A DNA stretch of 64,000 bases from SAR92 clade bacterium H231 (GTDB taxonomy: Bacteria; Pseudomonadota; Gammaproteobacteria; Pseudomonadales; Porticoccaceae), in the NCBI GenBank assembly GCA_025153775.1, contig JAOALC010000001.1, positions 496,001-560,000 of the forward strand. Reading direction: 5' to 3'. The notes beneath the pieces are model-generated. The model was not told the origin of the DNA, searched no databases, and worked only from the letters and a program-made list of their open reading frames with translations. Each line of letters starts with the position of its first letter. The stretch's first letter is position 1. The translations under genes were made by a program, and so were the position numbers. Below are positions 1 to 64,000 of this stretch, one piece after another.

Positions 1-470
1 AGACCTCGAAGTTCACCCGCCTGACCCGCCATTTTGCCATTGATACCGAACCCACCTGGATGGCGGACGGTAAAAACCTACTTTTTACCTCAGATCGAGG
101 CGGAACGCCCCAGATTTACAAATTAAATGTTGCCACAAGGGCTACAGAACGCCTAACATTCAGGGGTAATTACAACGCCCGCCCGAGTTTAGCGCCGGAC
201 GGACGTACCCTGGCTCTGGTGCACAGAGAGACCAATACCTTTCACATAGCGTCTTTTGATCTCAAAACTGGCCGCATGATTGAGCTTACAGAGACAAGAT
301 TAGATGAATCGCCTACTGTTGCACCTAACGGAGCTATGTTAATGTACGCGACAAAGCAGGGTGACCGCGGGGTTCTAGCCGCAGTTTCACTGGATGCTGG
401 AGTGCGCTATGTGCTCCCAGCCAAGAATGGAGATGTGCGAGAACCGGCCTGGTCGCCCTTTTTGCGCTAA
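1..470 (+). CDS. tolB: TolB C-terminal part (5' end outside window)
   Basis: Partial gene, open from the window edge in frame 3 to a TAA at 468-470, about 155 residues. TolB is the periplasmic beta-propeller of the Tol-Pal system, which links the inner membrane to Pal and keeps the outer membrane attached during division. The visible sequence holds propeller blade repeats of the form [19 protein letters not shown] and [13 protein letters not shown], typical of the TolB C-terminal half. The next genes are pal and cpoB, the standard Tol-Pal order, which supports the call. The internal ATG at 60 is not the start; coding sequence continues upstream of it. Confidence 0.95.
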
Positions 471-508
471 CTGTTAATTTTTAATACTAGTAACTCACAG
501 GAGTTAAT

Positions 509-994
509 ATGAAGACCTCGTTTAACAAAACTGGCTTAGCCACAATTTTATTTTCAATGGTACTGGCCGGCTGTAGCTCTGCTCCAGTTGAGGAGACCAC
601 TGAGATTGAAGATACTTCAGTTCAGACTGGTCAGGTTGATACCTCTGGGATTGATGATACTGAGGTGACTACCTCAGCAGACACAGTCTTCTACTTTGAC
701 TTTGACAAGGCACTGCTGAAGCCAGAATCTCGCGCTGCTCTGTTGGAGCATGCGGCGGCACTCAATAGCAGCCCTCGCAGCGTGCGTCTTGAAGGCCATG
801 CCGATGAGCGCGGTACACGTGAGTACAACATGGCTCTGGGCGAGCGTCGGGCCAATGCGGTAAAAGAGTTTTTGGTACTGCAGGGTGTATCTGGCGGCCT
901 GATCGAAGTGATTAGCTATGGTGAAGAGCGTGCAGCTTCCTATGGCAGCAACGAAGGTGCCTGGAGCCTGAACCGTCGCGTTGAGCTGAAGTAA
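509..994 (+). CDS. pal: Peptidoglycan-associated lipoprotein Pal
   Basis: Outer-membrane lipoprotein of 161 residues that binds peptidoglycan and partners with TolB. The N-terminus is a lipoprotein signal with lipobox LAGC, placing the lipidated Cys at residue 22. A Thr/Asp/Glu-rich linker follows (about 25-55), then an OmpA C-terminal domain (about 60-161) with FDFDKALLKPES and the peptidoglycan-binding stretch GHADERGTREYNMALGERRA. The ATG is preceded by CAGGAG with good spacing. It lies 38 bp after tolB and is probably co-transcribed with it. Length is usual for the family. Confidence 0.97.
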   Translation: MKTSFNKTGLATILFSMVLAGCSSAPVEETTEIEDTSVQTGQVDTSGIDDTEVTTSADTVFYFDFDKALLKPESRAALLEHAAALNSSPRSVRLEGHADERGTREYNMALGERRANAVKEFLVLQGVSGGLIEVISYGEERAASYGSNEGAWSLNRRVELK

Positions 995-1072
995 CACATA
1001 CTGCCCAGCTATGGTCTATATTGTTGTGTAGACGGCTGGACAGGCTGCTTTGCAGTGCATGGTTGTTCTAGT

Positions 1073-1105
1073 ACGGCCGGGGTTGATATCAACTCTGGCC
1101 GTTTC
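1073..1105 (+). other. Strong hairpin between pal and cpoB
   Basis: A 15-bp inverted repeat (1073-1087 against 1088-1102) pairs throughout, with two G-T wobbles, around the centre TTGATATCAA; the real loop must use the central bases. It is followed by GTTTCTGCGTTT, a weak T-rich tail. It could be a leaky rho-independent terminator or a processing/stability hairpin that lowers cpoB relative to tolB-pal. That role is inferred. Confidence 0.55.
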
Positions 1106-1140
1106 TGCGTTTAGCTTTAACTGGAAAACTGATACTACTC

Positions 1141-1962
1141 ATGAAATTTTCTCTTGCAGTGCTGATTACACTGACCCTGGTTACGGTAACAGCTGTCGGG
1201 CAAAACCTGACGCCTATAGTTGATCTCAACAGTCCGGTAGATGCAGCGGCAAATGCCCCGGCATCTCTGTCTATGGATGCGCCCGACAGAGCAGTGGATG
1301 GCCAGGGTGATCGCTATTATCAGATGCAGGTACTGCAGGAAGAGGTGCAGATGCTGCGCGGTATGGTTGAGGAACTAAACTACGAGCTGCAGCAGCTTAA
1401 GCAGCGGCAAATGGATGACTATTTGGATATTGATCGGCGACTGAGTGCCCAGGTATCGGGCTCTGCCGTCAGTGGAGCGACCTCTGCCTCTGGGGTGCCG
1501 GCAGCGCCCGCTGCCCGAAGTTTTGGTGGGGAGCCAGTTATGCCCCCGTCCGACGGGTCCGCGGATGGGATGGTAAATCCTGCCGATAGCTCAGCTATGA
1601 AGGCTGACTATGACAAGGCCTCTGGCCTGCTGCTTAAACAGCGGGATATCAATGGCGCTGCCCTGGCGTTTAAACAGCATATTGTGGATTATCCAAGCAG
1701 CCCCTATGTACCCAATGCCTATTACTGGCTGGGCGAGATCTATCTGTTGCAGGATCAGGCAGAGCTTTCTCGTCAGTCATTTACTGCCGTGGTTGAGGGG
1801 CACCCATTGCATGCCAAGGCCATGGATGCGCGATTTAAGCTGGGCAAGATATATCACCAGTTGGGAGAGGATTCCCGCGCAAAAGAGCTGCTCGAGATAG
1901 CGGCTACCAGCACCGGTGGAGTGTCCCGAAAGGCTCGCGCCTACCTAGATAATAATTTTTAA
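1141..1962 (+). CDS. cpoB: Cell division coordinator CpoB / YbgF (Tol-Pal associated)
   Basis: Periplasmic protein of 273 residues that in E. coli coordinates outer-membrane constriction with peptidoglycan synthesis and interacts with TolA and PBP1B. It has a Sec signal peptide (about 1-20, ending TAVGQ), a coiled-coil trimerisation segment (about 60-105, LQEEVQMLRGMVEELN), a low-complexity Ala/Gly/Ser/Pro linker (about 105-150) and C-terminal TPR repeats (about 155-273, with YPSSPYVPNAYYWLGE). This domain order and the position directly after pal are diagnostic. Confidence 0.93.
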   Translation: MKFSLAVLITLTLVTVTAVGQNLTPIVDLNSPVDAAANAPASLSMDAPDRAVDGQGDRYYQMQVLQEEVQMLRGMVEELNYELQQLKQRQMDDYLDIDRRLSAQVSGSAVSGATSASGVPAAPAARSFGGEPVMPPSDGSADGMVNPADSSAMKADYDKASGLLLKQRDINGAALAFKQHIVDYPSSPYVPNAYYWLGEIYLLQDQAELSRQSFTAVVEGHPLHAKAMDARFKLGKIYHQLGEDSRAKELLEIAATSTGGVSRKARAYLDNNF

Positions 1963-2003
1963 TCGCCAACCAAATTGCTGGTTAGCCAAAGCCCGAATAC
2001 TTT

Positions 2004-2648
2004 ATGTCAGAATTGCGTATTACCGAAATCTTTCACTCCTTGCAGGGTGAGACCAGTACCACAGGCCTGCCCACGACCTTTGTGCGCCTGACTGGCTGCC
2101 CCCTGCGCTGCGGTTACTGTGACACTGCCTATGCCTTTGAGGGTGGCCAGAAAATGGCGCTCAGTGAAATTATGGCCACTGTGGATGACTATGGGGCTCG
2201 CTATGTCACTGTGACAGGAGGAGAGCCTTTGGCTCAGCCCCAGTGCATTGAATTGCTCAAGGAGCTGTGCGATGCCGGCTACAGGGTATCTCTTGAAACC
2301 AGCGGGGCCATGCCTATAGCTGATGTGGATAAGAGGGTATTTAAAATTGTCGATTTAAAAACGCCGGGCTCGGGCGAGGTCAACCGCAATCTGTATGACA
2401 ATATTCCGCTGCTGGCACCCCATGACGAAGTTAAATTTGTGATCTGCGATCGACAGGATTACGACTGGAGCTGTCTGAAAATGGACGAGCTAGGACTGGC
2501 AGATCGCGCTGCGGAGATACTGTTCTCACCCAGCCAGGGTCAGTTGGCGCCCAAACAGTTGGCAGAATGGATACTGCAGGATAAGCGCAATGTTAGAATG
2601 CAGCTTCAAACCCATAAATATATCTGGGGCGATCAGCCCGGCCATTAG
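2004..2648 (+). CDS. queE: 7-carboxy-7-deazaguanine synthase
   Basis: Radical SAM enzyme of 214 residues that contracts 6-carboxy-tetrahydropterin to 7-carboxy-7-deazaguanine, the step before QueC in queuosine synthesis. The cluster-binding motif CX3CX2C is visible as GCPLRCGYCDT with Cys32, Cys36 and Cys39. The N-terminal EIFHSLQGETSTTG and the VTVTGGEPLAQP motif are characteristic of QueE. The ATG at 2004 follows cpoB by 41 bp. Its pairing with queC downstream gives two consecutive pathway steps; queD and queF are not in the window. Confidence 0.95.
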   Translation: MSELRITEIFHSLQGETSTTGLPTTFVRLTGCPLRCGYCDTAYAFEGGQKMALSEIMATVDDYGARYVTVTGGEPLAQPQCIELLKELCDAGYRVSLETSGAMPIADVDKRVFKIVDLKTPGSGEVNRNLYDNIPLLAPHDEVKFVICDRQDYDWSCLKMDELGLADRAAEILFSPSQGQLAPKQLAEWILQDKRNVRMQLQTHKYIWGDQPGH

Positions 2649-2687
2649 ATCGAAAATCTACTAGGCTAAAAGTCACAGGTTAGAAAC

Positions 2688-3368
2688 ATGCCAAAAAAAG
2701 CCGTTATTCTAGTCTCCGGTGGGCTGGACTCAACCACTGTACTCTCTATGGCTCTGAATCAGGGTTATGAGTGTTATACCCTGAGCTTTGACTATGGCCA
2801 GCGCCATCGCTCAGAGCTGGAGGCCGCCCAGCGAGTCTCCGAATCTGTGGCCGTTGCCGAGCACAAAGTGGTGGTGTTGGATCTGGGTACCATAGGCGGC
2901 TCTGCACTGACAGACACAGCTATAGATGTGCCTGAGTATGAGACAACTGGTATTCCTGTGACCTATGTGCCGGCGCGCAATACGGTGTTTCTGTCTATTG
3001 CACTGGGCTGGGCCGAGGTGCTGGGCGCCAATGATATTTTCCTCGGTGTGAATGCAGTGGATTACTCTGGCTACCCGGACTGTCGTCCGGAATATATCAG
3101 TGCATTTGAGGCCATGGCCAATCTGGCGACCAAAGCCGGTGTAGAGGGCCAGCGCCTGAATATTCACGCACCCTTAATTGCGCTGACCAAGGCTGAAATT
3201 GTGCAGGCCGGCGTGGCTCTGGGTGTGGATTACAGTCAGACAGTTTCCTGCTACCAGGCCAGTCTGGATGGCTTAGCCTGCGGTAAATGCGATAGCTGCA
3301 GACTGCGGGCACAGGGCTTTTTGGAGGCGGGATTAAAAGACCCCACCAGATACAAAAAAAGTGCTTGA
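2688..3368 (+). CDS. queC: 7-cyano-7-deazaguanine (preQ0) synthase
   Basis: ATP-dependent ligase of 226 residues that converts 7-carboxy-7-deazaguanine and ammonia to preQ0. The PP-loop SGGLDSTT is at residues 10-17. The C-terminal zinc site is visible as SCYQ...ACGKCDSCR with four Cys. It contains the family motif [18 protein letters not shown] and [16 protein letters not shown]. Length is normal. It is 39 bp downstream of queE and likely in the same operon. The promoter of the following tRNA overlaps its 3' end. Confidence 0.96.
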
Positions 3369-3392
3369 ATTTTGTCTTCTGGCCAGTATAGT
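3365..3392 (+). promoter_or_regulatory. Promoter of tRNA-Lys
   Basis: TTGAAT (3365-3370) and TATAGT (3387-3392) are separated by 16 bp and lie 17-44 bp upstream of the mature tRNA-Lys 5' end. The -35 element overlaps the queC stop codon. The sequence matches a sigma-70 promoter; activity is inferred. Confidence 0.6.
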
Positions 3393-3408
3393 ACGCACCT
3401 TCCTCTGA

Positions 3409-3484
3409 GGGCCGTTAGCTCAGTTGGTAGAGCAGTTGGCTTTTAACCAATTGGTCCCGCGTTCGAGTCGCGGACGGCCCACCA
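3409..3484 (+). tRNA. tRNA-Lys (anticodon TTT)
   Basis: A 76-nt cloverleaf with encoded CCA. The acceptor stem GGGCCGT pairs with ACGGCCC, the D-arm is AGCTCAGTTGGTAGAGC, the anticodon loop CTTTTAA places TTT at 3442-3444, and the T-arm contains GTTCGAGTC. Position after queC is conserved in many gammaproteobacteria. The 292 bp between it and the next start codon hold no gene I can support. Confidence 0.97.
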
Positions 3485-3776
3485 TTTTCCCCAAATGTTT
3501 TCTGATAGTGCTTACTTATCTTTCTTAAAAAGCTGAGGACTGTCTATCCTGTCTCAGCGGTACTCCATTCAATTATTTTTGCTTCTCAGGTAGGGAAAAT
3601 CGCCTCTGCAGAGTCATATATCCCAGGCAATGCAGGATTATTCTTTAAACCAAGGACTGCGTGCCGGATTGGAAATGAATTCTGATCAGGGGACTGGCTG
3701 CGGGAGTGCGGTCAGAGAGGGATTTTTCAGTGACAGGGCGTCGTAACCAGTAAGATTTACGCTGAGAACAATAATT

Positions 3777-4337
3777 GTGCAAATAAGCGCCGAAAGTAAT
3801 GCGCCTGAGGTCAATGAGCTTTATCAGGATGCTGCAGAGCAATTGCGACAGTTTCTACTGTGCAAAACTGGCAATGCCGAGCAGGCTGATGAGATTGCCC
3901 AGGACACCTATACCAAACTTTTCAGACTCAATCATTATCGAGATATTCACCACCAGCGCTGCTATCTGTTTAATATGGCCGTGCGGCTTGCGGTGAGCGC
4001 GCTGGGCAGGCGCCAGTCTGCTGGTGGCCGGCGATCCCTGGGCAATGTTTCAGAGACTCAGCTGGACTCAGACGCTGGTGAGGCAGTGGCCTATAGAACC
4101 CTGGTCAATGAATTGCAGACTGAAGCCATAAAGAATGGGTTGATCGAGCTGTCGGATAGAACTCGCTATATCTTCTTGCTGCACCGTTACCGGGGGCTGA
4201 GCCGCAGCCGTATTGCAGAACATCTAGGTCTGCCAGCCACTGTTGTTGACAGCCATATAGATGAGGCTATGGGCAGTATTAAGCATGCGGTGTCAGAATT
4301 TAGCGCTCTGGGTGTTAGCTGGAGGCAGGGTCATTAA
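3777..4337 (+). CDS. ECF (FecI-like) RNA polymerase sigma factor
   Basis: Protein of 186 residues, the usual ECF sigma size. Sigma region 2 is visible at about 20-75 (ADEIAQDTYTKLFRLNHY), and a region 4 helix-turn-helix lies at about 125-170 (RYIFLLHRYRGLSRSRIAEHLG). The best start is GTG at 3777. No FecR-type anti-sigma or TonB receptor gene follows; instead a small ORF overlaps its 3' end, so the signal it responds to is unknown. It may be an orphan FecI-type factor. Region 4 is closer to iron-starvation sigma factors than to RpoE, but this subgroup assignment is tentative. Confidence 0.8.
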   Translation: MQISAESNAPEVNELYQDAAEQLRQFLLCKTGNAEQADEIAQDTYTKLFRLNHYRDIHHQRCYLFNMAVRLAVSALGRRQSAGGRRSLGNVSETQLDSDAGEAVAYRTLVNELQTEAIKNGLIELSDRTRYIFLLHRYRGLSRSRIAEHLGLPATVVDSHIDEAMGSIKHAVSEFSALGVSWRQGH

Positions 4338-4590
4338 ACTAGTTCGCTGGCTCAGGATTAAATGGCCTCGCCGTCAATCCCAAAAGCAGGAGTTTCTTGA
4401 GCGGCGAAGCTCTGGTTTTAGTTCTGGTTTTAGTTCTGGTTTTAGTTCTGCCTCAGCTCCAGCCTCTGGCAGTGATCACCATGATTTAAATCAGGAGTGG
4501 GAGATTATGGATAGTCTCGAGCCATGGGCAGAGGCTGAAATTGACCGCCTGCAAGCTAGGTTTAAACTGCCAGATATCGACAAAACCTAG
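4312..4590 (+). CDS. Small hypothetical protein overlapping the sigma factor gene
   Basis: Unrecognised protein. A GTG at 4312, inside the end of the sigma gene, would give 92 residues; longer starts further upstream are possible but overlap more. The N-terminal part is basic (LVRWLRIKWPRRQ), the middle has three copies of the tetrapeptide SGFS, and the C-terminus is acidic and helical (SLEPWAEAEIDRLQARF). No membrane segment is evident. The overlap suggests translational coupling, and it could be a regulator of the sigma factor, but nothing in the sequence proves that. Start codon and reality are uncertain. Confidence 0.45.
   Translation: MLAGGRVIKLVRWLRIKWPRRQSQKQEFLERRSSGFSSGFSSGFSSASAPASGSDHHDLNQEWEIMDSLEPWAEAEIDRLQARFKLPDIDKT
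4411..4446 (+). repeat. Three tandem 12-bp repeats in the small ORF
   Basis: Three exact copies of TCTGGTTTTAGT (4411-4422, 4423-4434, 4435-4446) followed by a partial fourth. They are in frame with the small ORF and encode SGFS repeats. Copy number could vary by slippage without a frameshift. Confidence 0.85.
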
Positions 4591-4605
4591 CTGCTGGGGT
4601 TTTAT

Positions 4606-5433
4606 CTAGCTCTCATATTCAGAGTTGACCACTACCACATCTACATCCAGTGCGGAGATAACTCGTTCCGCCGTATTGCCGCGTCTGGTTTTTGCCTGGC
4701 CTGTCTGGCCCAATGTACCGATAATAACCACGTCAGCACTGATATCTTTAGCCACTTTGGCGATGGCCTCATCGGTGTAGCCTTTGACCACATGGATTTT
4801 ATCTGGGTCCAGATCCGTCTCGCGTAGCAGGCGCCCGCGATCCGGATACAGCATTGAATCTATATAGGCGTTGGCTACATGGAAGTCGGCACTGTAGCTC
4901 TCAGCCAGAGCTCTGCCGCGGCTGATAATATTTTCATTGAGAATCTCCTGGTGCTTTCTGGAAGCCTGGAAATTTACCGCTGCCAGCACAACTTTGCGCT
5001 GTTCTGCAGCACCGTCACGAACCACCAGAACAGGGCAGTTGGCACGCTTGAGTAGCTCCCATTTTGACTCGGCAAAACTAAATCTGCGGCTGGCCACAGG
5101 TTCGCCAGCGCGAATAAGTATGCGTGTAGCACCAAATTGCTCGGCAGATTTCATAATGGATTTTTGCCAGTTGTGGGACCATGACACTTCGATCTTGTAG
5201 TCTATACCTGCAGCTCTGAGAGGGCCGTGAATCTGCTCTTCAAACCAGTCAGTATTGCGATATATCTTGTCGTTGCTGGCGTCTGTATCCACAGTATCCG
5301 GATCTATGGCCACAAACACGCAAATCAATGGTCTGGGGTTGAGTAATTTAGCGGTGATAATTGCACGCTGCAGGGCCACATGCTCATTTAATGTTGGGTT
5401 GACGACCACAAATATTCTTTCCTGATTAGACAT
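4606..5433 (-). CDS. Tandem universal stress protein (UspE-like)
   Basis: Cytoplasmic protein of 275 residues made of two Usp domains (about 1-145 and 155-275). The second domain ends with a G-x2-G-x9-G loop read as GTLGQTGQAKTRRGNTAERV; the Asn after the last Gly, instead of Ser/Thr, is typical of UspE-type tandem proteins. Such proteins are linked to stress survival and motility regulation. It converges on the small ORF after the sigma factor with 15 bp between. Upstream lies a 210-bp spacer with an inverted repeat (5527-5550). Confidence 0.88.
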   Translation of the reverse strand: MSNQERIFVVVNPTLNEHVALQRAIITAKLLNPRPLICVFVAIDPDTVDTDASNDKIYRNTDWFEEQIHGPLRAAGIDYKIEVSWSHNWQKSIMKSAEQFGATRILIRAGEPVASRRFSFAESKWELLKRANCPVLVVRDGAAEQRKVVLAAVNFQASRKHQEILNENIISRGRALAESYSADFHVANAYIDSMLYPDRGRLLRETDLDPDKIHVVKGYTDEAIAKVAKDISADVVIIGTLGQTGQAKTRRGNTAERVISALDVDVVVVNSEYES

Positions 5434-5526
5434 CTAGTTCTCCTTTAATTGGCTGGGATTGGTCAACTGGATAGCGGGTCTTATGGGTAACAGCAGCTAC
5501 CTGGGTGAGAAGGGCATATCCATATT

Positions 5527-5550
5527 GCATGTTTTTATATTAAAACATGC
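5527..5550. promoter_or_regulatory. Inverted repeat upstream of the Usp gene
   Basis: GCATGTTTT (5527-5535) and AAAACATGC (5542-5550) form a perfect 9-bp inverted repeat around a 6-bp AT centre, about 94 bp upstream of the Usp start codon. No T tract follows on the minus strand, so an operator or mRNA hairpin is more likely than a terminator. Function unknown. Confidence 0.4.
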
Positions 5551-5644
5551 GGTGATAGCATAGCCAAGGTGGGTTGTGGGCTGTAGAGTGAATATCCCAT
5601 GGTATTTAGCTATGGCAGCCATACCAAAATAGTTATTTCAGTGC

Positions 5645-6394
5645 CTAGTAATGGGTGGAATCCATGGTGGCAACTGGTCGAAATTGGAATGGCACAGGTT
5701 TGTAGGGTCCCCGCAGCGAGCGAGCGAGTCGAAAATTTAACTCTGTTCTGGCATTGGATTGGCTCAGCCAGATAGGCTCAGCATCGAAGCTGTAGATCAG
5801 CCGAATGTCCTGACGTTGAGACAGGGGTCTGACCGCTTTGTCCAGATAATCTAGTACCAGAGGTTCGGCGTCGACAGCGCTGTAATAAGCCAGCACCATA
5901 TGAGAGGCTCTGCTGGATTCTATCTCAGTGTAGGTAAGTCGCAGTTTGCTGTTATCAATGCCCATTTCCCGAAGAGTAAAATATTTGGCGATAGAAAACT
6001 CCTCAGAGTCCCCGGCACCCTGTATTAAAAATGCCACAGGTGACAACCTGAGGTCGAAGCCATCCTGATAATAGGGGCTGTGGATAAATTGAGCCTGATT
6101 AATAAAGTTATTGGCCAGCTTCAGCTGCTCAATTTCGGGTTTACCTATGGCGTGATTGATGGTCTGTTGCCATTGTCGCAATCTTGTTTGAGCCTGCTCG
6201 CCATATTGTTGGTAGACCTGCTGTAGCAGAGGTTCGGAGAGAGTTAAAGGATTTGCCGGAGCTAGGGGAGCCACTAGTAATAGGCTGATAACTGCAGCCG
6301 CGAATGAAGTGGGTTTGTGGTGCCTACTTATTATTATCTGTGTTGATTTGAGCATTGGGTTCAGCCTGCTAGTAATTTTAATTATTGTCTTCAA
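5645..6394 (-). CDS. LapG-family transglutaminase-like protein, predicted nucleophile Cys replaced by Ser
   Basis: Secreted protein of 249 residues, or 236 if the second Met is the start; a signal peptide ends near LAPANP. LapG-type periplasmic proteases (BTLCP, peptidase C93) cleave giant adhesins and are controlled by LapD and c-di-GMP. The family core is visible: the nucleophile loop, IAKYFTLREMGI, LRLTYTE, the His motif SHMVLAYY, the Asp motif LVLDYL, and PLSQRQDIRLIYSF. The nucleophile loop reads GAGDSEEF where LapG proteins have GDCEDY/F, so Cys is Ser (codon TCT) while His and Asp remain. It is therefore probably inactive or altered as a Cys protease. No lapD or adhesin gene lies in the window. 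Confidence 0.8.
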   Translation of the reverse strand: MKTIIKITSRLNPMLKSTQIIISRHHKPTSFAAAVISLLLVAPLAPANPLTLSEPLLQQVYQQYGEQAQTRLRQWQQTINHAIGKPEIEQLKLANNFINQAQFIHSPYYQDGFDLRLSPVAFLIQGAGDSEEFSIAKYFTLREMGIDNSKLRLTYTEIESSRASHMVLAYYSAVDAEPLVLDYLDKAVRPLSQRQDIRLIYSFDAEPIWLSQSNARTELNFRLARSLRGPYKPVPFQFRPVATMDSTHY

Positions 6395-6528
6395 CCTGTT
6401 GATTTAAATACAAAATAATTAAACTAATGCAGTTGGTATAGGGCTTTAGGCTCAGTCTGTCGGCTGTGTCACAGTTAATTAGTCTCAATGGCTAATAAGT
6501 TGTTCTCGCGGGGCCGCAATTGGAACCG

Positions 6529-6534
6529 TATAAT
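6529..6534 (+). promoter_or_regulatory. -10 element of gltX
   Basis: A perfect TATAAT lies 29 bp upstream of the gltX ATG. No good -35 hexamer is found at 16-18 bp spacing, so the upstream half is undefined. Confidence 0.45.
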
Positions 6535-6562
6535 GGCGTCCTGAATTATTTAGGATTACTCA

Positions 6563-8044
6563 ATGACCGTTCGTACCCGTATAGCCCCATCGCCCACTGG
6601 CGATCCCCATGTTGGCACTGCCTATGTGGCCCTGTTCAATATGGCCTTTGCTAAGAGTCAGGGTGGTCAGTTTTTACTGCGCATAGAGGATACTGATCAG
6701 GCTAGATCCACGCCGGAATCAGAGCAGGCGATTCTGGATGCGCTGCATTGGCTGGGCTTAGATTGGGATGAAGGCCCGGACAATGGCGGCGACAAAGGTC
6801 CATACCGCCAGAGCGAGCGATCAGAGATTTACCGCAAGCACGCCGACAAACTTTTAGATAGCGACCATGCATTTCGTTGTTTCTGTACTGCCGAGCGACT
6901 GGATAAATTGCGCGTCACCCAGATGGAAAACAAACAGCAGCTGGGATACGACGGCCACTGCATGCACCTGGATAAATCAGAGGTCGCTGAGCGCACAGCC
7001 AAGGGCGAGTCCCATGTGGTGCGCATGCGAGTTCCCAGAGAAGGCCAGTGCAGCTTTAACGATATGCTGCGCGGACAGATCAGCATCGACTGGGCCCAGA
7101 TCGATCTGCAGATACTACTTAAAGCAGACGGCATGCCCACCTACCATCTGGCCAATGTGGTGGATGACCACCTGATGGAAATTAGCCATGTGATTCGTGG
7201 TGAAGAGTGGATTAATTCAGCCCCCAAGCATATTTTGCTGTACCAGTATTTTGGTTGGGAGACACCAGTATTCTGCCACCTGCCACTGTTGCGCAATGTG
7301 GACAAGAGCAAGTTGTCCAAGCGCAAAAATCCCACCAGTATTCTGTACTACCAGCGTATGGGCTATCTGCCCGAGGCGCTGCTCAACTATCTGGGCCGTA
7401 TGGGCTGGTCTATGCCTGATGAGCGGGAGAAGTTTAATCTCAGTGAAATGCTGGAGGCCTTTGATATTCAGCGTGTGTCTTTGGGCGGCCCAGTATTTGA
7501 TGTGGAAAAACTCAGCTGGCTCAATGGCATGTGGATTCGTGACGAGCTGAGCGATGAGCAGCTGGCCGACCGACTGCAGGAATGGGCCCTAAACCGCGAT
7601 ACATTGATGGCCTTTCTGCCATTTGCCCGCCAGCGCATGGAGACCTTCTCCGATCTGGCTCCTCTGGGTAACTATCTGGTGTCCGGTATGTTGCCCATTA
7701 CTGCCGAGGACCTAAAGTCCGCGGGCATGGAAGAAGATCAGCTTCTTGAGGTGCTGCAATATGCTCTGTGGCGACTGGAATCCGTGCAGCAGTGGAACAG
7801 AGATAATGTTTTTGCTGCGCTCAAAGCAGTTGCCGATGGCATGGAGATCAAACTCAAGCCATTCCTAGCCCCATTATTTATCGCCATAGCCGGCAGCAGT
7901 GCTTCAATTTCGGTGATGGACTCAATGAATTTGCTCGGTGCAGATATGTCCAGAGCGCGCTTGCGCCATGCCATAGAGCTGCTTGGCGGCGTGGGTAAAA
8001 AGAAGCTCAAGAAAATGGAAAAAGCCTACCAGCAACTGGACTGA
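6563..8044 (+). CDS. gltX: Glutamyl-tRNA synthetase
   Basis: Class I aminoacyl-tRNA synthetase of 493 residues charging tRNA-Glu. The ATP-binding HIGH-type motif is HVGT (residues 16-19, in [13 protein letters not shown]) and the KMSKS-type motif is KLSKR in [11 protein letters not shown]. Other family signatures are [14 protein letters not shown] and [15 protein letters not shown]. The anticodon-binding helical domain fills the C-terminal third. The full-length discriminating GluRS size argues against a Glu-Q-tRNA synthetase (YadB). Monocistronic, followed by the tRNA-Ala promoter. Confidence 0.97.
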
Positions 8045-8070
8045 AAGCCTCGATTCTGGGGATATTAGTC

Positions 8071-8099
8071 TTGACTTGATAGGAGCCGCTCCCTATCAT
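8071..8099 (+). promoter_or_regulatory. Promoter of the tRNA-Ala transcription unit
   Basis: TTGACT (8071-8076) and TATCAT (8094-8099) are spaced 17 bp and followed by a GC-rich discriminator (GCGCG), as in stringently controlled stable-RNA promoters. Predicted start is near 8106, so the transcript would include both 103-bp repeats before the tRNA. Confidence 0.65.
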
Positions 8100-8114
8100 G
8101 CGCGTTCCTTTTTT

Positions 8115-8320
8115 GGGGCCTTAGCTTTTATGCCCTTGGGTGCAGCTGGTTACAGCTGAGCAGTAAATTAAAAGCCAAGTGCTCTGTTATCCAGACCGGT
8201 ACTTGCAGCAATATTATGGGGCCTTAGCTTTTATGCCCTTGGGTGCAGCTGGTTGCAGCTGAGCAGTAAATTAAAAGCCAAGTGCTCCGTTATCCAGACC
8301 GGTACTTGCAGCAATATTAT
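8115..8320 (+). repeat. Two 103-bp tandem repeats each starting with the tRNA-Ala 5' end
   Basis: Units at 8115-8217 and 8218-8320 differ at only two positions (A/G and T/C). Each begins with GGGGCCTTAGCT, identical to the first 12 nt of the tRNA-Ala gene at 8321, and ends with GCAATATTAT. Each contains inverted repeats (GCAGCTG/CAGCTG, and GCTTTTA facing TAAAAGC), so each can fold. They lie between the tRNA promoter and the tRNA itself. They could be a duplicated leader or a remnant of insertion at the tRNA 5' end. No ORF. Confidence 0.9.
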
Positions 8321-8396
8321 GGGGCCTTAGCTCAGCTGGGAGAGCGCAACACTGGCAGTGTTGAGGTCAGCGGTTCGATCCCGCTAGGCTCCACCA
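8321..8396 (+). tRNA. tRNA-Ala (anticodon GGC)
   Basis: A 76-nt cloverleaf with encoded CCA. Acceptor GGGGCCT pairs with AGGCTCC and contains the G3-U70 wobble that identifies alanine tRNAs. The anticodon loop CTGGCAG places GGC at 8354-8356, and the T-arm has GTTCGATCC. It is transcribed from the 8071 promoter through two leader repeats and is followed by a terminator. Confidence 0.97.
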
Positions 8397-8403
8397 AATA
8401 AAA

Positions 8404-8436
8404 AACCCTCACGCGTAAGCGTGGGGGTTTTTTATT
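8404..8436 (+). terminator. Rho-independent terminator of tRNA-Ala
   Basis: Stem ACCCTCACGC / GCGTGGGGGT with loop GTAA (one T-G wobble), followed by a T run at 8428-8433. It begins 7 bp after the tRNA CCA end. Confidence 0.85.
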
Positions 8437-8790
8437 TGCCGGAGATTAGTGGGATTGAGTTTAAGCCCCGGTTCACTAAATTTGCGCAGCAAATTTGAAC
8501 GCCCTTCAGGGCGGCCCCGAAGGGGTGAGTCGCCCCGCGACGAATCATCCCGCGACGATGCACTGCCTCTGCTCAAGCAGAGCACGCGTAAGCGTGGGGG
8601 TTTTTTATTTGCCGGAGATTAGTGTGATTGAGTTTAAGCCCCGGTTCACAAGGAGCAAAGCGACGCAGAACGCCCTTCAGGGCGGCCCCGAAGGGGTGAG
8701 TCGCACCGCGACGAATCATCCCGCGACGATGCACTGCCTCTGCTCAAGCAGAGCACGCGTAAGCCTGGGGGTTTTTTATTTGCCGGAGAT
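8410..8790 (+). repeat. Terminator-containing repeats, two full (173 and 171 bp) and one partial copy
   Basis: Copies start with CACGCGTAAGCG at 8410, CACGCGTAAGCG at 8583 and CACGCGTAAGCC at 8754; the last stops at 8790. Each unit carries the 3' arm and T tract of the tRNA terminator, then GCCGGAGATTAGTG, AAGCCCCGGTTCAC, and a run of short GC hairpins (CGCCCTTCAGGGCG, CCCCGAAGGGG, GTCGC..GCGAC). Copies 2 and 3 have lost most of the 5' terminator arm, and copy 3 also has a G-to-C change in the 3' arm. They fill the 406 bp between the tRNA and the acyl-CoA ligase; no gene is supported there. Confidence 0.88.
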
Positions 8791-8802
8791 TTATATCAAT
8801 CT

Positions 8803-10452
8803 CTACATCCAGTGCAGCAATATCTCCCCGGTTTCAGCAGCTTCCCGGGCCAGCTCTTGAGCCTTATCCCCAAATAGTTCTTCCACCCGCTCCCGGCGAA
8901 TTTTCATTGTCGGGGTAAGCACTCTATTTTCGATAGACCAGGGCTCGGAGGATATGATTACGGCGCCAATTCTCGCGTGTTTGTCTACTTCTGTATTAAC
9001 TGCTTTAACTCTTTCAAGCAGGGCGGCTTCTATCACTTCTCTTGGCTGCTCAAGCGCTATAGCACTGAGTACAGAGGTCATTACGGTTTTTGAATAGCCT
9101 CTGCCCAGCAAGCATATCTGCTCGGTGTAGGGGTTTTCAGTAAAGATATTTTCGATGGGTGTTGGGGCGACAAACTTACCCTGAATGGTCTTAAAATAAT
9201 CTTTGACTCGCCCGGTGATGTAGTAAAAGCCATCTTCATCGATGCGCACTTTGTCCCCTGTGTGCACCCATCCATCGACGAAGGTCTCGGCAGTTTTTTC
9301 CGGCATATTGTAATAGCCCGGTGAGCAGCCTGCGGCTTTGACCAGCAGTTCGTCCTCATCGGATACCCGAACTTCAACGTCGTCAGTTGGCTTGCCTATT
9401 GAGCCAATACGCCGCTCCTCTTTGCGAGACACAATGGGCCCCATACATTCGGTTTGTCCAAAGCCTTCCATCAGGCAGATACCAAAACGGTCATACCAGT
9501 GAATCAGTGCTGGCGGTGTTGGTGCCGCGGCGGTCAGCAGATACTGCGCCTGATCCAGTCCAAGTTTGTCGCGAATCATTTTACCCACGCCTTCGGCATC
9601 GGCTTCAAGAGCGGCGTCCACCGCATCCTGTGAGCCAAACTGGGCAATAATACCCTGTTGCAGTTGCTCCCAGACTCGCGGTGGACCAAACATAAAGGCT
9701 GGGCGGCAGAGGGGCAGGTCGCGCAGCAATGTGGTTAGGTTTTCATTAAAGTGGACTTCACCGCAATTGACCAGAGAGCTGCCTTCGATCAGCTGTCTCT
9801 CAGCAATGTGTGCCAGGGGCAGGTAGGAAAAGAATTTTGCGCCCACAGCCATTGAGAAGGTGCTGCTAAACCGCGCAATTGGAATCAGGTTTGAACTATG
9901 GGTTTGCATAACCCCTTTGGGCACACCAGTGGTTCCCGAGGTGAATACCAGTGACACCAGATCATCAGCCTGGCACTGATAAGCGGGCATGCTGCCTCTA
10001 AAGGGGGCTACTAGATCTTCCCAGCGCAGATGTTCCTGGGCCAGATCGACCCCGGGCAGGGCGATAAGCAGAATACCCTCAGGCAATACCTGCCGCACCT
10101 GATCCCAGTTCTCTGTCTCACCAACAAACAGCACCTTCATATCGGTAAAGCTCATCACATAGTCGGTGGTTTCGCCTGGAGCAGTAGTAAACATGGGTAC
10201 TACCACATGACCAGCGGCGCAGGCGCTCAGATCGGCAAAGTACCAGTGAGCGCGATTGCGTGATAGCAGGCCAACAGATTGCCCGGTGGTTGCAAAGCGA
10301 GACTCGAACCAGCAGGCCATGGCATTGATTTCGCGGTGGGCCTGGCTCCAGGTCCAGTCGGTCGTTGAGTCACCACTGCGCTCGCGCAGCCATACCTGAT
10401 CTGGGTGTTGGCTGTTCCATTGATTGAGGTAATCTGTGTAGGTGGTAAGCAT
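8803..10452 (-). CDS. AMP-binding long-chain acyl-CoA synthetase family protein
   Basis: Adenylate-forming ligase of 549 residues predicted to activate a fatty or related carboxylic acid to its CoA thioester. The P-loop-like A3 motif is LVFTSGTTGVPKGVMQTHSS, A5 is GFGQTE, the A8 hinge is TGDKVRIDEDGFYYITGR, and the catalytic A10 Lys lies near TPTMKIRRER. The HWYDRF and VWEQLQ segments resemble FAA1/FadD15-type ligases. Substrate cannot be read from the sequence. It is divergent from a Rieske oxygenase gene 200 bp away and may belong to the same catabolic set. Confidence 0.87.
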   Translation of the reverse strand: MLTTYTDYLNQWNSQHPDQVWLRERSGDSTTDWTWSQAHREINAMACWFESRFATTGQSVGLLSRNRAHWYFADLSACAAGHVVVPMFTTAPGETTDYVMSFTDMKVLFVGETENWDQVRQVLPEGILLIALPGVDLAQEHLRWEDLVAPFRGSMPAYQCQADDLVSLVFTSGTTGVPKGVMQTHSSNLIPIARFSSTFSMAVGAKFFSYLPLAHIAERQLIEGSSLVNCGEVHFNENLTTLLRDLPLCRPAFMFGPPRVWEQLQQGIIAQFGSQDAVDAALEADAEGVGKMIRDKLGLDQAQYLLTAAAPTPPALIHWYDRFGICLMEGFGQTECMGPIVSRKEERRIGSIGKPTDDVEVRVSDEDELLVKAAGCSPGYYNMPEKTAETFVDGWVHTGDKVRIDEDGFYYITGRVKDYFKTIQGKFVAPTPIENIFTENPYTEQICLLGRGYSKTVMTSVLSAIALEQPREVIEAALLERVKAVNTEVDKHARIGAVIISSEPWSIENRVLTPTMKIRRERVEELFGDKAQELAREAAETGEILLHWM

Positions 10453-10652
10453 GATAGATATCCAGTTTTATTATTTTTATGAGATTCGCTCCAGTGTATA
10501 AATTCAGGGCAACTAACACAATGCCGGCCTTTATATCTCCCAGTTCTCTGCACAGCTGACTGTTGCTGCTGTGGGTTAGGTCAATTTGAACAGACTTGCC
10601 ATACAACCGCTGCTGTTATAACTTAACCAAAATAATAAAGATTTGGCCCTCC

Positions 10653-11792
10653 ATGTCAGACAGTACAATAGCAACTCGACTACTCAGTGATCAGGCGGTT
10701 TTTGAGCGCGTGTTCAATCATATTGATAACAGCACCACAGATTTGGGCGAAAGGGTCTGGCGCGAACCGGCGGATAATTATTATTCCCAAGAGCGCTTCG
10801 ATGCTGAAATAGCCATGCTTAAGCGCCTGCCCGTGGCCTATTGCCCCTCAGCTGCTCTGCCAGACAAAGGCAGCTATATAGCGCGCTCGTCGGCGGGGAC
10901 GCCTCTGGTGGTGGTGCGAGGCCTGGATGGGGTGGTACGCGCCTTTATCAATGCCTGTCGCCACCGCGGTATGCAGGTGGCCAGCGGCAGGGGCTGTTCC
11001 CGGGCCTTTGTGTGCCCCTATCATGCCTGGACCTACAATCTCGAGGGCAATCTAAAACATATTCCCGGGCAGGAGGGGTTTCCCGGTGTAGACCCTGAGC
11101 AGCACGGCCTAGTTGAGGTTAGCGCTCGAGAAAAGGGCGGTATTGTCTATGTGATGCAGAAGGGCGAGATTACCGAGGATATGCTGGAAGATTGCCTGGA
11201 CTACTTTAGCCCTGAGCAACAAATGTTCGAGACTGAGGAAATGGTCGATGAGGCCAATTGGAAGATACTCAATGAGACGTTGATGGAGGGCTATCATATT
11301 AAGTCTCTGCACAGTGAGACTTTCTATCCCTATGGTCTGGATAATATTAACCTGGTGGAAATCTACGGCGCCAATTCCAGAGTCACCTACCCCTTTCGGC
11401 GGATCGAAAAGATGCGCGACGTAGCGCCAGACCAGCGGCGTATTGATGGTTTGGTCACCTCGGTTTATTTGGTATTTCCCACTGCCAGTGTCTCGGTGCT
11501 TTCCAAGCACACTAATCTGGCAATACTTGAACCCTTGAGCCCCACCAGCTCAAGGTGGGTGCTGTATCGCATGGTCAACCGAGCAGTTGATGGCAAGGAT
11601 ATCCCTCTGGAAGAGGCGCAGCGAGATGCGCTATTTGTAGGTGATTCGGGGCAGATTGAAGACCGCGAGGCGGCGCGGGCTATTCAGCAGTCAGTGAGTA
11701 GCAACGGGAATACCCATTTCACCTTTGGTCACTTTGAAAGTGCGATTGTGAATTTCCATCAGCATCTGGCCAAATATTTAGATAACCAATAA
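10653..11792 (+). CDS. Rieske aromatic ring-hydroxylating oxygenase, alpha subunit
   Basis: Protein of 379 residues from ATG 10653; an earlier TTG at 10596 is possible but lacks support. The Rieske cluster motif CXHX16CX2H is visible as CRHRGMQVASG...FVCPYHAWTYNLEG. The catalytic domain has the mononuclear iron motif in NETLMEGYHIKSLHSETFYP (two His). Such oxygenases hydroxylate or demethylate aromatic, steroid or quaternary amine substrates with a separate reductase, which is not adjacent. The nearest homologues are probably the choline/carnitine or SRPBCC type; substrate unknown. Confidence 0.88.
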   Translation: MSDSTIATRLLSDQAVFERVFNHIDNSTTDLGERVWREPADNYYSQERFDAEIAMLKRLPVAYCPSAALPDKGSYIARSSAGTPLVVVRGLDGVVRAFINACRHRGMQVASGRGCSRAFVCPYHAWTYNLEGNLKHIPGQEGFPGVDPEQHGLVEVSAREKGGIVYVMQKGEITEDMLEDCLDYFSPEQQMFETEEMVDEANWKILNETLMEGYHIKSLHSETFYPYGLDNINLVEIYGANSRVTYPFRRIEKMRDVAPDQRRIDGLVTSVYLVFPTASVSVLSKHTNLAILEPLSPTSSRWVLYRMVNRAVDGKDIPLEEAQRDALFVGDSGQIEDREAARAIQQSVSSNGNTHFTFGHFESAIVNFHQHLAKYLDNQ

Positions 11793-11946
11793 TCTCTATT
11801 ACCAGATAAAAAAGCCAAGTCACTATCTGTTCTGTAGACTCCGTCGCAAAGCTATTTCGCTGAATGGATAAGTTAAAAAATAACAAACTCATTTTTATTC
11901 TAAAACGTACATCAACTTAATTATTGCTTACTGAGAATTAATCTTT

Positions 11947-12906
11947 ATGTCTTTGCCGCCTATTTTATCCGAACGACTCAGGTTGCCAGTTGTTGCAGCT
12001 CCACTGTTTATTATTTCAAACCCCGATCTGGTGATTGCCCAGTGTAAGGCTGGTATTGTAGGTTCATTCCCTGCGCTGAATGCGCGTCCCGCGGAAGAGT
12101 TGGATCGCTGGTTGGAAAAGATTACCACTGAGCTGGCGCAATATGATGCGGAAAATCCTGATGCACCCTCTGCGCCATTTGCAGTGAATCAGATTGTGCA
12201 TTCCTCCAATGATCGCCTCCAGCACGATGTTGAGATGTGCGTAAAGTGGAAGGTGCCCATAGTGATCACGTCCCTCGGTGCCAAAGAGTTCGTCAATGAA
12301 GCCATACATTCCTATGGTGGAATAGTGCTGCACGACATTATTAACAATAAATTTGCCAAGAAAGCGGTGGCCAAAGGTGCCGATGGGCTTATCGCCGTTG
12401 CCGCCGGTGCTGGGGGCCATGCTGGGGCGCTTTCACCTTTCGCCCTGGTGCAAGAGATTCGTGAGTGGTTCGATGGGCCGCTGTTACTGTCCGGGTCTAT
12501 CGCAAATGGTGATGCAGTATTGGCGTCCCAGGCTATGGGTGCAGATCTTGCTTATATAGGGTCGGCCTTTATCGCGACCGACGAGGCCAATGCTGTGCAG
12601 GCTTACAAACAGTCGGTGGTGGATAATAATGCGGACGATATCGTATTGAGCAACCTGTTTACCGGTGTATCTGGCAATTATTTAAAGCCCTCTATTGAGG
12701 CGGCCGGCTTAGATCCGTCCAACCTGCCTACCAGTGATGCATCAAAAATGAGTTTTGGCTCGGGGGGTGAGTCCGACTCAAAGGCCTGGAAAGATATTTG
12801 GGGCTGCGGCCAGGGCATTGGTGCAGTGAAATCAGTGCAAACCACAGAAGCACTGGTGGGTCGACTGTCCGCGGAGTATCGGGCAGCAAAAAGCAGGCTG
12901 GGGTAA
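11947..12906 (+). CDS. Nitronate monooxygenase-like FMN oxidoreductase
   Basis: TIM-barrel flavoprotein of 319 residues of the 2-nitropropane dioxygenase family. Phosphate/flavin-binding segments are LPVVAAPLFIISNPDLV at the N-terminus, GADGLIAVAAGAGGHAG in the middle and GPLLLSGSIANGDAV later. The conserved His lies in GGHAG. Family members oxidise alkyl nitronates or act as enoyl reductases such as FabK; the exact reaction is unclear. A second family member is at 42952. It stands alone with about 150 bp either side. Confidence 0.87.
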   Translation: MSLPPILSERLRLPVVAAPLFIISNPDLVIAQCKAGIVGSFPALNARPAEELDRWLEKITTELAQYDAENPDAPSAPFAVNQIVHSSNDRLQHDVEMCVKWKVPIVITSLGAKEFVNEAIHSYGGIVLHDIINNKFAKKAVAKGADGLIAVAAGAGGHAGALSPFALVQEIREWFDGPLLLSGSIANGDAVLASQAMGADLAYIGSAFIATDEANAVQAYKQSVVDNNADDIVLSNLFTGVSGNYLKPSIEAAGLDPSNLPTSDASKMSFGSGGESDSKAWKDIWGCGQGIGAVKSVQTTEALVGRLSAEYRAAKSRLG

Positions 12907-13063
12907 AGTAAAGCGTCTACTTGTTGACATTAAAACTTGCTGGCACTTACAGAGCAAGAACCCTCAGTAATAGGAGCTATGTAATTTCGGCTGGTTTGTA
13001 TTGGCGGGCTGTATCAGGCATTATGCATCTATGAATAGCTAAATAGATGATTAAGGAAAATTG

Positions 13064-13648
13064 ATGTCACGAATAATTGCCGTGCTTTTCTCCCTTTTAC
13101 TCTTATCCGGATGCGGTATCAACAATCTTCCCGCCTACGACGAGCAAGTTTTTTCTGCCTGGTCGCAGGTGGAAAATCAGTACCAGCGAAGGGCTGATCT
13201 AATTCCTAATTTGGTGTCAACGGTCAAGGGATTTGCTGCTCAGGAAAAAGCGGTTCTCACAGAGGTAACAGAACTGCGGGCGAGCGTTGGTCGACTCAAT
13301 GTTGATGCAGATCTTATCAATAACCCAGAAATGCTGCAGCGCTTTGAACAGGGGCAAGCGAAATTGGGGTCGGCCTTATCTCGCTTGATGCTGGTCAGTG
13401 AGCGCTATCCTGAACTTAAATCAAACCAAAATTTTCTCGCACTGCAGAGTCAGCTTGAAGGCACCGAAAATAGAATTAGCGTGGCTCGCAGAGACTATAT
13501 ATTGGCGATGCAAAAATACAATACTGAGTTGCGAACCTATCCAGGAAAACTCTGGCACGGATGGCTATATCCAGATTTAAAACCCAGAGAGAGCTACTAT
13601 AAAGCCATAGCTGAGGAGGCAAAACAACCTCCAAAGATTGAGTTTTAG
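13064..13648 (+). CDS. LemA family lipoprotein
   Basis: Protein of 194 residues from ATG 13064 (AAGGAAAA upstream). It begins with a lipoprotein signal and lipobox LSGC (Cys about 18), then the helical LemA domain with YQRRADLIPNLVSTVKGFA and SRLMLVSERYPELKSNQNF. LemA proteins are membrane-anchored helical bundles of uncertain function. The following two genes encode TPM-domain proteins, a widely conserved lemA-ygcG pairing, and spacing of 2 bp indicates one operon. Confidence 0.93.
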   Translation: MSRIIAVLFSLLLLSGCGINNLPAYDEQVFSAWSQVENQYQRRADLIPNLVSTVKGFAAQEKAVLTEVTELRASVGRLNVDADLINNPEMLQRFEQGQAKLGSALSRLMLVSERYPELKSNQNFLALQSQLEGTENRISVARRDYILAMQKYNTELRTYPGKLWHGWLYPDLKPRESYYKAIAEEAKQPPKIEF

Positions 13649-13650
13649 CT

Positions 13651-14394
13651 GTGTCTAAACTCCATTCTCCCGCGTTGTATATTATGGCGCTGGCATTGTT
13701 AATGGTTACCGTTGAGGTTGGTGCTGATCAAACACCTTTCCCCAAGTTGACCGGAAGAGTTGTCGATCAAGCAGGAATTCTTAGCGAGTCAGTCGAGGGG
13801 CAGCTTTCGGCAGCCTTCAAGCGACACGAAACCCAAACAAGCAATCAGGTGGTAGTGGCCACTATTAATGATCTGGGTTCGAAAACAATTGCACAGTACG
13901 GCTATATGCTTGGCCGTCATTGGGGTATAGGCCAGGAAGGTAAAAACAATGGCTTGATATTGCTGATTTCTAAACATGATCGCGAGCTTCGTATTGAGGT
14001 AGGCTATGGTTTGGAAGGCCTGATGACCGATGCGCTTGCTACCTCGATAGTTCATCACACTATTGTTCCTTTCTTCAAGCGTGGAGATTTTGATGGTGGT
14101 GTGATCGCTGGCTCTAACCAAATTCTTGAGGTGCTGTCAGGTAAAAAAGTCCAGCTGCCGAGAGTTAGCAGTCGAAAACCTGAGCAAAACTCACTTTTGA
14201 TGGGTTTAATGATTTTTATTTTTTTGTTGGTCTTCTGGGGGCTGCCAACATTCCTGCGAATTCGCTATGGCTATGGTGGGTCATATTACCCCGGTGGCTC
14301 TCTTGGGGGGTTTGATGCTTTTGATTCTTTTTCTGGTGGGTTTTCGGGCGGTGGCGGTGGCTTTGGCGGCGGCGGTGGTGGAGGCAGTTGGTAA
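13651..14394 (+). CDS. TPM-domain (YgcG-like) membrane protein
   Basis: Protein of 247 residues starting with GTG 2 bp after lemA. A signal peptide (about 1-25, ending VGADQTPFP) is followed by a TPM domain (about 30-160; GRVVDQAGILS, VVATINDLGSKTIAQYG, LRIEVGYGLEGLMTDA), a membrane helix (about 180-198) and a Gly/Ser/Phe-rich tail ending in GGGGGGGSW. This architecture is typical of the repair-of-photosystem/YgcG family. The stop overlaps the next start as TAATG. Confidence 0.93.
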   Translation: MSKLHSPALYIMALALLMVTVEVGADQTPFPKLTGRVVDQAGILSESVEGQLSAAFKRHETQTSNQVVVATINDLGSKTIAQYGYMLGRHWGIGQEGKNNGLILLISKHDRELRIEVGYGLEGLMTDALATSIVHHTIVPFFKRGDFDGGVIAGSNQILEVLSGKKVQLPRVSSRKPEQNSLLMGLMIFIFLLVFWGLPTFLRIRYGYGGSYYPGGSLGGFDAFDSFSGGFSGGGGGFGGGGGGGSW

Positions 14395-15008
14395 TGGGTT
14401 TATTTACAGAACATGAGCTAAAGTCCATTGAGCTGGCTGTAGAGAAAGCTGAATCAAGCACTGATGCTGAAATAGTGACGGTTTTTGCCAGACAGGCAGA
14501 TAGCTATTACTACATACCAACATTGGTTGCGTCGATGCTAGCGCTGATATCGCCTTGGATGCTTCTAATGACACCGCTGTGGCTAGAGTTATTTGACCTG
14601 TTATTTTTACAGTTCTTAGTATTTGTTGTGTTGGCTATAGTGTTGCGATTTAGGCCAGTTTTATCGCGCTTAGTGCCTAAATTCACTCGCGATAAACGCA
14701 GTAGCCTGCTGGCGAGATACCAGTTTTTAGAGCAAAATTTACACACCACGGAAAGCAATCTGGGCGTATTAATTTTTATCTGTGAGCTAGAGCGTCAGGT
14801 TGAAATTCTGGTCGATCACGGTATTGCTGCTAGAATCGATAATTCAGTTTGGCAAAAAGATATAGACAAGCTGACCGCGAGTATCGCAGCTGGAGAGGCA
14901 TTCGAGGGCATTATGGCCTGCTTGGTAGATGTTGGTGACCAGCTTGCAGCTGAGTTTCCTGCTACAAAAGAAAAAAGTGAACTCTGCAATAAGCTGGTAC
15001 TGATTTAA
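14394..15008 (+). CDS. Second TPM-domain membrane protein
   Basis: Protein of 204 residues. ATG 14394 overlaps the preceding TAA by one base. The N-terminal part (LKSIELAVEKAESSTDAEIVTVFARQADSYY) matches the start of TPM_phosphatase domains; a hydrophobic hairpin (about 38-80) interrupts it, and the domain resumes with VLIFICELERQVEILVDHGIA. It is the third gene of the lemA-TPM-TPM operon, a common arrangement. Its stop codon overlaps by three bases the stop of the convergent gene on the other strand. Confidence 0.88.
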   Translation: MGLFTEHELKSIELAVEKAESSTDAEIVTVFARQADSYYYIPTLVASMLALISPWMLLMTPLWLELFDLLFLQFLVFVVLAIVLRFRPVLSRLVPKFTRDKRSSLLARYQFLEQNLHTTESNLGVLIFICELERQVEILVDHGIAARIDNSVWQKDIDKLTASIAAGEAFEGIMACLVDVGDQLAAEFPATKEKSELCNKLVLI

Positions 15009-15733
15009 CCCCTGGGGTCAGCAAAGCAGGGTACTTGTATATCCTGTTTATTGATCAGCTCAAAGAACTCGTGGTATTTTTTTTGGATGCAGTAGTTGTG
15101 GGCCAGAGCCTCTGCAGCGGCGCGCACATCTTCACTGTCTTCCCCCATTACTTCGGTAGCCAATCTAAGTACCACTGTTAAGGCCGCTTCTTCAGCTGGC
15201 CAGTTTTCCACTAGACCCTCTAGAGCGTAGAGTTGGTTGTAGCGCTGCATCAGTCTGTATTCGTCGCCAGGTCCAGCTTCCTCAAGTTCTATAATTTCCT
15301 TAACCAAAGGTATAGCTGCCGCATAGTCTTCGGTAAAAATCAGAAACTTGTAATAGTAGTCTCTGGTTTTTACCGTTGTTGAGTGGGCCTTGCCAAATAC
15401 CTGAGAGGCCAGTTTATAGGCGCTCTCGATCTGCCCGTGGTCTGGGTTAAAGCGCCTGGTCTCCTCATAGCTGCGGTTAATGTTTCTGAGCATTACAATG
15501 CACATCTGATTGGTATCGCCATGTCGAGCAATACATTGCGGAATTGCTTTTTGACTGCGGGTAATTACCTTGTCCCAGCGCTTTCTGGTCAGGTCACGGT
15601 CAATTTTAAGAATCGCTTTATCAAGCTTTCTCTCTGACCAGGTTGCTGCTCCAGCCTGTGTTGGCAGACAGATTATGGCCAGCATCAGCACCGCGAGAAA
15701 TGTGGAAAAATTGAAGTTAACATGATTTTTCAT
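15005..15733 (-). CDS. Secreted TPR-like hypothetical protein
   Basis: Protein of 242 residues with a clear signal peptide (about 1-29, LAVLMLAIICLPTQAGAA). The rest is helical with repeat-like pairs (LDKAILKIDRDLTRKRWDKVITRSQKAI; YAAAIPLVKEIIELEEAGPG; WPAEEAALTVVLRLATEVMG), consistent with degenerate TPRs. It has four conserved-looking Cys. No specific family is recognised. It is convergent with the TPM operon and divergent from the DUF2855 gene. Confidence 0.72.
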   Translation of the reverse strand: MKNHVNFNFSTFLAVLMLAIICLPTQAGAATWSERKLDKAILKIDRDLTRKRWDKVITRSQKAIPQCIARHGDTNQMCIVMLRNINRSYEETRRFNPDHGQIESAYKLASQVFGKAHSTTVKTRDYYYKFLIFTEDYAAAIPLVKEIIELEEAGPGDEYRLMQRYNQLYALEGLVENWPAEEAALTVVLRLATEVMGEDSEDVRAAAEALAHNYCIQKKYHEFFELINKQDIQVPCFADPRG

Positions 15734-15933
15734 GGCCTAGTCCCCTCAAACTAAAAAACACCATCTTTTTAAAGTATAGGACATGAATTGTAGTTTGGTG
15801 AGAAATGTGACTTTAGGCATGCCCGATCATGTTGAACTCAGCGAAACATCTTTAGAGCCCCTCAGTCTGTTCAGTGGGAGATAGGGCATATACCCAGTCT
15901 TTCAAATGGCTTAGCCTGTTGCCCTCAATAGTT

Positions 15934-15958
15934 TTGTCATCTATGATGCCAAAATAAT
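15934..15958 (+). promoter_or_regulatory. Operator-promoter site 1 (upstream of DUF2855 gene)
   Basis: Palindrome TTGTCAT-CTATG-ATGCCAA at 15934-15952, directly followed by AATAAT (15953-15958) as a -10. The right arm ends 41 bp before the ATG at 15994. It shares spacing, arms and abutting -10 with sites at 22171, 22889, 32431 and 40791. Confidence 0.65.
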
Positions 15959-15993
15959 TAGAAGCATTCACCAAGACAGCTAAGGATGTACCA

Positions 15994-17076
15994 ATGACTG
16001 ACTGTATCGCACTATGGGTAGACCGGGCCGATATCACCAAAACCAAGCAGGTCGTGTCGCAGATACCGGAGTTAGCTGATGGCCAGATTGTGGTGGCCAT
16101 AGACAGGTTTGGTCTGACCGCCAATAATGTCAGCTATGCTGTTACTGGCGACAGTATTGGCTACTGGCAGTTTTATCCTGCTGAGGGCGGATGGGGCATA
16201 GTGCCGGTTTGGGGCTGTGCTACGGTGACGGAGTCCAACTGTGGGGATATTCCCCTGGGCGAGCGGCTCTGGGGTTACTTTCCCATGGCCAGCCATGCGG
16301 TGCTGACGCCGGGCCATATTCATGAGGACTACTTTATAGATGTGGTGGAACACCGTCGCGAGTTACCGCTAATCTACAATCAATTCCGTCGCACCCAGGC
16401 CGAGCCAGAGTTTCTACAAAAGATGGAAAATGAGCGCTGCCTGCTGTTTCCGCTATTTATGACGTCCTACCTAATTTATGACTACTTAATTGATAACCAA
16501 TTTTTTGGTGCTCAGCAGGTGGTGATTGGTTCTGTATCCTCCAAGACCGGTTTTGGTCTGGCGCAGATGCTGCACAATGACCCACAGGTGACCCAGGCAG
16601 TGATTGGGGTAACTTCTGCGGGCAATAGGGAATTTGTTAAGGGGCTGGGTTGCTGTGATCAGATAGTCCTGTATAACAATGAGGCAGAGATTGATGCCGG
16701 GTTGCCCACAGCCTATGTAGATATGTCTGGCGATGCTCGGCTCACTATTAGTCTGCACAGTCATCTTGGCGAGAATATGGTTGAGAGCTGTATGGTGGGA
16801 GGCAGTCATTGGCAGGAGGGCGGCAAGGTGGGTGAGTTGCCCGGTGCTCGTCCTCGGTTCTTCTTTGCGCCGGGGCAAATTGAAAAACGCAATAAAGAAT
16901 GGGGGCCAGGGGTCGCTATGGTTAAGGCCATGACCGCCAGTGCCGACGTGGCTGAGCGCGTGGTGGCTGATATTAATATTGAATGGGTTAATGGTGTTGA
17001 GAGTCTGGCCGAGCATTGGGCTCAGCTACTGGATAATCAAATTGCGCCAAGCCGCGGCCTGATGGTCGCTCTATGA
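15994..17076 (+). CDS. DUF2855 family protein
   Basis: Protein of 360 residues matching the DUF2855 family, which is distantly like zinc-free medium-chain dehydrogenase/reductases: an N-terminal catalytic-like domain (LTANNVSYAVTGDSIGYWQFYP, GVVPVWG-type WGIVPVWGCATVTES) and a Rossmann-like segment (VVIGSVSSKTGFGLAQML). The function of the family is not known. It overlaps the downstream sulfatase start by 4 bp (ATGA), so the two are translationally coupled, and it has its own copy of the shared operator upstream. Confidence 0.85.
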   Translation: MTDCIALWVDRADITKTKQVVSQIPELADGQIVVAIDRFGLTANNVSYAVTGDSIGYWQFYPAEGGWGIVPVWGCATVTESNCGDIPLGERLWGYFPMASHAVLTPGHIHEDYFIDVVEHRRELPLIYNQFRRTQAEPEFLQKMENERCLLFPLFMTSYLIYDYLIDNQFFGAQQVVIGSVSSKTGFGLAQMLHNDPQVTQAVIGVTSAGNREFVKGLGCCDQIVLYNNEAEIDAGLPTAYVDMSGDARLTISLHSHLGENMVESCMVGGSHWQEGGKVGELPGARPRFFFAPGQIEKRNKEWGPGVAMVKAMTASADVAERVVADINIEWVNGVESLAEHWAQLLDNQIAPSRGLMVAL

Positions 17077-18761
17077 AAAAACTATCCGCCATCGCAGTCC
17101 TATTAATTATTGTTGGTTTTGCGGGCTGGCAACAACGTGTTGAACTGCTGGTTTGGGTGGCACCCAAGTTGCTTGAGATAACTAACCCGGTTGCGGAAAA
17201 TAGAGCCCTAAGCTGGTCTCAGGGCCCAGAGGTAGCGTCCCAAGATCCCGCCGACAGGCCGCCAAACATAGTGCTGATTGTTACCGATGATATGGGCTTT
17301 AATGATATTTCTCTCTACAACGGCGGTGCCGGCGATGGGACTCTGCAAACCCCTAGCATTGATGCATTGGCAGAGCAGGGCGTGCGTTTTACCAATGGCT
17401 ATGCCGCCAATGCGGTCTGTGCGCCATCTCGCGCGTCGATTATGACCGGGCGCTACTCCACCAGATTTGGTTTTGAATTTACGCCATTTTATAAAACCGG
17501 TGTGACTATCTTCCGCTGGATGGAGGAGTTACAGCCCAGCGAGATTCCGCTATTTTTGGATGAGGCCAATGCGGCGACCATGAAGCCAATCGGCGAGCTG
17601 GGCCTGCCGCCTGCAGAGATTACTATTGCTGAATTACTCAAACAGCAGGGCTATTACACAGCACATGTGGGCAAATGGCATCTGGGTTCTGTGGATGGCA
17701 TGGTGGCGACCAAACAGGGGTTTGACGACAGCCTGGAGTTAAAAGGGGTGCTGTATCTACCAGAAGATCATCCAGATGTAGTTAATGCCAAAGTGCAGGG
17801 GGATCGTATTGATCGCATGGTTTGGGCCACAGGTACCTATTCGGCCACCTTTAATGGCCTGGGTAACCCCGGGGAGCAGTTTAAGCCCAAAGGTTATCTA
17901 ACAGACTATTACACGGATCAGGCGGTGGAGGTGATTGAGAATAATCGCCATCGTCCCTTCTTTTTATATCTGGCTCACTGGGGAGTTCACAACCCATTGC
18001 AGGCTTCTCGGGAAGACTACGATGCGCTGTCCCATATTGCGGATCATCGGCTGCGGGTCTATTCCGCCATGATTCGCGCAGTAGATCGCAGTGTGGCGCG
18101 AGTTACCCAGGCATTGGAAGACAATGGTCTGGCGGACAACACCCTGATTATTTTGACCAGTGATAATGGCGGGGCGGGCTATATAGGCTTACCCAACGTC
18201 AACAAGCCTTACCGCGGCTGGAAGCTCAATCATTTTGAAGGTGGCACCCATGTGCCCTTTATGGCGAAGTGGCCAGCGCAGATTAATCCTGGCACCAGCA
18301 TGGACGCGCCGATCCATCACAATGATATTTACAGCACCATTGCTGCGGCAGCGGGCGTGCAGGTACCTCAGGATCGCAAAATAGATGGGGTTGATTTGCT
18401 GCCCTATATTCGCAATGAGGTTGAGGGAGAGCCCCATCAAACATTATTTTGGCGTGAGGGACATCAGCAGGCAGTGCTGCATAAGGGTTGGAAGTTAATC
18501 AGTGCCGAGCAGTCTAACTTGCCACAACCGGCACCAAGGGCTAAATGGTTATTTAATCTGGCACTGGACCCCACAGAGCAGAATAATTTGGCCGCAGATA
18601 ATCTGGAGAAAGTGGCAGAGTTAGAGACATTGTTAGCCGCCCATAATGCTGAGCAGGTAGAGCCACTTTGGCCCAGTGTATTTAATGCACCCCAGTTGAT
18701 TGATAAGACCAGTAATGAGCCCTTCGAAGAAGGCGATGAGTTTATTTATTGGCCGAATTAA
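17073..18761 (+). CDS. Cys-type sulfatase (membrane-anchored or secreted)
   Basis: Alkaline-phosphatase-superfamily hydrolase of 562 residues that should cleave sulfate esters. The N-terminus is one hydrophobic helix (about 5-22), either anchor or signal. Metal-binding TDDMGFND follows, then the sulfatase signature CAPSRASIMTGR, whose Cys must be converted to formylglycine. VGKWHLG, LAHWGVHNP and TSDNGG are also visible. No formylglycine-generating enzyme gene is in the window. It is coupled to the DUF2855 gene and ends at a bidirectional terminator. Confidence 0.92.
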   Translation: MKKLSAIAVLLIIVGFAGWQQRVELLVWVAPKLLEITNPVAENRALSWSQGPEVASQDPADRPPNIVLIVTDDMGFNDISLYNGGAGDGTLQTPSIDALAEQGVRFTNGYAANAVCAPSRASIMTGRYSTRFGFEFTPFYKTGVTIFRWMEELQPSEIPLFLDEANAATMKPIGELGLPPAEITIAELLKQQGYYTAHVGKWHLGSVDGMVATKQGFDDSLELKGVLYLPEDHPDVVNAKVQGDRIDRMVWATGTYSATFNGLGNPGEQFKPKGYLTDYYTDQAVEVIENNRHRPFFLYLAHWGVHNPLQASREDYDALSHIADHRLRVYSAMIRAVDRSVARVTQALEDNGLADNTLIILTSDNGGAGYIGLPNVNKPYRGWKLNHFEGGTHVPFMAKWPAQINPGTSMDAPIHHNDIYSTIAAAAGVQVPQDRKIDGVDLLPYIRNEVEGEPHQTLFWREGHQQAVLHKGWKLISAEQSNLPQPAPRAKWLFNLALDPTEQNNLAADNLEKVAELETLLAAHNAEQVEPLWPSVFNAPQLIDKTSNEPFEEGDEFIYWPN

Positions 18762-18776
18762 AGGGCATTTTTAAGC

Positions 18777-18809
18777 GAAAAAAAAGCACAGCCTGAGCTG
18801 TGCTTTTTT
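18777..18809. terminator. Bidirectional terminator between sulfatase and SDR genes
   Basis: Stem AGCACAGC / GCTGTGCT with a CTGA loop (18785-18804), flanked by an A tract on the left and a T tract on the right, so it can end transcripts on both strands of the convergent pair. Confidence 0.88.
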
Positions 18810-18826
18810 GTATCAGAGGCGGGCCT

Positions 18827-19591
18827 CTAAACCGTTAAGCCACCATCCACAACAATGCACTCGCCATTGGTGTAACTGCCCGCATTCGACACTAGATAAA
18901 GCACAGTACCCGCCATCTCATCCGGCTCCGCATGGCGATGCATAGGAATAGTAGCAATGGCCTGCTTATAGATTTTTTCATCGCTAAATAGCGCACCGGC
19001 AAACTGTGTCTTGGTCATACCTGGCAACAGAGCGTTTACTCTGATACCCAGCCCGCCACATTCTTTGGCAAAGGCTTTGGTCATATTAACCACAGCGGCT
19101 TTGGTGATGGAGTAAATGCCCTGCATTGGACCGGGTTGCAATGCATTGATAGACGCAGTGTTGACGATCGAGCCACCACCGTTTTCGCGCATTATCTTGC
19201 CCGCTTCGATGGACATAAAGAAATAGCCGCGAATATTCACATCAACTGTCTTGGTGTAGGCACCCAGATCCGTATCCAGAATATGCCCAAAGTAAGGGTT
19301 GGTTGCTGCATTGTTAATCAGAATATCTAGCTTGCCATGCATCTGCTTGATCTGGGCAAAACAGTTTTCAATATCACCCATATTGCCCACATGGCAGGCC
19401 AACGCCTCAGCGCTGCCGCCAGCCGCGGTAATAGCATCGGCCACAGTTTGGCAGCCATCAATCTTGCGGCTGGAGACTATGACATGGGCCCCTTGCTCGG
19501 CAAGAAGTTTAGCTATTGATTCGCCGATGCCACGGCTTGCACCAGTGACTAGGGCAATTTTGCCAGTTAGATCAAAAAGATTGGTCGCCAT
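18827..19591 (-). CDS. SDR family oxidoreductase
   Basis: NAD(P)-dependent dehydrogenase of 254 residues from the second in-frame start (ATG at 19591, with GGAGAAAA upstream). Cofactor motif TGASRGIGE, NNAA (in INNAATNPYFG), and the catalytic YSITKAA (Tyr-x3-Lys) are present, and it ends with the usual GECIVVDGGLTV. Likely a 3-hydroxyacyl-CoA or alcohol dehydrogenase, or ketoreductase. It is last of a three-gene minus-strand operon with the enoyl-CoA isomerase-like gene and acyl-CoA synthetase upstream. Confidence 0.92.
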   Translation of the reverse strand: MATNLFDLTGKIALVTGASRGIGESIAKLLAEQGAHVIVSSRKIDGCQTVADAITAAGGSAEALACHVGNMGDIENCFAQIKQMHGKLDILINNAATNPYFGHILDTDLGAYTKTVDVNIRGYFFMSIEAGKIMRENGGGSIVNTASINALQPGPMQGIYSITKAAVVNMTKAFAKECGGLGIRVNALLPGMTKTQFAGALFSDEKIYKQAIATIPMHRHAEPDEMAGTVLYLVSNAGSYTNGECIVVDGGLTV

Positions 19592-19609
19592 GGTTTTCTC
19601 CAAATAGGT

Positions 19610-20296
19610 TTATTGAGTAAGGTTTTTTAAGTGGGCTGTTATAGCAGGTCGTAAAAGATTACGGTTTATGCAGTAGGTGTTGCGATCTTTACTAGCCAAG
19701 GTTTTGGCCAGGTTAAGCGCTTCTTCCTGTAACTGGTCCTGTGGATAAATGGCGTCGACAATCTGCTGTTCGGCACATTCTATCCCTGTGTAAGCAACCC
19801 CGGTCAGCATCATATTTTTCACTGCCTGCTGGTTGGGTAATAGCTGGCCTATATCGCTGGATATCTGGGTAAAGGGAATTTTAATATCCACTTCCGGGAA
19901 GCAGAAACGGCCGCGGTCAGAACGCATTAATCGAAAGTCTGCTGCACTGGCTACAATGGCACCACCTGCATAGGCATTGCCATTAATGCAGGCCACCGTA
20001 GGCGCATTAAGCAGGGCGAGGCGGCACAGCAATGTTTCAAAGGCGGTGGTAAATTCATTGCGGTCTGCCTCATTTAGGGGGATTAACCAATCCAGATTAA
20101 TACCTGTGGAGAAGGTTTTCTCATGGGTGCAGGTCAGCAGCAGAGCTGTGTTGCCCCTGTACTGTTCGACGGTATCCAGAGCAGTCAGATATTCCGTCAC
20201 AACCTCTGTGGTAAGGCGATTGTCACCGCCATTTTCTGCATTGGTCAGGGTCAGAATATGAACGCCATCGATGAGTTTTAGGTTCATGGTTGCCAT
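19610..20296 (-). CDS. Enoyl-CoA hydratase/isomerase family protein
   Basis: Short crotonase of 228 residues. The oxyanion-hole segments are visible as KTFSTGINLDWL and NGNAYAGGAIVASAADFRLM. The FPEVDIKIPFT region and short length resemble peroxisomal delta3,delta2-enoyl-CoA isomerases rather than canonical hydratases; the second catalytic Glu of hydratases is in a divergent context. It sits between acyl-CoA synthetase (14 bp upstream) and SDR genes, fitting a beta-oxidation side branch for unsaturated acyl chains. Confidence 0.85.
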   Translation of the reverse strand: MATMNLKLIDGVHILTLTNAENGGDNRLTTEVVTEYLTALDTVEQYRGNTALLLTCTHEKTFSTGINLDWLIPLNEADRNEFTTAFETLLCRLALLNAPTVACINGNAYAGGAIVASAADFRLMRSDRGRFCFPEVDIKIPFTQISSDIGQLLPNQQAVKNMMLTGVAYTGIECAEQQIVDAIYPQDQLQEEALNLAKTLASKDRNTYCINRNLLRPAITAHLKNLTQ

Positions 20297-20310
20297 AGGA
20301 GATTTCTCTA

Positions 20311-22119
20311 TTAGTATCCTGCTGTACCATTAATTAACTGCTCATAAAATTCAGGGTCTAGCAGAACGTACTGTTTTGATTTGGGCTGGCGCACATAAAT
20401 AGGCTGTGCCACCTGATCCAAGTGGTAGGCCTGCTTTTTCAGCGTACCTTTAAACAGCTTGAAGGTGCCGGTGGTGTCCTGCTCATCTTCAATGCGAACA
20501 AACACTGGGCGGGCAAAGGCCGGTAGTTCTCGATCGGTATACTCAGTAAAAGCCGCAACATCGAAAGTTTGGCCGGGCACTAGAGTGATGGCTGCCATGC
20601 CTGCTTTACCCTCGGCACCGGGAATATCCACGCCATACACATTGCTGATTTCAACCTGGTCACAGGCATTGAGAATCTCGCCCACTTCGTTGGTTGAGAC
20701 ATTTTCTGCGCGCCAGCGGAAGGTGTCGCCCACGCGGTCGACAAACTGGTAATGGGGCAGGCCCATAGCAAAGCCCACATCAATCTTGCGAATCAGATCG
20801 CCGGTATTAAACCAGCGATCACCGGGCTCGCGCAGATCAGTGAGTATTTTGTCATTGGTGGCATCGGCATTTTTATAGCCATCGAACTTATAGCGATCAT
20901 CAATTTGGCCGAGCATGAGGCCAGCCTCACCAAGTTCCACCTCAATTACCTTGCCGTTTTCGTCTAGCACAATTTCATCGTTCTCAATATCGTACTTCAC
21001 CAGCATCACCACCACAGAGCCAGTGCCGATGGTGGATTCTTTATTGAGGATATTCAGGAAGGAGACATTGCCTTCACTGGAGCCATAGATTTCAGTAATG
21101 CGCTTAACGCCAAAGCGGTTGCGAAAGGTATCCCAGATATCTGGCCGTAAACCATTGCCCAGCATGGTTTTGAGCGGATTATTTTTCTCATCCGGACATT
21201 CTGGAGCCATGGCCAGGTAGCGGCACAGCTCACCCACATAGACAAACAATGTGGTCTGATATTTTTGTACCTCAGGCCAAAACTGAGTGGCAGAAAAGCG
21301 ACGGCGCACAAACATAGAGGCACCAGAGTGCAGACAGCTGCCAATTCCTAGCAGAAAGCCCGTGGCATGGTAAAGCGGCAGACAGATATACATGCGGTCT
21401 GAAGGCTTAGCATGAAAACCCACTGTAGAATAGGGCTTGGCCGCAGACATAATTTTGCGGTGATAGATAACAGCTGGCTTGGGTAGACCAGTGGTGCCCG
21501 AGGTGAAGATGTACAGGGCAATTTCTCCAGCAGCAATATCATCGGTCTCTGGGTGATTGTGGGTCGGCATATCGGCCAGTGTGGCGCTAAAGTCGGTAGC
21601 CCAGTCAGGTGAGGTCTGGTCCAGCTGAGGGTCTTTTAGCCAGAGATAATCTTTGTCTGCAAGCTCAAGCTGGTCTTTTACGCCCTCAACTGAGGCCAGT
21701 AACTCTTGTCCGATCAGGCACTTCGTGGAGTTTACGGTAGTAATACAATGGGCCAGAGGGCGATCGGTAAGGCCGGTATTAATCAAGCCGGCTGTAGCAC
21801 CAATTTTGGCCAGGGCAAAGATGCTGCACAGCAGCTCCGTGCGGTTCTCAATCAGCACCGCCACACAGTCGCCGCGGGTGACACCCTGCTGTTTAAAGCT
21901 GTGGGCAAATTGATTGGTCAGGGCATTAAACTCAGACCAGTTGAGTTCCTGGCCTTCGCAGACAATGGCAGATTTGTTTGGGTATTTGGCCGCGGTAGTT
22001 TGAAACATCAGTCCCAGGGAGGTTTTTTCATCATCTCCAGGGGGCTTAAAGAAAATTAGTGTGGGTGCGGCTTGGAAAAAATTCCACATCACACGAAAAA
22101 ATTCAATAACTTTGCTCAT
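20311..22119 (-). CDS. Very-long-chain/FATP-type acyl-CoA synthetase
   Basis: AMP-forming ligase of 602 residues, the size and architecture of FATP/FadD6-like enzymes that activate long-chain, branched or sterol-like acids. Motifs: LYIFTSGTTGLPKPAVIYHRK (A3), YGSSEG (A5), WFNTGDLIRKIDVGF (A7-A8), FRWRAENVSTNEV and GTFKLFKGTLKK near the catalytic Lys. An amphipathic/hydrophobic N-terminus (FFRVMWNFFQAAPTLIFF) suggests membrane association. It is first of the minus-strand operon; the shared operator at 22171-22189 lies 51 bp upstream with a minus-strand AATAAT abutting it. Confidence 0.9.
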   Translation of the reverse strand: MSKVIEFFRVMWNFFQAAPTLIFFKPPGDDEKTSLGLMFQTTAAKYPNKSAIVCEGQELNWSEFNALTNQFAHSFKQQGVTRGDCVAVLIENRTELLCSIFALAKIGATAGLINTGLTDRPLAHCITTVNSTKCLIGQELLASVEGVKDQLELADKDYLWLKDPQLDQTSPDWATDFSATLADMPTHNHPETDDIAAGEIALYIFTSGTTGLPKPAVIYHRKIMSAAKPYSTVGFHAKPSDRMYICLPLYHATGFLLGIGSCLHSGASMFVRRRFSATQFWPEVQKYQTTLFVYVGELCRYLAMAPECPDEKNNPLKTMLGNGLRPDIWDTFRNRFGVKRITEIYGSSEGNVSFLNILNKESTIGTGSVVVMLVKYDIENDEIVLDENGKVIEVELGEAGLMLGQIDDRYKFDGYKNADATNDKILTDLREPGDRWFNTGDLIRKIDVGFAMGLPHYQFVDRVGDTFRWRAENVSTNEVGEILNACDQVEISNVYGVDIPGAEGKAGMAAITLVPGQTFDVAAFTEYTDRELPAFARPVFVRIEDEQDTTGTFKLFKGTLKKQAYHLDQVAQPIYVRQPKSKQYVLLDPEFYEQLINGTAGY

Positions 22120-22164
22120 TACAGGCCCCTAAGCTTTATTCTAATTATTTGGCTAATTCTTGCA

Positions 22165-22195
22165 ATTATTATGGCATTTACTATGACAATATAAT
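22165..22195. promoter_or_regulatory. Operator-promoter site 2 (bidirectional)
   Basis: Palindrome ATGGCAT-TTACT-ATGACAA at 22171-22189. On the plus strand TATAAT (22190-22195) follows directly; on the minus strand AATAAT (complement of 22165-22170) follows directly. It could control both the rightward dehalogenase-remnant/DUF1330 unit and the leftward synthetase operon. Confidence 0.65.
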
Positions 22196-22231
22196 AGTTA
22201 TCTGCTTGATACCAAGTATATCGGAGTTAAT

Positions 22232-22383
22232 ATGATTTCTGGAAAATTCAATTATAAAAAGTACGTCCAGTCAGTCATGGGCCAAACCAGGCCGAGGTGA
22301 CTGGGGCAGGTCATGATTATATGCAGGAGGATTCCCCCGTTAAAATTGGTTGCGCTATTGCCCAATGGCGCAAGAATAATTAA
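22232..22383 (+). pseudogene. Haloalkane dehalogenase remnant (large internal deletion)
   Basis: An intact-looking 5' end (GGAG then ATG at 22232) reads MISGKFNYKKYVQSVMGQT, like the N-terminus of LinB/DmbA-type haloalkane dehalogenases. From 22282, in another frame, the sequence reads PNQAEVTGAGHDYMQEDSP then VKIGCAIAQWRKNN and a stop at 22381-22383. This matches the family C-terminus [23 protein letters not shown]. The catalytic core, roughly 250 codons, is missing and the joint is out of frame near CCAAACC. The remnant keeps its operator-promoter, so the gene was once a member of the regulon. It accounts for most of the 305-bp gap between genes here. Confidence 0.82.
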
Positions 22384-22424
22384 TGTAGCTGTAAACAATA
22401 AAACTTATAAAAGAGGCTAATGCA

Positions 22425-22739
22425 ATGTCAGATATACCTGTTTACATGGTGGTTAACCTAAAAGTCACAGATGCGGATGAATACCGCAAATACGAGAAAG
22501 GTTTCTTCCCCATACTGAAAAAATACGGTGGTAGCTTTTTAACCTTTGATGACAGCCCGATTACTCTGGAAGGTCTAACACCAAGAGAGGGGCGCATGAT
22601 TATCTTTAGTTTTCCCTCTGAAGAGGTGGCCAATGCCTGGTGGGCCGATCAGGAGTATCAAGAGCTCAGTGCATTCCGTCGCGCTGGTACCCAAATGGAA
22701 TTTCTAACCATGGTGCATGGATTACCGCCGCGGGGCTAG
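22425..22739 (+). CDS. DUF1330 family protein
   Basis: Small protein of 104 residues with the DUF1330 dimeric alpha/beta-barrel fold signature: YMVVNLKVTDADEYRKYEKG, then SPITLEGLTPREGRMIIFSFPS and AWWADQEYQELSAFRR. Family members are enzyme-like or stress-related with no agreed activity. It lies 41 bp after the dehalogenase remnant and is probably expressed from the same operator-promoter at 22171. The 211 bp after it hold operator site 3 and no supported gene. Confidence 0.85.
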   Translation: MSDIPVYMVVNLKVTDADEYRKYEKGFFPILKKYGGSFLTFDDSPITLEGLTPREGRMIIFSFPSEEVANAWWADQEYQELSAFRRAGTQMEFLTMVHGLPPRG

Positions 22740-22888
22740 ATTAGAGCCCGGCGGTACAGTCGGAGATAGCCTCTGTTTAGCGCCCCAGCTCGGCACCCCT
22801 AAATGTGACTCAGCATCCGAGGTTAGTGGGGCAAAAGTTAACTCAAACAGGCATAGTGACGCATCGCATTGGCCATGCTTGAAAACTA

Positions 22889-22913
22889 GTGGCATAATAG
22901 ATGTCAAAATAAA
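22889..22913 (+). promoter_or_regulatory. Operator-promoter site 3 (upstream of the beta-oxidation operon)
   Basis: Palindrome GTGGCAT-AATAG-ATGTCAA at 22889-22907, followed at once by AATAAA (22908-22913). The right arm ends 43 bp before the GTG/ATA start region at 22951, the same distance as in sites 1, 2 and 5. Confidence 0.6.
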
Positions 22914-22950
22914 AAGCAATCAATCAAAACATTAGCTACAGGGGGTCTCA

Positions 22951-23541
22951 GTGATAACAGCAACCAGCATCTGGGGAGCAGCTGCACTTATCTATGGCGT
23001 ATTTTGGGCCTGGTATGTGGGTTTAAAGGGCAAACTATCTGCAACGGAAGTAGAGCAGTATCTGCTGCGCTTTGACGCCTTAGGCCTAGCCCCTGACAGG
23101 TTGGAAAACCTGCGCTATTTTATGGCTAACGATGATGGCCGTGAGTGGTTTATGGTCAATTTACTTGAACTTAAGTCGCCTAAGCGAGAGTCAGCCAAAT
23201 TACTGCAAAGCTATAGCAAAATCTTTTTGGGCGGCCTGCTTAAACGGGCAGGGCATCCGTTTTTTGTTGCCAATGCCCAGGCTAGAAATATAGAGAACCT
23301 CCACTGTGAGCATGCAGATAACTGGACCTCAACCGGGATAATTCGCTATCGCAGCCGCCGCGACCTAGCCGAAGCGTTGCTAAATACCTTCGGCAGTGAC
23401 CACCATGCAGATAAGCTGGCATCGCTGGAAAAGACATTGGCCTTTCCCGCTACCGCCAGCATGTTAATGGGCTCGCCGCGGGTACTAGTGGCCCTGGGCC
23501 TGGCCTTGGTTGCCGCCTTAACTCACATTGCAATTTCATAA
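22951..23541 (+). CDS. Membrane-flanked hypothetical protein, first gene of the beta-oxidation operon
   Basis: Unrecognised protein of 196 residues starting with GTG (GGGGGTCTCA upstream). A transmembrane helix at each end (about 4-24, WGAAALIYGVFWAWYVGL; about 175-195, VALGLALVAALTHIAIS) brackets a soluble core. The core has GREWFMVNLLELKSP and LLQSYSKIFLGGLLKRAGHPFFV, reminiscent of the DUF1330 barrel next door, but the match is loose. As leader gene of an operon with its own operator copy it may be a membrane scaffold or uptake factor; that is speculation. Confidence 0.7.
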   Translation: MITATSIWGAAALIYGVFWAWYVGLKGKLSATEVEQYLLRFDALGLAPDRLENLRYFMANDDGREWFMVNLLELKSPKRESAKLLQSYSKIFLGGLLKRAGHPFFVANAQARNIENLHCEHADNWTSTGIIRYRSRRDLAEALLNTFGSDHHADKLASLEKTLAFPATASMLMGSPRVLVALGLALVAALTHIAIS

Positions 23542-23560
23542 TAAAAACACAGAGATCACT

Positions 23561-24670
23561 ATGAGCGATAACCTCCTATTTAAGCCATTTCAACTGGGTA
23601 ACCTGCAGTTAAAAAACCGCATTGTAATGGCCCCTATGACGAGAAATTTCTCTCCTAATAACAATATTCCCGGTGACAATGTGGTGGACTATTACCGCCG
23701 CCGTGCTGAAGGTGGTGTGGGTCTGGTAATTACCGAAGGCACCTGCATCGGCCATAAAGGGGCCAGCGGCTATCCAGGGGTGCCTTATTTTCATGGTGAG
23801 GAGCGTCTGGCGGGCTGGAAGAAAGTGGTAGATGCGGTACATGAGGCTGGTGGAAAAATTGCGCCTCAGCTTTGGCATGTGGGCGCAGTGCGCAAAACTG
23901 GGGCTCTACCAGAGGGCGATGTACCAGGCTATGGCCCCTCAGGGATGAATGTGCCGGGCAAGGTTAACCGCGAAGTGATGACCCAGCAGGATATAGATGA
24001 CGTGGTTGCCGCCTTTGCTCAGGCTGCTGCCGACGCCAAAGCCATTGGCTGCGATGCGGTTGAATTGCACGGTGCCCATGGTTATCTAATTGATCAGTTT
24101 TTCTGGGAAGGCACCAATCAGCGGGTAGACCAATATGCCGGCTCTATCGAAAACCGCGGTCGCTTTGCCGTAGAGGTTATTAGCGCCGTGCGCGCTGCCG
24201 TTGGCCCGGACTATCCTATTATTTTGCGTTGGTCCCAGTGGAAACAGCAGGACTATACTGCCCGTTTGGCCGTTACCTCAGAAGAGTTAGAGCGTTTTCT
24301 AATGCCGTTGTCAGACGCGGGAGTGGATATCTTTCACTGTTCACAGCGACGCTTCTGGGAGCCGGAGTTTGCAGGCAGTGAATTAAATTTAGCGGGCTGG
24401 ACCCAGAAGATCACTGGCAAGCCAGCTATCACCGTGGGTAGTGTTGGACTGGATGCAGACTTTACTCCCAAGCCCGGCGAAGCGCATTTTAAAGAAGCGG
24501 ACCCCGCCAGCCTGGATACATTACTGCATCGCCTAGACCAGAATGAGTTTGAACTAGTGGCCGTGGGCCGCGCACTGATTTCCAATCCGGACTGGGTCAA
24601 CCTGGTGCAAGCCAAGCGAATGGACGATCTAAAACCATTCCGCAAAGAACATCTGGGCGAATTGGTCTAA
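23561..24670 (+). CDS. Old yellow enzyme family NADH:flavin oxidoreductase
   Basis: FMN-dependent reductase of 369 residues from ATG 23561. Signatures are LKNRIVMAPMTRNFSPNN at the flavin site, APQLWHVG, and the substrate-binding HGAHGYLIDQFFW, followed by RVDQYAGSIENRGRFAVEVI and GRALISNPDWV. Such enzymes reduce activated C=C bonds of enones, nitroesters or dienoyl-CoA-like substrates; a single-domain OYE, without the FeS domain of 2,4-dienoyl-CoA reductase. It starts 19 bp after the upstream membrane protein. Confidence 0.92.
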   Translation: MSDNLLFKPFQLGNLQLKNRIVMAPMTRNFSPNNNIPGDNVVDYYRRRAEGGVGLVITEGTCIGHKGASGYPGVPYFHGEERLAGWKKVVDAVHEAGGKIAPQLWHVGAVRKTGALPEGDVPGYGPSGMNVPGKVNREVMTQQDIDDVVAAFAQAAADAKAIGCDAVELHGAHGYLIDQFFWEGTNQRVDQYAGSIENRGRFAVEVISAVRAAVGPDYPIILRWSQWKQQDYTARLAVTSEELERFLMPLSDAGVDIFHCSQRRFWEPEFAGSELNLAGWTQKITGKPAITVGSVGLDADFTPKPGEAHFKEADPASLDTLLHRLDQNEFELVAVGRALISNPDWVNLVQAKRMDDLKPFRKEHLGELV

Positions 24671-24723
24671 GGCAGACTGCGTCAATAAAAAGTACAGGCC
24701 AGAAACCGAATACGGAGAACAGA

Positions 24724-25500
24724 ATGGAACTGCAAGACAAAATAGTCGTGATCACCGGTGCAGGCAGCGGCATAGGTCGAGCCCTCGCCCTGCGTTTTCA
24801 GGCTGAAGGCGCCAAACAAATAGTCTGTGCCGATATTAATCTGGCCAATGCCCAGGAGACCGCCGATATGATTGGCGGCGTGGCCATGCTGGCCGATGTA
24901 GCCAAAGAGGAAGACACCGCACGCATCATCGAAGACACAGAAGCCAATATAGGCCCCATCGATCTATTTTGCTGCAATGCCGGCGTTGGCTATGGAGAGA
25001 GTATTCATTCGCCCAACGAGCAGTGGCAGTCGATCTGGGATATCAATGTTATGTCCCATGTCTATGCTGCACGTCACCTGGTACCGCGCATGGTCGAGCG
25101 GGGCAGTGGCTACTTCCTCAATACCTCTTCAGCTGCAGGCCTGCTTAATCAAATTGGTGGTGCAGCCTATGGGGTAACCAAGCATGCTGCTGTGGGCTTT
25201 GGCGAATGGTTGGCCATACATCACAAACACGAAGGCATAGGCGTCTCAATGCTGTGCCCGCAGGCTGTGCGCACCGCCATGACAGCAGTGGATAATGACG
25301 CTGTTGCCGCAGCAGCAAATAACGGCATGATTGAGCCCGAAGAGCTGGCAGACACAGTAGTAGAAGGGTTGCGCGACGAGAGCTTTTTGATCTTGCCGCA
25401 CCCAATTGTGAAAGAATTTATGCAGAATAAAACCAACAACTACGACCGTTGGATTGGTGGCATGAACAAGTTGATGCGCAAAATTACTGGCATTATTTAA
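24724..25500 (+). CDS. SDR family oxidoreductase
   Basis: NAD(P)-dependent dehydrogenase of 258 residues with cofactor motif ITGAGSGIGRAL, NAGVGYGES, catalytic Ser in LNTSSAAG and YGVTKHAAVG (Tyr-x3-Lys). The C-terminal extension (DESFLILPHPIVKEFMQNKTNNYDRWIGGMNKL) is found in SDRs associated with acyl-CoA degradation clusters. Substrate unknown. Third gene of the operon, with ATG preceded by CGGAGAAC. Confidence 0.92.
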   Translation: MELQDKIVVITGAGSGIGRALALRFQAEGAKQIVCADINLANAQETADMIGGVAMLADVAKEEDTARIIEDTEANIGPIDLFCCNAGVGYGESIHSPNEQWQSIWDINVMSHVYAARHLVPRMVERGSGYFLNTSSAAGLLNQIGGAAYGVTKHAAVGFGEWLAIHHKHEGIGVSMLCPQAVRTAMTAVDNDAVAAAANNGMIEPEELADTVVEGLRDESFLILPHPIVKEFMQNKTNNYDRWIGGMNKLMRKITGII

Positions 25501-25530
25501 TAGCAAATTTAAGTATAAGGGGAGCAGGCA

Positions 25531-26757
25531 ATGGGTTTTGAATTAACACCGAGAGCAGAGGATTTAAATGAACGCCTAAAGGTATTTATGGACGAGCATA
25601 TCTACCCGCGGGAGCGCGATTACGAAGAGTTTACCGGCGACCACAATAATCTGTGGCAATACCCGGACTGGTATCAGGGCCTGAAAGATGAAGCTAAAAA
25701 GCAGGGCCTGTGGAACCTGTTTCTACCCGAAGAATACAAGCCCTGGAGCCCCGGCTTAACCAATCTGGAGATTGCGCCGCTATTTGAAACCATGTCCAGA
25801 GCTGCCTGGTCCCAACAGATATTTAACTGTAATGCCCCTGACCGCGGCAATATGGAAGTGCTTGCTAAATACGGCACTCCAGAGCAGCAAGAGCAATGGT
25901 TGTTACCCCTGTTAGCCGGTGATATCCGCTCTGCCTACGCCATGACTGAGCCGGACGTGGCCTCATCCGATGCTACCAATATGGAGCTCAAAATTGAGCG
26001 TGACGGCGATGAATATGTTTTAAATGGCCGCAAATGGTGGACCACCAACGTGATCGGCTCCGCCTGCAAAATTATGCTGGTGATGGGAAAATCCAACCCA
26101 GATGCACCGCGCCACCAACAGCACAGTACTATACTGGTACCCACAGATACCCCAGGGGTCAAAATGTCACGGCCGCTTAAAGTGTTTGGCGAATACCATT
26201 CTCCTGGTGGCGAGGGCGATATGATCTTTAGTGATGTACGTGTGCCCGTCACTAATCTAATTCTCGGCGAAGGCCGTGGTTTTGAAATCGCTCAGGGCCG
26301 ACTAGGGCCGGGTCGTTTCCAGTACGCCATGATGTTTGTGGGTATGGCCCAGCGCAGTCTGGAGCTGATGTGTGAGCGTGCTCAGCAGCGGGTAGCCTTT
26401 GGTGAAACCCTGAGCAAAAAAACCAGCGTGCAACACGAGATTGCCCGCAGCCGCTGCGATATTGAACAGTGTCGATTATTGGTGCTGGCCGCCGCTGAAA
26501 AAATGGATAAATACGGCATAGACGGCGCTCGCGAAGATATCAGCATGCTCAAAATTGTTGCCCCAAAAATGTGTGAAGATGTGTCCAGCCGCGCCATGCA
26601 AATCTTTGGTGGCATGGGCGTGTGCCAAGACACGCCACTGGCCCATATCTGGACAACAAGTAGATTCTGTCGTATCGCCGACGGCCCAGACGAAGTGCAT
26701 ATGTCTCAGCTGGCCAAAATGACCATGCGCTCTCTCAACAGACAGTCGCAGTCTTAG
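25531..26757 (+). CDS. Acyl-CoA dehydrogenase, ACAD10/11-like
   Basis: FAD enzyme of 408 residues. ACAD landmarks are YAMTEPDVASSDATNM (FAD/substrate binding), WWTTNVIG, LGPGRFQYAMMFVGMAQRSLELM, QIFGGMGVCQDTPLAHIW and RIADGPDEVH at the C-terminus. The N-terminus LNERLKVFMDEHIYPRERDYEEF matches the ACAD10/11 group, whose members act on 4-hydroxyacyl-CoA together with an APH-type kinase. An APH-family phosphotransferase is encoded at 43968 in this cluster, which makes that pairing plausible here. Confidence 0.92.
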   Translation: MGFELTPRAEDLNERLKVFMDEHIYPRERDYEEFTGDHNNLWQYPDWYQGLKDEAKKQGLWNLFLPEEYKPWSPGLTNLEIAPLFETMSRAAWSQQIFNCNAPDRGNMEVLAKYGTPEQQEQWLLPLLAGDIRSAYAMTEPDVASSDATNMELKIERDGDEYVLNGRKWWTTNVIGSACKIMLVMGKSNPDAPRHQQHSTILVPTDTPGVKMSRPLKVFGEYHSPGGEGDMIFSDVRVPVTNLILGEGRGFEIAQGRLGPGRFQYAMMFVGMAQRSLELMCERAQQRVAFGETLSKKTSVQHEIARSRCDIEQCRLLVLAAAEKMDKYGIDGAREDISMLKIVAPKMCEDVSSRAMQIFGGMGVCQDTPLAHIWTTSRFCRIADGPDEVHMSQLAKMTMRSLNRQSQS

Positions 26758-26789
26758 ACAAAAAAAGAGACGAATATAGAGGATTTACA

Positions 26790-27617
26790 ATGAGTTTTTC
26801 ATCCAATGTACTAAGCATCGAAAAACAGGGCCAGGTTGGTATTATCTACCTGGACCGTGAAAGCAAATACAATGCGCTTTCCACTGAACTCTGGTCCACC
26901 ATACCCCTTGGGCTGGCCGCACTCTGCGAAGACCCAGAGATTGGTGCCATTGTGTTGGCGGGTCGCGGCAAGCACTTCTGTGCCGGTATTGATCTGGCTG
27001 AAGACGGCCTTAGCCAGCATAAAAAAGCCAAAGCTCGCTCCAAAGCCGAAGCCAATATTCAACAGCTGCACAACACCCAAAAATTCCAACAAGCTATTAG
27101 TTCATTGGCGGAATGTGAGTTGCCAGTTATTGCGGTAGTGCAGGGCTTCTGTCTGGGTGCCGGTGTTGATCTAATCACCGCCTGCGATATGCGTATTGCC
27201 AGTGCTTGCTCTGTGTTCAGTGTCCGAGAGACCCGCCTGGGCCTGGTGGCCGATGTGGGTACCTTGCAGCGCCTGCCGAAGATTCTAAATGCTGGTCACG
27301 TAGCCGAGCTGGCCTATACGGGCAAAGACATTAAAGCTGATCGCGCTGAAAAGATTGGGCTGGTCAATGATGTCTATGAGTCCGCGGAAGCCACTATGGA
27401 AGCCGGTATGGCTCTGGCTCAGGAGATTGCAGGTAACTCGCCTATGGCCGTGCGCGGCACCAAGTTTGTTCTGCGCCAATCGGAGAATCTAACCGACGAG
27501 CAGAGTTTAATGGTCAATGGTATGTACACCCTGATGACCAGTCTGCAGTCGAATGATTTGCAAGAGGGAATTATGGCATTTGCCGAGCGCAGACCAGCGA
27601 AGTTTACTGGCAGCTGA
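26790..27617 (+). CDS. Crotonase, delta(3,5)-delta(2,4)-dienoyl-CoA isomerase-like
   Basis: Protein of 275 residues. Oxyanion-hole regions are GKHFCAGIDLAE and VQGFCLGAGVDLITACDMRIAS. The segment VRETRLGLVADVGTLQRLPK with its Asp matches the ECH1-type dienoyl-CoA isomerase motif ADVGTLQRLPK, rather than a plain hydratase. Last gene of the 22951-27617 operon and followed by a strong terminator. It would serve degradation of unsaturated acyl-CoAs alongside the ACAD and SDR. Confidence 0.9.
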   Translation: MSFSSNVLSIEKQGQVGIIYLDRESKYNALSTELWSTIPLGLAALCEDPEIGAIVLAGRGKHFCAGIDLAEDGLSQHKKAKARSKAEANIQQLHNTQKFQQAISSLAECELPVIAVVQGFCLGAGVDLITACDMRIASACSVFSVRETRLGLVADVGTLQRLPKILNAGHVAELAYTGKDIKADRAEKIGLVNDVYESAEATMEAGMALAQEIAGNSPMAVRGTKFVLRQSENLTDEQSLMVNGMYTLMTSLQSNDLQEGIMAFAERRPAKFTGS

Positions 27618-27633
27618 GTCTTTGGGTTCAGAC

Positions 27634-27670
27634 AAAAAAAGGGGATAACTTAGTTATCCCCTTTTTTTTT
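27634..27670. terminator. Bidirectional terminator
   Basis: Perfect stem GGGGATAAC / GTTATCCCC (27641-27649, 27653-27661) with an A tract before and a nine-T tract after. It separates the rightward beta-oxidation operon from the leftward PQQ dehydrogenase gene. Confidence 0.92.
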
Positions 27671-27686
27671 CAGGCTGTTTAGACCG

Positions 27687-29894
27687 TTAGTAAGACATAT
27701 CCCGAGTTGCATTTAGCAATCCAGGGAAGTGGGTTCCTAATTTTGCCATGCCGTAAGTGAACCAGTACTCGATCTTTTGCGCGAAAGTCATTTCGACCAT
27801 CTCCGGTAGACGCTGTTGTTGTCTGTCCAGGTAGGCGTGAATGGCTTCGGCATCTTCCATGCTATTAGTTTCGTAGAAGCCTACCATGCCTTTGTGGGCT
27901 TTTGAGCCGCCCAGCACAATACCGGCAAAGTCGATATGAGTCTGTTCGCTCATATAGCGCAGGTCGGGCACCACATAGTTGCTCTTGGCGCTGATGCCGT
28001 GGCAGCTTCCGCAGTTATGGCCGTACAGTTCTTCACCTTTTTTGATAATCTCTGGGTCGGTATTGGCTTCGTGGCCCAGGGCCAGAATGCTGGCTAGGCT
28101 TTCGTCGGGCAGGCTTCTAGTGTGGCCAAAGTCGCCCAGCTTAAACACCAGCAATTTGTTCTGGTTTACCTTGTTGCGCTTTAACTCATCACCAATCGTC
28201 AGCATCACTGTGCCGCCACTGCCCTGGGCGACAGCTATATATTGCTCGCCGTCTAGCTCGAAGGTCATGGGGCCTGCAAGTACGGCGCTATCTGACTGAT
28301 ACTGCCACAGAGCGTCACCATTCTCGGCGTCGTAGGCGGCGAAGGTGCCGTTACCCATGCCCTGGAATACCAGGTCGCCTTCGGTGCTTAGGATGCCACC
28401 GTTGGCGGGCTTGCTATGGTGTACTTTCCAGGCGGCTTCTTGCTTCACCGGATCCCAGGCTAAGAGTTCGCCATAGACCAATGCGTCCGTTGATGCTTTG
28501 CCCGCCACCCAGCTCAATGGATCTCTGGATTCGTTGAGGTCAACACCGGTGTTCCAGCGGTTGAGCTGATACTTGGTGGTTTTCTGGGCGCTAAAGTAAT
28601 GGGGAATGCTCTGAGCAGGGATGTACATCAGGCCAGTCTTGGGGCTGAAGGACATGGGCTGCCAGTTGTGGGCACCATAGGGCGATGGCCAGATATAGCT
28701 GCCACCATTACTCTGGTAGTCGGCGTATTCGGTTTCTACGGGACGGCCGGTTTCCATATCAATATGGCTGGCCCAGGTGACTTTGGCGAAGGGCTCTGCA
28801 GACAGCAGTTCCCCTGTGGCTCGATCTAGAACATAGAAGAAACCATTTTTTGGCGCCTGCATAATCACCTGACGCATTTCGCCTTTGATTTCGATGTCGG
28901 CCAAGGTCATTTGCTGTGTGGCGGTGTAATCCCAGTTGTCTTTTGGGGTGACCTGGTAATGCCACACATAGTCACCAGTATCTGGTCGCAGGGCTACAAT
29001 CGAGCTGACATAGAGATTATCGCCGCCACCAGGACTGCGCAGATCACGATTCCAGGGCGAGCCATTGCCTGTGCCTATGTAAAGTAGGTCCAGTTCTGGA
29101 TCGTAGACAATGGAGTCCCAAACGGTACCGCCACCGCCACCGAGTTCGTGCCAAGACTTATCACCCCAGGTCTCAACTGCAACGTCCAGAGCAGGGTGCT
29201 CCTGTGGTTTGTTGGGATTGCCGGGCACGGTGTAGAAGCGCCATAGCTGGTCGCCGGTGGCTGTGTCGTAGGCGGTAATGTAGCCGCGCACTCCTAATTC
29301 GGCGCCGCCATTACCAATAATAATTTTTCCGTCCACCACGCGGGGTGCGCCGGTGACACTGTAGTTGCTATTGGCTGGGGTAGTTTGGATTGACCAGTTC
29401 TGTTCGCCGGTCTTGGCATCCAGGGCGATCAGGCGTCCATCCAAGGTGCCAAAGAAGACCTGCAAGCCTGTCTCTTCATCTCCCTGCCACATAGCGACAC
29501 CGCGGTTTACAGCACCACAGCAGGCTTTGATTAGATGCTCTCTGGGAACCTCTGCATCAAAGTGCCAAAGTTCTTCCCCAGTGCGGGCATCTAGGGCGTG
29601 GACATGGGCCCAGCCGGTACTGACATAGAGCACGCCATCATGCATCAATGGGGTTGCTTCCATGCCGCGGGCGGTATCAAATTTGAAGGACCAAGCCAGA
29701 TCAAGCTCGTCTACATTATCGCGATTGATTTTGTCCAGTGGGCTAAAGCGCTGTTCTTTGTAATTGCGGCCATAGCTTAGCCACTCTGTATCTGGGTCGG
29801 TAATCGACTGCTCATTCACCACTGTGGCTTGGGCTTGTATAAGAGCGCTACTAAATAGCAGGGCAGTTGCGAATTGGATCAGGCGAGATGCCAT
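27687..29894 (-). CDS. PQQ-dependent quinohaemoprotein alcohol dehydrogenase
   Basis: Periplasmic enzyme of 735 residues from the second ATG (29894, with GGAG upstream). A signal peptide (IQFATALLFSSALIQAQA) precedes an eight-bladed propeller (about 25-590) with the vicinal disulfide ACCGAVNRG that contacts PQQ, and tryptophan-docking repeats such as DARTGEELWHFDAE. A C-terminal cytochrome c domain carries CGSCHG. This is the type II, haem-containing alcohol dehydrogenase layout. No PQQ biosynthesis gene is in the window. It follows a DsbA-family gene and the TetR gene on the same strand. Confidence 0.93.
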   Translation of the reverse strand: MASRLIQFATALLFSSALIQAQATVVNEQSITDPDTEWLSYGRNYKEQRFSPLDKINRDNVDELDLAWSFKFDTARGMEATPLMHDGVLYVSTGWAHVHALDARTGEELWHFDAEVPREHLIKACCGAVNRGVAMWQGDEETGLQVFFGTLDGRLIALDAKTGEQNWSIQTTPANSNYSVTGAPRVVDGKIIIGNGGAELGVRGYITAYDTATGDQLWRFYTVPGNPNKPQEHPALDVAVETWGDKSWHELGGGGGTVWDSIVYDPELDLLYIGTGNGSPWNRDLRSPGGGDNLYVSSIVALRPDTGDYVWHYQVTPKDNWDYTATQQMTLADIEIKGEMRQVIMQAPKNGFFYVLDRATGELLSAEPFAKVTWASHIDMETGRPVETEYADYQSNGGSYIWPSPYGAHNWQPMSFSPKTGLMYIPAQSIPHYFSAQKTTKYQLNRWNTGVDLNESRDPLSWVAGKASTDALVYGELLAWDPVKQEAAWKVHHSKPANGGILSTEGDLVFQGMGNGTFAAYDAENGDALWQYQSDSAVLAGPMTFELDGEQYIAVAQGSGGTVMLTIGDELKRNKVNQNKLLVFKLGDFGHTRSLPDESLASILALGHEANTDPEIIKKGEELYGHNCGSCHGISAKSNYVVPDLRYMSEQTHIDFAGIVLGGSKAHKGMVGFYETNSMEDAEAIHAYLDRQQQRLPEMVEMTFAQKIEYWFTYGMAKLGTHFPGLLNATRDMSY

Positions 29895-29932
29895 AGGATT
29901 CTCCATTGCTCTTTGTGAGTCTTGTTTTGTGA

Positions 29933-30520
29933 TTATTGTAGGGCCATTTCGATAAATTGCATACGGTCTTGCCCGAAAAACATATCGCCATCAATAAACA
30001 TGGTTGGCGCTCCAAAACAGCCTCTTTCGACGGCGGCTTCGGTATTACTAATTAATGCGGCTTTAACCTCTGGGTCCTGGGTGCCGGCAATTATGTGCTG
30101 TGCATCTAAACTGGCGTCGGTCAGTACTCTACTCACTACTTCCAGGTCGCCCATATTTTCACCATTGACCCAGATTGCGTCATAGACGGCGTCGACATAG
30201 TTATCAAAGTAGTCTTGGCCCAGAGCTGCTACTGCACCGCGCATCAGATTTAAGGTGTTGATCGGGAAATGGGGGTTAAAGCCCAGCTGCACCTGATAGA
30301 GTTTGGCAAAGCGGGGCAAGTCTTGGGTCATCATATACTTGCCTTTGGCAGGCACTGTGACCGGTGACATGTTGCCTGAGGCTTTAAACAGCCCACCCAG
30401 CAGAACAGGTTTGTAGTCTATGGTGCAGCCGTATTGTGCATTTAATTGTTGCAGACGCTTGTGGGCCAGATAGGCCGTGGGGCTGCCGAAATCAAAATAA
30501 AAGTCTATGGTTTTAGACAC
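29933..30520 (-). CDS. 2-hydroxychromene-2-carboxylate isomerase / DsbA-family protein
   Basis: Thioredoxin-fold protein of about 195 residues. I chose GTG 30520 (GAGGAAAGTGCA upstream); a longer start at 30553 is possible. It opens IDFYFDFGSPTAYLAHKRL, where Ser replaces the CXXC active site, as in glutathione-dependent HCCA isomerases (kappa-class GST relatives). GCFGAPTMFIDGDMFFGQDR near the C-terminus is family-typical. These act on aromatic intermediates in naphthalene-type pathways, but the substrate here is unknown. It lies 38 bp upstream of the PQQ dehydrogenase start. Confidence 0.88.
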   Translation of the reverse strand: MSKTIDFYFDFGSPTAYLAHKRLQQLNAQYGCTIDYKPVLLGGLFKASGNMSPVTVPAKGKYMMTQDLPRFAKLYQVQLGFNPHFPINTLNLMRGAVAALGQDYFDNYVDAVYDAIWVNGENMGDLEVVSRVLTDASLDAQHIIAGTQDPEVKAALISNTEAAVERGCFGAPTMFIDGDMFFGQDRMQFIEMALQ

Positions 30521-30639
30521 TGCACTTTCCTCTGCTGGGCAAGGTGGTTGCACACCTATTTACGGGGTCAGAGTAGCGCTGAGGCTGTTCCAGTGTAAAT
30601 CGAAAATGATGACCCATGAGTTCGGGTTTTAGAGCTATA

Positions 30640-31233
30640 TTAAGCGGCAGTAACCAATATTTCTAGCAGGTCGATTAGCATCGCTGCAGTGTCTTCGGCA
30701 CTGTTGGACTGATGGTCTCGCAGGCGATCCCAGTATTCAAATGACAGGGTGCCAATAATGGCTTCTTGACGTGGCTGCGGGAGTTGCTCAAGTTCCGGCA
30801 AGGCCTGTCGGATATCATTGCGGATTCTGCTTTGATACTTGGCATAGTTTTGTTTTAGGAAAGCAGATCGCCAGCGCCTAGTGGCTGTTGATTTTAAGAT
30901 ATTGGTGTTGCTCTCATAAAGCTGGGCTAAGGAGCTCACCACTTGGGCTATACGCTGCTTTAGCGGAAGTTTGATATCAATGTCGCTAATATTGTCTACA
31001 AAGTCCTTGCGCCATAGTTCATCAGCGGTGGCAAAAATAGCTTCCATATCTTCAAAGTGCCGGAACACTGAACGGATACCTACTTTTGCATGGTCGGCAA
31101 CTTGCTGTGCGGTGGGCACTAGGTTACCACCATCAATTAATTGCAGCATAGCTTCAACAATAACCTGACGGCTGCGGTCACTGCGCAAGCGGCGACCATC
31201 GACTTTTGTAGCTGGGCTTAAGCTGTCTGACAT
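30640..31233 (-). CDS. TetR family transcriptional regulator
   Basis: Protein of 197 residues. The N-terminal helix-turn-helix domain (about 12-65) reads RSDRSRQVIVEAMLQLIDGG then VADHAKVGIRSVFRHFEDMEAIF, and the rest is a helical ligand-binding domain. It stands in the middle of the accessory region, upstream of the isomerase and PQQ dehydrogenase on the same strand. A degraded copy of the shared palindrome lies 36 bp upstream of its start. It is the only TetR gene in the window, so it is the best candidate regulator of the palindrome-linked regulon; this is inference. Confidence 0.88.
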   Translation of the reverse strand: MSDSLSPATKVDGRRLRSDRSRQVIVEAMLQLIDGGNLVPTAQQVADHAKVGIRSVFRHFEDMEAIFATADELWRKDFVDNISDIDIKLPLKQRIAQVVSSLAQLYESNTNILKSTATRRWRSAFLKQNYAKYQSRIRNDIRQALPELEQLPQPRQEAIIGTLSFEYWDRLRDHQSNSAEDTAAMLIDLLEILVTAA

Positions 31234-31269
31234 AGAGCTTGGCTTCTGTGGATTATCATAGCTGCAATT

Positions 31270-31288
31270 TTGACATATTTAGCCTCAA
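31270..31288 (-). promoter_or_regulatory. Degenerate operator copy upstream of tetR
   Basis: On the minus strand TTGAGGC-TAAAT-ATGTCAA: the right arm is a perfect ATGTCAA, the left arm keeps only TTG. Spacing (7-5-7) and distance to the start codon (36 bp) match the strong sites. The abutting hexamer AATTGC is a poor -10. Possible autoregulatory site. Confidence 0.35.
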
Positions 31289-31320
31289 GTTGCACTGTAC
31301 TTGCCACCGCAGCCCCTCGC

Positions 31321-32391
31321 TTATAGGTCATTACTGTTTACCACAATATCGGAGGAATTAGCGGGCAGTGAGATGCTAGTACCATCTTCTCCGAGGGTAT
31401 AGTTGCTAAATCGCTGATCAACCCCATCTAGCCAGAGGGCCTCGCTGCCGGGCAAGACCAGTGGTGGCACTATATGGTAGAAAAGCAGATGGCCTACATT
31501 GGCATCTCGTGCAGTTTCGGCGGCCTCTATGGGAGACGCATGATAGTCGATCACATCGTCAAAAATCTTCGCGGTGTTTGGCAGGCCGACGGCAGTGGCA
31601 GCTTGATTCATGGCGTTGAGCATTGCAGGGTTGAGTGCCTCATGGACCAGCAGGTCAATGCCCTGAGCAAACTCCTCTATATTGGCAGATTTGTTGGTGT
31701 CGCCAGAAATCAGAGCGCTGCGTCCCCTGTAGCTAAAGCGGTAGGCTACTGCCGGGGTTATGGGGAAATGATCCACTGCCAACATCTCCACCTTTAAACC
31801 ATCCTGCTCGTAGACTGTAATCAGTTCGCCCTCTGCCGGCAGTGGGGCACTGACAGCGGCCATGCCAGCACCGGTTAATGGTGCCACGGTATTGCCATGA
31901 TGATCATTGCGATAGATTTTGTCTTGGCCATAGGCCAGATTAAACCCGGCAACCACATTGGCTACGCCATCTGGTCCATAGATATTGAGGGGTGTACTGT
32001 TGTTGCCCGCCGCCCAGCGAATGGTGGCGACCTCACCAAGTCCATCAATATGGTCTGAGTGGAAGTGGGTCAAAAATACGCCACTGATATTGCCAGCCTG
32101 ATAGCCCATACGACCCAAATTGCGCAATCCATTGGCGCCTGCATCCACCAGAAACAGCTTGCCTGCGGCTACAACCGCAACACAGGGGCCGGAGCGATTG
32201 GGGGCTGGCATGGGGCCACCGGCGCCACAGAGAGCAATATGCAGACCATCGCCCAATGTATCGATCTTGTTACTGGCCAACAGAGCCTCTGCGCCTTTGG
32301 GAAGAATTCGCAGTGCTATATCACCGCGCTGGCTATAAATACCTGCGCCCAGAACAACAATACTAAGAACAATAATCGAAAACTTTTTCAT
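31321..32391 (-). CDS. Secreted MBL-fold metallohydrolase
   Basis: Protein of 356 residues from ATG 32391, which follows GAGGTGG closely. A signal peptide or anchor (IIVLSIVVLGAGIYS) precedes a metallo-beta-lactamase domain of the RNase Z/arylsulfatase type, with zinc motif THFHSDHIDG, VAVVAAGKLFLVDAGANGLR, SGDTNKS and LLFYHIVPP. It could hydrolyse a phosphate or sulfate ester or a lactone outside the cytoplasm. It is divergent from a GST-like gene, with operator site 4 between them. Confidence 0.87.
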   Translation of the reverse strand: MKKFSIIVLSIVVLGAGIYSQRGDIALRILPKGAEALLASNKIDTLGDGLHIALCGAGGPMPAPNRSGPCVAVVAAGKLFLVDAGANGLRNLGRMGYQAGNISGVFLTHFHSDHIDGLGEVATIRWAAGNNSTPLNIYGPDGVANVVAGFNLAYGQDKIYRNDHHGNTVAPLTGAGMAAVSAPLPAEGELITVYEQDGLKVEMLAVDHFPITPAVAYRFSYRGRSALISGDTNKSANIEEFAQGIDLLVHEALNPAMLNAMNQAATAVGLPNTAKIFDDVIDYHASPIEAAETARDANVGHLLFYHIVPPLVLPGSEALWLDGVDQRFSNYTLGEDGTSISLPANSSDIVVNSNDL

Positions 32392-32423
32392 GGCCACCTC
32401 AGTTTGATGCAAGATTTAAAGAG

Positions 32424-32455
32424 TGACATGTTGGCATATATCATGTCAATATAAT
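32424..32455. promoter_or_regulatory. Operator-promoter site 4 (MBL / GST divergent region)
   Basis: Palindrome TTGGCAT-ATATC-ATGTCAA at 32431-32449, followed directly by TATAAT (32450-32455) for the rightward GST gene. An overlapping inverted repeat TGACATG (32424-32430) / CATGTCA (32442-32448) extends the symmetry to the left, toward the MBL gene. Confidence 0.65.
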
Positions 32456-32518
32456 TGGCATTCGAATCTACTTATAGTTTATCGCTAAACAGCAGGCTAA
32501 AAAAATACAGGAGCCCCC

Positions 32519-33556
32519 ATGTCTCAGCACAGTCCCATTACCTTAATTGGTTCACCGCCATCCCCTTACACCAGAAAAATGATCGCGCTCATGCGATACC
32601 GCCATATTGCTTACCGAATTATCTGGGACAATCCGGCCGCGATACTGGCAGAGATTGGGGTTGCCAAGCCTAAGGTGGCCCTGCTGCCGACCTATCTGTT
32701 GCCCGATGAGACAGGAGAACTCCAAGCGGTGTGCGATTCGACACCGATTATTCGCCGCTTGGAAGCGGAGTATGAGGGGCGCTCTGTTATCCCAGATGAT
32801 CCGGCTATGGCGTTTATCGATTATCTACTGGAAGATTTTGCCGATGAATGGGCCACTAAATATATGTTCCATTACCGCTGGCATTTTGATGCAGATGCAG
32901 ACAATGCAGGCTCGTTGTTGCCACTGTTTCAGAAGGTTAACTTGCCCGCTGATGCCTTTAACCATTTTAAGTCTTATATCACCGAGCGTCAGGTGGGCCG
33001 ACTGCATGTGGTGGGGTCTAACGAGATAACAGCGCCGGTGATCGATGCCAGCTATAAACGTTTGCTCGTAGCCATGGAGGCCCATTTCGCTCAGCAACCC
33101 TACTTGATGGGCGACCGCCCCGGGGCTTCGGACTTTGCACTCTATGGTCAGCTAACTCAGCTGGTGGGCTTTGAACCCACGTCAAGGGCCATTGCCCATA
33201 ATCTATCCTCCCGCACCGTGGCCTATACCGGCCTGATGGAAGATCAAACTGGTCTTGAGCCGCAAACCAGTGATTGGAGCAGGGCAGAGACTGTGCCCGA
33301 GACGCTGAAGAGTATTCTTAATGAGGTGGGTCATGTCTATGCCCCGGCTCTGCTTGCTAATGCACAGGCTTTGCAAGCCGGAGAGAAAACCTGGGAGACA
33401 GAGATTGATGGCAGCCGCTGGACTCAGCAGACCTTTACCTATCAGGGCAAGTGCTTACAGTGGATTAATCAGGAGTATCAGGCCCTGAGCGAAGCGGACC
33501 GGGCTAGGGTAGATGAGTTGCTGGCAGGCACCGGCTGCGAAAAGATTATTCTTTAG
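32519..33556 (+). CDS. Long GST-like protein with C-terminal extension (paralogue 1)
   Basis: Protein of 345 residues, well above the usual 200-230 for glutathione S-transferases. A thioredoxin-fold N-terminal domain (about 1-85; SPPSPYTRKMIALMRYRHIAYR, CDSTPIIRRLEAEY) and an all-helical domain (about 95-225; YLMGDRPGASDFALYGQL) are followed by about 120 extra residues ending TGCEKIIL. It shares this layout with the 373-residue protein at 39540. Ser/Tyr near SPYTRK could activate a thiol. Expressed from operator site 4. Confidence 0.85.
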   Translation: MSQHSPITLIGSPPSPYTRKMIALMRYRHIAYRIIWDNPAAILAEIGVAKPKVALLPTYLLPDETGELQAVCDSTPIIRRLEAEYEGRSVIPDDPAMAFIDYLLEDFADEWATKYMFHYRWHFDADADNAGSLLPLFQKVNLPADAFNHFKSYITERQVGRLHVVGSNEITAPVIDASYKRLLVAMEAHFAQQPYLMGDRPGASDFALYGQLTQLVGFEPTSRAIAHNLSSRTVAYTGLMEDQTGLEPQTSDWSRAETVPETLKSILNEVGHVYAPALLANAQALQAGEKTWETEIDGSRWTQQTFTYQGKCLQWINQEYQALSEADRARVDELLAGTGCEKIIL

Positions 33557-33593
33557 GCCGATCCCTAAGGCTTTAGGCTGAGCTTAGGCCCAA

Positions 33594-33622
33594 AAAAACC
33601 ATCGCACTGCGGTGGTTTTTTA
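33594..33622. terminator. Bidirectional terminator after the GST gene
   Basis: Stem ACCATCGC / GCGGTGGT (one T-G wobble) with loop ACT, flanked by an A run (33593-33599) and a T run (33617-33622). It lies between the GST gene and the convergent 71-residue ORF. Confidence 0.85.
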
Positions 33623-33626
33623 TTCA

Positions 33627-33842
33627 CTACCACCTATGCCTGAGAGATAGCACCAGCATAATGCTGGCTATAGCCAGCGTTATCAGCTGAGCTGATTCCC
33701 AGAGCGAGGCAAACAGATAGATCACATTATTGGGATCGGGCGCGCCCTCCGCAAAGGGGAAGATAATAATTGAAGCTATGCTGTTAATGCCGCTATCTGC
33801 AGCCAGGAAATGCATAAAGCTGCGAAAGGTATAAATAGCCAT
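33627..33842 (-). CDS. Small membrane protein, hypothetical
   Basis: Protein of 71 residues with no recognised family. It has hydrophobic segments (about 15-30, SGINSIASIIIFPF; about 42-66, YLFASLWESAQLITLAIASIMLVLSL) around an FAEGAPDPNNV loop, and a basic end RHRW, consistent with two membrane helices. The bidirectional terminator immediately after its stop supports a real transcript. No clear ribosome binding site precedes ATG 33842. Confidence 0.55.
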   Translation of the reverse strand: MAIYTFRSFMHFLAADSGINSIASIIIFPFAEGAPDPNNVIYLFASLWESAQLITLAIASIMLVLSLRHRW

Positions 33843-34072
33843 CAGCAGATAGAATCTGTACTGGGCAATTACACTACTCTGATAGTTATTGTTGGCCTAC
33901 TGGGGAAATAGCTTTTCGATTGATGTGATTGGCACTGCCTTTTTATGGGTTGCTATAGTCAATATAGCTAACTTAAATAATTAACACTATGTATGCCAGT
34001 TTATTTTCTAGCCATAAGCTGATAACTTAGGCGCTGTTTTTATTACAACAATAATTAATACAGGGGCTGGGG

Positions 34073-35467
34073 ATGACAGAGCAGTTTAAGGAACAGGGTG
34101 GTGCAGCCACTATGGACCCAAGTGCCGCATTTCGCTGGTTATCGTCCCAGATCATGAGCAGCGTGATCAGCCCCCAGCGGCAAATCAAGCAACGCCAAAA
34201 GGCTGAAAAGCACCGTCACGCCAATGGCGGTCGGCATGTGGTTGAGTACTTTCACCAGGTGGAAGATGGTTACAGCCACCTGGCGGCTCAGGCGCTCGGG
34301 GCATTTGCTGAGCGCTATGATATTGAGCTGCGCTGTCACCTGGTTGCCGGGCCCTCCGGTAATAATGCAGTTGAACCCGAGTTATTAGTTAAACTTTCCC
34401 AGTACGATGCGTCGTTTATTGCGCCCCATTATGGCCTTGAGGCTCCTGGTGCCCATGCACTTCCCGATCGGGAGGCCATCGAGTTTGCTGAATCGATTTT
34501 AGCCGCGCCTAGTTTGCAGGCGCAGGCAGGTGCAGATTTTGCTGCGCTGGCAATAGCCGTCGGCGCCGCACTCTGGGGTGGGGATAGGGCGATTCTGGAT
34601 AGATTGGCAGAACAGCATGGCCGAGCCTCTGGGCAGCAAACATTGGACTGCCTTGCCCTTGGCAATGCTCGGCGGGCTGAGCTAAAGCACTATTCCGGCG
34701 CCATGTTTTACTATGCTGGCGAGTGGTACTGGGGCGTGGATCGCCTGCATTATCTGGAGAAGCGCCTGGCAGATTTGGGTGCAGACCTCTGTCCTGAAGC
34801 ACCATTATTGATGCCCCGTTTTGAGGTTGAAGCGGGTAAACACCGGGACAATGGCAGCCTTACCCTGGAGATTTATCCCTCCTTGCGGAGTCCCTACACA
34901 GCTGTGGTTTTTGACCAGACCCTGAAGCTGGCGGAGACCACAGGGGTTAATTTGCTGGTGCGCCCGGTGCTGCCCATGGTGATGCGCGGTGTGCCCGCCA
35001 CCAGAGAAAAAGGCATGTATATTTTTACCGACGCGGCACGCGAGGCGCGCAGTGCTGGGGTACCTTTTGGCAATTTTTATGATCCCATTGGTCAGCCAGC
35101 GCGAAACTGTTATTCCCTGTATCCCTGGGCCTGTGAGCAGGATCGGGGCAATCAATTGATCTCCAGCTTTTTAAATGCGGCATTTGTTCAGGGTATTAAT
35201 ACTAATAATTCCCGAGGGCTAAAGAGTGTGGTTGAAAATGCCGGACTGGACTGGTCAGTGGCTAAAACCCTAGTGGGTCAGCCTGACTGGCAGGACATGC
35301 TGGAGAGCAATCGCCTGGCAATGTATCAGGCTGGCCTCTGGGGTGTGCCTAGCTTTCGTCTGTTAAACAAGGCGGGCGAGTCGGTGCTGGCGCTCTGGGG
35401 GCAGGACAGACTATGGTTGGTGGCCCGGGAAATTGAGCGGCAGTTAGCTCTAAACTCGGATTCTTAG
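34073..35467 (+). CDS. Double-domain DsbA/HCCA-isomerase-like protein
   Basis: Protein of 464 residues that appears to fuse two thioredoxin-fold DsbA domains. Domain 1 (about 45-230) begins HVVEYFHQVEDGYSHLAAQAL; domain 2 (about 255-455) begins LTLEIYPSLRSPYTAVVFD and ends GLWGVPSFRLLN. Neither has CXXC, so disulfide chemistry is unlikely; the SLRSPY motif resembles HCCA isomerases and kappa GSTs. First gene of a rightward run through 40661. Upstream 230 bp show no clear copy of the shared operator. Confidence 0.8.
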   Translation: MTEQFKEQGGAATMDPSAAFRWLSSQIMSSVISPQRQIKQRQKAEKHRHANGGRHVVEYFHQVEDGYSHLAAQALGAFAERYDIELRCHLVAGPSGNNAVEPELLVKLSQYDASFIAPHYGLEAPGAHALPDREAIEFAESILAAPSLQAQAGADFAALAIAVGAALWGGDRAILDRLAEQHGRASGQQTLDCLALGNARRAELKHYSGAMFYYAGEWYWGVDRLHYLEKRLADLGADLCPEAPLLMPRFEVEAGKHRDNGSLTLEIYPSLRSPYTAVVFDQTLKLAETTGVNLLVRPVLPMVMRGVPATREKGMYIFTDAAREARSAGVPFGNFYDPIGQPARNCYSLYPWACEQDRGNQLISSFLNAAFVQGINTNNSRGLKSVVENAGLDWSVAKTLVGQPDWQDMLESNRLAMYQAGLWGVPSFRLLNKAGESVLALWGQDRLWLVAREIERQLALNSDS

Positions 35468-35479
35468 CAGGCACTTTTT

Positions 35480-37003
35480 ATGGTATCAAAACAGTCAGAT
35501 CACAGCAGTATTGGCGGCTTTTTACAGCGGGTCGAGGAGTCTTTGGATTCCAATCGTGCCGCTGATGTGGAGAAAAGGCATGAAAGTGGTTATCGCACCG
35601 CCCGGGAGAATCTCGATCAGCTGGTGGATGATGGTAGCTTTTTAGAGTATGGCCAGTTTGCCGTGGCCGCCCAGCGCAGCCGCCGCAGCGCCGAGGAGCT
35701 AAAGTCTAAAACCGCCGCTGATGGTGTGATTACCGGGCTGGCCACCATTAATTCAGATTTGTTTGGCGGGCTACGCAGTCAGGCCGCAGTAATTATTAAT
35801 GATTACATGAGCCTGGCGGGCACCCAGGGGTTTTTTCATCACCAAAAGATTGATCGCATGCTGGAGGTGGCAACACAAAAAGCACTGCCGGTGATTATGT
35901 ATACCGAGGGGGGCGGTGGTCGCCCCGGCGACACTGATGTGGCCACTCAGATTGCGGGCCTAAATATCACCACCTGGCTGGTGTGGAGTCAGTTGGCGGG
36001 AGTGGTGCCTCGAATTGCGGTCAATAATGGCTATTGCTTTGCCGGTAATGCGGCCCTGTATGGGGGTGCAGATATCTGTATTGCCACCCAGTCATCCTGG
36101 ATTGGTATGGCGGGCCCGGCAATGATTGAGGGAGGCGGTTTGGGTACCTTTGCACCAACCGAGATTGGCCCGGCTGAGGTGCATAATAAAAACGGTGTGA
36201 TCGATATTTTGGCGGCTGATGAAGTGGAAGCCACGACACTGGCCAAGCAGGTTCTGGGTTACTTTCAGGGGCCTCTGGGCAATTGGAGTGCCGCGGATCA
36301 GTCGTTGCTGCAGAGCATCATGCCCGACGATAGACGCTACACCTACGATATTAGAAAGCTGATTGATGTGTTGGCGGACCGGGGGAGTTTTCTGGAGCTT
36401 CAAAAAGACCACGGCAAAACTATTGTCACTGGCTTTATGCGCATTGAGGGCCACCCGGTTGGGTTGATTGCCAATGACAACCGCGTATTGGGTGGTGCGG
36501 TGGATGGAATTTCTTCTTCTAAAGCAGCGCGGTTTTTAACCCTGTGCAGTAACTTTTCTCTGCCTGTGGTGAGCCTCTGCGACACCCCGGGCTTTATGGT
36601 GGGGCCAGATAGTGAAGAAGAGGGCGCGGCGCGGAAGATGGCGAAGCTATTTACTGCCGGCGCTAATCTCAAGTCGCCGCTGGTGTGTATTTTTGTGCGC
36701 AAGGCCTATGGCTTGGGCGCCATGGCCATGGCCGGCAGCTCTTTTGTTAAGCCTGTGTACAGCGCCGCTTGGCCCATGGGTGAATTTGGTGGCATGGGCC
36801 TCGAAGGAGCGGTGAAGCTGGGTTTTAAAAAGGAGTTGGAAGAGCTTGAAGGCGAGGCTCGAGAGGAGTTGTTTAATAAGCTGGTGGCCAAGATGTATGA
36901 GGGTGGCAGAGCGGCGGAAGCAGCGGCATTTTTGGAGATCGATGGGGTGATTAATCCTATGGATACCAGAGCCGTTATTATCAATAGTATTGGATTAAAT
37001 TAA
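35480..37003 (+). CDS. Acyl-CoA carboxylase carboxyltransferase subunit
   Basis: Protein of 507 residues of the biotin-dependent carboxyltransferase family (propionyl-, methylcrotonyl- or geranyl-CoA carboxylase beta type). Two crotonase-fold halves are visible: GYRTARENLDQLVDDGSFLEYG with GGGGRPGDTDVATQIAG in the first, and SLCDTPGFMVGPDSE with SFVKPVYSAAWPMGEFGGMG in the second. The biotin carboxylase/BCCP partner is not in the window, so it either uses one encoded elsewhere or acts differently. It starts 12 bp after the DsbA-like gene. Confidence 0.88.
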   Translation: MVSKQSDHSSIGGFLQRVEESLDSNRAADVEKRHESGYRTARENLDQLVDDGSFLEYGQFAVAAQRSRRSAEELKSKTAADGVITGLATINSDLFGGLRSQAAVIINDYMSLAGTQGFFHHQKIDRMLEVATQKALPVIMYTEGGGGRPGDTDVATQIAGLNITTWLVWSQLAGVVPRIAVNNGYCFAGNAALYGGADICIATQSSWIGMAGPAMIEGGGLGTFAPTEIGPAEVHNKNGVIDILAADEVEATTLAKQVLGYFQGPLGNWSAADQSLLQSIMPDDRRYTYDIRKLIDVLADRGSFLELQKDHGKTIVTGFMRIEGHPVGLIANDNRVLGGAVDGISSSKAARFLTLCSNFSLPVVSLCDTPGFMVGPDSEEEGAARKMAKLFTAGANLKSPLVCIFVRKAYGLGAMAMAGSSFVKPVYSAAWPMGEFGGMGLEGAVKLGFKKELEELEGEAREELFNKLVAKMYEGGRAAEAAAFLEIDGVINPMDTRAVIINSIGLN

Positions 37004-37021
37004 TAACCATAGGAGGCCATT

Positions 37022-37312
37022 ATGGCACTGGGAGTACTGGCATCAATTAGCATTCAAGAAGGTAAAAACCAAGAATTTGAAACCCTGTTTACGGCTCTGA
37101 CAGAAAAAGTTTTGGCCAATGAGGAAGGGGTGCTGCTGTACGCATTGCACCGCAGTAAGTCGAATCCTCAGGAATATGTGGTAATGGAGCAGTATCGCAG
37201 TGCCGCTGATATCGATGCCCATGGCAAGATGGATTATTTTCTTGAGGCCCAACAGGCTATGGGTGGACTGGTAGCTGCTGCGCCGGTTATTCAGGTGCTG
37301 GATCTGGTTTAA
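37022..37312 (+). CDS. Antibiotic biosynthesis monooxygenase (ABM) domain protein
   Basis: Small ferredoxin-like-fold protein of 96 residues: VLASISIQEGKNQEFETLFTAL followed by EGVLLYALHRSKSNPQEYVVMEQY and HGKMDYF. ABM proteins act as cofactor-free quinol oxygenases or as dimeric binding proteins. AGGAGG lies just before the ATG. Embedded in the same operon. Confidence 0.88.
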   Translation: MALGVLASISIQEGKNQEFETLFTALTEKVLANEEGVLLYALHRSKSNPQEYVVMEQYRSAADIDAHGKMDYFLEAQQAMGGLVAAAPVIQVLDLV

Positions 37313-37341
37313 AAACTAAAATAAAAACAGGGAAAATTACA

Positions 37342-37719
37342 ATGAATAAAATCCTGAAAATCGTAGTTGCCTTGTTGGCGCTGGTATTTGCCTCCATTGG
37401 TTTTCGCTGGCTGGTGGCACCTGAGGGAGTGGCCGCAGAATTTGGCATGACATTGATGCAAGGGTTGGGGCTGAGCTCACAGATCGGTGATCTGGGGGCG
37501 TTTTTTTTATCTCTGGCTATCTTTATTTTGCTGGCGCTGACCACTGGTCGCCGCACCTGGTATTACCCGCCGATTATACTGCTCGGCCTGACGGCCATTA
37601 TGCGCACCATGGCATGGATGTTTCACGACGCCAGTCTGGCGGTGGATATGATTGCAGTGGAAATTATCGCCTGCGTTGTGCTCTACCTAGGCTCGCTTCG
37701 GTTAGCTGACGAGGACTAA
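37342..37719 (+). CDS. Four-helix membrane protein (DUF4345-like)
   Basis: Protein of 125 residues with about four membrane helices (about 5-28, 48-66, 72-90, 97-118). The first half, FRWLVAPEGVAAEFGM, and the overall layout resemble DUF4345 proteins. Function unknown. It sits 29 bp after the ABM gene and 2 bp before the sulfatase gene. Confidence 0.78.
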   Translation: MNKILKIVVALLALVFASIGFRWLVAPEGVAAEFGMTLMQGLGLSSQIGDLGAFFLSLAIFILLALTTGRRTWYYPPIILLGLTAIMRTMAWMFHDASLAVDMIAVEIIACVVLYLGSLRLADED

Positions 37720-37721
37720 CT

Positions 37722-39512
37722 GTGCATTTAAGGAGGAAGTCATGGGCTCTGGCTTTGCTATTGGCAAGTGCTCAGCCGTCGCTATCAAGTGCTCAGCCGT
37801 CGTTACCAAGTGCCCAGCAGGCTCCAAATATTGTGCTGATTCTGGCGGACGATCTGGGCTTTAGTGATCTGGCTTCCTATGGGAGTGAAATCCATACGCC
37901 CAGTATTTCGGCGCTAGCGGAGCAGGGTGTTAGCTTTACCAACTACCATACTGGCGCTAACTGTGCTCCATCTCGGGCCATGCTGTTAACGGGAGTGGAT
38001 AGCCATAGAACCGGCGTGCCCAATATCCCGGAAATGATTCCACCAGAGCAGGCAACGGAAAGCCATTACTCAGGCACCCTGGGCCACAATGTGGTAACTG
38101 TGGCTACACTTTTACAGGACGCTGGTTATCACACCTATATGGCGGGCAAGTGGCATCTGGGCCAAACTCCGGATCAGCTGCCCAGTGTGCGGGGCTTTGA
38201 GCGCACGGTGGCGCTAGCAGATTCTGGCGCCGATAACTGGGAGCAGAAACCCTATCTGCCCATCTATAAAAAAGCTAATTGGTACGCAGATGGAGAGGAA
38301 TACCAGCTTCCCGAGGACTTCTATTCCTCAGGCTTTCTAGTGGATAAAACCATTGAGTTTATCGATAGTAACCAGGGCGATGGTCAGCCTTTCTTTGCCT
38401 ATGTTCCATTTCAGGCTGTGCATATGCCAGTGCAGGCCCCACAGGAATATATTGATCGCTATATGGGGGTCTATGACCAGGGCTGGACAGCTTTGCGTAC
38501 AGAGCGGCTAACGCGTGCCATTGATCTTGGAATAGTGCCGGCGGATAGCGCTATGGTGACTATGGCCAGCACCGGAGATTGGGACGCTCTGACGCCCAAA
38601 GAGAAAGCCTATGAGGCCAAGCGCATGGCGGTTTACGGCGCCATGGTTGAGGCCATGGATCATCATATTGGGCGCCTGATTGAGCATTTAAAAGCTATAG
38701 GCGAATACGATAATACGATCTTTATATTCTCCTCGGACAATGGTGCTGAAGCCATGGGCCAGCCGGTGCAAAACTCCTGGCGTAATAGACGCAATCTGGC
38801 CTCTCAGGGATACAGTGTCGACTACGAAACTCTGGGTTTAAAAGGTAGTTTTAATGCTATCAATCCTGGCTTTTCCAGCGCCGCTGCATCACCTCTGGCG
38901 TACTACAAATTTTATCTAGGCGAGGGCGGCATGCGGGTGCCCATGATTATTGCTGGTGCCGGTATAGAGGTGAAAAATCAACTGACCAATGCATTTGCTT
39001 TTGTTACCGATATCACTCCAACGATTTTAGCCCTGACTGGTGTTGAGCCTGCGCCTGCTCGCTTTGGCGGCCGTTCTGTGGAGCCTATTATTGGGCGCAG
39101 CCTGATGCCTCTGGTGGCAGGCAGAGCCGAGGCGGTTTACGGTGATCAGGATGCTATTGGATATGAGCTGATGGGTCATGGGGCACTGTTTATGGGTGAG
39201 TATAAAATTGTCTTTAACCGGGATATCTGGGGAGACAACCAGTGGCGTCTGTTTAATATTGTTGCGGACCCGGGCGAGACAATGGATCTGAGTGCTCAGC
39301 ACCCTGCGCAGTTGCAACTTATGCTGGGTCGGTATCAGCAATATCTAGCGGAGAATAATGTTCTGCCTATGCCAGCGGGCTACAGTTTTTTGACGCAGGT
39401 TATTTATAACGCGCTGAATAACGCCTTTCGCGACAATATCCTGATTGGTATTTTAATGTTTTTCCTCTTGCTGCCTTTTGTGCTGGTTTATCGCAGCAAA
39501 TCACAAGGCTAA
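37722..39512 (+). CDS. Cys-type arylsulfatase with C-terminal membrane helix
   Basis: Sulfatase of 596 residues starting with GTG 37722; the nearby ATG at 37741 is out of frame. A signal peptide (SWALALLLASAQP) leads to LADDLGFSDLASYG, the signature NCAPSRAMLLTGVDSHRTG with the formylglycine Cys, MAGKWHLGQ and FSSDNGAEAMG. A C-terminal hydrophobic helix (about 570-590, LIGILMFFLLLPFVLVY) and basic tail would anchor it. Similar to arylsulfatases acting on hydrophobic sulfate esters. No maturase gene nearby. Confidence 0.9.
   Translation: MHLRRKSWALALLLASAQPSLSSAQPSLPSAQQAPNIVLILADDLGFSDLASYGSEIHTPSISALAEQGVSFTNYHTGANCAPSRAMLLTGVDSHRTGVPNIPEMIPPEQATESHYSGTLGHNVVTVATLLQDAGYHTYMAGKWHLGQTPDQLPSVRGFERTVALADSGADNWEQKPYLPIYKKANWYADGEEYQLPEDFYSSGFLVDKTIEFIDSNQGDGQPFFAYVPFQAVHMPVQAPQEYIDRYMGVYDQGWTALRTERLTRAIDLGIVPADSAMVTMASTGDWDALTPKEKAYEAKRMAVYGAMVEAMDHHIGRLIEHLKAIGEYDNTIFIFSSDNGAEAMGQPVQNSWRNRRNLASQGYSVDYETLGLKGSFNAINPGFSSAAASPLAYYKFYLGEGGMRVPMIIAGAGIEVKNQLTNAFAFVTDITPTILALTGVEPAPARFGGRSVEPIIGRSLMPLVAGRAEAVYGDQDAIGYELMGHGALFMGEYKIVFNRDIWGDNQWRLFNIVADPGETMDLSAQHPAQLQLMLGRYQQYLAENNVLPMPAGYSFLTQVIYNALNNAFRDNILIGILMFFLLLPFVLVYRSKSQG
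37767..37808 (+). repeat. 21-bp tandem duplication in the sulfatase leader
   Basis: Two near-identical 21-bp units (37767-37787 and 37788-37808, differing at two adjacent positions) followed by a partial third. They encode SAQPSLS/SAQPSLP just after the signal peptide and keep the frame. Confidence 0.85.
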
Positions 39513-39539
39513 TAACACTTATTCGACGAGTACAACTCT

Positions 39540-40661
39540 ATGACCCATGCCCTCTATGCCTTACCCCATTCATTATATTCTGGCCGAGCCCGCTCCTACC
39601 TGATTAAAAACAATATTCCCTTCCAGGAGTTTTCCTGTGGCCATGAAAGTTATAAAGCGGAGATTGTGGCCGAAGCCAAGCTGGCTACCATTCCGGTACT
39701 GCGCACCGAAGAGGGACAGGTGATTCGCGATGGCGCTGCTATTATTGAGTATTTCGAAGCGGCTAACGGTCGCCCCTGTCTGCCGGCAACGCCAAAGCAG
39801 CAAATTATCAGTGGGCTTTTTGATCTGATTGGTGCCGAGGGCCTGCTGCGTCCCGCCATGCATTACCGCTGGAATTTTCCCGAGGAGAATCTGTCTTTTC
39901 TGCACTACCACTTTTTTCATTCGCAGCGGGACCACCCAGAGCGCGAGGCTAAAACCCAATATATGATGGATAAGATGCGCTATGCAGCCACTGTATTTGG
40001 GGTTACTGATGATAGCCGCGAGCTGGTAGAGACTCTGTACATGGAGTTTTTACTGGCCCTGGATAAGCATTTTGAGCAGTACCCCTATCTGTTGGGTTGG
40101 AAACCCTGCATAGGTGACTTTGGTTTATTGGCGCCGCTTTTTGCTCATCTGGGTCGCGACCCAAAGCCATTACAGATAATGCAGCAGCAGGCTGTACATG
40201 TGTATCGCTGGGTGGAACGTATGAATCGTTCAAATCAGGATGCGCCGGAGTGCTATAACGCGGGCTCTGGCTTTCTGGCAGATGATCAGATTCCGGATAC
40301 CTTGCTGACAGTGCTGCGCGCTGCGGCGCAAGATTTTCTGCCCGAGACCAGAGCTGCTGCACAGTCTATTAATGGCTGGCTAGCGGACAACCCTGCGGTC
40401 AGTGGCGATAGGGCCTCGCGTTACTTGGGGCAGAATGACGGCAAATCCCACTTTGTAGTGCGCGGGCAGAGCTTTGAGACCGGCGCCCAACCTTACAGAT
40501 TTTTCCAGCTGCAGATAGTTCAGGATGCCTATAAATCTTGCGATGACGCTGAGCGTGCCGGCATAGAGACTATGCTGGATTCTTGTGGGCTGCAGGAGTT
40601 GCTGACAATTGAGCTCGACCGGCGTCTGGAGCAGCGGGATAATTTGGAGGTCTGGGTTTAG
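39540..40661 (+). CDS. Long GST-like protein with C-terminal extension (paralogue 2)
   Basis: Protein of 373 residues. N-terminal thioredoxin-fold domain (about 1-85; LPHSLYSGRARSYLIKNNIPFQ, VIRDGAAIIEYFEA), helical GST domain (about 90-240; YPYLLGWKPCIGDFGLLAPLF), then about 125 additional residues containing SHFVVRGQSFETGAQPYRFF. The extension aligns with that of the 345-residue paralogue at 32519 (shared pattern of PETL..L, then a region ending in a short DELL/TMLD helix). Last gene of the 34073-40661 run. Confidence 0.84.
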   Translation: MTHALYALPHSLYSGRARSYLIKNNIPFQEFSCGHESYKAEIVAEAKLATIPVLRTEEGQVIRDGAAIIEYFEAANGRPCLPATPKQQIISGLFDLIGAEGLLRPAMHYRWNFPEENLSFLHYHFFHSQRDHPEREAKTQYMMDKMRYAATVFGVTDDSRELVETLYMEFLLALDKHFEQYPYLLGWKPCIGDFGLLAPLFAHLGRDPKPLQIMQQQAVHVYRWVERMNRSNQDAPECYNAGSGFLADDQIPDTLLTVLRAAAQDFLPETRAAAQSINGWLADNPAVSGDRASRYLGQNDGKSHFVVRGQSFETGAQPYRFFQLQIVQDAYKSCDDAERAGIETMLDSCGLQELLTIELDRRLEQRDNLEVWV

Positions 40662-40790
40662 CCATGGCCTCTAAGCCCCTTTATTTCGCAACCCCATAGT
40701 CATTATTGGTTAAGGCATATCCAAGATTGCTGGGTTACTATAATTCAGATTTGAACGACTTTTGATTAAAGGTTGATTCTAGTATTTTAT

Positions 40791-40815
40791 TTGGCATAAT
40801 TAGTGCCAATATATT
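40791..40815 (+). promoter_or_regulatory. Operator-promoter site 5 (upstream of the multifunctional enzyme)
   Basis: Palindrome TTGGCAT-AATTA-GTGCCAA at 40791-40809 (TTGGCA and TGCCAA are perfect complements), followed directly by TATATT (40810-40815). The right arm ends 39 bp before ATG 40849. Confidence 0.65.
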
Positions 40816-40848
40816 CCCGTTAAGAAAACCGATTAAAAGGATAAAAGT

Positions 40849-42921
40849 ATGGTCGCGCTAACATCTATGGTTGATTACAACGTCGAAGAGGGCGTTGCTG
40901 TATTAACGCTCAATAACCCGCCGGTTAATGCTCTGAGTCAGGGCGTTCGTCAGGGTTTAAAAGACGGGGTTGAGAAGGCGTTGGCCGATGACTCTGCCGA
41001 GGCAATACTGGTCTTCTGTGAGGGACGTACTTTTATCGCAGGTGCTGATATTTCTGAGTTCTCATCTGGTCCCATGGAGCCGAACTTCCATGCGGTGCTG
41101 TCAACTATGGACGCTTCGCCAAAACCTATTGTGGCTGCCATTCATGGCACTGCTCTGGGCGGCGGTCTGGAAACTGCGCTGTGCTGTAATTATCGCGTGG
41201 CTGTGGGCAGCGCCAAGTTTGGTCTGCCGGAAGTGAATCTGGGCCTGTTGCCTGGCGCCGGTGGCACCCAGCGTCTGCCCCGTGTTGTTGGCGTAGAAAA
41301 AACCCTGGCCATGGTGACCTCTGGTGTCCCTATAGGTGCTGCTGAAGCCCATCAGCTGGGGCTGGTTGACCAGCTAGTTGAGGGTGACTTGCGCGCTGAA
41401 GCATTGGCCTTTGCCAAAGATAAGGCGGCTCAGGGTGGCTCTCATCCGCGGGTGCGCGACAATGATGACAAACTGCAGAGCGCTAAAGATAACCCAGAAA
41501 TTTTTGCCGCTACACGCAAGATGCTGGCCCGCAAGACTCGCGGCTTTTTGGCCCCGGAATATAATATCCGCTGTATTGAAGCAGCGGTTAATCAACCCTT
41601 TGATGAGGGCTTAAAAACCGAGGGTAAATTATTTGCCGAGCTAATGAGCGGTCCTCAGTCTCAGGCCCAGCAGTACTTCTTTTTCTCTGAGCGTCAGGCG
41701 GGCAAGGTGCCTGGACTGGCAGAGGATGCCAAAGAACTGCCGATTGCCAAAGTGGGTGTGATTGGTGGTGGCCTGATGGGCGGTGGTATCTCCATGAACT
41801 TTGCCAATGTGGGTGTACCTGTAACCATTGTGGAAACCAGTCAAGAGGCTCTGGACCGTGGTCTGGGCACTATCCGCAAAAACTATGAAAATACTGCGCG
41901 CAAAGGTCGTCTGACTGAAGAGGCCGTTGAACAGCGCTGCAGTTTGATTCAGGGTACTTTGGATATGGCTGATCTGGCCGACTGCGATCTGATTATTGAA
42001 GCAGTATTTGAAAATATGGCGGTAAAGAAAGATATCTTTACTCGCCTAGATGCTATTGCCAAACAGGGCGCTATTCTGGCCTCTAATACCTCGGCACTTG
42101 ATCTCAATGAAATCGCCTCTGTGACCAGCAGACCTGAGTCAGTGATTGGCCTGCATTTTTTCTCCCCAGCCAATGTTATGAAACTTCTTGAAGTGGTGCG
42201 CGGTGAAAAAACCTCTGACGATGTGATTAAAACCAGTATGGCGCTGGCCAAGCGCATTCGTAAAGTGGCTGTATTAGTAGGTGTTTGCCCGGGCTTTGTC
42301 GGCAACCGTATTCTATTTCCACGCCAGATTGAAGCCAGCAAGCTGGCTCTTGAAGGTGCGCCGATCGAGCAGGTAGATAAGGTGCTATTTGATTTTGGCT
42401 TCCCTATGGGTGCATTCCAGATGGGTGATCTGGCCGGCCTGGATTTGGGTTGGGATAAAGATAACTCCAACCCAATGGATGTCAAAGACCGCCTCTGTGA
42501 GCTGGGTCGCCGCGGCCAAAAGACTGCTGCCGGTTACTATGATTACGATGAAAAACGCATGCCAACTCCAGCGCCTGTGACTGCAGAGTTATTTGCCGAG
42601 GTTGCAGCGGCTCAGGGTGTGACTCAGGGTGATATTTCCGATGAAGAAATTCTTGATCGCTGCCTGCTGCCTATGATCAATGAAGGCGCAAAGATTCTCG
42701 AAGAGGGTATTGCAGTTCGCGCCAGTGATATTGATGTGACCTATGTCTACGGCTATGGCTGGCCCGTCTATCGCGGCGGTCCTATGCACTATGCCAACAG
42801 CATGGGGCTGGATAAGGTGCTGGCTAAAATTCGTCATTACCACGAATCTACTGGTGATGATTTCTGGGCGCCGAGCCCACTGTTGGTATCACTGGCGGAG
42901 CAGGGTAAACGCTTTAAATAA
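40849..42921 (+). CDS. Multifunctional enoyl-CoA hydratase / 3-hydroxyacyl-CoA dehydrogenase
   Basis: Fusion enzyme of 690 residues catalysing two consecutive beta-oxidation steps. The crotonase domain (about 1-200) has [13 protein letters not shown] and [21 protein letters not shown] with [22 protein letters not shown] (both catalytic Glu present). The NAD-binding domain (about 300-480) has [20 protein letters not shown], and the C-terminal dehydrogenase domain covers about 485-690. Architecture is of the FadJ/peroxisomal MFE1 type. No thiolase gene is adjacent. It begins an operon with the next two genes. Confidence 0.94.
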
Positions 42922-42951
42922 GTAACAAAATGACTAAAAAGGAGAGGGAAA

Positions 42952-43920
42952 ATGAAGACGCGCATCACAGAGCTATTGGGTATTGAGCATCCAATTATTC
43001 AAGGTGGCATGCACCATGTAGGTCTGGCCGAGATGGCCGCCGCAGTATCCAATGCCGGCGGTCTGGGTATTATCACTGGGCTGACCCAGGGCACGCCAGA
43101 AAAGTTAGCAGCGGAAATTGCCCGTTGCAAAACTATGACCGATAAGCCCTTTGGCGTAAATATCACTTTTCTCCCCTCTATGACGCCTCCGGATTACCCT
43201 GGTTTAATTCAGGCGGTGATTGATGGCGGTGTTAAAATTGTTGAAACTGCGGGTAATAACCCTGCTCCCTATATGCCTGCCCTTAAAGAGGCTGGTATTA
43301 AAGTGATCCACAAATGCACCGCGGTTCGCCATGCCCTGAAAGCTGAGAAGGTTGGTTGTGACGCTGTCTCAGTGGATGGTTTTGAATGCGGTGGCCACCC
43401 GGGTGAAGACGATATTCCCAACTTTATTCTGCTGCCCAGAGCAGCCGATGAGCTGACAATTCCCTTTGTGTCCTCCGGCGGTATGGCCGATGCCCGTAGC
43501 CTGGTAGCCTCATTGGCCATGGGTGCTGAGGGTATGAATATGGGTACTCGATTTATCGCCACCCGTGAAGCGCCTGTGCATGACAATGTAAAGGCGGCGA
43601 TTCTGGCGGCGACGGAACTTGATACTCGTTTGGTGATGCGTCCATTGCGCAATACCGAGCGCGTGCTCAATAACTCTGCTGTTGAAAGATTGCTGGAAAA
43701 AGAAAAGGCCCTGGGTGCGGATATAAAAATTGAAGATATTCTTCCGGAAGTGGCCGGTGTTTACCCCAAGATTATGAAAGAGGGTGATATGGATGCCGGT
43801 GCCTGGTCCTGTGGTATGGTTGCTGGCCTTATTAATGATGTGCCAACTGTGCAGGAATTAATGGACCGAATTATGTCCGAGGCAGATAGCCTGATTAAGC
43901 AGCGCTTGGCAGGTCTGTAG
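42952..43920 (+). CDS. Nitronate monooxygenase family protein
   Basis: FMN TIM-barrel protein of 322 residues: IEHPIIQGGMHHVGLAEMAAA at the N-terminus, FGVNITFLP, and VDGFECGGHPGEDD with the conserved His, then SSGGMADARSLVASLAMGAEG. It is closer to the classical NMO/2-nitropropane dioxygenase group than the protein at 11947. In acyl-CoA gene clusters such proteins may act as enoyl reductases or detoxify nitronates. It lies 30 bp after the multifunctional enzyme. Confidence 0.9.
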   Translation: MKTRITELLGIEHPIIQGGMHHVGLAEMAAAVSNAGGLGIITGLTQGTPEKLAAEIARCKTMTDKPFGVNITFLPSMTPPDYPGLIQAVIDGGVKIVETAGNNPAPYMPALKEAGIKVIHKCTAVRHALKAEKVGCDAVSVDGFECGGHPGEDDIPNFILLPRAADELTIPFVSSGGMADARSLVASLAMGAEGMNMGTRFIATREAPVHDNVKAAILAATELDTRLVMRPLRNTERVLNNSAVERLLEKEKALGADIKIEDILPEVAGVYPKIMKEGDMDAGAWSCGMVAGLINDVPTVQELMDRIMSEADSLIKQRLAGL

Positions 43921-43967
43921 TTTTTAATCGCAACTAATAACAATAAAGTAAAAAATAAGAAGGATTT

Positions 43968-45005
43968 ATGTCTGCAGTAGATACCTTAGATGAAGCTCTT
44001 CTGGCCAGCTACCTAGAGGCCAATATCGAAGAGTTTAAAGGCCCATTGACTGCCAGCAAATTTGCTGGCGGTCAATCGAACCCCACCTTTAAAATTGATG
44101 CCGCCTCTGGCTCCTATGTGCTGCGTCGTCAGCCCCCGGGCAAGTTGCTCAAGTCTGCCCATGCGGTGGACCGCGAGTACCGTGTTTTGGCGGCACTGGC
44201 GGATACCGATGTGCCGGTTGCCAAGGTCTATCATCTCTGTGAAGACTCGGACGTGATTGGTTCCATGTTTTATATTATGGAGTTCTGCGAGGGCAATGTG
44301 CACTGGGAATCATCGCTGGAGGATATTTCCAGCAATCAGCTGCGCGCTAAAATGTATGACGAGATGAGTAGGGTAATGGCGGCGATTCACTCGGTCGATC
44401 TGGATAAAGTAGGTCTCAGTGATTACGGTCGACCCGGTAACTATTTTCAGCGCCAGTACGATCGCTGGTCCTCTCAGTACAAGGCCTCGGAATTAAAGCC
44501 GATCCCGGAGATGGATCAGGTGATCGAATGGCTGGGTAAAAATATCCCTGAAGATGATGGCAGAGTATCTCTGGTTCATGGCGACTATCGCTTGGATAAT
44601 CTGATGTTTAGTTCAGATAACGAGCGAGTGATTGCGGTGCTGGATTGGGAGCTCTCTACTCTGGGTCACCCCTATGCAGACTTGGCTTATCAGTGCATGG
44701 GCATGCGCCTGCCATCGGGCAATGGCCCGGGCGCCTCCTCGGGATTGCTGGGCATAGATTCTGATGCGCTGGGCATCCCCAGTGAGAAAGACTATATCGC
44801 CAGTTACTGTCAACGCATGGGCATAGATAAACTGGACAATTGGAATTTCTATCTGGCCTTTAGCTTTTTCCGGCTGGCGGCAATTGCCCAGGGCGTGGCC
44901 AAGCGTGCAGCGGATGGCAATGCCTCCAGTAAAGCTGCAGGCGGTATTGCCACCATGGTGCAGCCTATTGCGGCCAATGCTCTGGCCATTATTAACGAAC
45001 AGTGA
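43968..45005 (+). CDS. APH-family phosphotransferase (ACAD10/11 kinase-domain-like)
   Basis: Protein of 345 residues with the kinase fold: FAGGQSNPTFKID (nucleotide loop), YVLRRQPPGKLLKSAHAVDREY (Lys), catalytic loop LVHGDYRLDNLMF and metal-binding VLDWELSTLGHPYADLAY. It matches the N-terminal kinase domain of ACAD10/11 and LvaA-type enzymes that phosphorylate the hydroxyl of 4-hydroxyacyl-CoAs. An ACAD10/11-like dehydrogenase is at 25531. The last two codons and the stop are formed by the start of a 7-bp repeat array. Confidence 0.9.
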   Translation: MSAVDTLDEALLASYLEANIEEFKGPLTASKFAGGQSNPTFKIDAASGSYVLRRQPPGKLLKSAHAVDREYRVLAALADTDVPVAKVYHLCEDSDVIGSMFYIMEFCEGNVHWESSLEDISSNQLRAKMYDEMSRVMAAIHSVDLDKVGLSDYGRPGNYFQRQYDRWSSQYKASELKPIPEMDQVIEWLGKNIPEDDGRVSLVHGDYRLDNLMFSSDNERVIAVLDWELSTLGHPYADLAYQCMGMRLPSGNGPGASSGLLGIDSDALGIPSEKDYIASYCQRMGIDKLDNWNFYLAFSFFRLAAIAQGVAKRAADGNASSKAAGGIATMVQPIAANALAIINEQ

Positions 45006-45038
45006 ACAGTGAACAGTGAACAGTGAACAGTGAACAGT
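44997..45038 (+). repeat. Six tandem GAACAGT heptamers at the 3' end of the phosphotransferase gene
   Basis: Six exact 7-bp copies from 44997 to 45038. The first copy supplies the last codons and, with the second, the TGA stop (45003-45005). Because the unit is not a multiple of three, copy changes do not affect the protein beyond the stop but alter the spacer to the convergent gene. Confidence 0.95.
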
Positions 45039-45063
45039 GAGGAGTGCTGGTGGGGTTCTGTAG

Positions 45064-46242
45064 CTAGCCGAAGGCTCCTGCATCTCTGGCGGCTTTGATG
45101 GCGGCCTGATCCATGCCTAGCTCCTCTAAAACTTGCTGATTGTGCTGTCCCAACAGAGCGCCAATGGAATCATATTTTGGGGTCGATTTTGAGAGCTTGA
45201 TGGGGCTGCCAATTTGTTGCTGCACTCCATGATCGTGGGTTTTGAGATCGACAATTAGGTCTCGCGCTGCAATATGTTCGCTGGCACAGGCCTCCGCAAA
45301 GGTCAGCACTGGTTCGACACAGCAATCTTTATCGGCAAATATCTCCACCCACTCCGCTAGGGGCTTCTGCTCAATAATGGCATCTATTCTCTGTCGCAGT
45401 TTGGTTTGGGCCTCTGTATCCATGGGGTTGCCTAGCTCCAGTAATGAGCTGTCGCCCAATGTGGCGCAGAGCTGCTGGAAAAACTGTGGCTCTAGGCTGC
45501 CAATGCTCAGGTAGCGATCGTCGGCAGTGCGGTAGTAATCGTAGAAGCTGCCGCCATTAAGGTTGGTTCCCCCAGACAGAGGCTCTGTATCAGCCGCCAG
45601 ATAGCCAGAGCCAAACAGGCTGTTCATGGCGAACATGGAATCAGTCATACTGATATCCACATGTTGGCCCTCACCAGTCATATGACGCTGATTTACTGCC
45701 GCCAGAATGCCAATAACGCCATGCAGTGAACCGCCGGCCAGATCGGCAATGGGCATACCCATAATAGGCGTTCGTTCACCCTGGCGTCCCGAGTAACCAT
45801 TGAGCCCTGATAGGGACAGATAGTTATTGTCATGGCCGGCGCGATCTCTATAGGGGCCGGTTTGACCATAGCCGGTAATAGAGCAGTAAATAATGCTAGG
45901 ATTTATTTCGCTAAGTTGCTCGTAGCCCAGGCCAAAGCGCTCCATTACGCCGGGACGAAACTGTTCTATCACTATGTCGTAGTCTGCTGCTAGCTGCTTA
46001 GCTATAGCAACAGCCTCGGGCTTTTTAAGATCCAGCCCAATAGAGCGCTTATTGCGGTTTAACAGACCATGCCCAGTGGAAGTGCCGTCGGCATAGGGAC
46101 CCATGGCGCGGACCATATCGGGCCGAGTAGGAGATTCCACTCGCAGCACATCTGCTCCCATATCAGCCAGCATCATGGTGGCAAATGGACCGGGAACCAA
46201 GGTAGTGAAGTCGAGTATTTTTAGGTTTTCTAGAGCGCGCAT
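45064..46242 (-). CDS. CaiB/BaiF family CoA-transferase (alpha-methylacyl-CoA racemase-like)
   Basis: Class III CoA-transferase-family protein of 392 residues: LKILDFTTLVPGPFATMMLADMGADVLRVE at the N-terminus (given here in parts: LVPGPFATMMLADMGADV), LLNRNKRSIGLDLK, the catalytic Asp in PIADLAGGSLHGV, and GQHVDISMTDSM. The family includes CoA-transferases and alpha-methylacyl-CoA racemases needed for branched or sterol side chains. It is convergent with the phosphotransferase gene and closes the accessory region. Confidence 0.9.
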   Translation of the reverse strand: MRALENLKILDFTTLVPGPFATMMLADMGADVLRVESPTRPDMVRAMGPYADGTSTGHGLLNRNKRSIGLDLKKPEAVAIAKQLAADYDIVIEQFRPGVMERFGLGYEQLSEINPSIIYCSITGYGQTGPYRDRAGHDNNYLSLSGLNGYSGRQGERTPIMGMPIADLAGGSLHGVIGILAAVNQRHMTGEGQHVDISMTDSMFAMNSLFGSGYLAADTEPLSGGTNLNGGSFYDYYRTADDRYLSIGSLEPQFFQQLCATLGDSSLLELGNPMDTEAQTKLRQRIDAIIEQKPLAEWVEIFADKDCCVEPVLTFAEACASEHIAARDLIVDLKTHDHGVQQQIGSPIKLSKSTPKYDSIGALLGQHNQQVLEELGMDQAAIKAARDAGAFG

Positions 46243-46371
46243 AGTTATTCTTTTTATTATTGATTTAAATTCTCAGAACTCTAGATTATAGGGCCTCAGG
46301 TCTATTTGAGATATACAAAATCACAAATTATCTCTATTATTGCGCCTTCCGAGAACTACTGGAAAGCCTCT

Positions 46372-46998
46372 ATGACGGAACAGAAAGCCACCAATGTGCA
46401 CTGGCATCAGGGTGATATAACAGGCGAGGATCGCAACAATCTATTGGGACAAAAAGGTGCCACATTGTGGTTTACCGGTTTGTCCGGCAGCGGCAAAAGT
46501 ACCATTGCCGTGGCACTAGAGAAGGCCCTGTTTCAGCGCGGCAAATTGACCTATCGTTTGGATGGCGACAATGTGCGCCTGGGAATCAATAAAAACCTGG
46601 GGTTTTCCGCGCAAGATCGCGCAGAAAATATTCGCCGTATCGGCGAAATAGCCAAGCTGTTTGTCGACGCTGGGGTGATCGCCCTGTCCAGCTTTATCAG
46701 CCCCTATCAGGTGGATCGTCAGCTGGTTCGTGAACTGCACGCTGAATCCGGCTACCCCTTTGTAGAAATTTTTGTTGACTGCTCTCTATCCACCGCAGAA
46801 GAGCGCGACCCCAAGGGGCTTTACAAAAAAGCCCGCGCCGGAGAGATTAAAAATTTCACCGGTATAGACGATCCCTACGAGGCGCCCCAGTCGCCAGAAA
46901 TTCATCTGCATACAGACCAGATGAGTCTCGAGGAGGAGGTTGAGACAATTATCGACTATCTTCAAAATCAGGGATTTATTGCTACTCCCCAGCCCTAG
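46372..46998 (+). CDS. cysC: Adenylylsulfate (APS) kinase
   Basis: Kinase of 208 residues that phosphorylates APS to PAPS. P-loop [46 protein letters not shown] and [25 protein letters not shown] are all CysC landmarks. I chose ATG 46372; an upstream in-frame start at 46306 would add 22 non-conserved residues. It is followed by sat 55 bp later, so sulfate activation is encoded by two adjacent genes. Confidence 0.95.
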
Positions 46999-47053
46999 AC
47001 TGGAATACAGAAGCCCCACATCTTTTTAATTGTTACCCAATGGAGAAACCGTT

Positions 47054-48244
47054 TTGATTAAGCCCCATGGCTCAGATACCCTCAATAGCCTTTTAGTGAC
47101 AGATAACCAACTGCTACAACAGCTGCTTACTGAAGCAGAATCCCTGCCTTCAATTGTTCTTAACTCCGCGGCCGCCGCCAATGCGGTGATGATGGGGGCT
47201 GGATATTTCAACCCACTGACTGGCTATATGAATCTGGCCGACTCGCTGAATGTTGCGGAAAATCTGCATACTGAAGATGGGCTATTTTGGCCTGTGCCCG
47301 TGGTTAATCTGGTCAAGGATACTTCGGCGATTGAGGGTGCCAGTCGTATTGCTCTGCGCGACCCTAACACTGAAGGAAACCCAGTGATGGCGATTATGGA
47401 TCTGGCGGCTATTGAAACAGTGAGCGACGCACAGATTGAGACAATGGCCGAGCAAATTTTTGCCACATTGGACCCACAGCATCCGGGCGTGGCTACATTT
47501 ACCAGCCTGGGTAACCAGTTGCTCTCTGGGAATATTCAGGTGTTAAGCCTGAGTTACTTCCAGGCAGATTTCCCCGATACCTTTAGAACAGCGGGCGAGA
47601 TTCGCGATGAAATAGCCGAGCGTGGCTGGCAGAAAGTAGTGGCCTTCCAGACCCGCAACCCAATGCACAGAGCCCATGAGGAACTGTGCCATATGGCTAT
47701 GGAGCGCCTGGGCGCTGATGGTGTTGTGGTGCATATGCTGCTGGGCAAATTAAAGCAGGGTGATATTCCAGCTTCGGTGCGCGATGACTGCATCCGCAAG
47801 ATGGTTGAGCTGTATTTCCCCGCTAACTCTGTGATGGTGACTGGCTACGGCTTTGATATGCTCTACGCAGGCCCAAGAGAGGCGGTGTTACATGCGGTTT
47901 TCCGTCAGAATATGGGCTGTACCCATCTGATTGTTGGTCGCGATCATGCAGGTGTAGGAGACTATTATGGCGCCTTTGATGCACAGACTATTTTCGCGGA
48001 TAAGGTACCTGCCGGTGCTTTGGAAATTGAGATATTCAATGCTGATCACACCGCTTTCTCCAAGAAGCTGGGTCGTGTGGTGATGATGAATGAAGCCGAA
48101 GATCATACCAAAGACGACTTTATTTTGCTGTCAGGCACCAAGGTGCGGCAGATGCTTGGCGATGGCATCGCACCGCCACCGGAGTTTTCGCGACCGGAAG
48201 TGGCTAAGATATTGATGGACTACTACCAGCTAGAGAATGCTTGA
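47054..48244 (+). CDS. sat: Sulfate adenylyltransferase (ATP sulfurylase, single-subunit type)
   Basis: Enzyme of 396 residues forming APS from ATP and sulfate. Active-site motif QTRNPMHRAHE, then GRDHAGVGDYYG and the C-terminal SGTKVRQML are visible. The conserved start of the family, IKPHGSDTL, follows a TTG at 47054 that has GGAG 8 bp upstream, so TTG is the likely initiator; a TTG at 47030 is less likely. This is the Sat type rather than the CysDN heterodimer common in gammaproteobacteria. Confidence 0.94.
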   Translation: MIKPHGSDTLNSLLVTDNQLLQQLLTEAESLPSIVLNSAAAANAVMMGAGYFNPLTGYMNLADSLNVAENLHTEDGLFWPVPVVNLVKDTSAIEGASRIALRDPNTEGNPVMAIMDLAAIETVSDAQIETMAEQIFATLDPQHPGVATFTSLGNQLLSGNIQVLSLSYFQADFPDTFRTAGEIRDEIAERGWQKVVAFQTRNPMHRAHEELCHMAMERLGADGVVVHMLLGKLKQGDIPASVRDDCIRKMVELYFPANSVMVTGYGFDMLYAGPREAVLHAVFRQNMGCTHLIVGRDHAGVGDYYGAFDAQTIFADKVPAGALEIEIFNADHTAFSKKLGRVVMMNEAEDHTKDDFILLSGTKVRQMLGDGIAPPPEFSRPEVAKILMDYYQLENA

Positions 48245-48268
48245 GGTCTGGAGATCCTTTACTGGGTT

Positions 48269-48296
48269 CAGGATGACCTCGCAATTAGTCATCCTG
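48269..48296. repeat. Extragenic palindrome between sat and the DHH gene
   Basis: CAGGATGAC (48269-48277) and GTCATCCTG (48288-48296) form a perfect 9-bp inverted repeat, and the flanks GATCCTTT / AAGGGTC extend it imperfectly. It resembles the GTCATCCTGAGCG-type dispersed repeats of many bacteria. No other copy is seen in the window. Confidence 0.6.
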
Positions 48297-48348
48297 AGCG
48301 CAAGCTAAGGGTCGCACCAACTAACACTGGCACCAAAAAAGAGACAAT

Positions 48349-49308
48349 ATGGCTGACTACGATGTTTTTAATGGCGACGCGGATGGCATCTGTGCTCTGG
48401 TGCAGCTGCGCCTTGCCGAACCTCGCAAGGCACATCTAGTCACTGGCGTTAAGCGCGATATCAGCCTTCTCAAACAGGTCGATGCCGAGCCAGGCGATCG
48501 CATTACAGTGCTCGATATCTCCATGGATAAAAATCGCAATGACCTGCATCGAGTGTTAAATGCCGGTGCTGAGGTTTTTTATGTGGACCATCATTTTGCC
48601 GGTGAGGTGCCGTCATCTGCCGCATTGAAGTCTATGATTAATGAAGCGCCAGATGTCTGCACCAGTCTGCTGATTAACCATTATCTGCGCGGGGCCTATC
48701 TGGCCTGGGGCATTGTGGGTACCTTTGGCGATAACTTGAAAAAAAGCGCCATCGGCATGGCCAAAAATACTGATCTAGGCGCGGAGCAGTTACAGGGATT
48801 AGAAAACCTGGGAATCTATATTAATTACAATGGTTATGGGTCTGATTTGGCTGATCTGCATTTTGATCCGGCAGAGCTGTATCGGCTGGCAGTGCAATAC
48901 GCTAATCCCCTAGACTTTATTGAGGACGGGGCAGAGCATTTTCAGCGTCTGGAGACCGGCTATCATCAGGATTTAAGTTTGGCTCAGGCTACTCAGGCTC
49001 TGATTGCCGACAGTGCTGTAGCTGTATTTGAATTGCCCGACGCGCCCTGGGCGCGCCGGGTTAGCGGCGTGTACAGCAATGACCTGACTAATCAGCATCC
49101 GGATCGTGCCCATGCGGTATTAACCGCTAAATCCAATGGTAACTATCTGGTCAGTGTGCGCGCTCCGCTGAATAATAAGCAGGGTGCTTCCGCACTGTGC
49201 CGTCAGTTTCCCACTGGTGGCGGTCGTGAGGCTGCCGCTGGCATTAATGATTTACCAGCTGATATGCTGGCACAGTTTATTGATGCACTGAAGCAGGCCT
49301 ATTTATGA
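48349..49308 (+). CDS. DHH family phosphoesterase
   Basis: Protein of 319 residues with the DHH/DHHA1 layout: N-terminal metal motif [17 protein letters not shown], then VLDISMDKN, the DHH motif VDHHFAG, and a C-terminal Gly-rich substrate site [17 protein letters not shown]. Family members are single-strand nucleases, nanoRNases or pAp phosphatases. The position after cysC-sat makes PAP (the by-product of PAPS use) a possible substrate, but that is inference. Its stop overlaps the next start by 4 bp. Confidence 0.85.
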
Positions 49309-49796
49309 ACTCTTCCACTACAGATCGCCCGTTCTCCATCCTCGGTATTCAACAGATTGCCGTGGGCGGTGCAGACAAGCAAAAACTGCGCAGCTTTTGG
49401 GTTGATCTGCTGGGACTGAGTTATCGAGATACCTTTGTCAGTGAATCTGAGAATGTGGATGAGGATATCTGCGAGATGGGTGTAGGGGACTTTGTGGTTG
49501 AAGTGGATCTAATGCAGCCTCTGGATGCCGACAAAAAGCCTCGAGTGGATACTCCAGCCCTAAACCATGTTGGCCTCTGGGTCGATAACCTGTCTGCGGC
49601 AGTGGACTGGCTCACCCAGCAGGGTCTGCGCTTTACCCCAGGCGGAATTCGCAAAGGTGCTGCTGGCTACGATGTCTGTTTTGTGCATCCCAAAGGCAAT
49701 GAGGAGTTCCCCCTGAGTTCTCAGGGCGTGTTGGTTGAGCTGGTGCAGGCGCCAGATTCAGTTATCAATGCCTACAAAGTGCTAGCTGAAGCTTAA
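49305..49796 (+). CDS. VOC (glyoxalase/dioxygenase) superfamily protein
   Basis: Protein of 163 residues with two beta-alpha-beta-beta-beta modules: [20 protein letters not shown] with [10 protein letters not shown] in the first, and [20 protein letters not shown] with [12 protein letters not shown] and [10 protein letters not shown] in the second. The HP.G and E(L)VQ ends resemble methylmalonyl-CoA epimerase, but the first metal ligand position (IQQIAVG) lacks the usual His, so activity is uncertain. ATGA overlap with the DHH gene. Confidence 0.84.
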
Positions 49797-49934
49797 AATC
49801 ACGTAAATTCAATGGTTTAGGGTGCAATGTTGAGTAGTTTTCTGTAAGCTGCGCCCCCATCTGGACCATCTCGAAAATCCTATTCATACTTGCCACTCAG
49901 GTCCAAAGTCGGCAGCACTTTATAAGACTATTTT

Positions 49935-51446
49935 ATGACCTTTGATGACCTGGGCCTCTCGGCTCCTATTCTTAAATCTATTGCCGCAAAAGGCTACAGC
50001 GAACCATCACCTATTCAAGCCAAGGCTATTCCGGCCGTGTTAGCTGGCCATGATGTTATGGCCGCCGCCCAGACAGGCACAGGTAAAACTGCCGGCTTTA
50101 CGCTGCCAATTTTGGAGCGGCTGTCTAAGGGACGCAGAGCAGGGCCCAACCAGGCGCGCACATTGATTCTTACCCCAACCCGCGAGCTTGCGGCTCAGGT
50201 AGGAGAGAGTGTTGCCCTGTATGGCAAGCACCTCAATCTCAGTTCTGCCGTGGTATTTGGTGGCGTTAAAATTAATCCGCAGATGATGAAACTGCGTCGA
50301 GGTGTGGATATTTTGATTGCCACCCCCGGTCGCTTAATGGATTTGCACAGCCAGAACGCGGTGAAGTTCGATCACCTTGAAGTGCTGGTGCTAGATGAAG
50401 CAGACCGTATGCTGGATATGGGTTTTATTCATGATATTAAGCGTATTATCGGCCTGCTGCCCAGGCGCCGCCAGAATCTGATGTTTTCTGCCACCTTTTC
50501 TGATGATATTCGCGCTCTGGCCAAAGGGCTGGTGCGCAACCCCATTGAAATCTCAGTGAGCCCGCGCAACGCTGCGGCCCCCTCTGTTGAACAGTGGATC
50601 TGCCCTGTAGATAAAAAACAAAAAGGCCCGCTGCTGATTCAGCTTATCAAAGATGGCGGTTGGGATCAGGCGCTGGTATTTACCAAAACTAAACATGGTG
50701 CTAACAAGCTGACCAAACAGCTAGATGCTGCTGGTATCACGGCTGCAGCTATTCACGGCAATAAGAGCCAGGGTGCTCGCACTAGAGCACTGGCGGACTT
50801 TAAGGCCGGTGAAATACGCATTCTGGTGGCCACCGATATTGCTGCTCGAGGCCTAGATATTGAGCAGCTGCCCCAGGTGGTTAACTTCGATCTACCCAAT
50901 GTCTCAGAGGACTATGTTCACCGTATTGGTCGCACCGGTCGAGCTGGGGCAACAGGTCAGGCGATTTCGCTGGTCAGTGCTGATGAGGTGGATTTGCTCT
51001 CTGATATTGAACGTCTGACGCAAAAGCTGCTGGAGCGCAGAGAAATTGACGGTTTTGAGCCAGATCAAAATTTGCCAGAGACTACCTTAAACAAGCCTGT
51101 GCGCAGCAAAAAGCCGCGCAAGCCGCTGAAGAGCCAGAGCAGTGCCGGCGATAATAGTCGCCACAATAATACCGCGAGTCGCACTAAAAAGCGCTCCGCC
51201 TTTGGACATGGGCCCAAGCCGGGCAGCAAGCTAAAGTCTGGTGGTCGCAATCAGACCAGCAAGCCTGGCCAGCGCTCGGAAACCGCTGGAGAGAAGCGCG
51301 GCGATTCTCGCCCAGCCTCGGGAAACAGCTCAGCACCGGCCAAACCTTCGGGGAATTCGCCCTATGGTGGTGGCGGTGGCAGAAATGCCAGTGGCCGCAA
51401 TCGTCCCTCTGGAGGCAATTCCAACCGCAGCTCCGGGCGCAGATAG
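49935..51446 (+). CDS. rhlE: DEAD-box RNA helicase, RhlE type
   Basis: ATP-dependent RNA helicase of 503 residues. Q motif [14 protein letters not shown], motif [12 protein letters not shown], Ia [51 protein letters not shown] and [12 protein letters not shown] are all present. After about residue 380 a basic, Ser/Gly/Asn/Arg-rich disordered tail (KKPRKPLK..., NRSSGRR) probably binds RNA. Likely roles are ribosome assembly and cold adaptation. Monocistronic. Confidence 0.92.
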
Positions 51447-51510
51447 AACGCGCCCTCAGGCTGTAAATCTTTGTTTTTAATCTTAGTTATCATCGAGAGA
51501 AGCCCCATAA

Positions 51511-53076
51511 ATGTTTGAGTTCCAATTTAGCAAAGTTGCTACCCTAAGAAATGATCTACTTTCTGGCCTGACCGTTGCTCTGGCCCTGGTGCCCGAGGCG
51601 GTGGCCTTTGCCTTTGTGGCTGGGGTCGACCCATTGGTGGGTCTGTATGCAGCCTTTATGGTGGGCCTGATTACTGCCTGTATTGGTGGCCGCCCGGGTA
51701 TGATCAGTGGCGCGACTGGCGCTCTGGCCGTGGTCATGGTGTCGCTGGTGGCCGACCATGGTGTCGAGTACTTGTTTATCACTGTGGTGTTGATGGGCCT
51801 GCTGCAAATTACTGCAGGGGTGCTCAAGCTCGGCAAGTTTATTCGCATGGTGCCTTACCCTGTGATGCTGGGTTTTGTGAATGGTCTGGCTATTGTTATT
51901 TTCCTCGCTCAGCTGGGACAGTTTGGTGAAGCCGGTCAGCCCGGTTGGCTGGATGGTACTTTTATGCAGGGTAGTATTGTTGATGTGGCCTGGTTAGAGG
52001 GGCAGGAGCTGTATATGTTGCTGAGCCTAGTGCTGGTGACCATGATTATTATTCACTCTCTGCCCCGCTTTACCAAGTCTCTGCCGTCATCGCTGGTGGC
52101 AATTCTAGTGGTTACCGGCTTGGTACTCTGGCTGGATATAGATACCAAGGTGGTGGGTGATGTAGCCTCTATCAGCGGTGGCCTGCCCAGTTTCCATATC
52201 CCTGTAGTGCCCTTCACTCTGGAGACCCTGTGGATTATTTTGCCCTATGCCATTATTTTGGCGGCCATTGGCCTGATTGAGTCTCTGCTGACATTGCGAC
52301 TGATCGATGAAATTACCGAGACCCGTGGTCGCGGCAATCGCGAATGTATAGGGCAGGGCGTGGCCAATACAGTGACCGGGTTCTTTGGTGGCATGGGCGG
52401 CTGCGCCATGATTGGCCAGAGCATGATCAATGTAAATTCTGGCGGTCGTGGGCGTATGTCGGGAATAAGTGCGGCGCTGTTTTTGCTGCTGTTTATTCTG
52501 GTTGCCTCGCCACTGATTGAACAGATTCCCCTGGCCGCATTAATTGGCGTTATGTTTATTGTGGTTATAGGTACCTTTGAATGGTCCAGCTTTAGAATTG
52601 TTGGCAAGGTGCCGCGCAGCGATGCCTTGATTCTGGTTACCGTGTCAGCAGTGACCGTGGCCACAGATCTGGCGGTTGCCGTAGTGGTGGGTGTGATTAT
52701 CTCGGCACTGGTATTTGCCTGGGAGCACGCCAAGCATATTCGCATTGATGCCCGGGAAGATCACAAGGGCTCAACCGTCTATGCAGTAACTGGCCCGCTG
52801 TTCTTTGGTTCCGTCACCTCATTTTTAGAGCGTTTTGATCCAGCCCAGGACAATGATGATGTGGTGATTGATTTTGCTCGCTCTAGGGTGGCAGATCACT
52901 CCGGTCTAGAGGCCATAGATACCTTGGCTGAGCGCTATGAAAATGCTGGAAAAACATTACACTTGGTACATCTGAGTGAAGAGTGCCGCAAGCTGCTCAA
53001 AAAAGCCGGCAATCTGGTCGAGGTCAATGTGATTGAAGATCCCAAATATTTTGTTGCCGAAGACAGCCTAGCCTGA
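51511..53076 (+). CDS. SulP family anion transporter with STAS domain
   Basis: Membrane protein of 521 residues with about 12 hydrophobic segments and the SulP signature ([40 protein letters not shown]), then a cytoplasmic STAS domain from about 420 ([38 protein letters not shown]). SulP carriers move sulfate, bicarbonate or dicarboxylates. Proximity to cysC-sat (3 kb) suggests sulfate, but this subgroup is also linked to bicarbonate uptake. Stop and next start overlap (TGATG). Confidence 0.9.
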
Positions 53077-53594
53077 TGGATTTAAAGCTGGCCATATTTC
53101 GACCTATGCTTAAGCTCGCCATGGAGCGCAATGGGCATGGCGCGGCGCTGGGTTTTGAATTAACCAAAATTGGCCGCGGAGAAGTTGAGATGACTTTTCC
53201 CTACAAGGAAGAGGTGGTGGGAAATCCCATTACCGGGGTGGTCCATGGCGGAGTGATTGTCAGCTTATTGGATACCGCCTGCGGGACTGCGGCAATCACC
53301 ACATTAACCAGGGCTTCGGTCACTCCAACTATGGATTTGCGCCTGGATTATATGCATCCGGCGGAGCCCCATCAGCCCATCTATGTGTCTGCCAAGGTCT
53401 ATCGCAGTACCTCCAATGTTATTTTCTGCCGCGGCTCTGCCTGGCAGGACGATCCAGAGAACCCTATAGCACACTGTGTGGCTACCTTTATGACCGTGGA
53501 TACGCCGAGTATTTCTCTGGGTAATATTATTCGCCGCCGCCTCAATCGCCTGGTGCGCGGTGACCGGGCCTATGAGCGAGAGGCAGACAAATGA
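53076..53594 (+). CDS. PaaI-type hotdog-fold thioesterase 1
   Basis: Protein of 172 residues. The hotdog core reads NPITGVVHGGVIVSLLDTACG (catalytic region VVHGG with Asp in LLDTACG) and TPTMDLRLDYMHPA. PaaI-type enzymes hydrolyse aromatic or fatty acyl-CoA thioesters. It is coupled to the SulP gene upstream and, by ATGA overlap, to a second thioesterase gene downstream. Confidence 0.9.
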   Translation: MDLKLAIFRPMLKLAMERNGHGAALGFELTKIGRGEVEMTFPYKEEVVGNPITGVVHGGVIVSLLDTACGTAAITTLTRASVTPTMDLRLDYMHPAEPHQPIYVSAKVYRSTSNVIFCRGSAWQDDPENPIAHCVATFMTVDTPSISLGNIIRRRLNRLVRGDRAYEREADK

Positions 53595-54040
53595 GCGACC
53601 CACACCAGGCACTGCAAGCCAGCCTGCAGAGGGCAAGGCATGAGTCTAGCCCTCAGCAGATTCTCGATTTAATTCCCTACAGCAGTTTTATTGGCGCCGA
53701 GGCCAAAGTTGAGGGCGATGGCGTGCTGTACTGGTTGGACAGGCGTCCCTCAAATATAGGCAATCCCTCACTGCCGGCTATACATGGCGGTGTTATTGGT
53801 GGTTTTCTCGAGCTCTCCGCTGCTATTGAGATTCTCTATACCCTAAACGTTGAGCTTATTCCCAAAGTGGTTGATTTCTCTCTGGATTATCTGCGCCCCG
53901 GGCGTTACAAAACCATCTATGCCAACTGCACTGTGCTGCGTCAGGGCAAGAAACTGGTGAATGTCACGGCCACAGCCTGGCAGGATAACCCTGACACCCC
54001 TATAGCCACCGCTCGCTGCCATTTCCTTATCTCCAAGTAA
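53591..54040 (+). CDS. PaaI-type hotdog-fold thioesterase 2
   Basis: Protein of 149 residues paralogous to the preceding one: LPAIHGGVIGGFLELSAAIEI and VVDFSLDYLRPGRYKTIYANC. The residue equivalent to the catalytic Asp of the first copy is in a different context (FLELSAA), so the pair may form a heteromer or have different substrates. Overlaps the first gene by 4 bp. Confidence 0.88.
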   Translation: MSDPHQALQASLQRARHESSPQQILDLIPYSSFIGAEAKVEGDGVLYWLDRRPSNIGNPSLPAIHGGVIGGFLELSAAIEILYTLNVELIPKVVDFSLDYLRPGRYKTIYANCTVLRQGKKLVNVTATAWQDNPDTPIATARCHFLISK

Positions 54041-54142
54041 AAGCTCGTTTAAATAATAGCCAGCGCTTGAAATTTGGGCGCCAGTCCCCATCTCCTAGAA
54101 CAAGCAACAATAATGTTTTATCAACCAGGAGAAAAAACGGAA

Positions 54143-56089
54143 ATGACTGCCAAAGCTAAATCAGGTGCCGAGACCCTAGGCTTTCAAACAGAAGCCAAAC
54201 AGCTGCTACATTTAATGATTCACTCCTTGTATTCCAACAAGGAAATTTTTCTGCGCGAACTTATTTCCAATGCGTCAGACGCAACGGACAAGTTGCGCGT
54301 AGAAGCTCTGGAGAATTCCAGCCTCTATGAAGATGATGGCGAGCTGCGCATTCGTATCGCGGTCGATGAAGAAGCCAAAACCATTGAAATTTCCGACAAT
54401 GGTATTGGTATGTCCAGAGATGAGGTGATTACCAACCTGGGTACCATTGCCAAATCTGGCACAGCAGAATTTCTTAAAAACCTGACGGGCGATCAGAAGC
54501 AGGACTCGCAATTAATTGGTCAGTTTGGCGTGGGTTTCTACTCGTCGTTTATTGTCGCCGATCGCGTGGTGGTTGAAACCCGTCGCGCTGGAGCAGCTGC
54601 CGACCAAGCCGTACGCTGGACCTGTGAGGGCGAAGCGGACTATCAGTTGGAAACTATCGAGCGCCCCGAGCGCGGTACCAAGATTACTTTGCATCTCAAG
54701 ACGGAGGAGCAGGAATTTGGCAATGACTGGCGCCTGCGCAGCATTGTAAAAAAATACTCCGACCACATAGCTATCCCGGTGCAAATGCTTAAGCAAGAGG
54801 CTCCGCCCATGCCTGGCGCTGAGGAGACAGCAGAGGAGCAGGAAGCAGAGGTGGTTCCCGAGTGGGAAGCGGTCAATGACGCCAAGGCCCTGTGGACCAA
54901 GTCCAGAAGTGAGGTCAGCGATGACGAGTACAAAGAGTTCTATCGCCATGTATCCCATGATTTCGCTGAACCACTGGCCTGGAGTCACAACCGTGTAGAG
55001 GGCAAACAGGAGTACACCAGTTTGCTGTATATCCCTGGTATGGCTCCTATGGACCTCTACCAGCGAGAAGCCGTGCGGGGCATTAAGCTGTATATCAAGC
55101 GCACGTTTATTATGGACGACGCTGAACAGTTTATGCCTATGTATCTGCGCTTTGTTAAAGGTGTGTTGGACAGTGCTGATTTGCCCCTCAATGTGTCGCG
55201 CGAGATTTTGCAAAACACCCCAATGGTCGACAGTATTCGCGCTGCACTGACCAAGCGTGTTCTGGATATGTTGGCCAAGATGGCAACCAGTGAGCCAGAA
55301 AAATATGCGACATTCTGGACTCAGTTTGGCGCCGTGCTAAAAGAGGGCCCTAGCGAAGATCACAGTAACCGAGAAAAGATTGCCAAGCTATTCCGTTTTG
55401 CCAGCTCTACCAGCGAAGGCGCAGCCCCCACAGTAAGCCTGCCCGACTATATTGAGCGTATGAAAGAGGGCCAGGATAAAATTTACTATGTGACTGGGGA
55501 GAGCCACTCGGTTATTGCCAACAGCCCCTATTTGGAAGTCTTCCGCAAGCATGGCATTGAAGTGCTGCTGATGTCGGATCGCATCGATGAGTGGATGATG
55601 GGTTATCTGACTGAGTTTGATGGCAAATCGTTCCAGGATGTGGCGCGGGGCGAACTCGATCTCAGCAAGATCACTGGCGAAGAGCCCAAGTCGGACAAGG
55701 ATGCTGAGGCCGATAAGGAATCTCAGAATGCAGAGCAGGGCGAGTTGATTAGCCGTATTAAATCTCTGCTGGACGACAGGGTTGAAGAGGTGCGCAGCAC
55801 CAAGCGACTCACCAATTCACCGGCCTGTCTGGTAGTAGGTGATAATGATATGGGCGAGCAGATGCGCAAAATTATGCAGGCTGCAGGTCAGGCGGTACCG
55901 GAGTCCAAGCCGATACTGGAGGTCAATATTGATCATCCATTGGTCAGCAAGCTCGAGGCGGAAGCAGATGAGGCCAGTGCTGGGCGTCTAGCGCGGGTGC
56001 TATTTGATCAGGCAGCGCTGTCAGCTGGTCGTCCACTGGAGAACCCTGCAGAGTTTGTACAGGAACTCAACCGATTAATGTTTGAATAA
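54143..56089 (+). CDS. htpG: Molecular chaperone HtpG (Hsp90)
   Basis: ATP-dependent chaperone of 648 residues from ATG 54143 (CAGGAG upstream); the conserved N-terminus [20 protein letters not shown] fixes the start region. GHKL ATPase motifs are [25 protein letters not shown] and [14 protein letters not shown]. The middle and C-terminal dimerisation domains follow with [18 protein letters not shown] and [12 protein letters not shown]. Length is normal. Monocistronic; an imperfect hairpin follows. Confidence 0.96.
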
Positions 56090-56107
56090 AATAGCTAAAA
56101 TCAACGC

Positions 56108-56135
56108 AAATGGCGCGCTTTTAGGGGCGCTATTT
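56108..56135 (+). terminator. Possible weak terminator after htpG
   Basis: AAATGGCGC (56108-56116) pairs with GCGCTATTT (56127-56135), with one G-T wobble and a 10-nt loop. The downstream TTTGTGGTTT is a poor T tract, so termination strength is doubtful. Confidence 0.4.
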
Positions 56136-56187
56136 GTGGTTTCGCGGCTATAATGCAACTCCAATGGGGTTGTGGAGCATAGGCTCG

Positions 56188-57219
56188 GTGACAGACTATA
56201 AAAATCATAGGGTAGCAGTTTTGGGTGGTGGCAGCTTTGGCACCGCAATCGCCAATATGATTGCGTCCAATGGCTATGCTGTGACCCTCTGGTTGCGCAG
56301 CGAAGTTCGCGCCGCCAGTATCCGCGACTCCCGCGAAAACTCCGACTATCTCCCTGGCTACCAGTTACATAGCGCCATGGAGGTCAGCACCGATCTAGAG
56401 CAGGCTCTGGCGGGAGCCCAGACAGTATTCTTTGCCGTGCCCAGCAGCTCATTCCGTGAGCTGGCCAAGAGGGCCTTCCCCTTTCTCAATAAAGACTGCG
56501 TTTTGGTCAGTACAGCCAAAGGCATAGAAGCCCATAGCTTTATGCTGCCCAGTGAAATTCTGGAGCAGGAAATTCCCCACTGTTCGGTCGGAGTAATAAG
56601 TGGGCCCAATCTGGCTAGAGAGATTGCTCAGTTTGAAATTACGGCTACAGTTATTGCCAGCGAAAATGCTGAGCTCTGCGAGCGAATTCAGACATTGCTG
56701 GGATCGCAATATTTTAGGGTCTATGCCAATCATGACCGCTATGGTGTGGAATTAGCCGGAGCATTAAAAAATATCTATGCCATTGTGGCCGGCATAGCTG
56801 AGGCCATGGATGTGGGGCAAAATACCAAAGCTGTTGTCTTGACCCGCAGTCTAGCCGAGATGAGCCGTTTTGCGGTGCATCTTGGGGCTAACCCATTGAC
56901 CTTTTTGGGCCTTAGCGGTGTGGGTGATCTCTATGTAACCTGCACTTCGCCCCTGAGTCGCAACTTCCGTGTGGGGTTGGCGCTGGGACAGGGAAAAACT
57001 CTGGATCAGGCAGTGTCTCAGGTAGGGCAGGTGGCCGAGGGTGTAAATACGACTAAACTAGTAAAAGAGAAGGCCGATGATTTAGGTATTTATATGCCAC
57101 TGGCTTCGGCTCTATACGCGACCTTATTTGAGCAGCGCTCTATCCTGGAGTCTCTGCAGTCGATGATGCTCGCAGAACAAAATACTGATGTGGAGTTTAT
57201 GGTGAAAGCAAATGACTGA
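56188..57219 (+). CDS. gpsA: NAD(P)H-dependent glycerol-3-phosphate dehydrogenase
   Basis: Enzyme of about 343 residues that reduces dihydroxyacetone phosphate to sn-glycerol 3-phosphate for phospholipid synthesis. NAD motif [14 protein letters not shown], then GPNLAREI, the active-site Lys in [17 protein letters not shown] and [19 protein letters not shown]. The start is uncertain: GTG 56188 (TGGAG and AGG upstream) gives the family-like N-terminus; ATG 56164 or 56134 would add 8 or 18 residues. The end overlaps the next gene by 8 bp. Confidence 0.93.
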
Positions 57220-57631
57220 TAATAAAGGAACATTAAGCAACAGTAATACCTGGGTTCGTCTGGCCTATATGTTTGTATTCACATTGCTGCTTATGGCTGC
57301 CCGGCTAGTTATCACTCTGGTGGTGATAGTGCAGTTTTTGCTGGTGCTGGTGACTGGTAGCGACAACGAAAACCTGCGCAATCTTGGGCAGGGCCTGGGG
57401 AAGTGGGTCTATCAGACGGTTATGTTTTTGACCTTTAACACGGATAGCAAACCTTTCCCATTTGATGAGTGGCCGGAGGTTGACCCATCGGAAGGCTACT
57501 CGGTGCGCTCAGCAGAGGATATTGAGGAAGCTGAGTTCGTTGAGGTGGAAGACGATAATGTACCATCGTTTACCGAGACTGAAGAGACAGAGACCAAAGA
57601 GCAGGGCACCAAGAAAAAAGCCAAAAAATAA
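57212..57631 (+). CDS. DUF4389 membrane protein
   Basis: Protein of 139 residues with two membrane helices (about 15-35 and 38-52, [21 protein letters not shown]...), the family pattern [20 protein letters not shown] and [14 protein letters not shown], and an acidic-then-basic disordered tail ending KKKAKK. DUF4389 proteins are of unknown function. Start overlaps gpsA. Confidence 0.88.
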
Positions 57632-57701
57632 TTATGGTCTGTGATGCTGTAACCGCGGCTTCAGGACTATGCTGAGTAGGGAGTTTCCGAGCTGAGCTAC
57701 T

Positions 57702-57971
57702 TTGGCTCGACGCAAAATTAATAATAATGCAATCGATGGGTTAGATGATCTAACACCGCGGGGTAACCTGCGCGTCATAGAGGGATTTTTGCAGCAAACT
57801 CAAGTAAATAGTTTACTGATGGCACCTAAGTTGCCATTGGTGAGTTTGTTGGTCGATTATTTAACCAGAGAAACAGGTATCCGGATGGGTACTGCGAGCC
57901 TGGCTTCGCTCTCTATGGACTATCCCGCATCGGGAATGGCAACTTTACATTGGATACATAATGTCGATTGA
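57702..57971 (+). CDS. Hypothetical protein overlapping the alpha/beta hydrolase start
   Basis: Unrecognised 89-residue ORF with a TTG start and no convincing ribosome binding site. It has a basic N-terminus (ARRKINNN) and a hydrophobic middle (APKLPLVSLLVDYLTRETGI). It ends 11 bp inside the next gene, which fits translational coupling. Reality is uncertain. Confidence 0.42.
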   Translation: MARRKINNNAIDGLDDLTPRGNLRVIEGFLQQTQVNSLLMAPKLPLVSLLVDYLTRETGIRMGTASLASLSMDYPASGMATLHWIHNVD

Positions 57972-58818
57972 ATTTATCAGAGAGCGCAGCTTCGAAAATA
58001 AAGGTTTAAAATTTACAGCCAAAGAGTGGGGTCGCTCCGGTTACCCTCCGGTGATAGCCCTGCATGGCTGGTTAGATAATGCCAACACCTTTGATCGCAT
58101 GCTGCCCCATATGGAAAATCTCCATGTGATTGCGGTTGATCTGGCCGGTCATGGGCGCAGCGATTTTCGCTCCCAGGATTCCGGCTATGATATCTGGCAC
58201 GATATAGGCGATGTGATGGCGATTGCCGACCAGATGGGATGGGAGACCTTTGGTTTGATTGGGCACTCCCGTGGGGCCATTATTTCAGGCCTGGTGGCCG
58301 GTACTTTCCCAGAGCGTATAACTCAGGTAGCTATGATTGATGGCTACCTGCCTCTGCCAGAGGAGGCCCATAACACCGCCAAACACATAGCGCGGGCCAT
58401 TCATGAAAACAAGCGCTTTGGCGCCGCGTCACCCACAGGCTTTGCGGACTATGAACGCGCAGTGCAGGCGCGGGTTAAAGGCTTCGTGCCGCTTGACCAT
58501 GATGCGGCCGCTATTTTGGCCGAGCGCGGCGTGGTCGAGGCCGATGGGCTATTTTACTGGCGCAACGATCAGCGGCTTAAAGCGGCATCAATGGTTAAGT
58601 TTTCCAAGGATCATCTGCAAAGCTTTTTAACCGCGATTCGCGGAAGGGTCATTCTGGTACAGGCACAAAACAGCGCATTTACCCCTAGTCCAGAGCAGTC
58701 TGCGGCCTTTGAGTGGATACCTCATATGAAAATTATCAAACTGCCAGGCTCACACCACCTCCACCTTGAGGGGCAGGCTGAGCAGGTGGCGCGGAGTATT
58801 CAGCCCCTATTCACCTGA
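57961..58818 (+). CDS. Alpha/beta hydrolase
   Basis: Serine hydrolase of 285 residues. The oxyanion strand is VIALHGWLDNANTFDRML, the nucleophile elbow is GHSRGA (Ser in IGHSRGAIISGL), and the catalytic His lies in PGSHHLHLEG near the C-terminus; the acid is probably in VILVQAQNS-region neighbours. Resembles the MhpC/Serhl-like epoxide-hydrolase-type group. Substrate unknown. Confidence 0.88.
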   Translation: MSIEFIRERSFENKGLKFTAKEWGRSGYPPVIALHGWLDNANTFDRMLPHMENLHVIAVDLAGHGRSDFRSQDSGYDIWHDIGDVMAIADQMGWETFGLIGHSRGAIISGLVAGTFPERITQVAMIDGYLPLPEEAHNTAKHIARAIHENKRFGAASPTGFADYERAVQARVKGFVPLDHDAAAILAERGVVEADGLFYWRNDQRLKAASMVKFSKDHLQSFLTAIRGRVILVQAQNSAFTPSPEQSAAFEWIPHMKIIKLPGSHHLHLEGQAEQVARSIQPLFT

Positions 58819-58943
58819 AGAGCTGGGGCCAAGCCTTGATTCGGCGCAACTAAGCAGCTACTTTTAAAAAACACCGTCTGCGATTAGGCTAGTATTGATG
58901 CGACAAAAGAATTAGCTTTTGTGTCCTATCAAGGAGAGTTTTT

Positions 58944-59192
58944 ATGTCAATTTCTATCGAGCAGTTAACCGCCTTTCTCGGCTGGTGCACATTGATCAAT
59001 ATAGGCCTGTTACTGTTCTCCACACTGATACTTGCTCTGGTGAAAGACTTTGCCATCAATATGCACAGTAAAATCTTTGACCTGGACCCTGAAACATTGC
59101 CCGCTATGTACTTTGACTATCTGGGCAGATTGAAGCTTCTGGTGATCGTATTTAATCTTGTGCCCTATCTGGCGCTGAGAATTATACAGTAA
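58944..59192 (+). CDS. DUF6868-like small membrane protein
   Basis: Protein of 82 residues with two membrane helices (about 8-32, FLGWCTLINIGLLLFSTLIL; about 63-80, LLVIVFNLVPYLALRII) joined by a loop (HSKIFDLDPETLPAMYFDYLGRLK). The arrangement matches DUF6868 proteins of gammaproteobacteria. AAGGAGAG precedes the ATG. Function unknown. Confidence 0.8.
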   Translation: MSISIEQLTAFLGWCTLINIGLLLFSTLILALVKDFAINMHSKIFDLDPETLPAMYFDYLGRLKLLVIVFNLVPYLALRIIQ

Positions 59193-59268
59193 ACAGGTGA
59201 TAACCAAGGATGACGTCAGCCGCTAAAGCCGGTGGTTGAGCTAGATTTTAGACAGGAGTCTAAAGCCA

Positions 59269-59508
59269 ATGAGTACTTCACTGGAACGGAAGCCAGAACC
59301 TGAATTATGTGTAGTTTGTTGGGGCAGTAAAGTGCATCAGTGCGAAGCCTGCCATGGCAGTGGCAATATTGGCTGCATTGGCTGTTTGGGTAAGTGGGCT
59401 CAGCAGTCATGTCTTATTTGCGCAGGGTTAAAGCAGCTGCGCTGCCATCTCTGTAATGGCGGTCTGGTCGGCTGTGGGGTCTGTGGCGGCACAGGTCAGC
59501 GCTGGTAG
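59269..59508 (+). CDS. Small Cys-rich protein with six CXXC pairs (DnaJ zinc-finger-like)
   Basis: Protein of 79 residues. Six CXXC pairs follow at regular 6-8-residue steps: CVVC, CEAC, CIGC, CLIC, CHLC, CGVC, several followed by G-x-G (CEACHGSG, CGVCGGTG) as in the DnaJ cysteine-rich domain, which has four pairs. It could bind three zinc ions or act as a thiol-disulfide scaffold. It stands alone, without a J domain, and ends before a bidirectional terminator. GACAGGAG lies upstream of the ATG. Confidence 0.75.
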   Translation: MSTSLERKPEPELCVVCWGSKVHQCEACHGSGNIGCIGCLGKWAQQSCLICAGLKQLRCHLCNGGLVGCGVCGGTGQRW

Positions 59509-59531
59509 CTGGGCTGTCAGCACCATAGCAA

Positions 59532-59566
59532 AAAACCGATATTGCCCATAAGCAGTATCGGTTTTT
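59532..59566. terminator. Bidirectional terminator between the Cys-rich gene and folE
   Basis: Stem CCGATATTGC / GCAGTATCGG (one G-T wobble) with loop CCATAA, an A run before and a T run after. Separates two convergent genes. Confidence 0.88.
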
Positions 59567-59595
59567 TTAAGGATTGAAATGCTCTGGCTAGAGCA

Positions 59596-60141
59596 TTATT
59601 GATTGTTTAGCAGAGCCAAAAACTCAGTGCGAGTCGCCTGATCTGTGCGGAAGCTGCCCAGCATGGCAGAGGTTTTCATGGAGGAATTTTGCTTTTCTAC
59701 GCCGCGCATCATCATGCACATATGCTTGGCTTCCACGATAACACCCACGCCACGGGCTTCAGTTACCTCTTGAATAGTTGAGGCGATTTGCTGGGCCAGT
59801 GCCTCTTGAATCTGCAGCCGGCGAGCAAACATATCCACCACTCGGGCCACTTTTGACAGACCCAGCACTTTTCCATTGGGAATATAGGCCACATGGCATT
59901 TGCCGATAAACGGCAGCAGATGGTGCTCACAGAGAGAAAATAATTCTATATCTTTAACTATGACCATCTCTTCTGAATCAGAGGGAAACAATGCATCATT
60001 GATTACCGCATTCAAATCCATTTTGTAGCCGCTGGTGAGGTAAGCAAAAGCCTTGGATGCACGATCAGGTGTATCCAGCAAACCGGCTCGCGTCACGTCT
60101 TCGCCGGTGCTTTCAATAATTTTCTGATATTGCTCTTTCAT
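59596..60141 (-). CDS. folE: GTP cyclohydrolase I
   Basis: Enzyme of 181 residues making 7,8-dihydroneopterin triphosphate, the entry point for folate and for queuosine precursors. Zinc/active-site motif [20 protein letters not shown], then [20 protein letters not shown] and [13 protein letters not shown]. It is the FolE1 zinc-dependent type. It also feeds the QueE/QueC pathway encoded at the left end of the window. Confidence 0.96.
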
Positions 60142-60248
60142 GGTAGTCCCTGTTAAATTTTTATATTTCTCTGGATTGCTGCATTCTCCAACAAACTACA
60201 GACCATTGCTAGTTTCACAGGTAAAATAATGGCTATTGCGGAGGCACC

Positions 60249-61169
60249 ATGAAAGAAACAACCCATACCCATGCCAGTTCAGCGCCGGTGACTGTTGCAG
60301 CCATGCTAGAGCAGGGGCAGCAACAGTTTGAAGCAGCGCAGATATATTTTGGCCATGGCACTACCAGCGCTTGGGACGAAGCTGTGTACCTGCTGTCCTA
60401 TGTTCTCGATTTGCCCCCAGGTGCAGACCGCTCATTGCTGTCTCAGGCAGTTACAGAGCAACAGCAGGCCGATATTCAGGCCCTGTATCAGCGAAGAGTT
60501 ACAGAGCGTATTCCCGCCCCTTATCTAACTGGCACGGCCTGGTTCTGCGGCTTGCCCTTTGCCGTGGATAAGCGGGTGATTATTCCACGCTCACCGGTGG
60601 CAGAGCTTATTTTCAATGGCTTTCAGCCCTGGTGTGAGGCTGAACCTGCCAAGGTACTAGACCTCTGTACTGGCAGTGGTTGCATAGGTATTGCCTGTGC
60701 CTATGCCTTTGAGGAGGCTCATGTAGTGCTCAGCGATATCTGTTCAGAGGCCCTGGCCGTTGCAGCGACTAATATTGCGCAACATGAGTTAGGTAATCGG
60801 GTGAGGGCCCTGCAGTCTGACCTCTTCGATGGGCTCAGCGGGCAGCGTTTTGATCTTATTGTCAGCAACCCGCCCTATGTAGATGCTCAAGATCTCGCGG
60901 AGATGCCCGATGAGTATCATCACGAGCCAGAATTGGCCCTGGCCTCAGGTAGAGATGGACTGAATTTTACTCGGCGATTATTGCGCGAAGCAGAGCAGTA
61001 TCTCTCGGAGGAGGGGGTTCTGGTGGTGGAGGTGGGCAATTCCTGGCTGGCTCTGGAGAGAGCATTCCCCAATGTGCCTTTTGTCTGGCTGGAGTTTACC
61101 GAAGGAGACGCCGGTGTATTTGTGCTGTCTCGCAACGAATTGCTTGAACATCGGGAATCTTTTACCTAA
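60249..61169 (+). CDS. prmB: 50S ribosomal protein L3 glutamine methyltransferase
   Basis: SAM-dependent N5-glutamine methyltransferase of 306 residues. The SAM motif is VLDLCTGSGCIGIACAY, the catalytic NPPY is in DLIVSNPPYVDAQDL, and RVIIPRSPVAELI precedes them. MPDEYHHEPELALASGRDGL marks the PrmB subgroup rather than PrmC. It lies 67 bp upstream of aroC, the common prmB-aroC order. Confidence 0.95.
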   Translation: MKETTHTHASSAPVTVAAMLEQGQQQFEAAQIYFGHGTTSAWDEAVYLLSYVLDLPPGADRSLLSQAVTEQQQADIQALYQRRVTERIPAPYLTGTAWFCGLPFAVDKRVIIPRSPVAELIFNGFQPWCEAEPAKVLDLCTGSGCIGIACAYAFEEAHVVLSDICSEALAVAATNIAQHELGNRVRALQSDLFDGLSGQRFDLIVSNPPYVDAQDLAEMPDEYHHEPELALASGRDGLNFTRRLLREAEQYLSEEGVLVVEVGNSWLALERAFPNVPFVWLEFTEGDAGVFVLSRNELLEHRESFT

Positions 61170-61235
61170 TTTACGTATAATTGCCGCCAGCATTCAGGTA
61201 ACCATTTTAAGCTATCATTTGATTTAGAGAAAACT

Positions 61236-62321
61236 ATGTCGGGAAATTCCATCGGAAAACTATTTACTGTCACCAGTTTTGGCGAGAGCCATGGTCTGGC
61301 GATTGGCTGTATTGTAGATGGCTGTCCTCCCGGACTAGAGATAAGCGCCTCGGATTTGCAGCCGGATTTGGATCGCCGCAAGCCCGGTCAGTCTCGCTAT
61401 ACCACCCAGCGCAAAGAAGACGATGAAGTCAAAATTCTCTCCGGTGTGTTCGAGGGAAGAACCACAGGCGCCTCGATTGGTATGATGATCGAAAACAAAG
61501 ATCAGAAATCAAAAGATTATAGTAAAATCAAAGACTTATTTAGACCTTCTCATGCAGATTATACATACCATCAGAAGTATGGTGAGCGGGATTATCGCGG
61601 TGGTGGGCGCAGTTCTGCCCGGGAAACTGCCATGCGTGTGGCCGCTGGTGGCATTGCTAAAAAGTATTTAAAAGAGCGTCTGGGCATAGAAATCTTTGGC
61701 TATGTTTCACAGCTTGGCCCAATTGTCCCGGAGAATTTTGACCAGGCGGAGATTGAAAATAATCCGTTCTTTTTCCCAGATGCGGGCAAGGTTGCAGAGC
61801 TGGAAACCTATATGCAGGCTCTGAGCAAAGAGGGTGATTCCATTGGCGCCAAGGTCACAGTGGTGGCCAAGAATATGCCAGTGGGCTTAGGCGAGCCAAT
61901 CTTTGACCGCCTGGATGCCGAATTGGCCCATGGGCTGATGGGCATTAATGCAGTAAAAGGTGTTGAGCTGGGCGCTGGTTTTGATGTGGTGGCTCAGAAA
62001 GGCACAGAGCACCGCGATGAGCTCTCTCCCGAGGGTTTTCTCTCCAATAACTCTGGCGGCGTGCTGGGGGGGATTTCTTCAGGTCAGGATATCCTGGCCC
62101 ATCTGGCGCTAAAGCCCACGTCCAGTATTCGTATTCCAGGGCAATCCATTGATACTGCTGGCGAATCCGCCGAGGTGATTACCACTGGTCGCCATGACCC
62201 CTGTGTGGGCATTCGCGCTGTGCCTATTGCCGAGGCTATGCTGGCTATTACGCTTATGGACCACTACCTGCGCCATCGCGGGCAAAATGCCGATGTGGAT
62301 TCCGGGCTAGCGCCAATTTAA
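61236..62321 (+). CDS. aroC: Chorismate synthase
   Basis: FMN-dependent enzyme of 361 residues converting EPSP to chorismate, the last shared step of aromatic amino acid and folate synthesis. Signatures [38 protein letters not shown] and the C-terminal [18 protein letters not shown] are complete. Ends 4 bp from the stop of the convergent TerB-like gene. Confidence 0.97.
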
Positions 62322-62325
62322 GGGT

Positions 62326-62766
62326 CTACTCCCCTCGAGCCTTCAATTTACACCGAATATATTCATTGTGGCGAATATGTAGCAGATCAGCCACCCGACG
62401 AATAATACCCTCTTCATGCTTGTCCAGATGGCCGTCTGCATAGGCCACTCGCCACAGGGCGGTCAACAGATCCATCTTTTTTTCGAGCTTAAAGTGCAGG
62501 TTAATTTCACGGGTAAATTGATACAGAGAGGTAGCTTCCGCTACCTCTTCGCGAGACAGCCGCAGCAACTCATCTACCTGCTGGGCTTCAAGGCACAGAA
62601 TATCGCAGAGGGTCTGGCTGATAGAGGCCAGTTCCTGCTCGTCTAGGTTGCCATCAATAACCATGACTTCCACGAGCAGAGCAGCAGTAGCTAGCTGTTC
62701 GCTGGCTACTGTCTCTTCGGGCTCGAGAACATTTTTGGCGAAAAAACTCTTGATGCGGTCGATCAT
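62326..62766 (-). CDS. TerB family protein
   Basis: All-helical protein of 146 residues. The TerB-like domain covers about 25-140 with LLVEVMVIDGNLDEQELASI and ALWRVAYADGHLDKHEEGII, two similar acidic D-G-x-L-D-x-x-E metal-site motifs. Family members bind metal and are linked to tellurite or stress response, but most have no known role. The ATG overlaps the stop of tal by one base. Confidence 0.9.
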   Translation of the reverse strand: MIDRIKSFFAKNVLEPEETVASEQLATAALLVEVMVIDGNLDEQELASISQTLCDILCLEAQQVDELLRLSREEVAEATSLYQFTREINLHFKLEKKMDLLTALWRVAYADGHLDKHEEGIIRRVADLLHIRHNEYIRCKLKARGE

Positions 62767-63728
62767 TACTGAATATCTCGCAGCCAGGTTTCGAGCTTAA
62801 TCTGATCTGTTACAAAGGCGCGAATACCCTCAGACAGCTTCTCAGTGGCCATGGGATCATCGTTGAGCTCATAGCGGAATGTTGGCTCGCCACCCAGCTG
62901 GTAGTGAATCTTCTCACCTGTGTTGGCTGGGTCTAATCTGCGTTCCAGCAGGCCATAGTCATCATCCAGAGCCTGCAGAAGCTGGGGGCTAATAGTTAGG
63001 CGGTCGCAGCCGGCCAGCTCGGTAATTTCGTCTGTATTACGGAAGCTGGCACCCATAACCACAGTATTGTAACCCTGCTGCTTGTAGTAGTTGTAGATGC
63101 GGGTGACGGACTGCACACCGGGATCGTCAGCTGGCGCATAGTCGCTGAGATCAGTATTGGCCTTGTACCAGTCGAGAATGCGGCCAACAAAGGGGGATAT
63201 CAGGTAAGCGCCTGCATCTGCTGCTGCCACTGCCTGAGTAAAGTTAAACAGCAGGGTCAGGTTGCAGTTGATACCTTCTTTTTCCAGCTGCTCGGCGGCT
63301 TTGATGCCTTCCCAGGTAGAGGCCATTTTGATCAGCACACGCTCTTTGCCAATACCTGCCTGTTGGTATAGCTCAATCAGCTGGCGCGCCTTGGCAATGG
63401 AGCCATCTCTGTCGAAGGACAGTCGCGCATCGACCTCAGTAGAGACGCGGCCGGGAATAGTCTCGAGAATTTTTTCACCAAAACCCACAGCCAGTCTATC
63501 CATGCAGGCTGAAAGCTGCTCGTCAGAGGACAGTTTGCCACTGGTCACCGACTGAATCACCCCATCCACCAAACTGCGATAGGCTGGCATTTGCGCCGCT
63601 TTTAACAGCAGGGAAGGGTTGGTGGTCGCATCTTCTGGCGAGTACTGAGCTATGGCATCAAAATCGCCAGTGTCGGCAACCACTGTGGTGATCTCTTTAA
63701 GTTGAGCAAGTTTACTTTTGTCAGTCAT
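62766..63728 (-). CDS. tal: Transaldolase
   Basis: Pentose phosphate pathway enzyme of 320 residues transferring dihydroxyacetone units. [31 protein letters not shown] in the N-terminal region (in parts: [10 protein letters not shown]), the Schiff-base Lys in [12 protein letters not shown], and [18 protein letters not shown] are class-typical for TalA/B. It is followed by the TerB-like gene. Confidence 0.96.
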
Positions 63729-63753
63729 GAAAATTAAATTCCCGTCGTTTTAA

Positions 63754-64000
63754 TTAAAGCCCTGATGTTTTGGCCAGCGCCGCTGTTAATACATCAATGG
63801 TTGCATCTGATTTATAGGCATTTTCGCTAATATGCCGCCTGTATTGCCGCGCCCCGGGCATGCCGTGAAACAGGCCTAAAATATGTCGGGTCATGGCTTG
63901 AAGTTTTGTGCCTTTCGCCAACTCATTATCCACATAATCGAGGAAGGCTTCAGCGATTTTTTCGCGGCTGACCAAAGGTTGCTCTGAGCCATAGATCTGC
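63754..64000 (-). CDS. dusA: tRNA-dihydrouridine(20/20a) synthase DusA, C-terminal part
   Basis: Partial gene running off the right edge; about 82 C-terminal residues are visible up to a stop at 63754. The end region KLQAMTRHILGLFHGMPGARQYRRHISENAY is characteristic of DusA (MTRHILGLFHGMPGAR within it). The flavin-binding barrel lies outside the window. Confidence 0.88.
   Translation of the reverse strand, partial: QIYGSEQPLVSREKIAEAFLDYVDNELAKGTKLQAMTRHILGLFHGMPGARQYRRHISENAYKSDATIDVLTAALAKTSGL

Follow-up and report, generated by a model that had tools for sequence, protein, structure and literature searches.

The question raised by this locus is whether five similar palindromes, spread over a 64,000-nucleotide stretch of the genome of SAR92 clade bacterium H231, answer to a single regulator, and if so which protein that is and what it may control. 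The stretch, called here the window, is C1:496001-560000 in the genome G000, whose 7 contigs total 2.93 Mb. An earlier note had placed the palindromes at 15934, 22171, 22889, 32431 and 40791, and our motif search of the window recovered all five coordinates. The pattern it proposed, TTGGCAT-N5-ATGNCAA, is exact at 32431 (+ strand) and 15934 (- strand) but carries one mismatch at 22171, 22889 and 40791, and TTGDCAT-N5-ATGHCAA describes the five window sites better. The operator consensus reached in this study is WTGDCAY-N5-RTGHCAW, with A/T flanks ATA...TAT.

Each palindrome stands before genes of likely catabolic character or between divergent units. Site TTGTCATCTATGATGCCAA (15934..15952, +; weight-matrix (PWM) score 21.2) is abutted by AATAAT and lies 41 bp before the DUF2855 gene (15994..17076, +) of a unit shared with a sulfatase (17073..18761, +). 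Site ATGGCATTTACTATGACAA (22171..22189, not assigned to a strand), abutted by TATAAT, is flanked by two divergent units, as had been claimed: an AMP-binding, acyl-CoA ligase-like enzyme on the minus strand (20311..22119), 51 bp away, and on the plus strand a stretch with the remnant of a haloalkane dehalogenase C-terminus (22186..22430). Site GTGGCATAATAGATGTCAA (22889..22907, +), abutted by AATAAA, precedes by 43 bp the gene at 22951, whose unit (22951..27617, +) encodes an unknown 196-aa protein, an OYE-type oxidoreductase, an SDR, an acyl-CoA dehydrogenase and an enoyl-CoA hydratase. Site TTGGCATATATCATGTCAA (32431..32449, likewise without strand) occupies the divergent promoter region between a GST-fold protein (32519..33556, +), on whose side TATAAT abuts, and an MBL-fold hydrolase (31321..32391, -), 39 bp away when the hydrolase is taken to begin at its likely start, ATG 32391. 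Finally, site TTGGCATAATTAGTGCCAA (40791..40809, +), with TATATT abutting, lies 39 bp before a FadJ-like enoyl-CoA hydratase/hydroxyacyl-CoA dehydrogenase gene in a unit (40849..45005, +) completed by an NMO-type enzyme and an APH-type kinase. These hexamers are those listed in the earlier note. Its distances from right arm to start codon also stand (measured here as 41, 42, 43, 69 and 39 bp), except that the ATG at 22232 assigned to site 22171 opens a frame of only 22 codons.

Genes for adenylylsulphate kinase and ATP-sulfurylase are found at 46306-48244, just past the regulon genes and near the sulfatases, with no PWM operator there. A few kb ahead of the first operator are genes for a Rieske ring-hydroxylating oxygenase alpha subunit (10596-11792) and an NMO-type enzyme (11947-12906), likewise with no PWM operator of their own.

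The protein encoded at 30640..31233 on the minus strand, a TetR-type regulator, was already the guess of the earlier note and, on sequence grounds, appears to be the best candidate for binding these sites. It is the sole one of 19 TetR_N matches in the genome that falls in the window, and no other regulator was present among the 40 window ORFs scanned with Pfam. Downstream of it on the same strand are genes for a DsbA-like (thioredoxin-fold) protein (29933..30553, -) and a PQQ-dependent alcohol dehydrogenase with a cytochrome domain, or quinoprotein (27687..29906, -). We infer that these same-strand genes, in the order MBL-TetR-DsbA-quinoprotein with the MBL hydrolase first, form an operon. 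As in the TetR family, a palindromic operator lies at or near the regulator's own promoter. The window protein scores 20.6 bits against Pfam TetR_N, below the curated cut-off of 24; the same helix-turn-helix model (PF00440) is matched by 25 of 25 aligned family members at E <= 0.01 (best 1.4e-10). Matches by sequence to solved TetR-type structures are weak (best 1.2e-5), and no NCBIfam model matches the window protein at E <= 0.01, the FabR, PsrA, KstR and RutR equivalogs included. Homologues at E 1e-5 or better occur in 45 of 114 genomes, its own included, and the named relatives at the top of the list are mostly Porticoccaceae/SAR92 bacteria.

A PWM search of relatives, the check that the earlier note had proposed, found sites concentrated at the loci of these TetR homologues. 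We trained the PWM with 28 different sites, drawn from matches with no more than one mismatch in the first 40 loci, from the window (five) and from elsewhere in the own genome (three), after removal of one L098 match inside a gene. At a score of at least 14, the 40 stretches around TetR homologues (40 of 50 TetR matches, 660 kb), which are the training set, contain 57 sites against 0 for the reversed PWM. A further 53 of 80 TetR loci (904 kb), from which 27 SAR92-type or already used loci had been dropped, contain 96 against 1, although some of these loci are near-duplicates and the site of L223 is also that of L100, a training locus. We take 30 of the 53 to be Halieaceae, by name or by genus placement; eight are alphaproteobacterial, and the rest beyond the Halieaceae set are other or unspecified Gammaproteobacteria.

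These controls bear on the simplest alternative, that the palindromes are a product of chance or a repeat element. Allowing two mismatches, the literal pattern gives 10 strand matches in the window where 3.1 are expected, a count reached in 1 of 100 shuffles, so about three chance occurrences of that kind are to be expected, and several one-mismatch matches elsewhere in the genome fall inside genes. Against this, 5 window sites score at least 14 with a PWM trained partly on those same sites, whereas 200 column-permuted palindromic PWMs found 0.165 on average and never more than 2; the reversed PWM is nearly silent at the TetR loci, and the arms are kept in promoters that have otherwise diverged. 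At the level of sequence, conservation in relatives is stronger evidence against chance than the window statistics. The TetR-GST promoter region had no homologue in the plasmid collection searched. A chance origin of the five palindromes was rejected on the reversed and column-permuted controls, and chance or a repeat element keeps only a negligible probability. The claim that the sites agree too well for chance thus survives, backed by both kinds of control and by conservation.

Linkage to the regulator is evident in the further loci, where 48 of 53 carry a site (1 of 53 with the reversed PWM) and 18 of 53 have it within 200 bp upstream of the TetR start (0 reversed). Because of these 18 loci, the TetR gene is probably autoregulated. 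In TetR-bearing genomes, a hand count put 10 of the 35 exact sites no farther than 10.5 kb from the TetR gene, against about 0.3 expected at random. Same-genus genomes with TetR (n = 36) have 103 sites against 9 in the control, and those without it (n = 14, counting as TetR-less G014 and G035, whose matches are weak, E about 5e-6) have 13 against 5. In some relatives operators come in pairs, spaced by 25 or 98 bp (L176:7941/7966; L212:6963/7061; L182 near 14695/14720), a hint of stronger or two-dimer control.

Some observations count against this TetR as owner of the operator. In the first set, a site scoring at least 14 is present in 31 of 40 loci and missing from 9, three of which (L088, L089, L090) have their best site, at 13.1, directly before TetR. 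Seven of the 13 sites in TetR-less genomes come from G029 (4 sites, 82% complete) and G031 (3 sites, 85% complete), where no TetR was detected. Another transcription factor might therefore own the operator, the TetR gene being merely one of its targets. That reading gains from the sites in these two genomes, from a search anchored on TetR loci and from a regulator scan that covered the window ORFs. It loses from the absence of any other regulator among the 40 ORFs scanned, from the 18 of 53 further loci in which a site directly precedes TetR, and from seven order-level genomes with no TetR detected (G070, G071, G075, G077, G088, G108, G112) in which the dehalogenase, one evaluated in each, has no site. 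We regard it as very improbable. It appears highly probable, in turn, that the palindrome serves the TetR-type protein of 30640-31233 as operator, and that this protein is a ligand-released repressor of its own operon and of a genome-wide gene set.

Counterparts in relatives were found for all five window sites. Those of sites 32431 and 40791 lie in relatives' promoters, the latter preceding homologues in L080, L081, L083, L085, L086, L116 and L200 and in G013, G048 and G029. The counterpart of 22889 precedes the homologue at distances of 38 bp (L074), 5 bp (L083) and 43 bp (L082). For 15934 a counterpart was found only in three distant loci (L100, L109, L223), where it stands before DUF2855 homologues. 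Site 22171 has its counterpart in L239 (genome G037), between a ligase homologue 75% identical to that of the window and an intact haloalkane dehalogenase (L239:757-1653; 396 bits, cut-off 241). That intact gene in a syntenic relative, together with a 29-residue match at 65% identity to the haloalkane dehalogenase of L178, supports the dehalogenase remnant that had been reported after 22171.

In an alignment of the GST/MBL promoter from 14 relatives, picked for having a site there, the conserved block comprises operator 32431, the TATA-type hexamer next to it toward the GST gene and, toward the MBL gene, an extra half-site, GTGACATG. This half-site (32423..32430, +) directly adjoins the operator. 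Conservation is 67-87% across its eight columns, compared with about 46% around them, L105 and L106 being out of register by one base. It recurs in L080, L081, L086, L108 and other loci, and by eye no second palindrome of the same spacing is formed with it.

The genes next to the sites in relatives are largely those of the window. Matches to window genes were obtained for 147 of 191 site-adjacent genes, a set that contains near-duplicates, counts some genes under two neighbouring sites and may have paralogues among its matches. The tallies include 29 for the MBL hydrolase, 24 for the GST, 24 and 4 for sulfatases (the 24 for that at 17073..18761), 14 for TetR, 11 for the 22951 gene, 9 for the FadJ-like enzyme, 6 for the APH kinase and 3 for DUF2855; the AMP-binding ligase was absent from the matched target genes among the 191. 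In the same genus, 29 loci were read; five sites were in genes and 24 intergenic, as defined by a greedy longest-ORF caller. Of these 24, some within TetR stretches, 19 adjoin a gene homologous to a target in the window or elsewhere in the own genome, and 5 have no matching neighbour.

A further search began with the haloalkane dehalogenase family and not with the motif. Fifty-seven matches were obtained, 30 of them with a locus and 28 evaluated, the ORF caller having placed no gene at the centre of L246 and L267. With a site threshold of 9 or more, a site is present no more than 122 bp upstream of 14 of the 17 same-genus dehalogenases (13 of the 14 at 14 or more) against 1 of 11 in other genera; the three without are a second, 348-aa paralogue. 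The one positive case outside the genus is in G072, which has TetR. Against the TetR-operator reading, G078 and G081 possess TetR and a dehalogenase without a site. Among dehalogenase homologues in the fetched loci, 10 of 18 have a site and 8 have none within 300 bp upstream, and these eight include the four closest Halieaceae-type dehalogenases, which also counts against it.

The five sites had been described as a local regulon. One regulon they do appear to be from the evidence above, but the word local does not hold. Matches with up to two mismatches occur at 143 places in the genome against 47 in the control, and the pattern WTGDCAYNNNNNRTGHCAW at 9 against 2 reversed, four of the nine being in the window (22889, with a G in first position, escapes it). 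Genome matches were viewed in context at 20 loci (L001-L020) and later at L225 and L226. Sites outside the window were retained at C1:330865, at an NMO-type gene with a divergent aldehyde dehydrogenase (site kept in G025 and G013); at C1:577187, found with one mismatch, at a haloalkane dehalogenase (kept in G007, G032, G042 and G036); at C1:582526, at a DJ-1 family gene 67% identical to site-linked Rhodobiaceae genes; at C1:700835, at an acyl-CoA dehydrogenase (kept in G039 and G040); and at C2:337763, at an unknown 231-aa gene (kept in G019) and a nitroreductase. As these sites precede genes whose homologues carry the site in relatives, the regulon is genome-wide, and a purely local one was rejected.

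Other genomic matches were set aside as likely false positives. Ten (L004, L005, L006, L007, L012, L014, L015, L016, L018, L020) are inside genes, and C3:379380 (L017), with HlyD and TonB neighbours, was dropped when no site-linked homologue was found. The CC-type half-site (TTGCCAT) was kept out of the consensus since all four of its matches viewed (L006, L007, L012, L015) are in genes. Palindromes of type TTGCCATAGGTAATGCCAT recur at C1:584946, C1:916239, C2:73642 and C3:80113, with L012 and L015 inside genes; they are not this operator. At C1:10035-10053 (L019) a look-alike with its own inner palindrome, ATGTCATATGACAT, lies between another TetR gene (C1:9307) and a TonB-dependent receptor gene. 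It is likely a false positive here and is probably the operator of that other TetR.

How the regulator would act depends on the position of the site within the promoter. Abutment to a -10-like hexamer, proposed earlier for the window, holds in part more widely: among 44 one-directional sites (68 divergent ones were left out), the hexamer directly downstream matches TATAAT in at least 5 of 6 positions at 13, against 4 on the mirrored upstream side and 0-2 at other downstream offsets. The four mirrored hexamers indicate, however, that part of the A/T flank reflects the symmetry of the operator. A -35 element in register is missing. Sought at spacers 12-23 in the same 44 sites, a -35 was found nowhere except in the operator's left arm, the sole TTGACA-like hexamer, at spacer 13. 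At spacers 15-19 the match to TTGACA is low (means 1.2-2.0 of 6). These promoters may be weak or may use something else, and the lack of a -35 in register makes simple promoter occlusion less certain.

The same data could mean that the motif is indeed the TetR operator while TetR acts on it as an activator or dual regulator, for a polymerase offered a -10-like hexamer with no -35 in register other than a left arm at spacer 13 would need help. The site covers the spacer next to the -10, though, which is the position of a repressor, and the -35 was scored as TTGACA, a model that leaves weak or lineage-specific elements outside. Most TetR proteins are repressors. Activation or dual control is accordingly rated as improbable. 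In the repressor model that we favor, a TetR dimer would sit on the 19-bp operator, cover the promoter from just upstream of the -10 into it, block polymerase and so repress the gene until released by a ligand, which would probably be a substrate or a CoA-thioester intermediate. Through site 32431 the protein would control its own operon, and its gene set would comprise sulfatases, haloalkane dehalogenase, GST, MBL hydrolase, DUF2855, the quinoprotein dehydrogenase and beta-oxidation enzymes. The sites, their conservation and their linkage to TetR and to the target genes can be read in the DNA; binding, repression, inducer and pathway we infer from them. Since the set combines a dehalogenase, a sulfatase, GST, hydrolases, a ligase and beta-oxidation enzymes, it suggests that the pathway breaks down unusual lipid-like compounds, perhaps halogenated or sulfated ones.

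A parallel is DhaR, a repressor of TetR type that acts on the haloalkane dehalogenase gene dhaA in Rhodococcus; the window regulator would resemble it in exerting TetR-type control over such a gene, a likeness at the level of description. No paper on the DhaR operator was among the matches listed.

Comparison with regulators of lipid metabolism is also instructive. In PMC5343134, PsrA, FadP and LiuQ are TetR-family regulators of catabolic regulons, palindromic operators of 15-25 nt are given for most regulators covered, and FabR controls fatty-acid synthesis. By description, our regulator is like PsrA, FadP and LiuQ in family, in its palindromic operator and in its apparent control of acyl-CoA catabolism genes; unlike them, it has no NCBIfam match, and its putative targets include dehalogenases, sulfatases, GST and MBL genes. 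FabR (NF008402) is the model that most members of the window TetR family match (17 of 25 at E <= 0.01, best 1.4e-8), whereas the window TetR itself does not match it and its target genes are catabolic. Among the matches listed from the open-licence literature there was no description of this TetR regulator, its operator or its regulon, which falls short of proving absence. The mode of action would be that of known TetR regulons, and the regulator and gene set appear to be undescribed.

What emerges for this catabolic regulon, common to several marine bacterial lineages, is an operator, a candidate regulator and a list of genes, by which DUF2855, the 196-aa protein at 22951 and a DJ-1 relative become attached to a pathway. 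A more specific proposal, which we offer tentatively and consider unlikely in its full form, is that a single regulator couples haloalkane dehalogenases, sulfatases, GST, quinoprotein dehydrogenase and beta-oxidation in marine SAR92, Halieaceae and some Rhodobiaceae, the inducer being a halogenated and sulfated natural compound (e.g., algal chlorosulfolipids) or a mixture of algal organohalogens and sulfate esters. Most haloalkane dehalogenases have, to our knowledge, no known natural substrate. If the proposal were true, the regulon would point to those of the marine enzymes, and a regulator that seemingly governs both dehalogenases and sulfatases makes the substrate question testable through the ligand that releases it.
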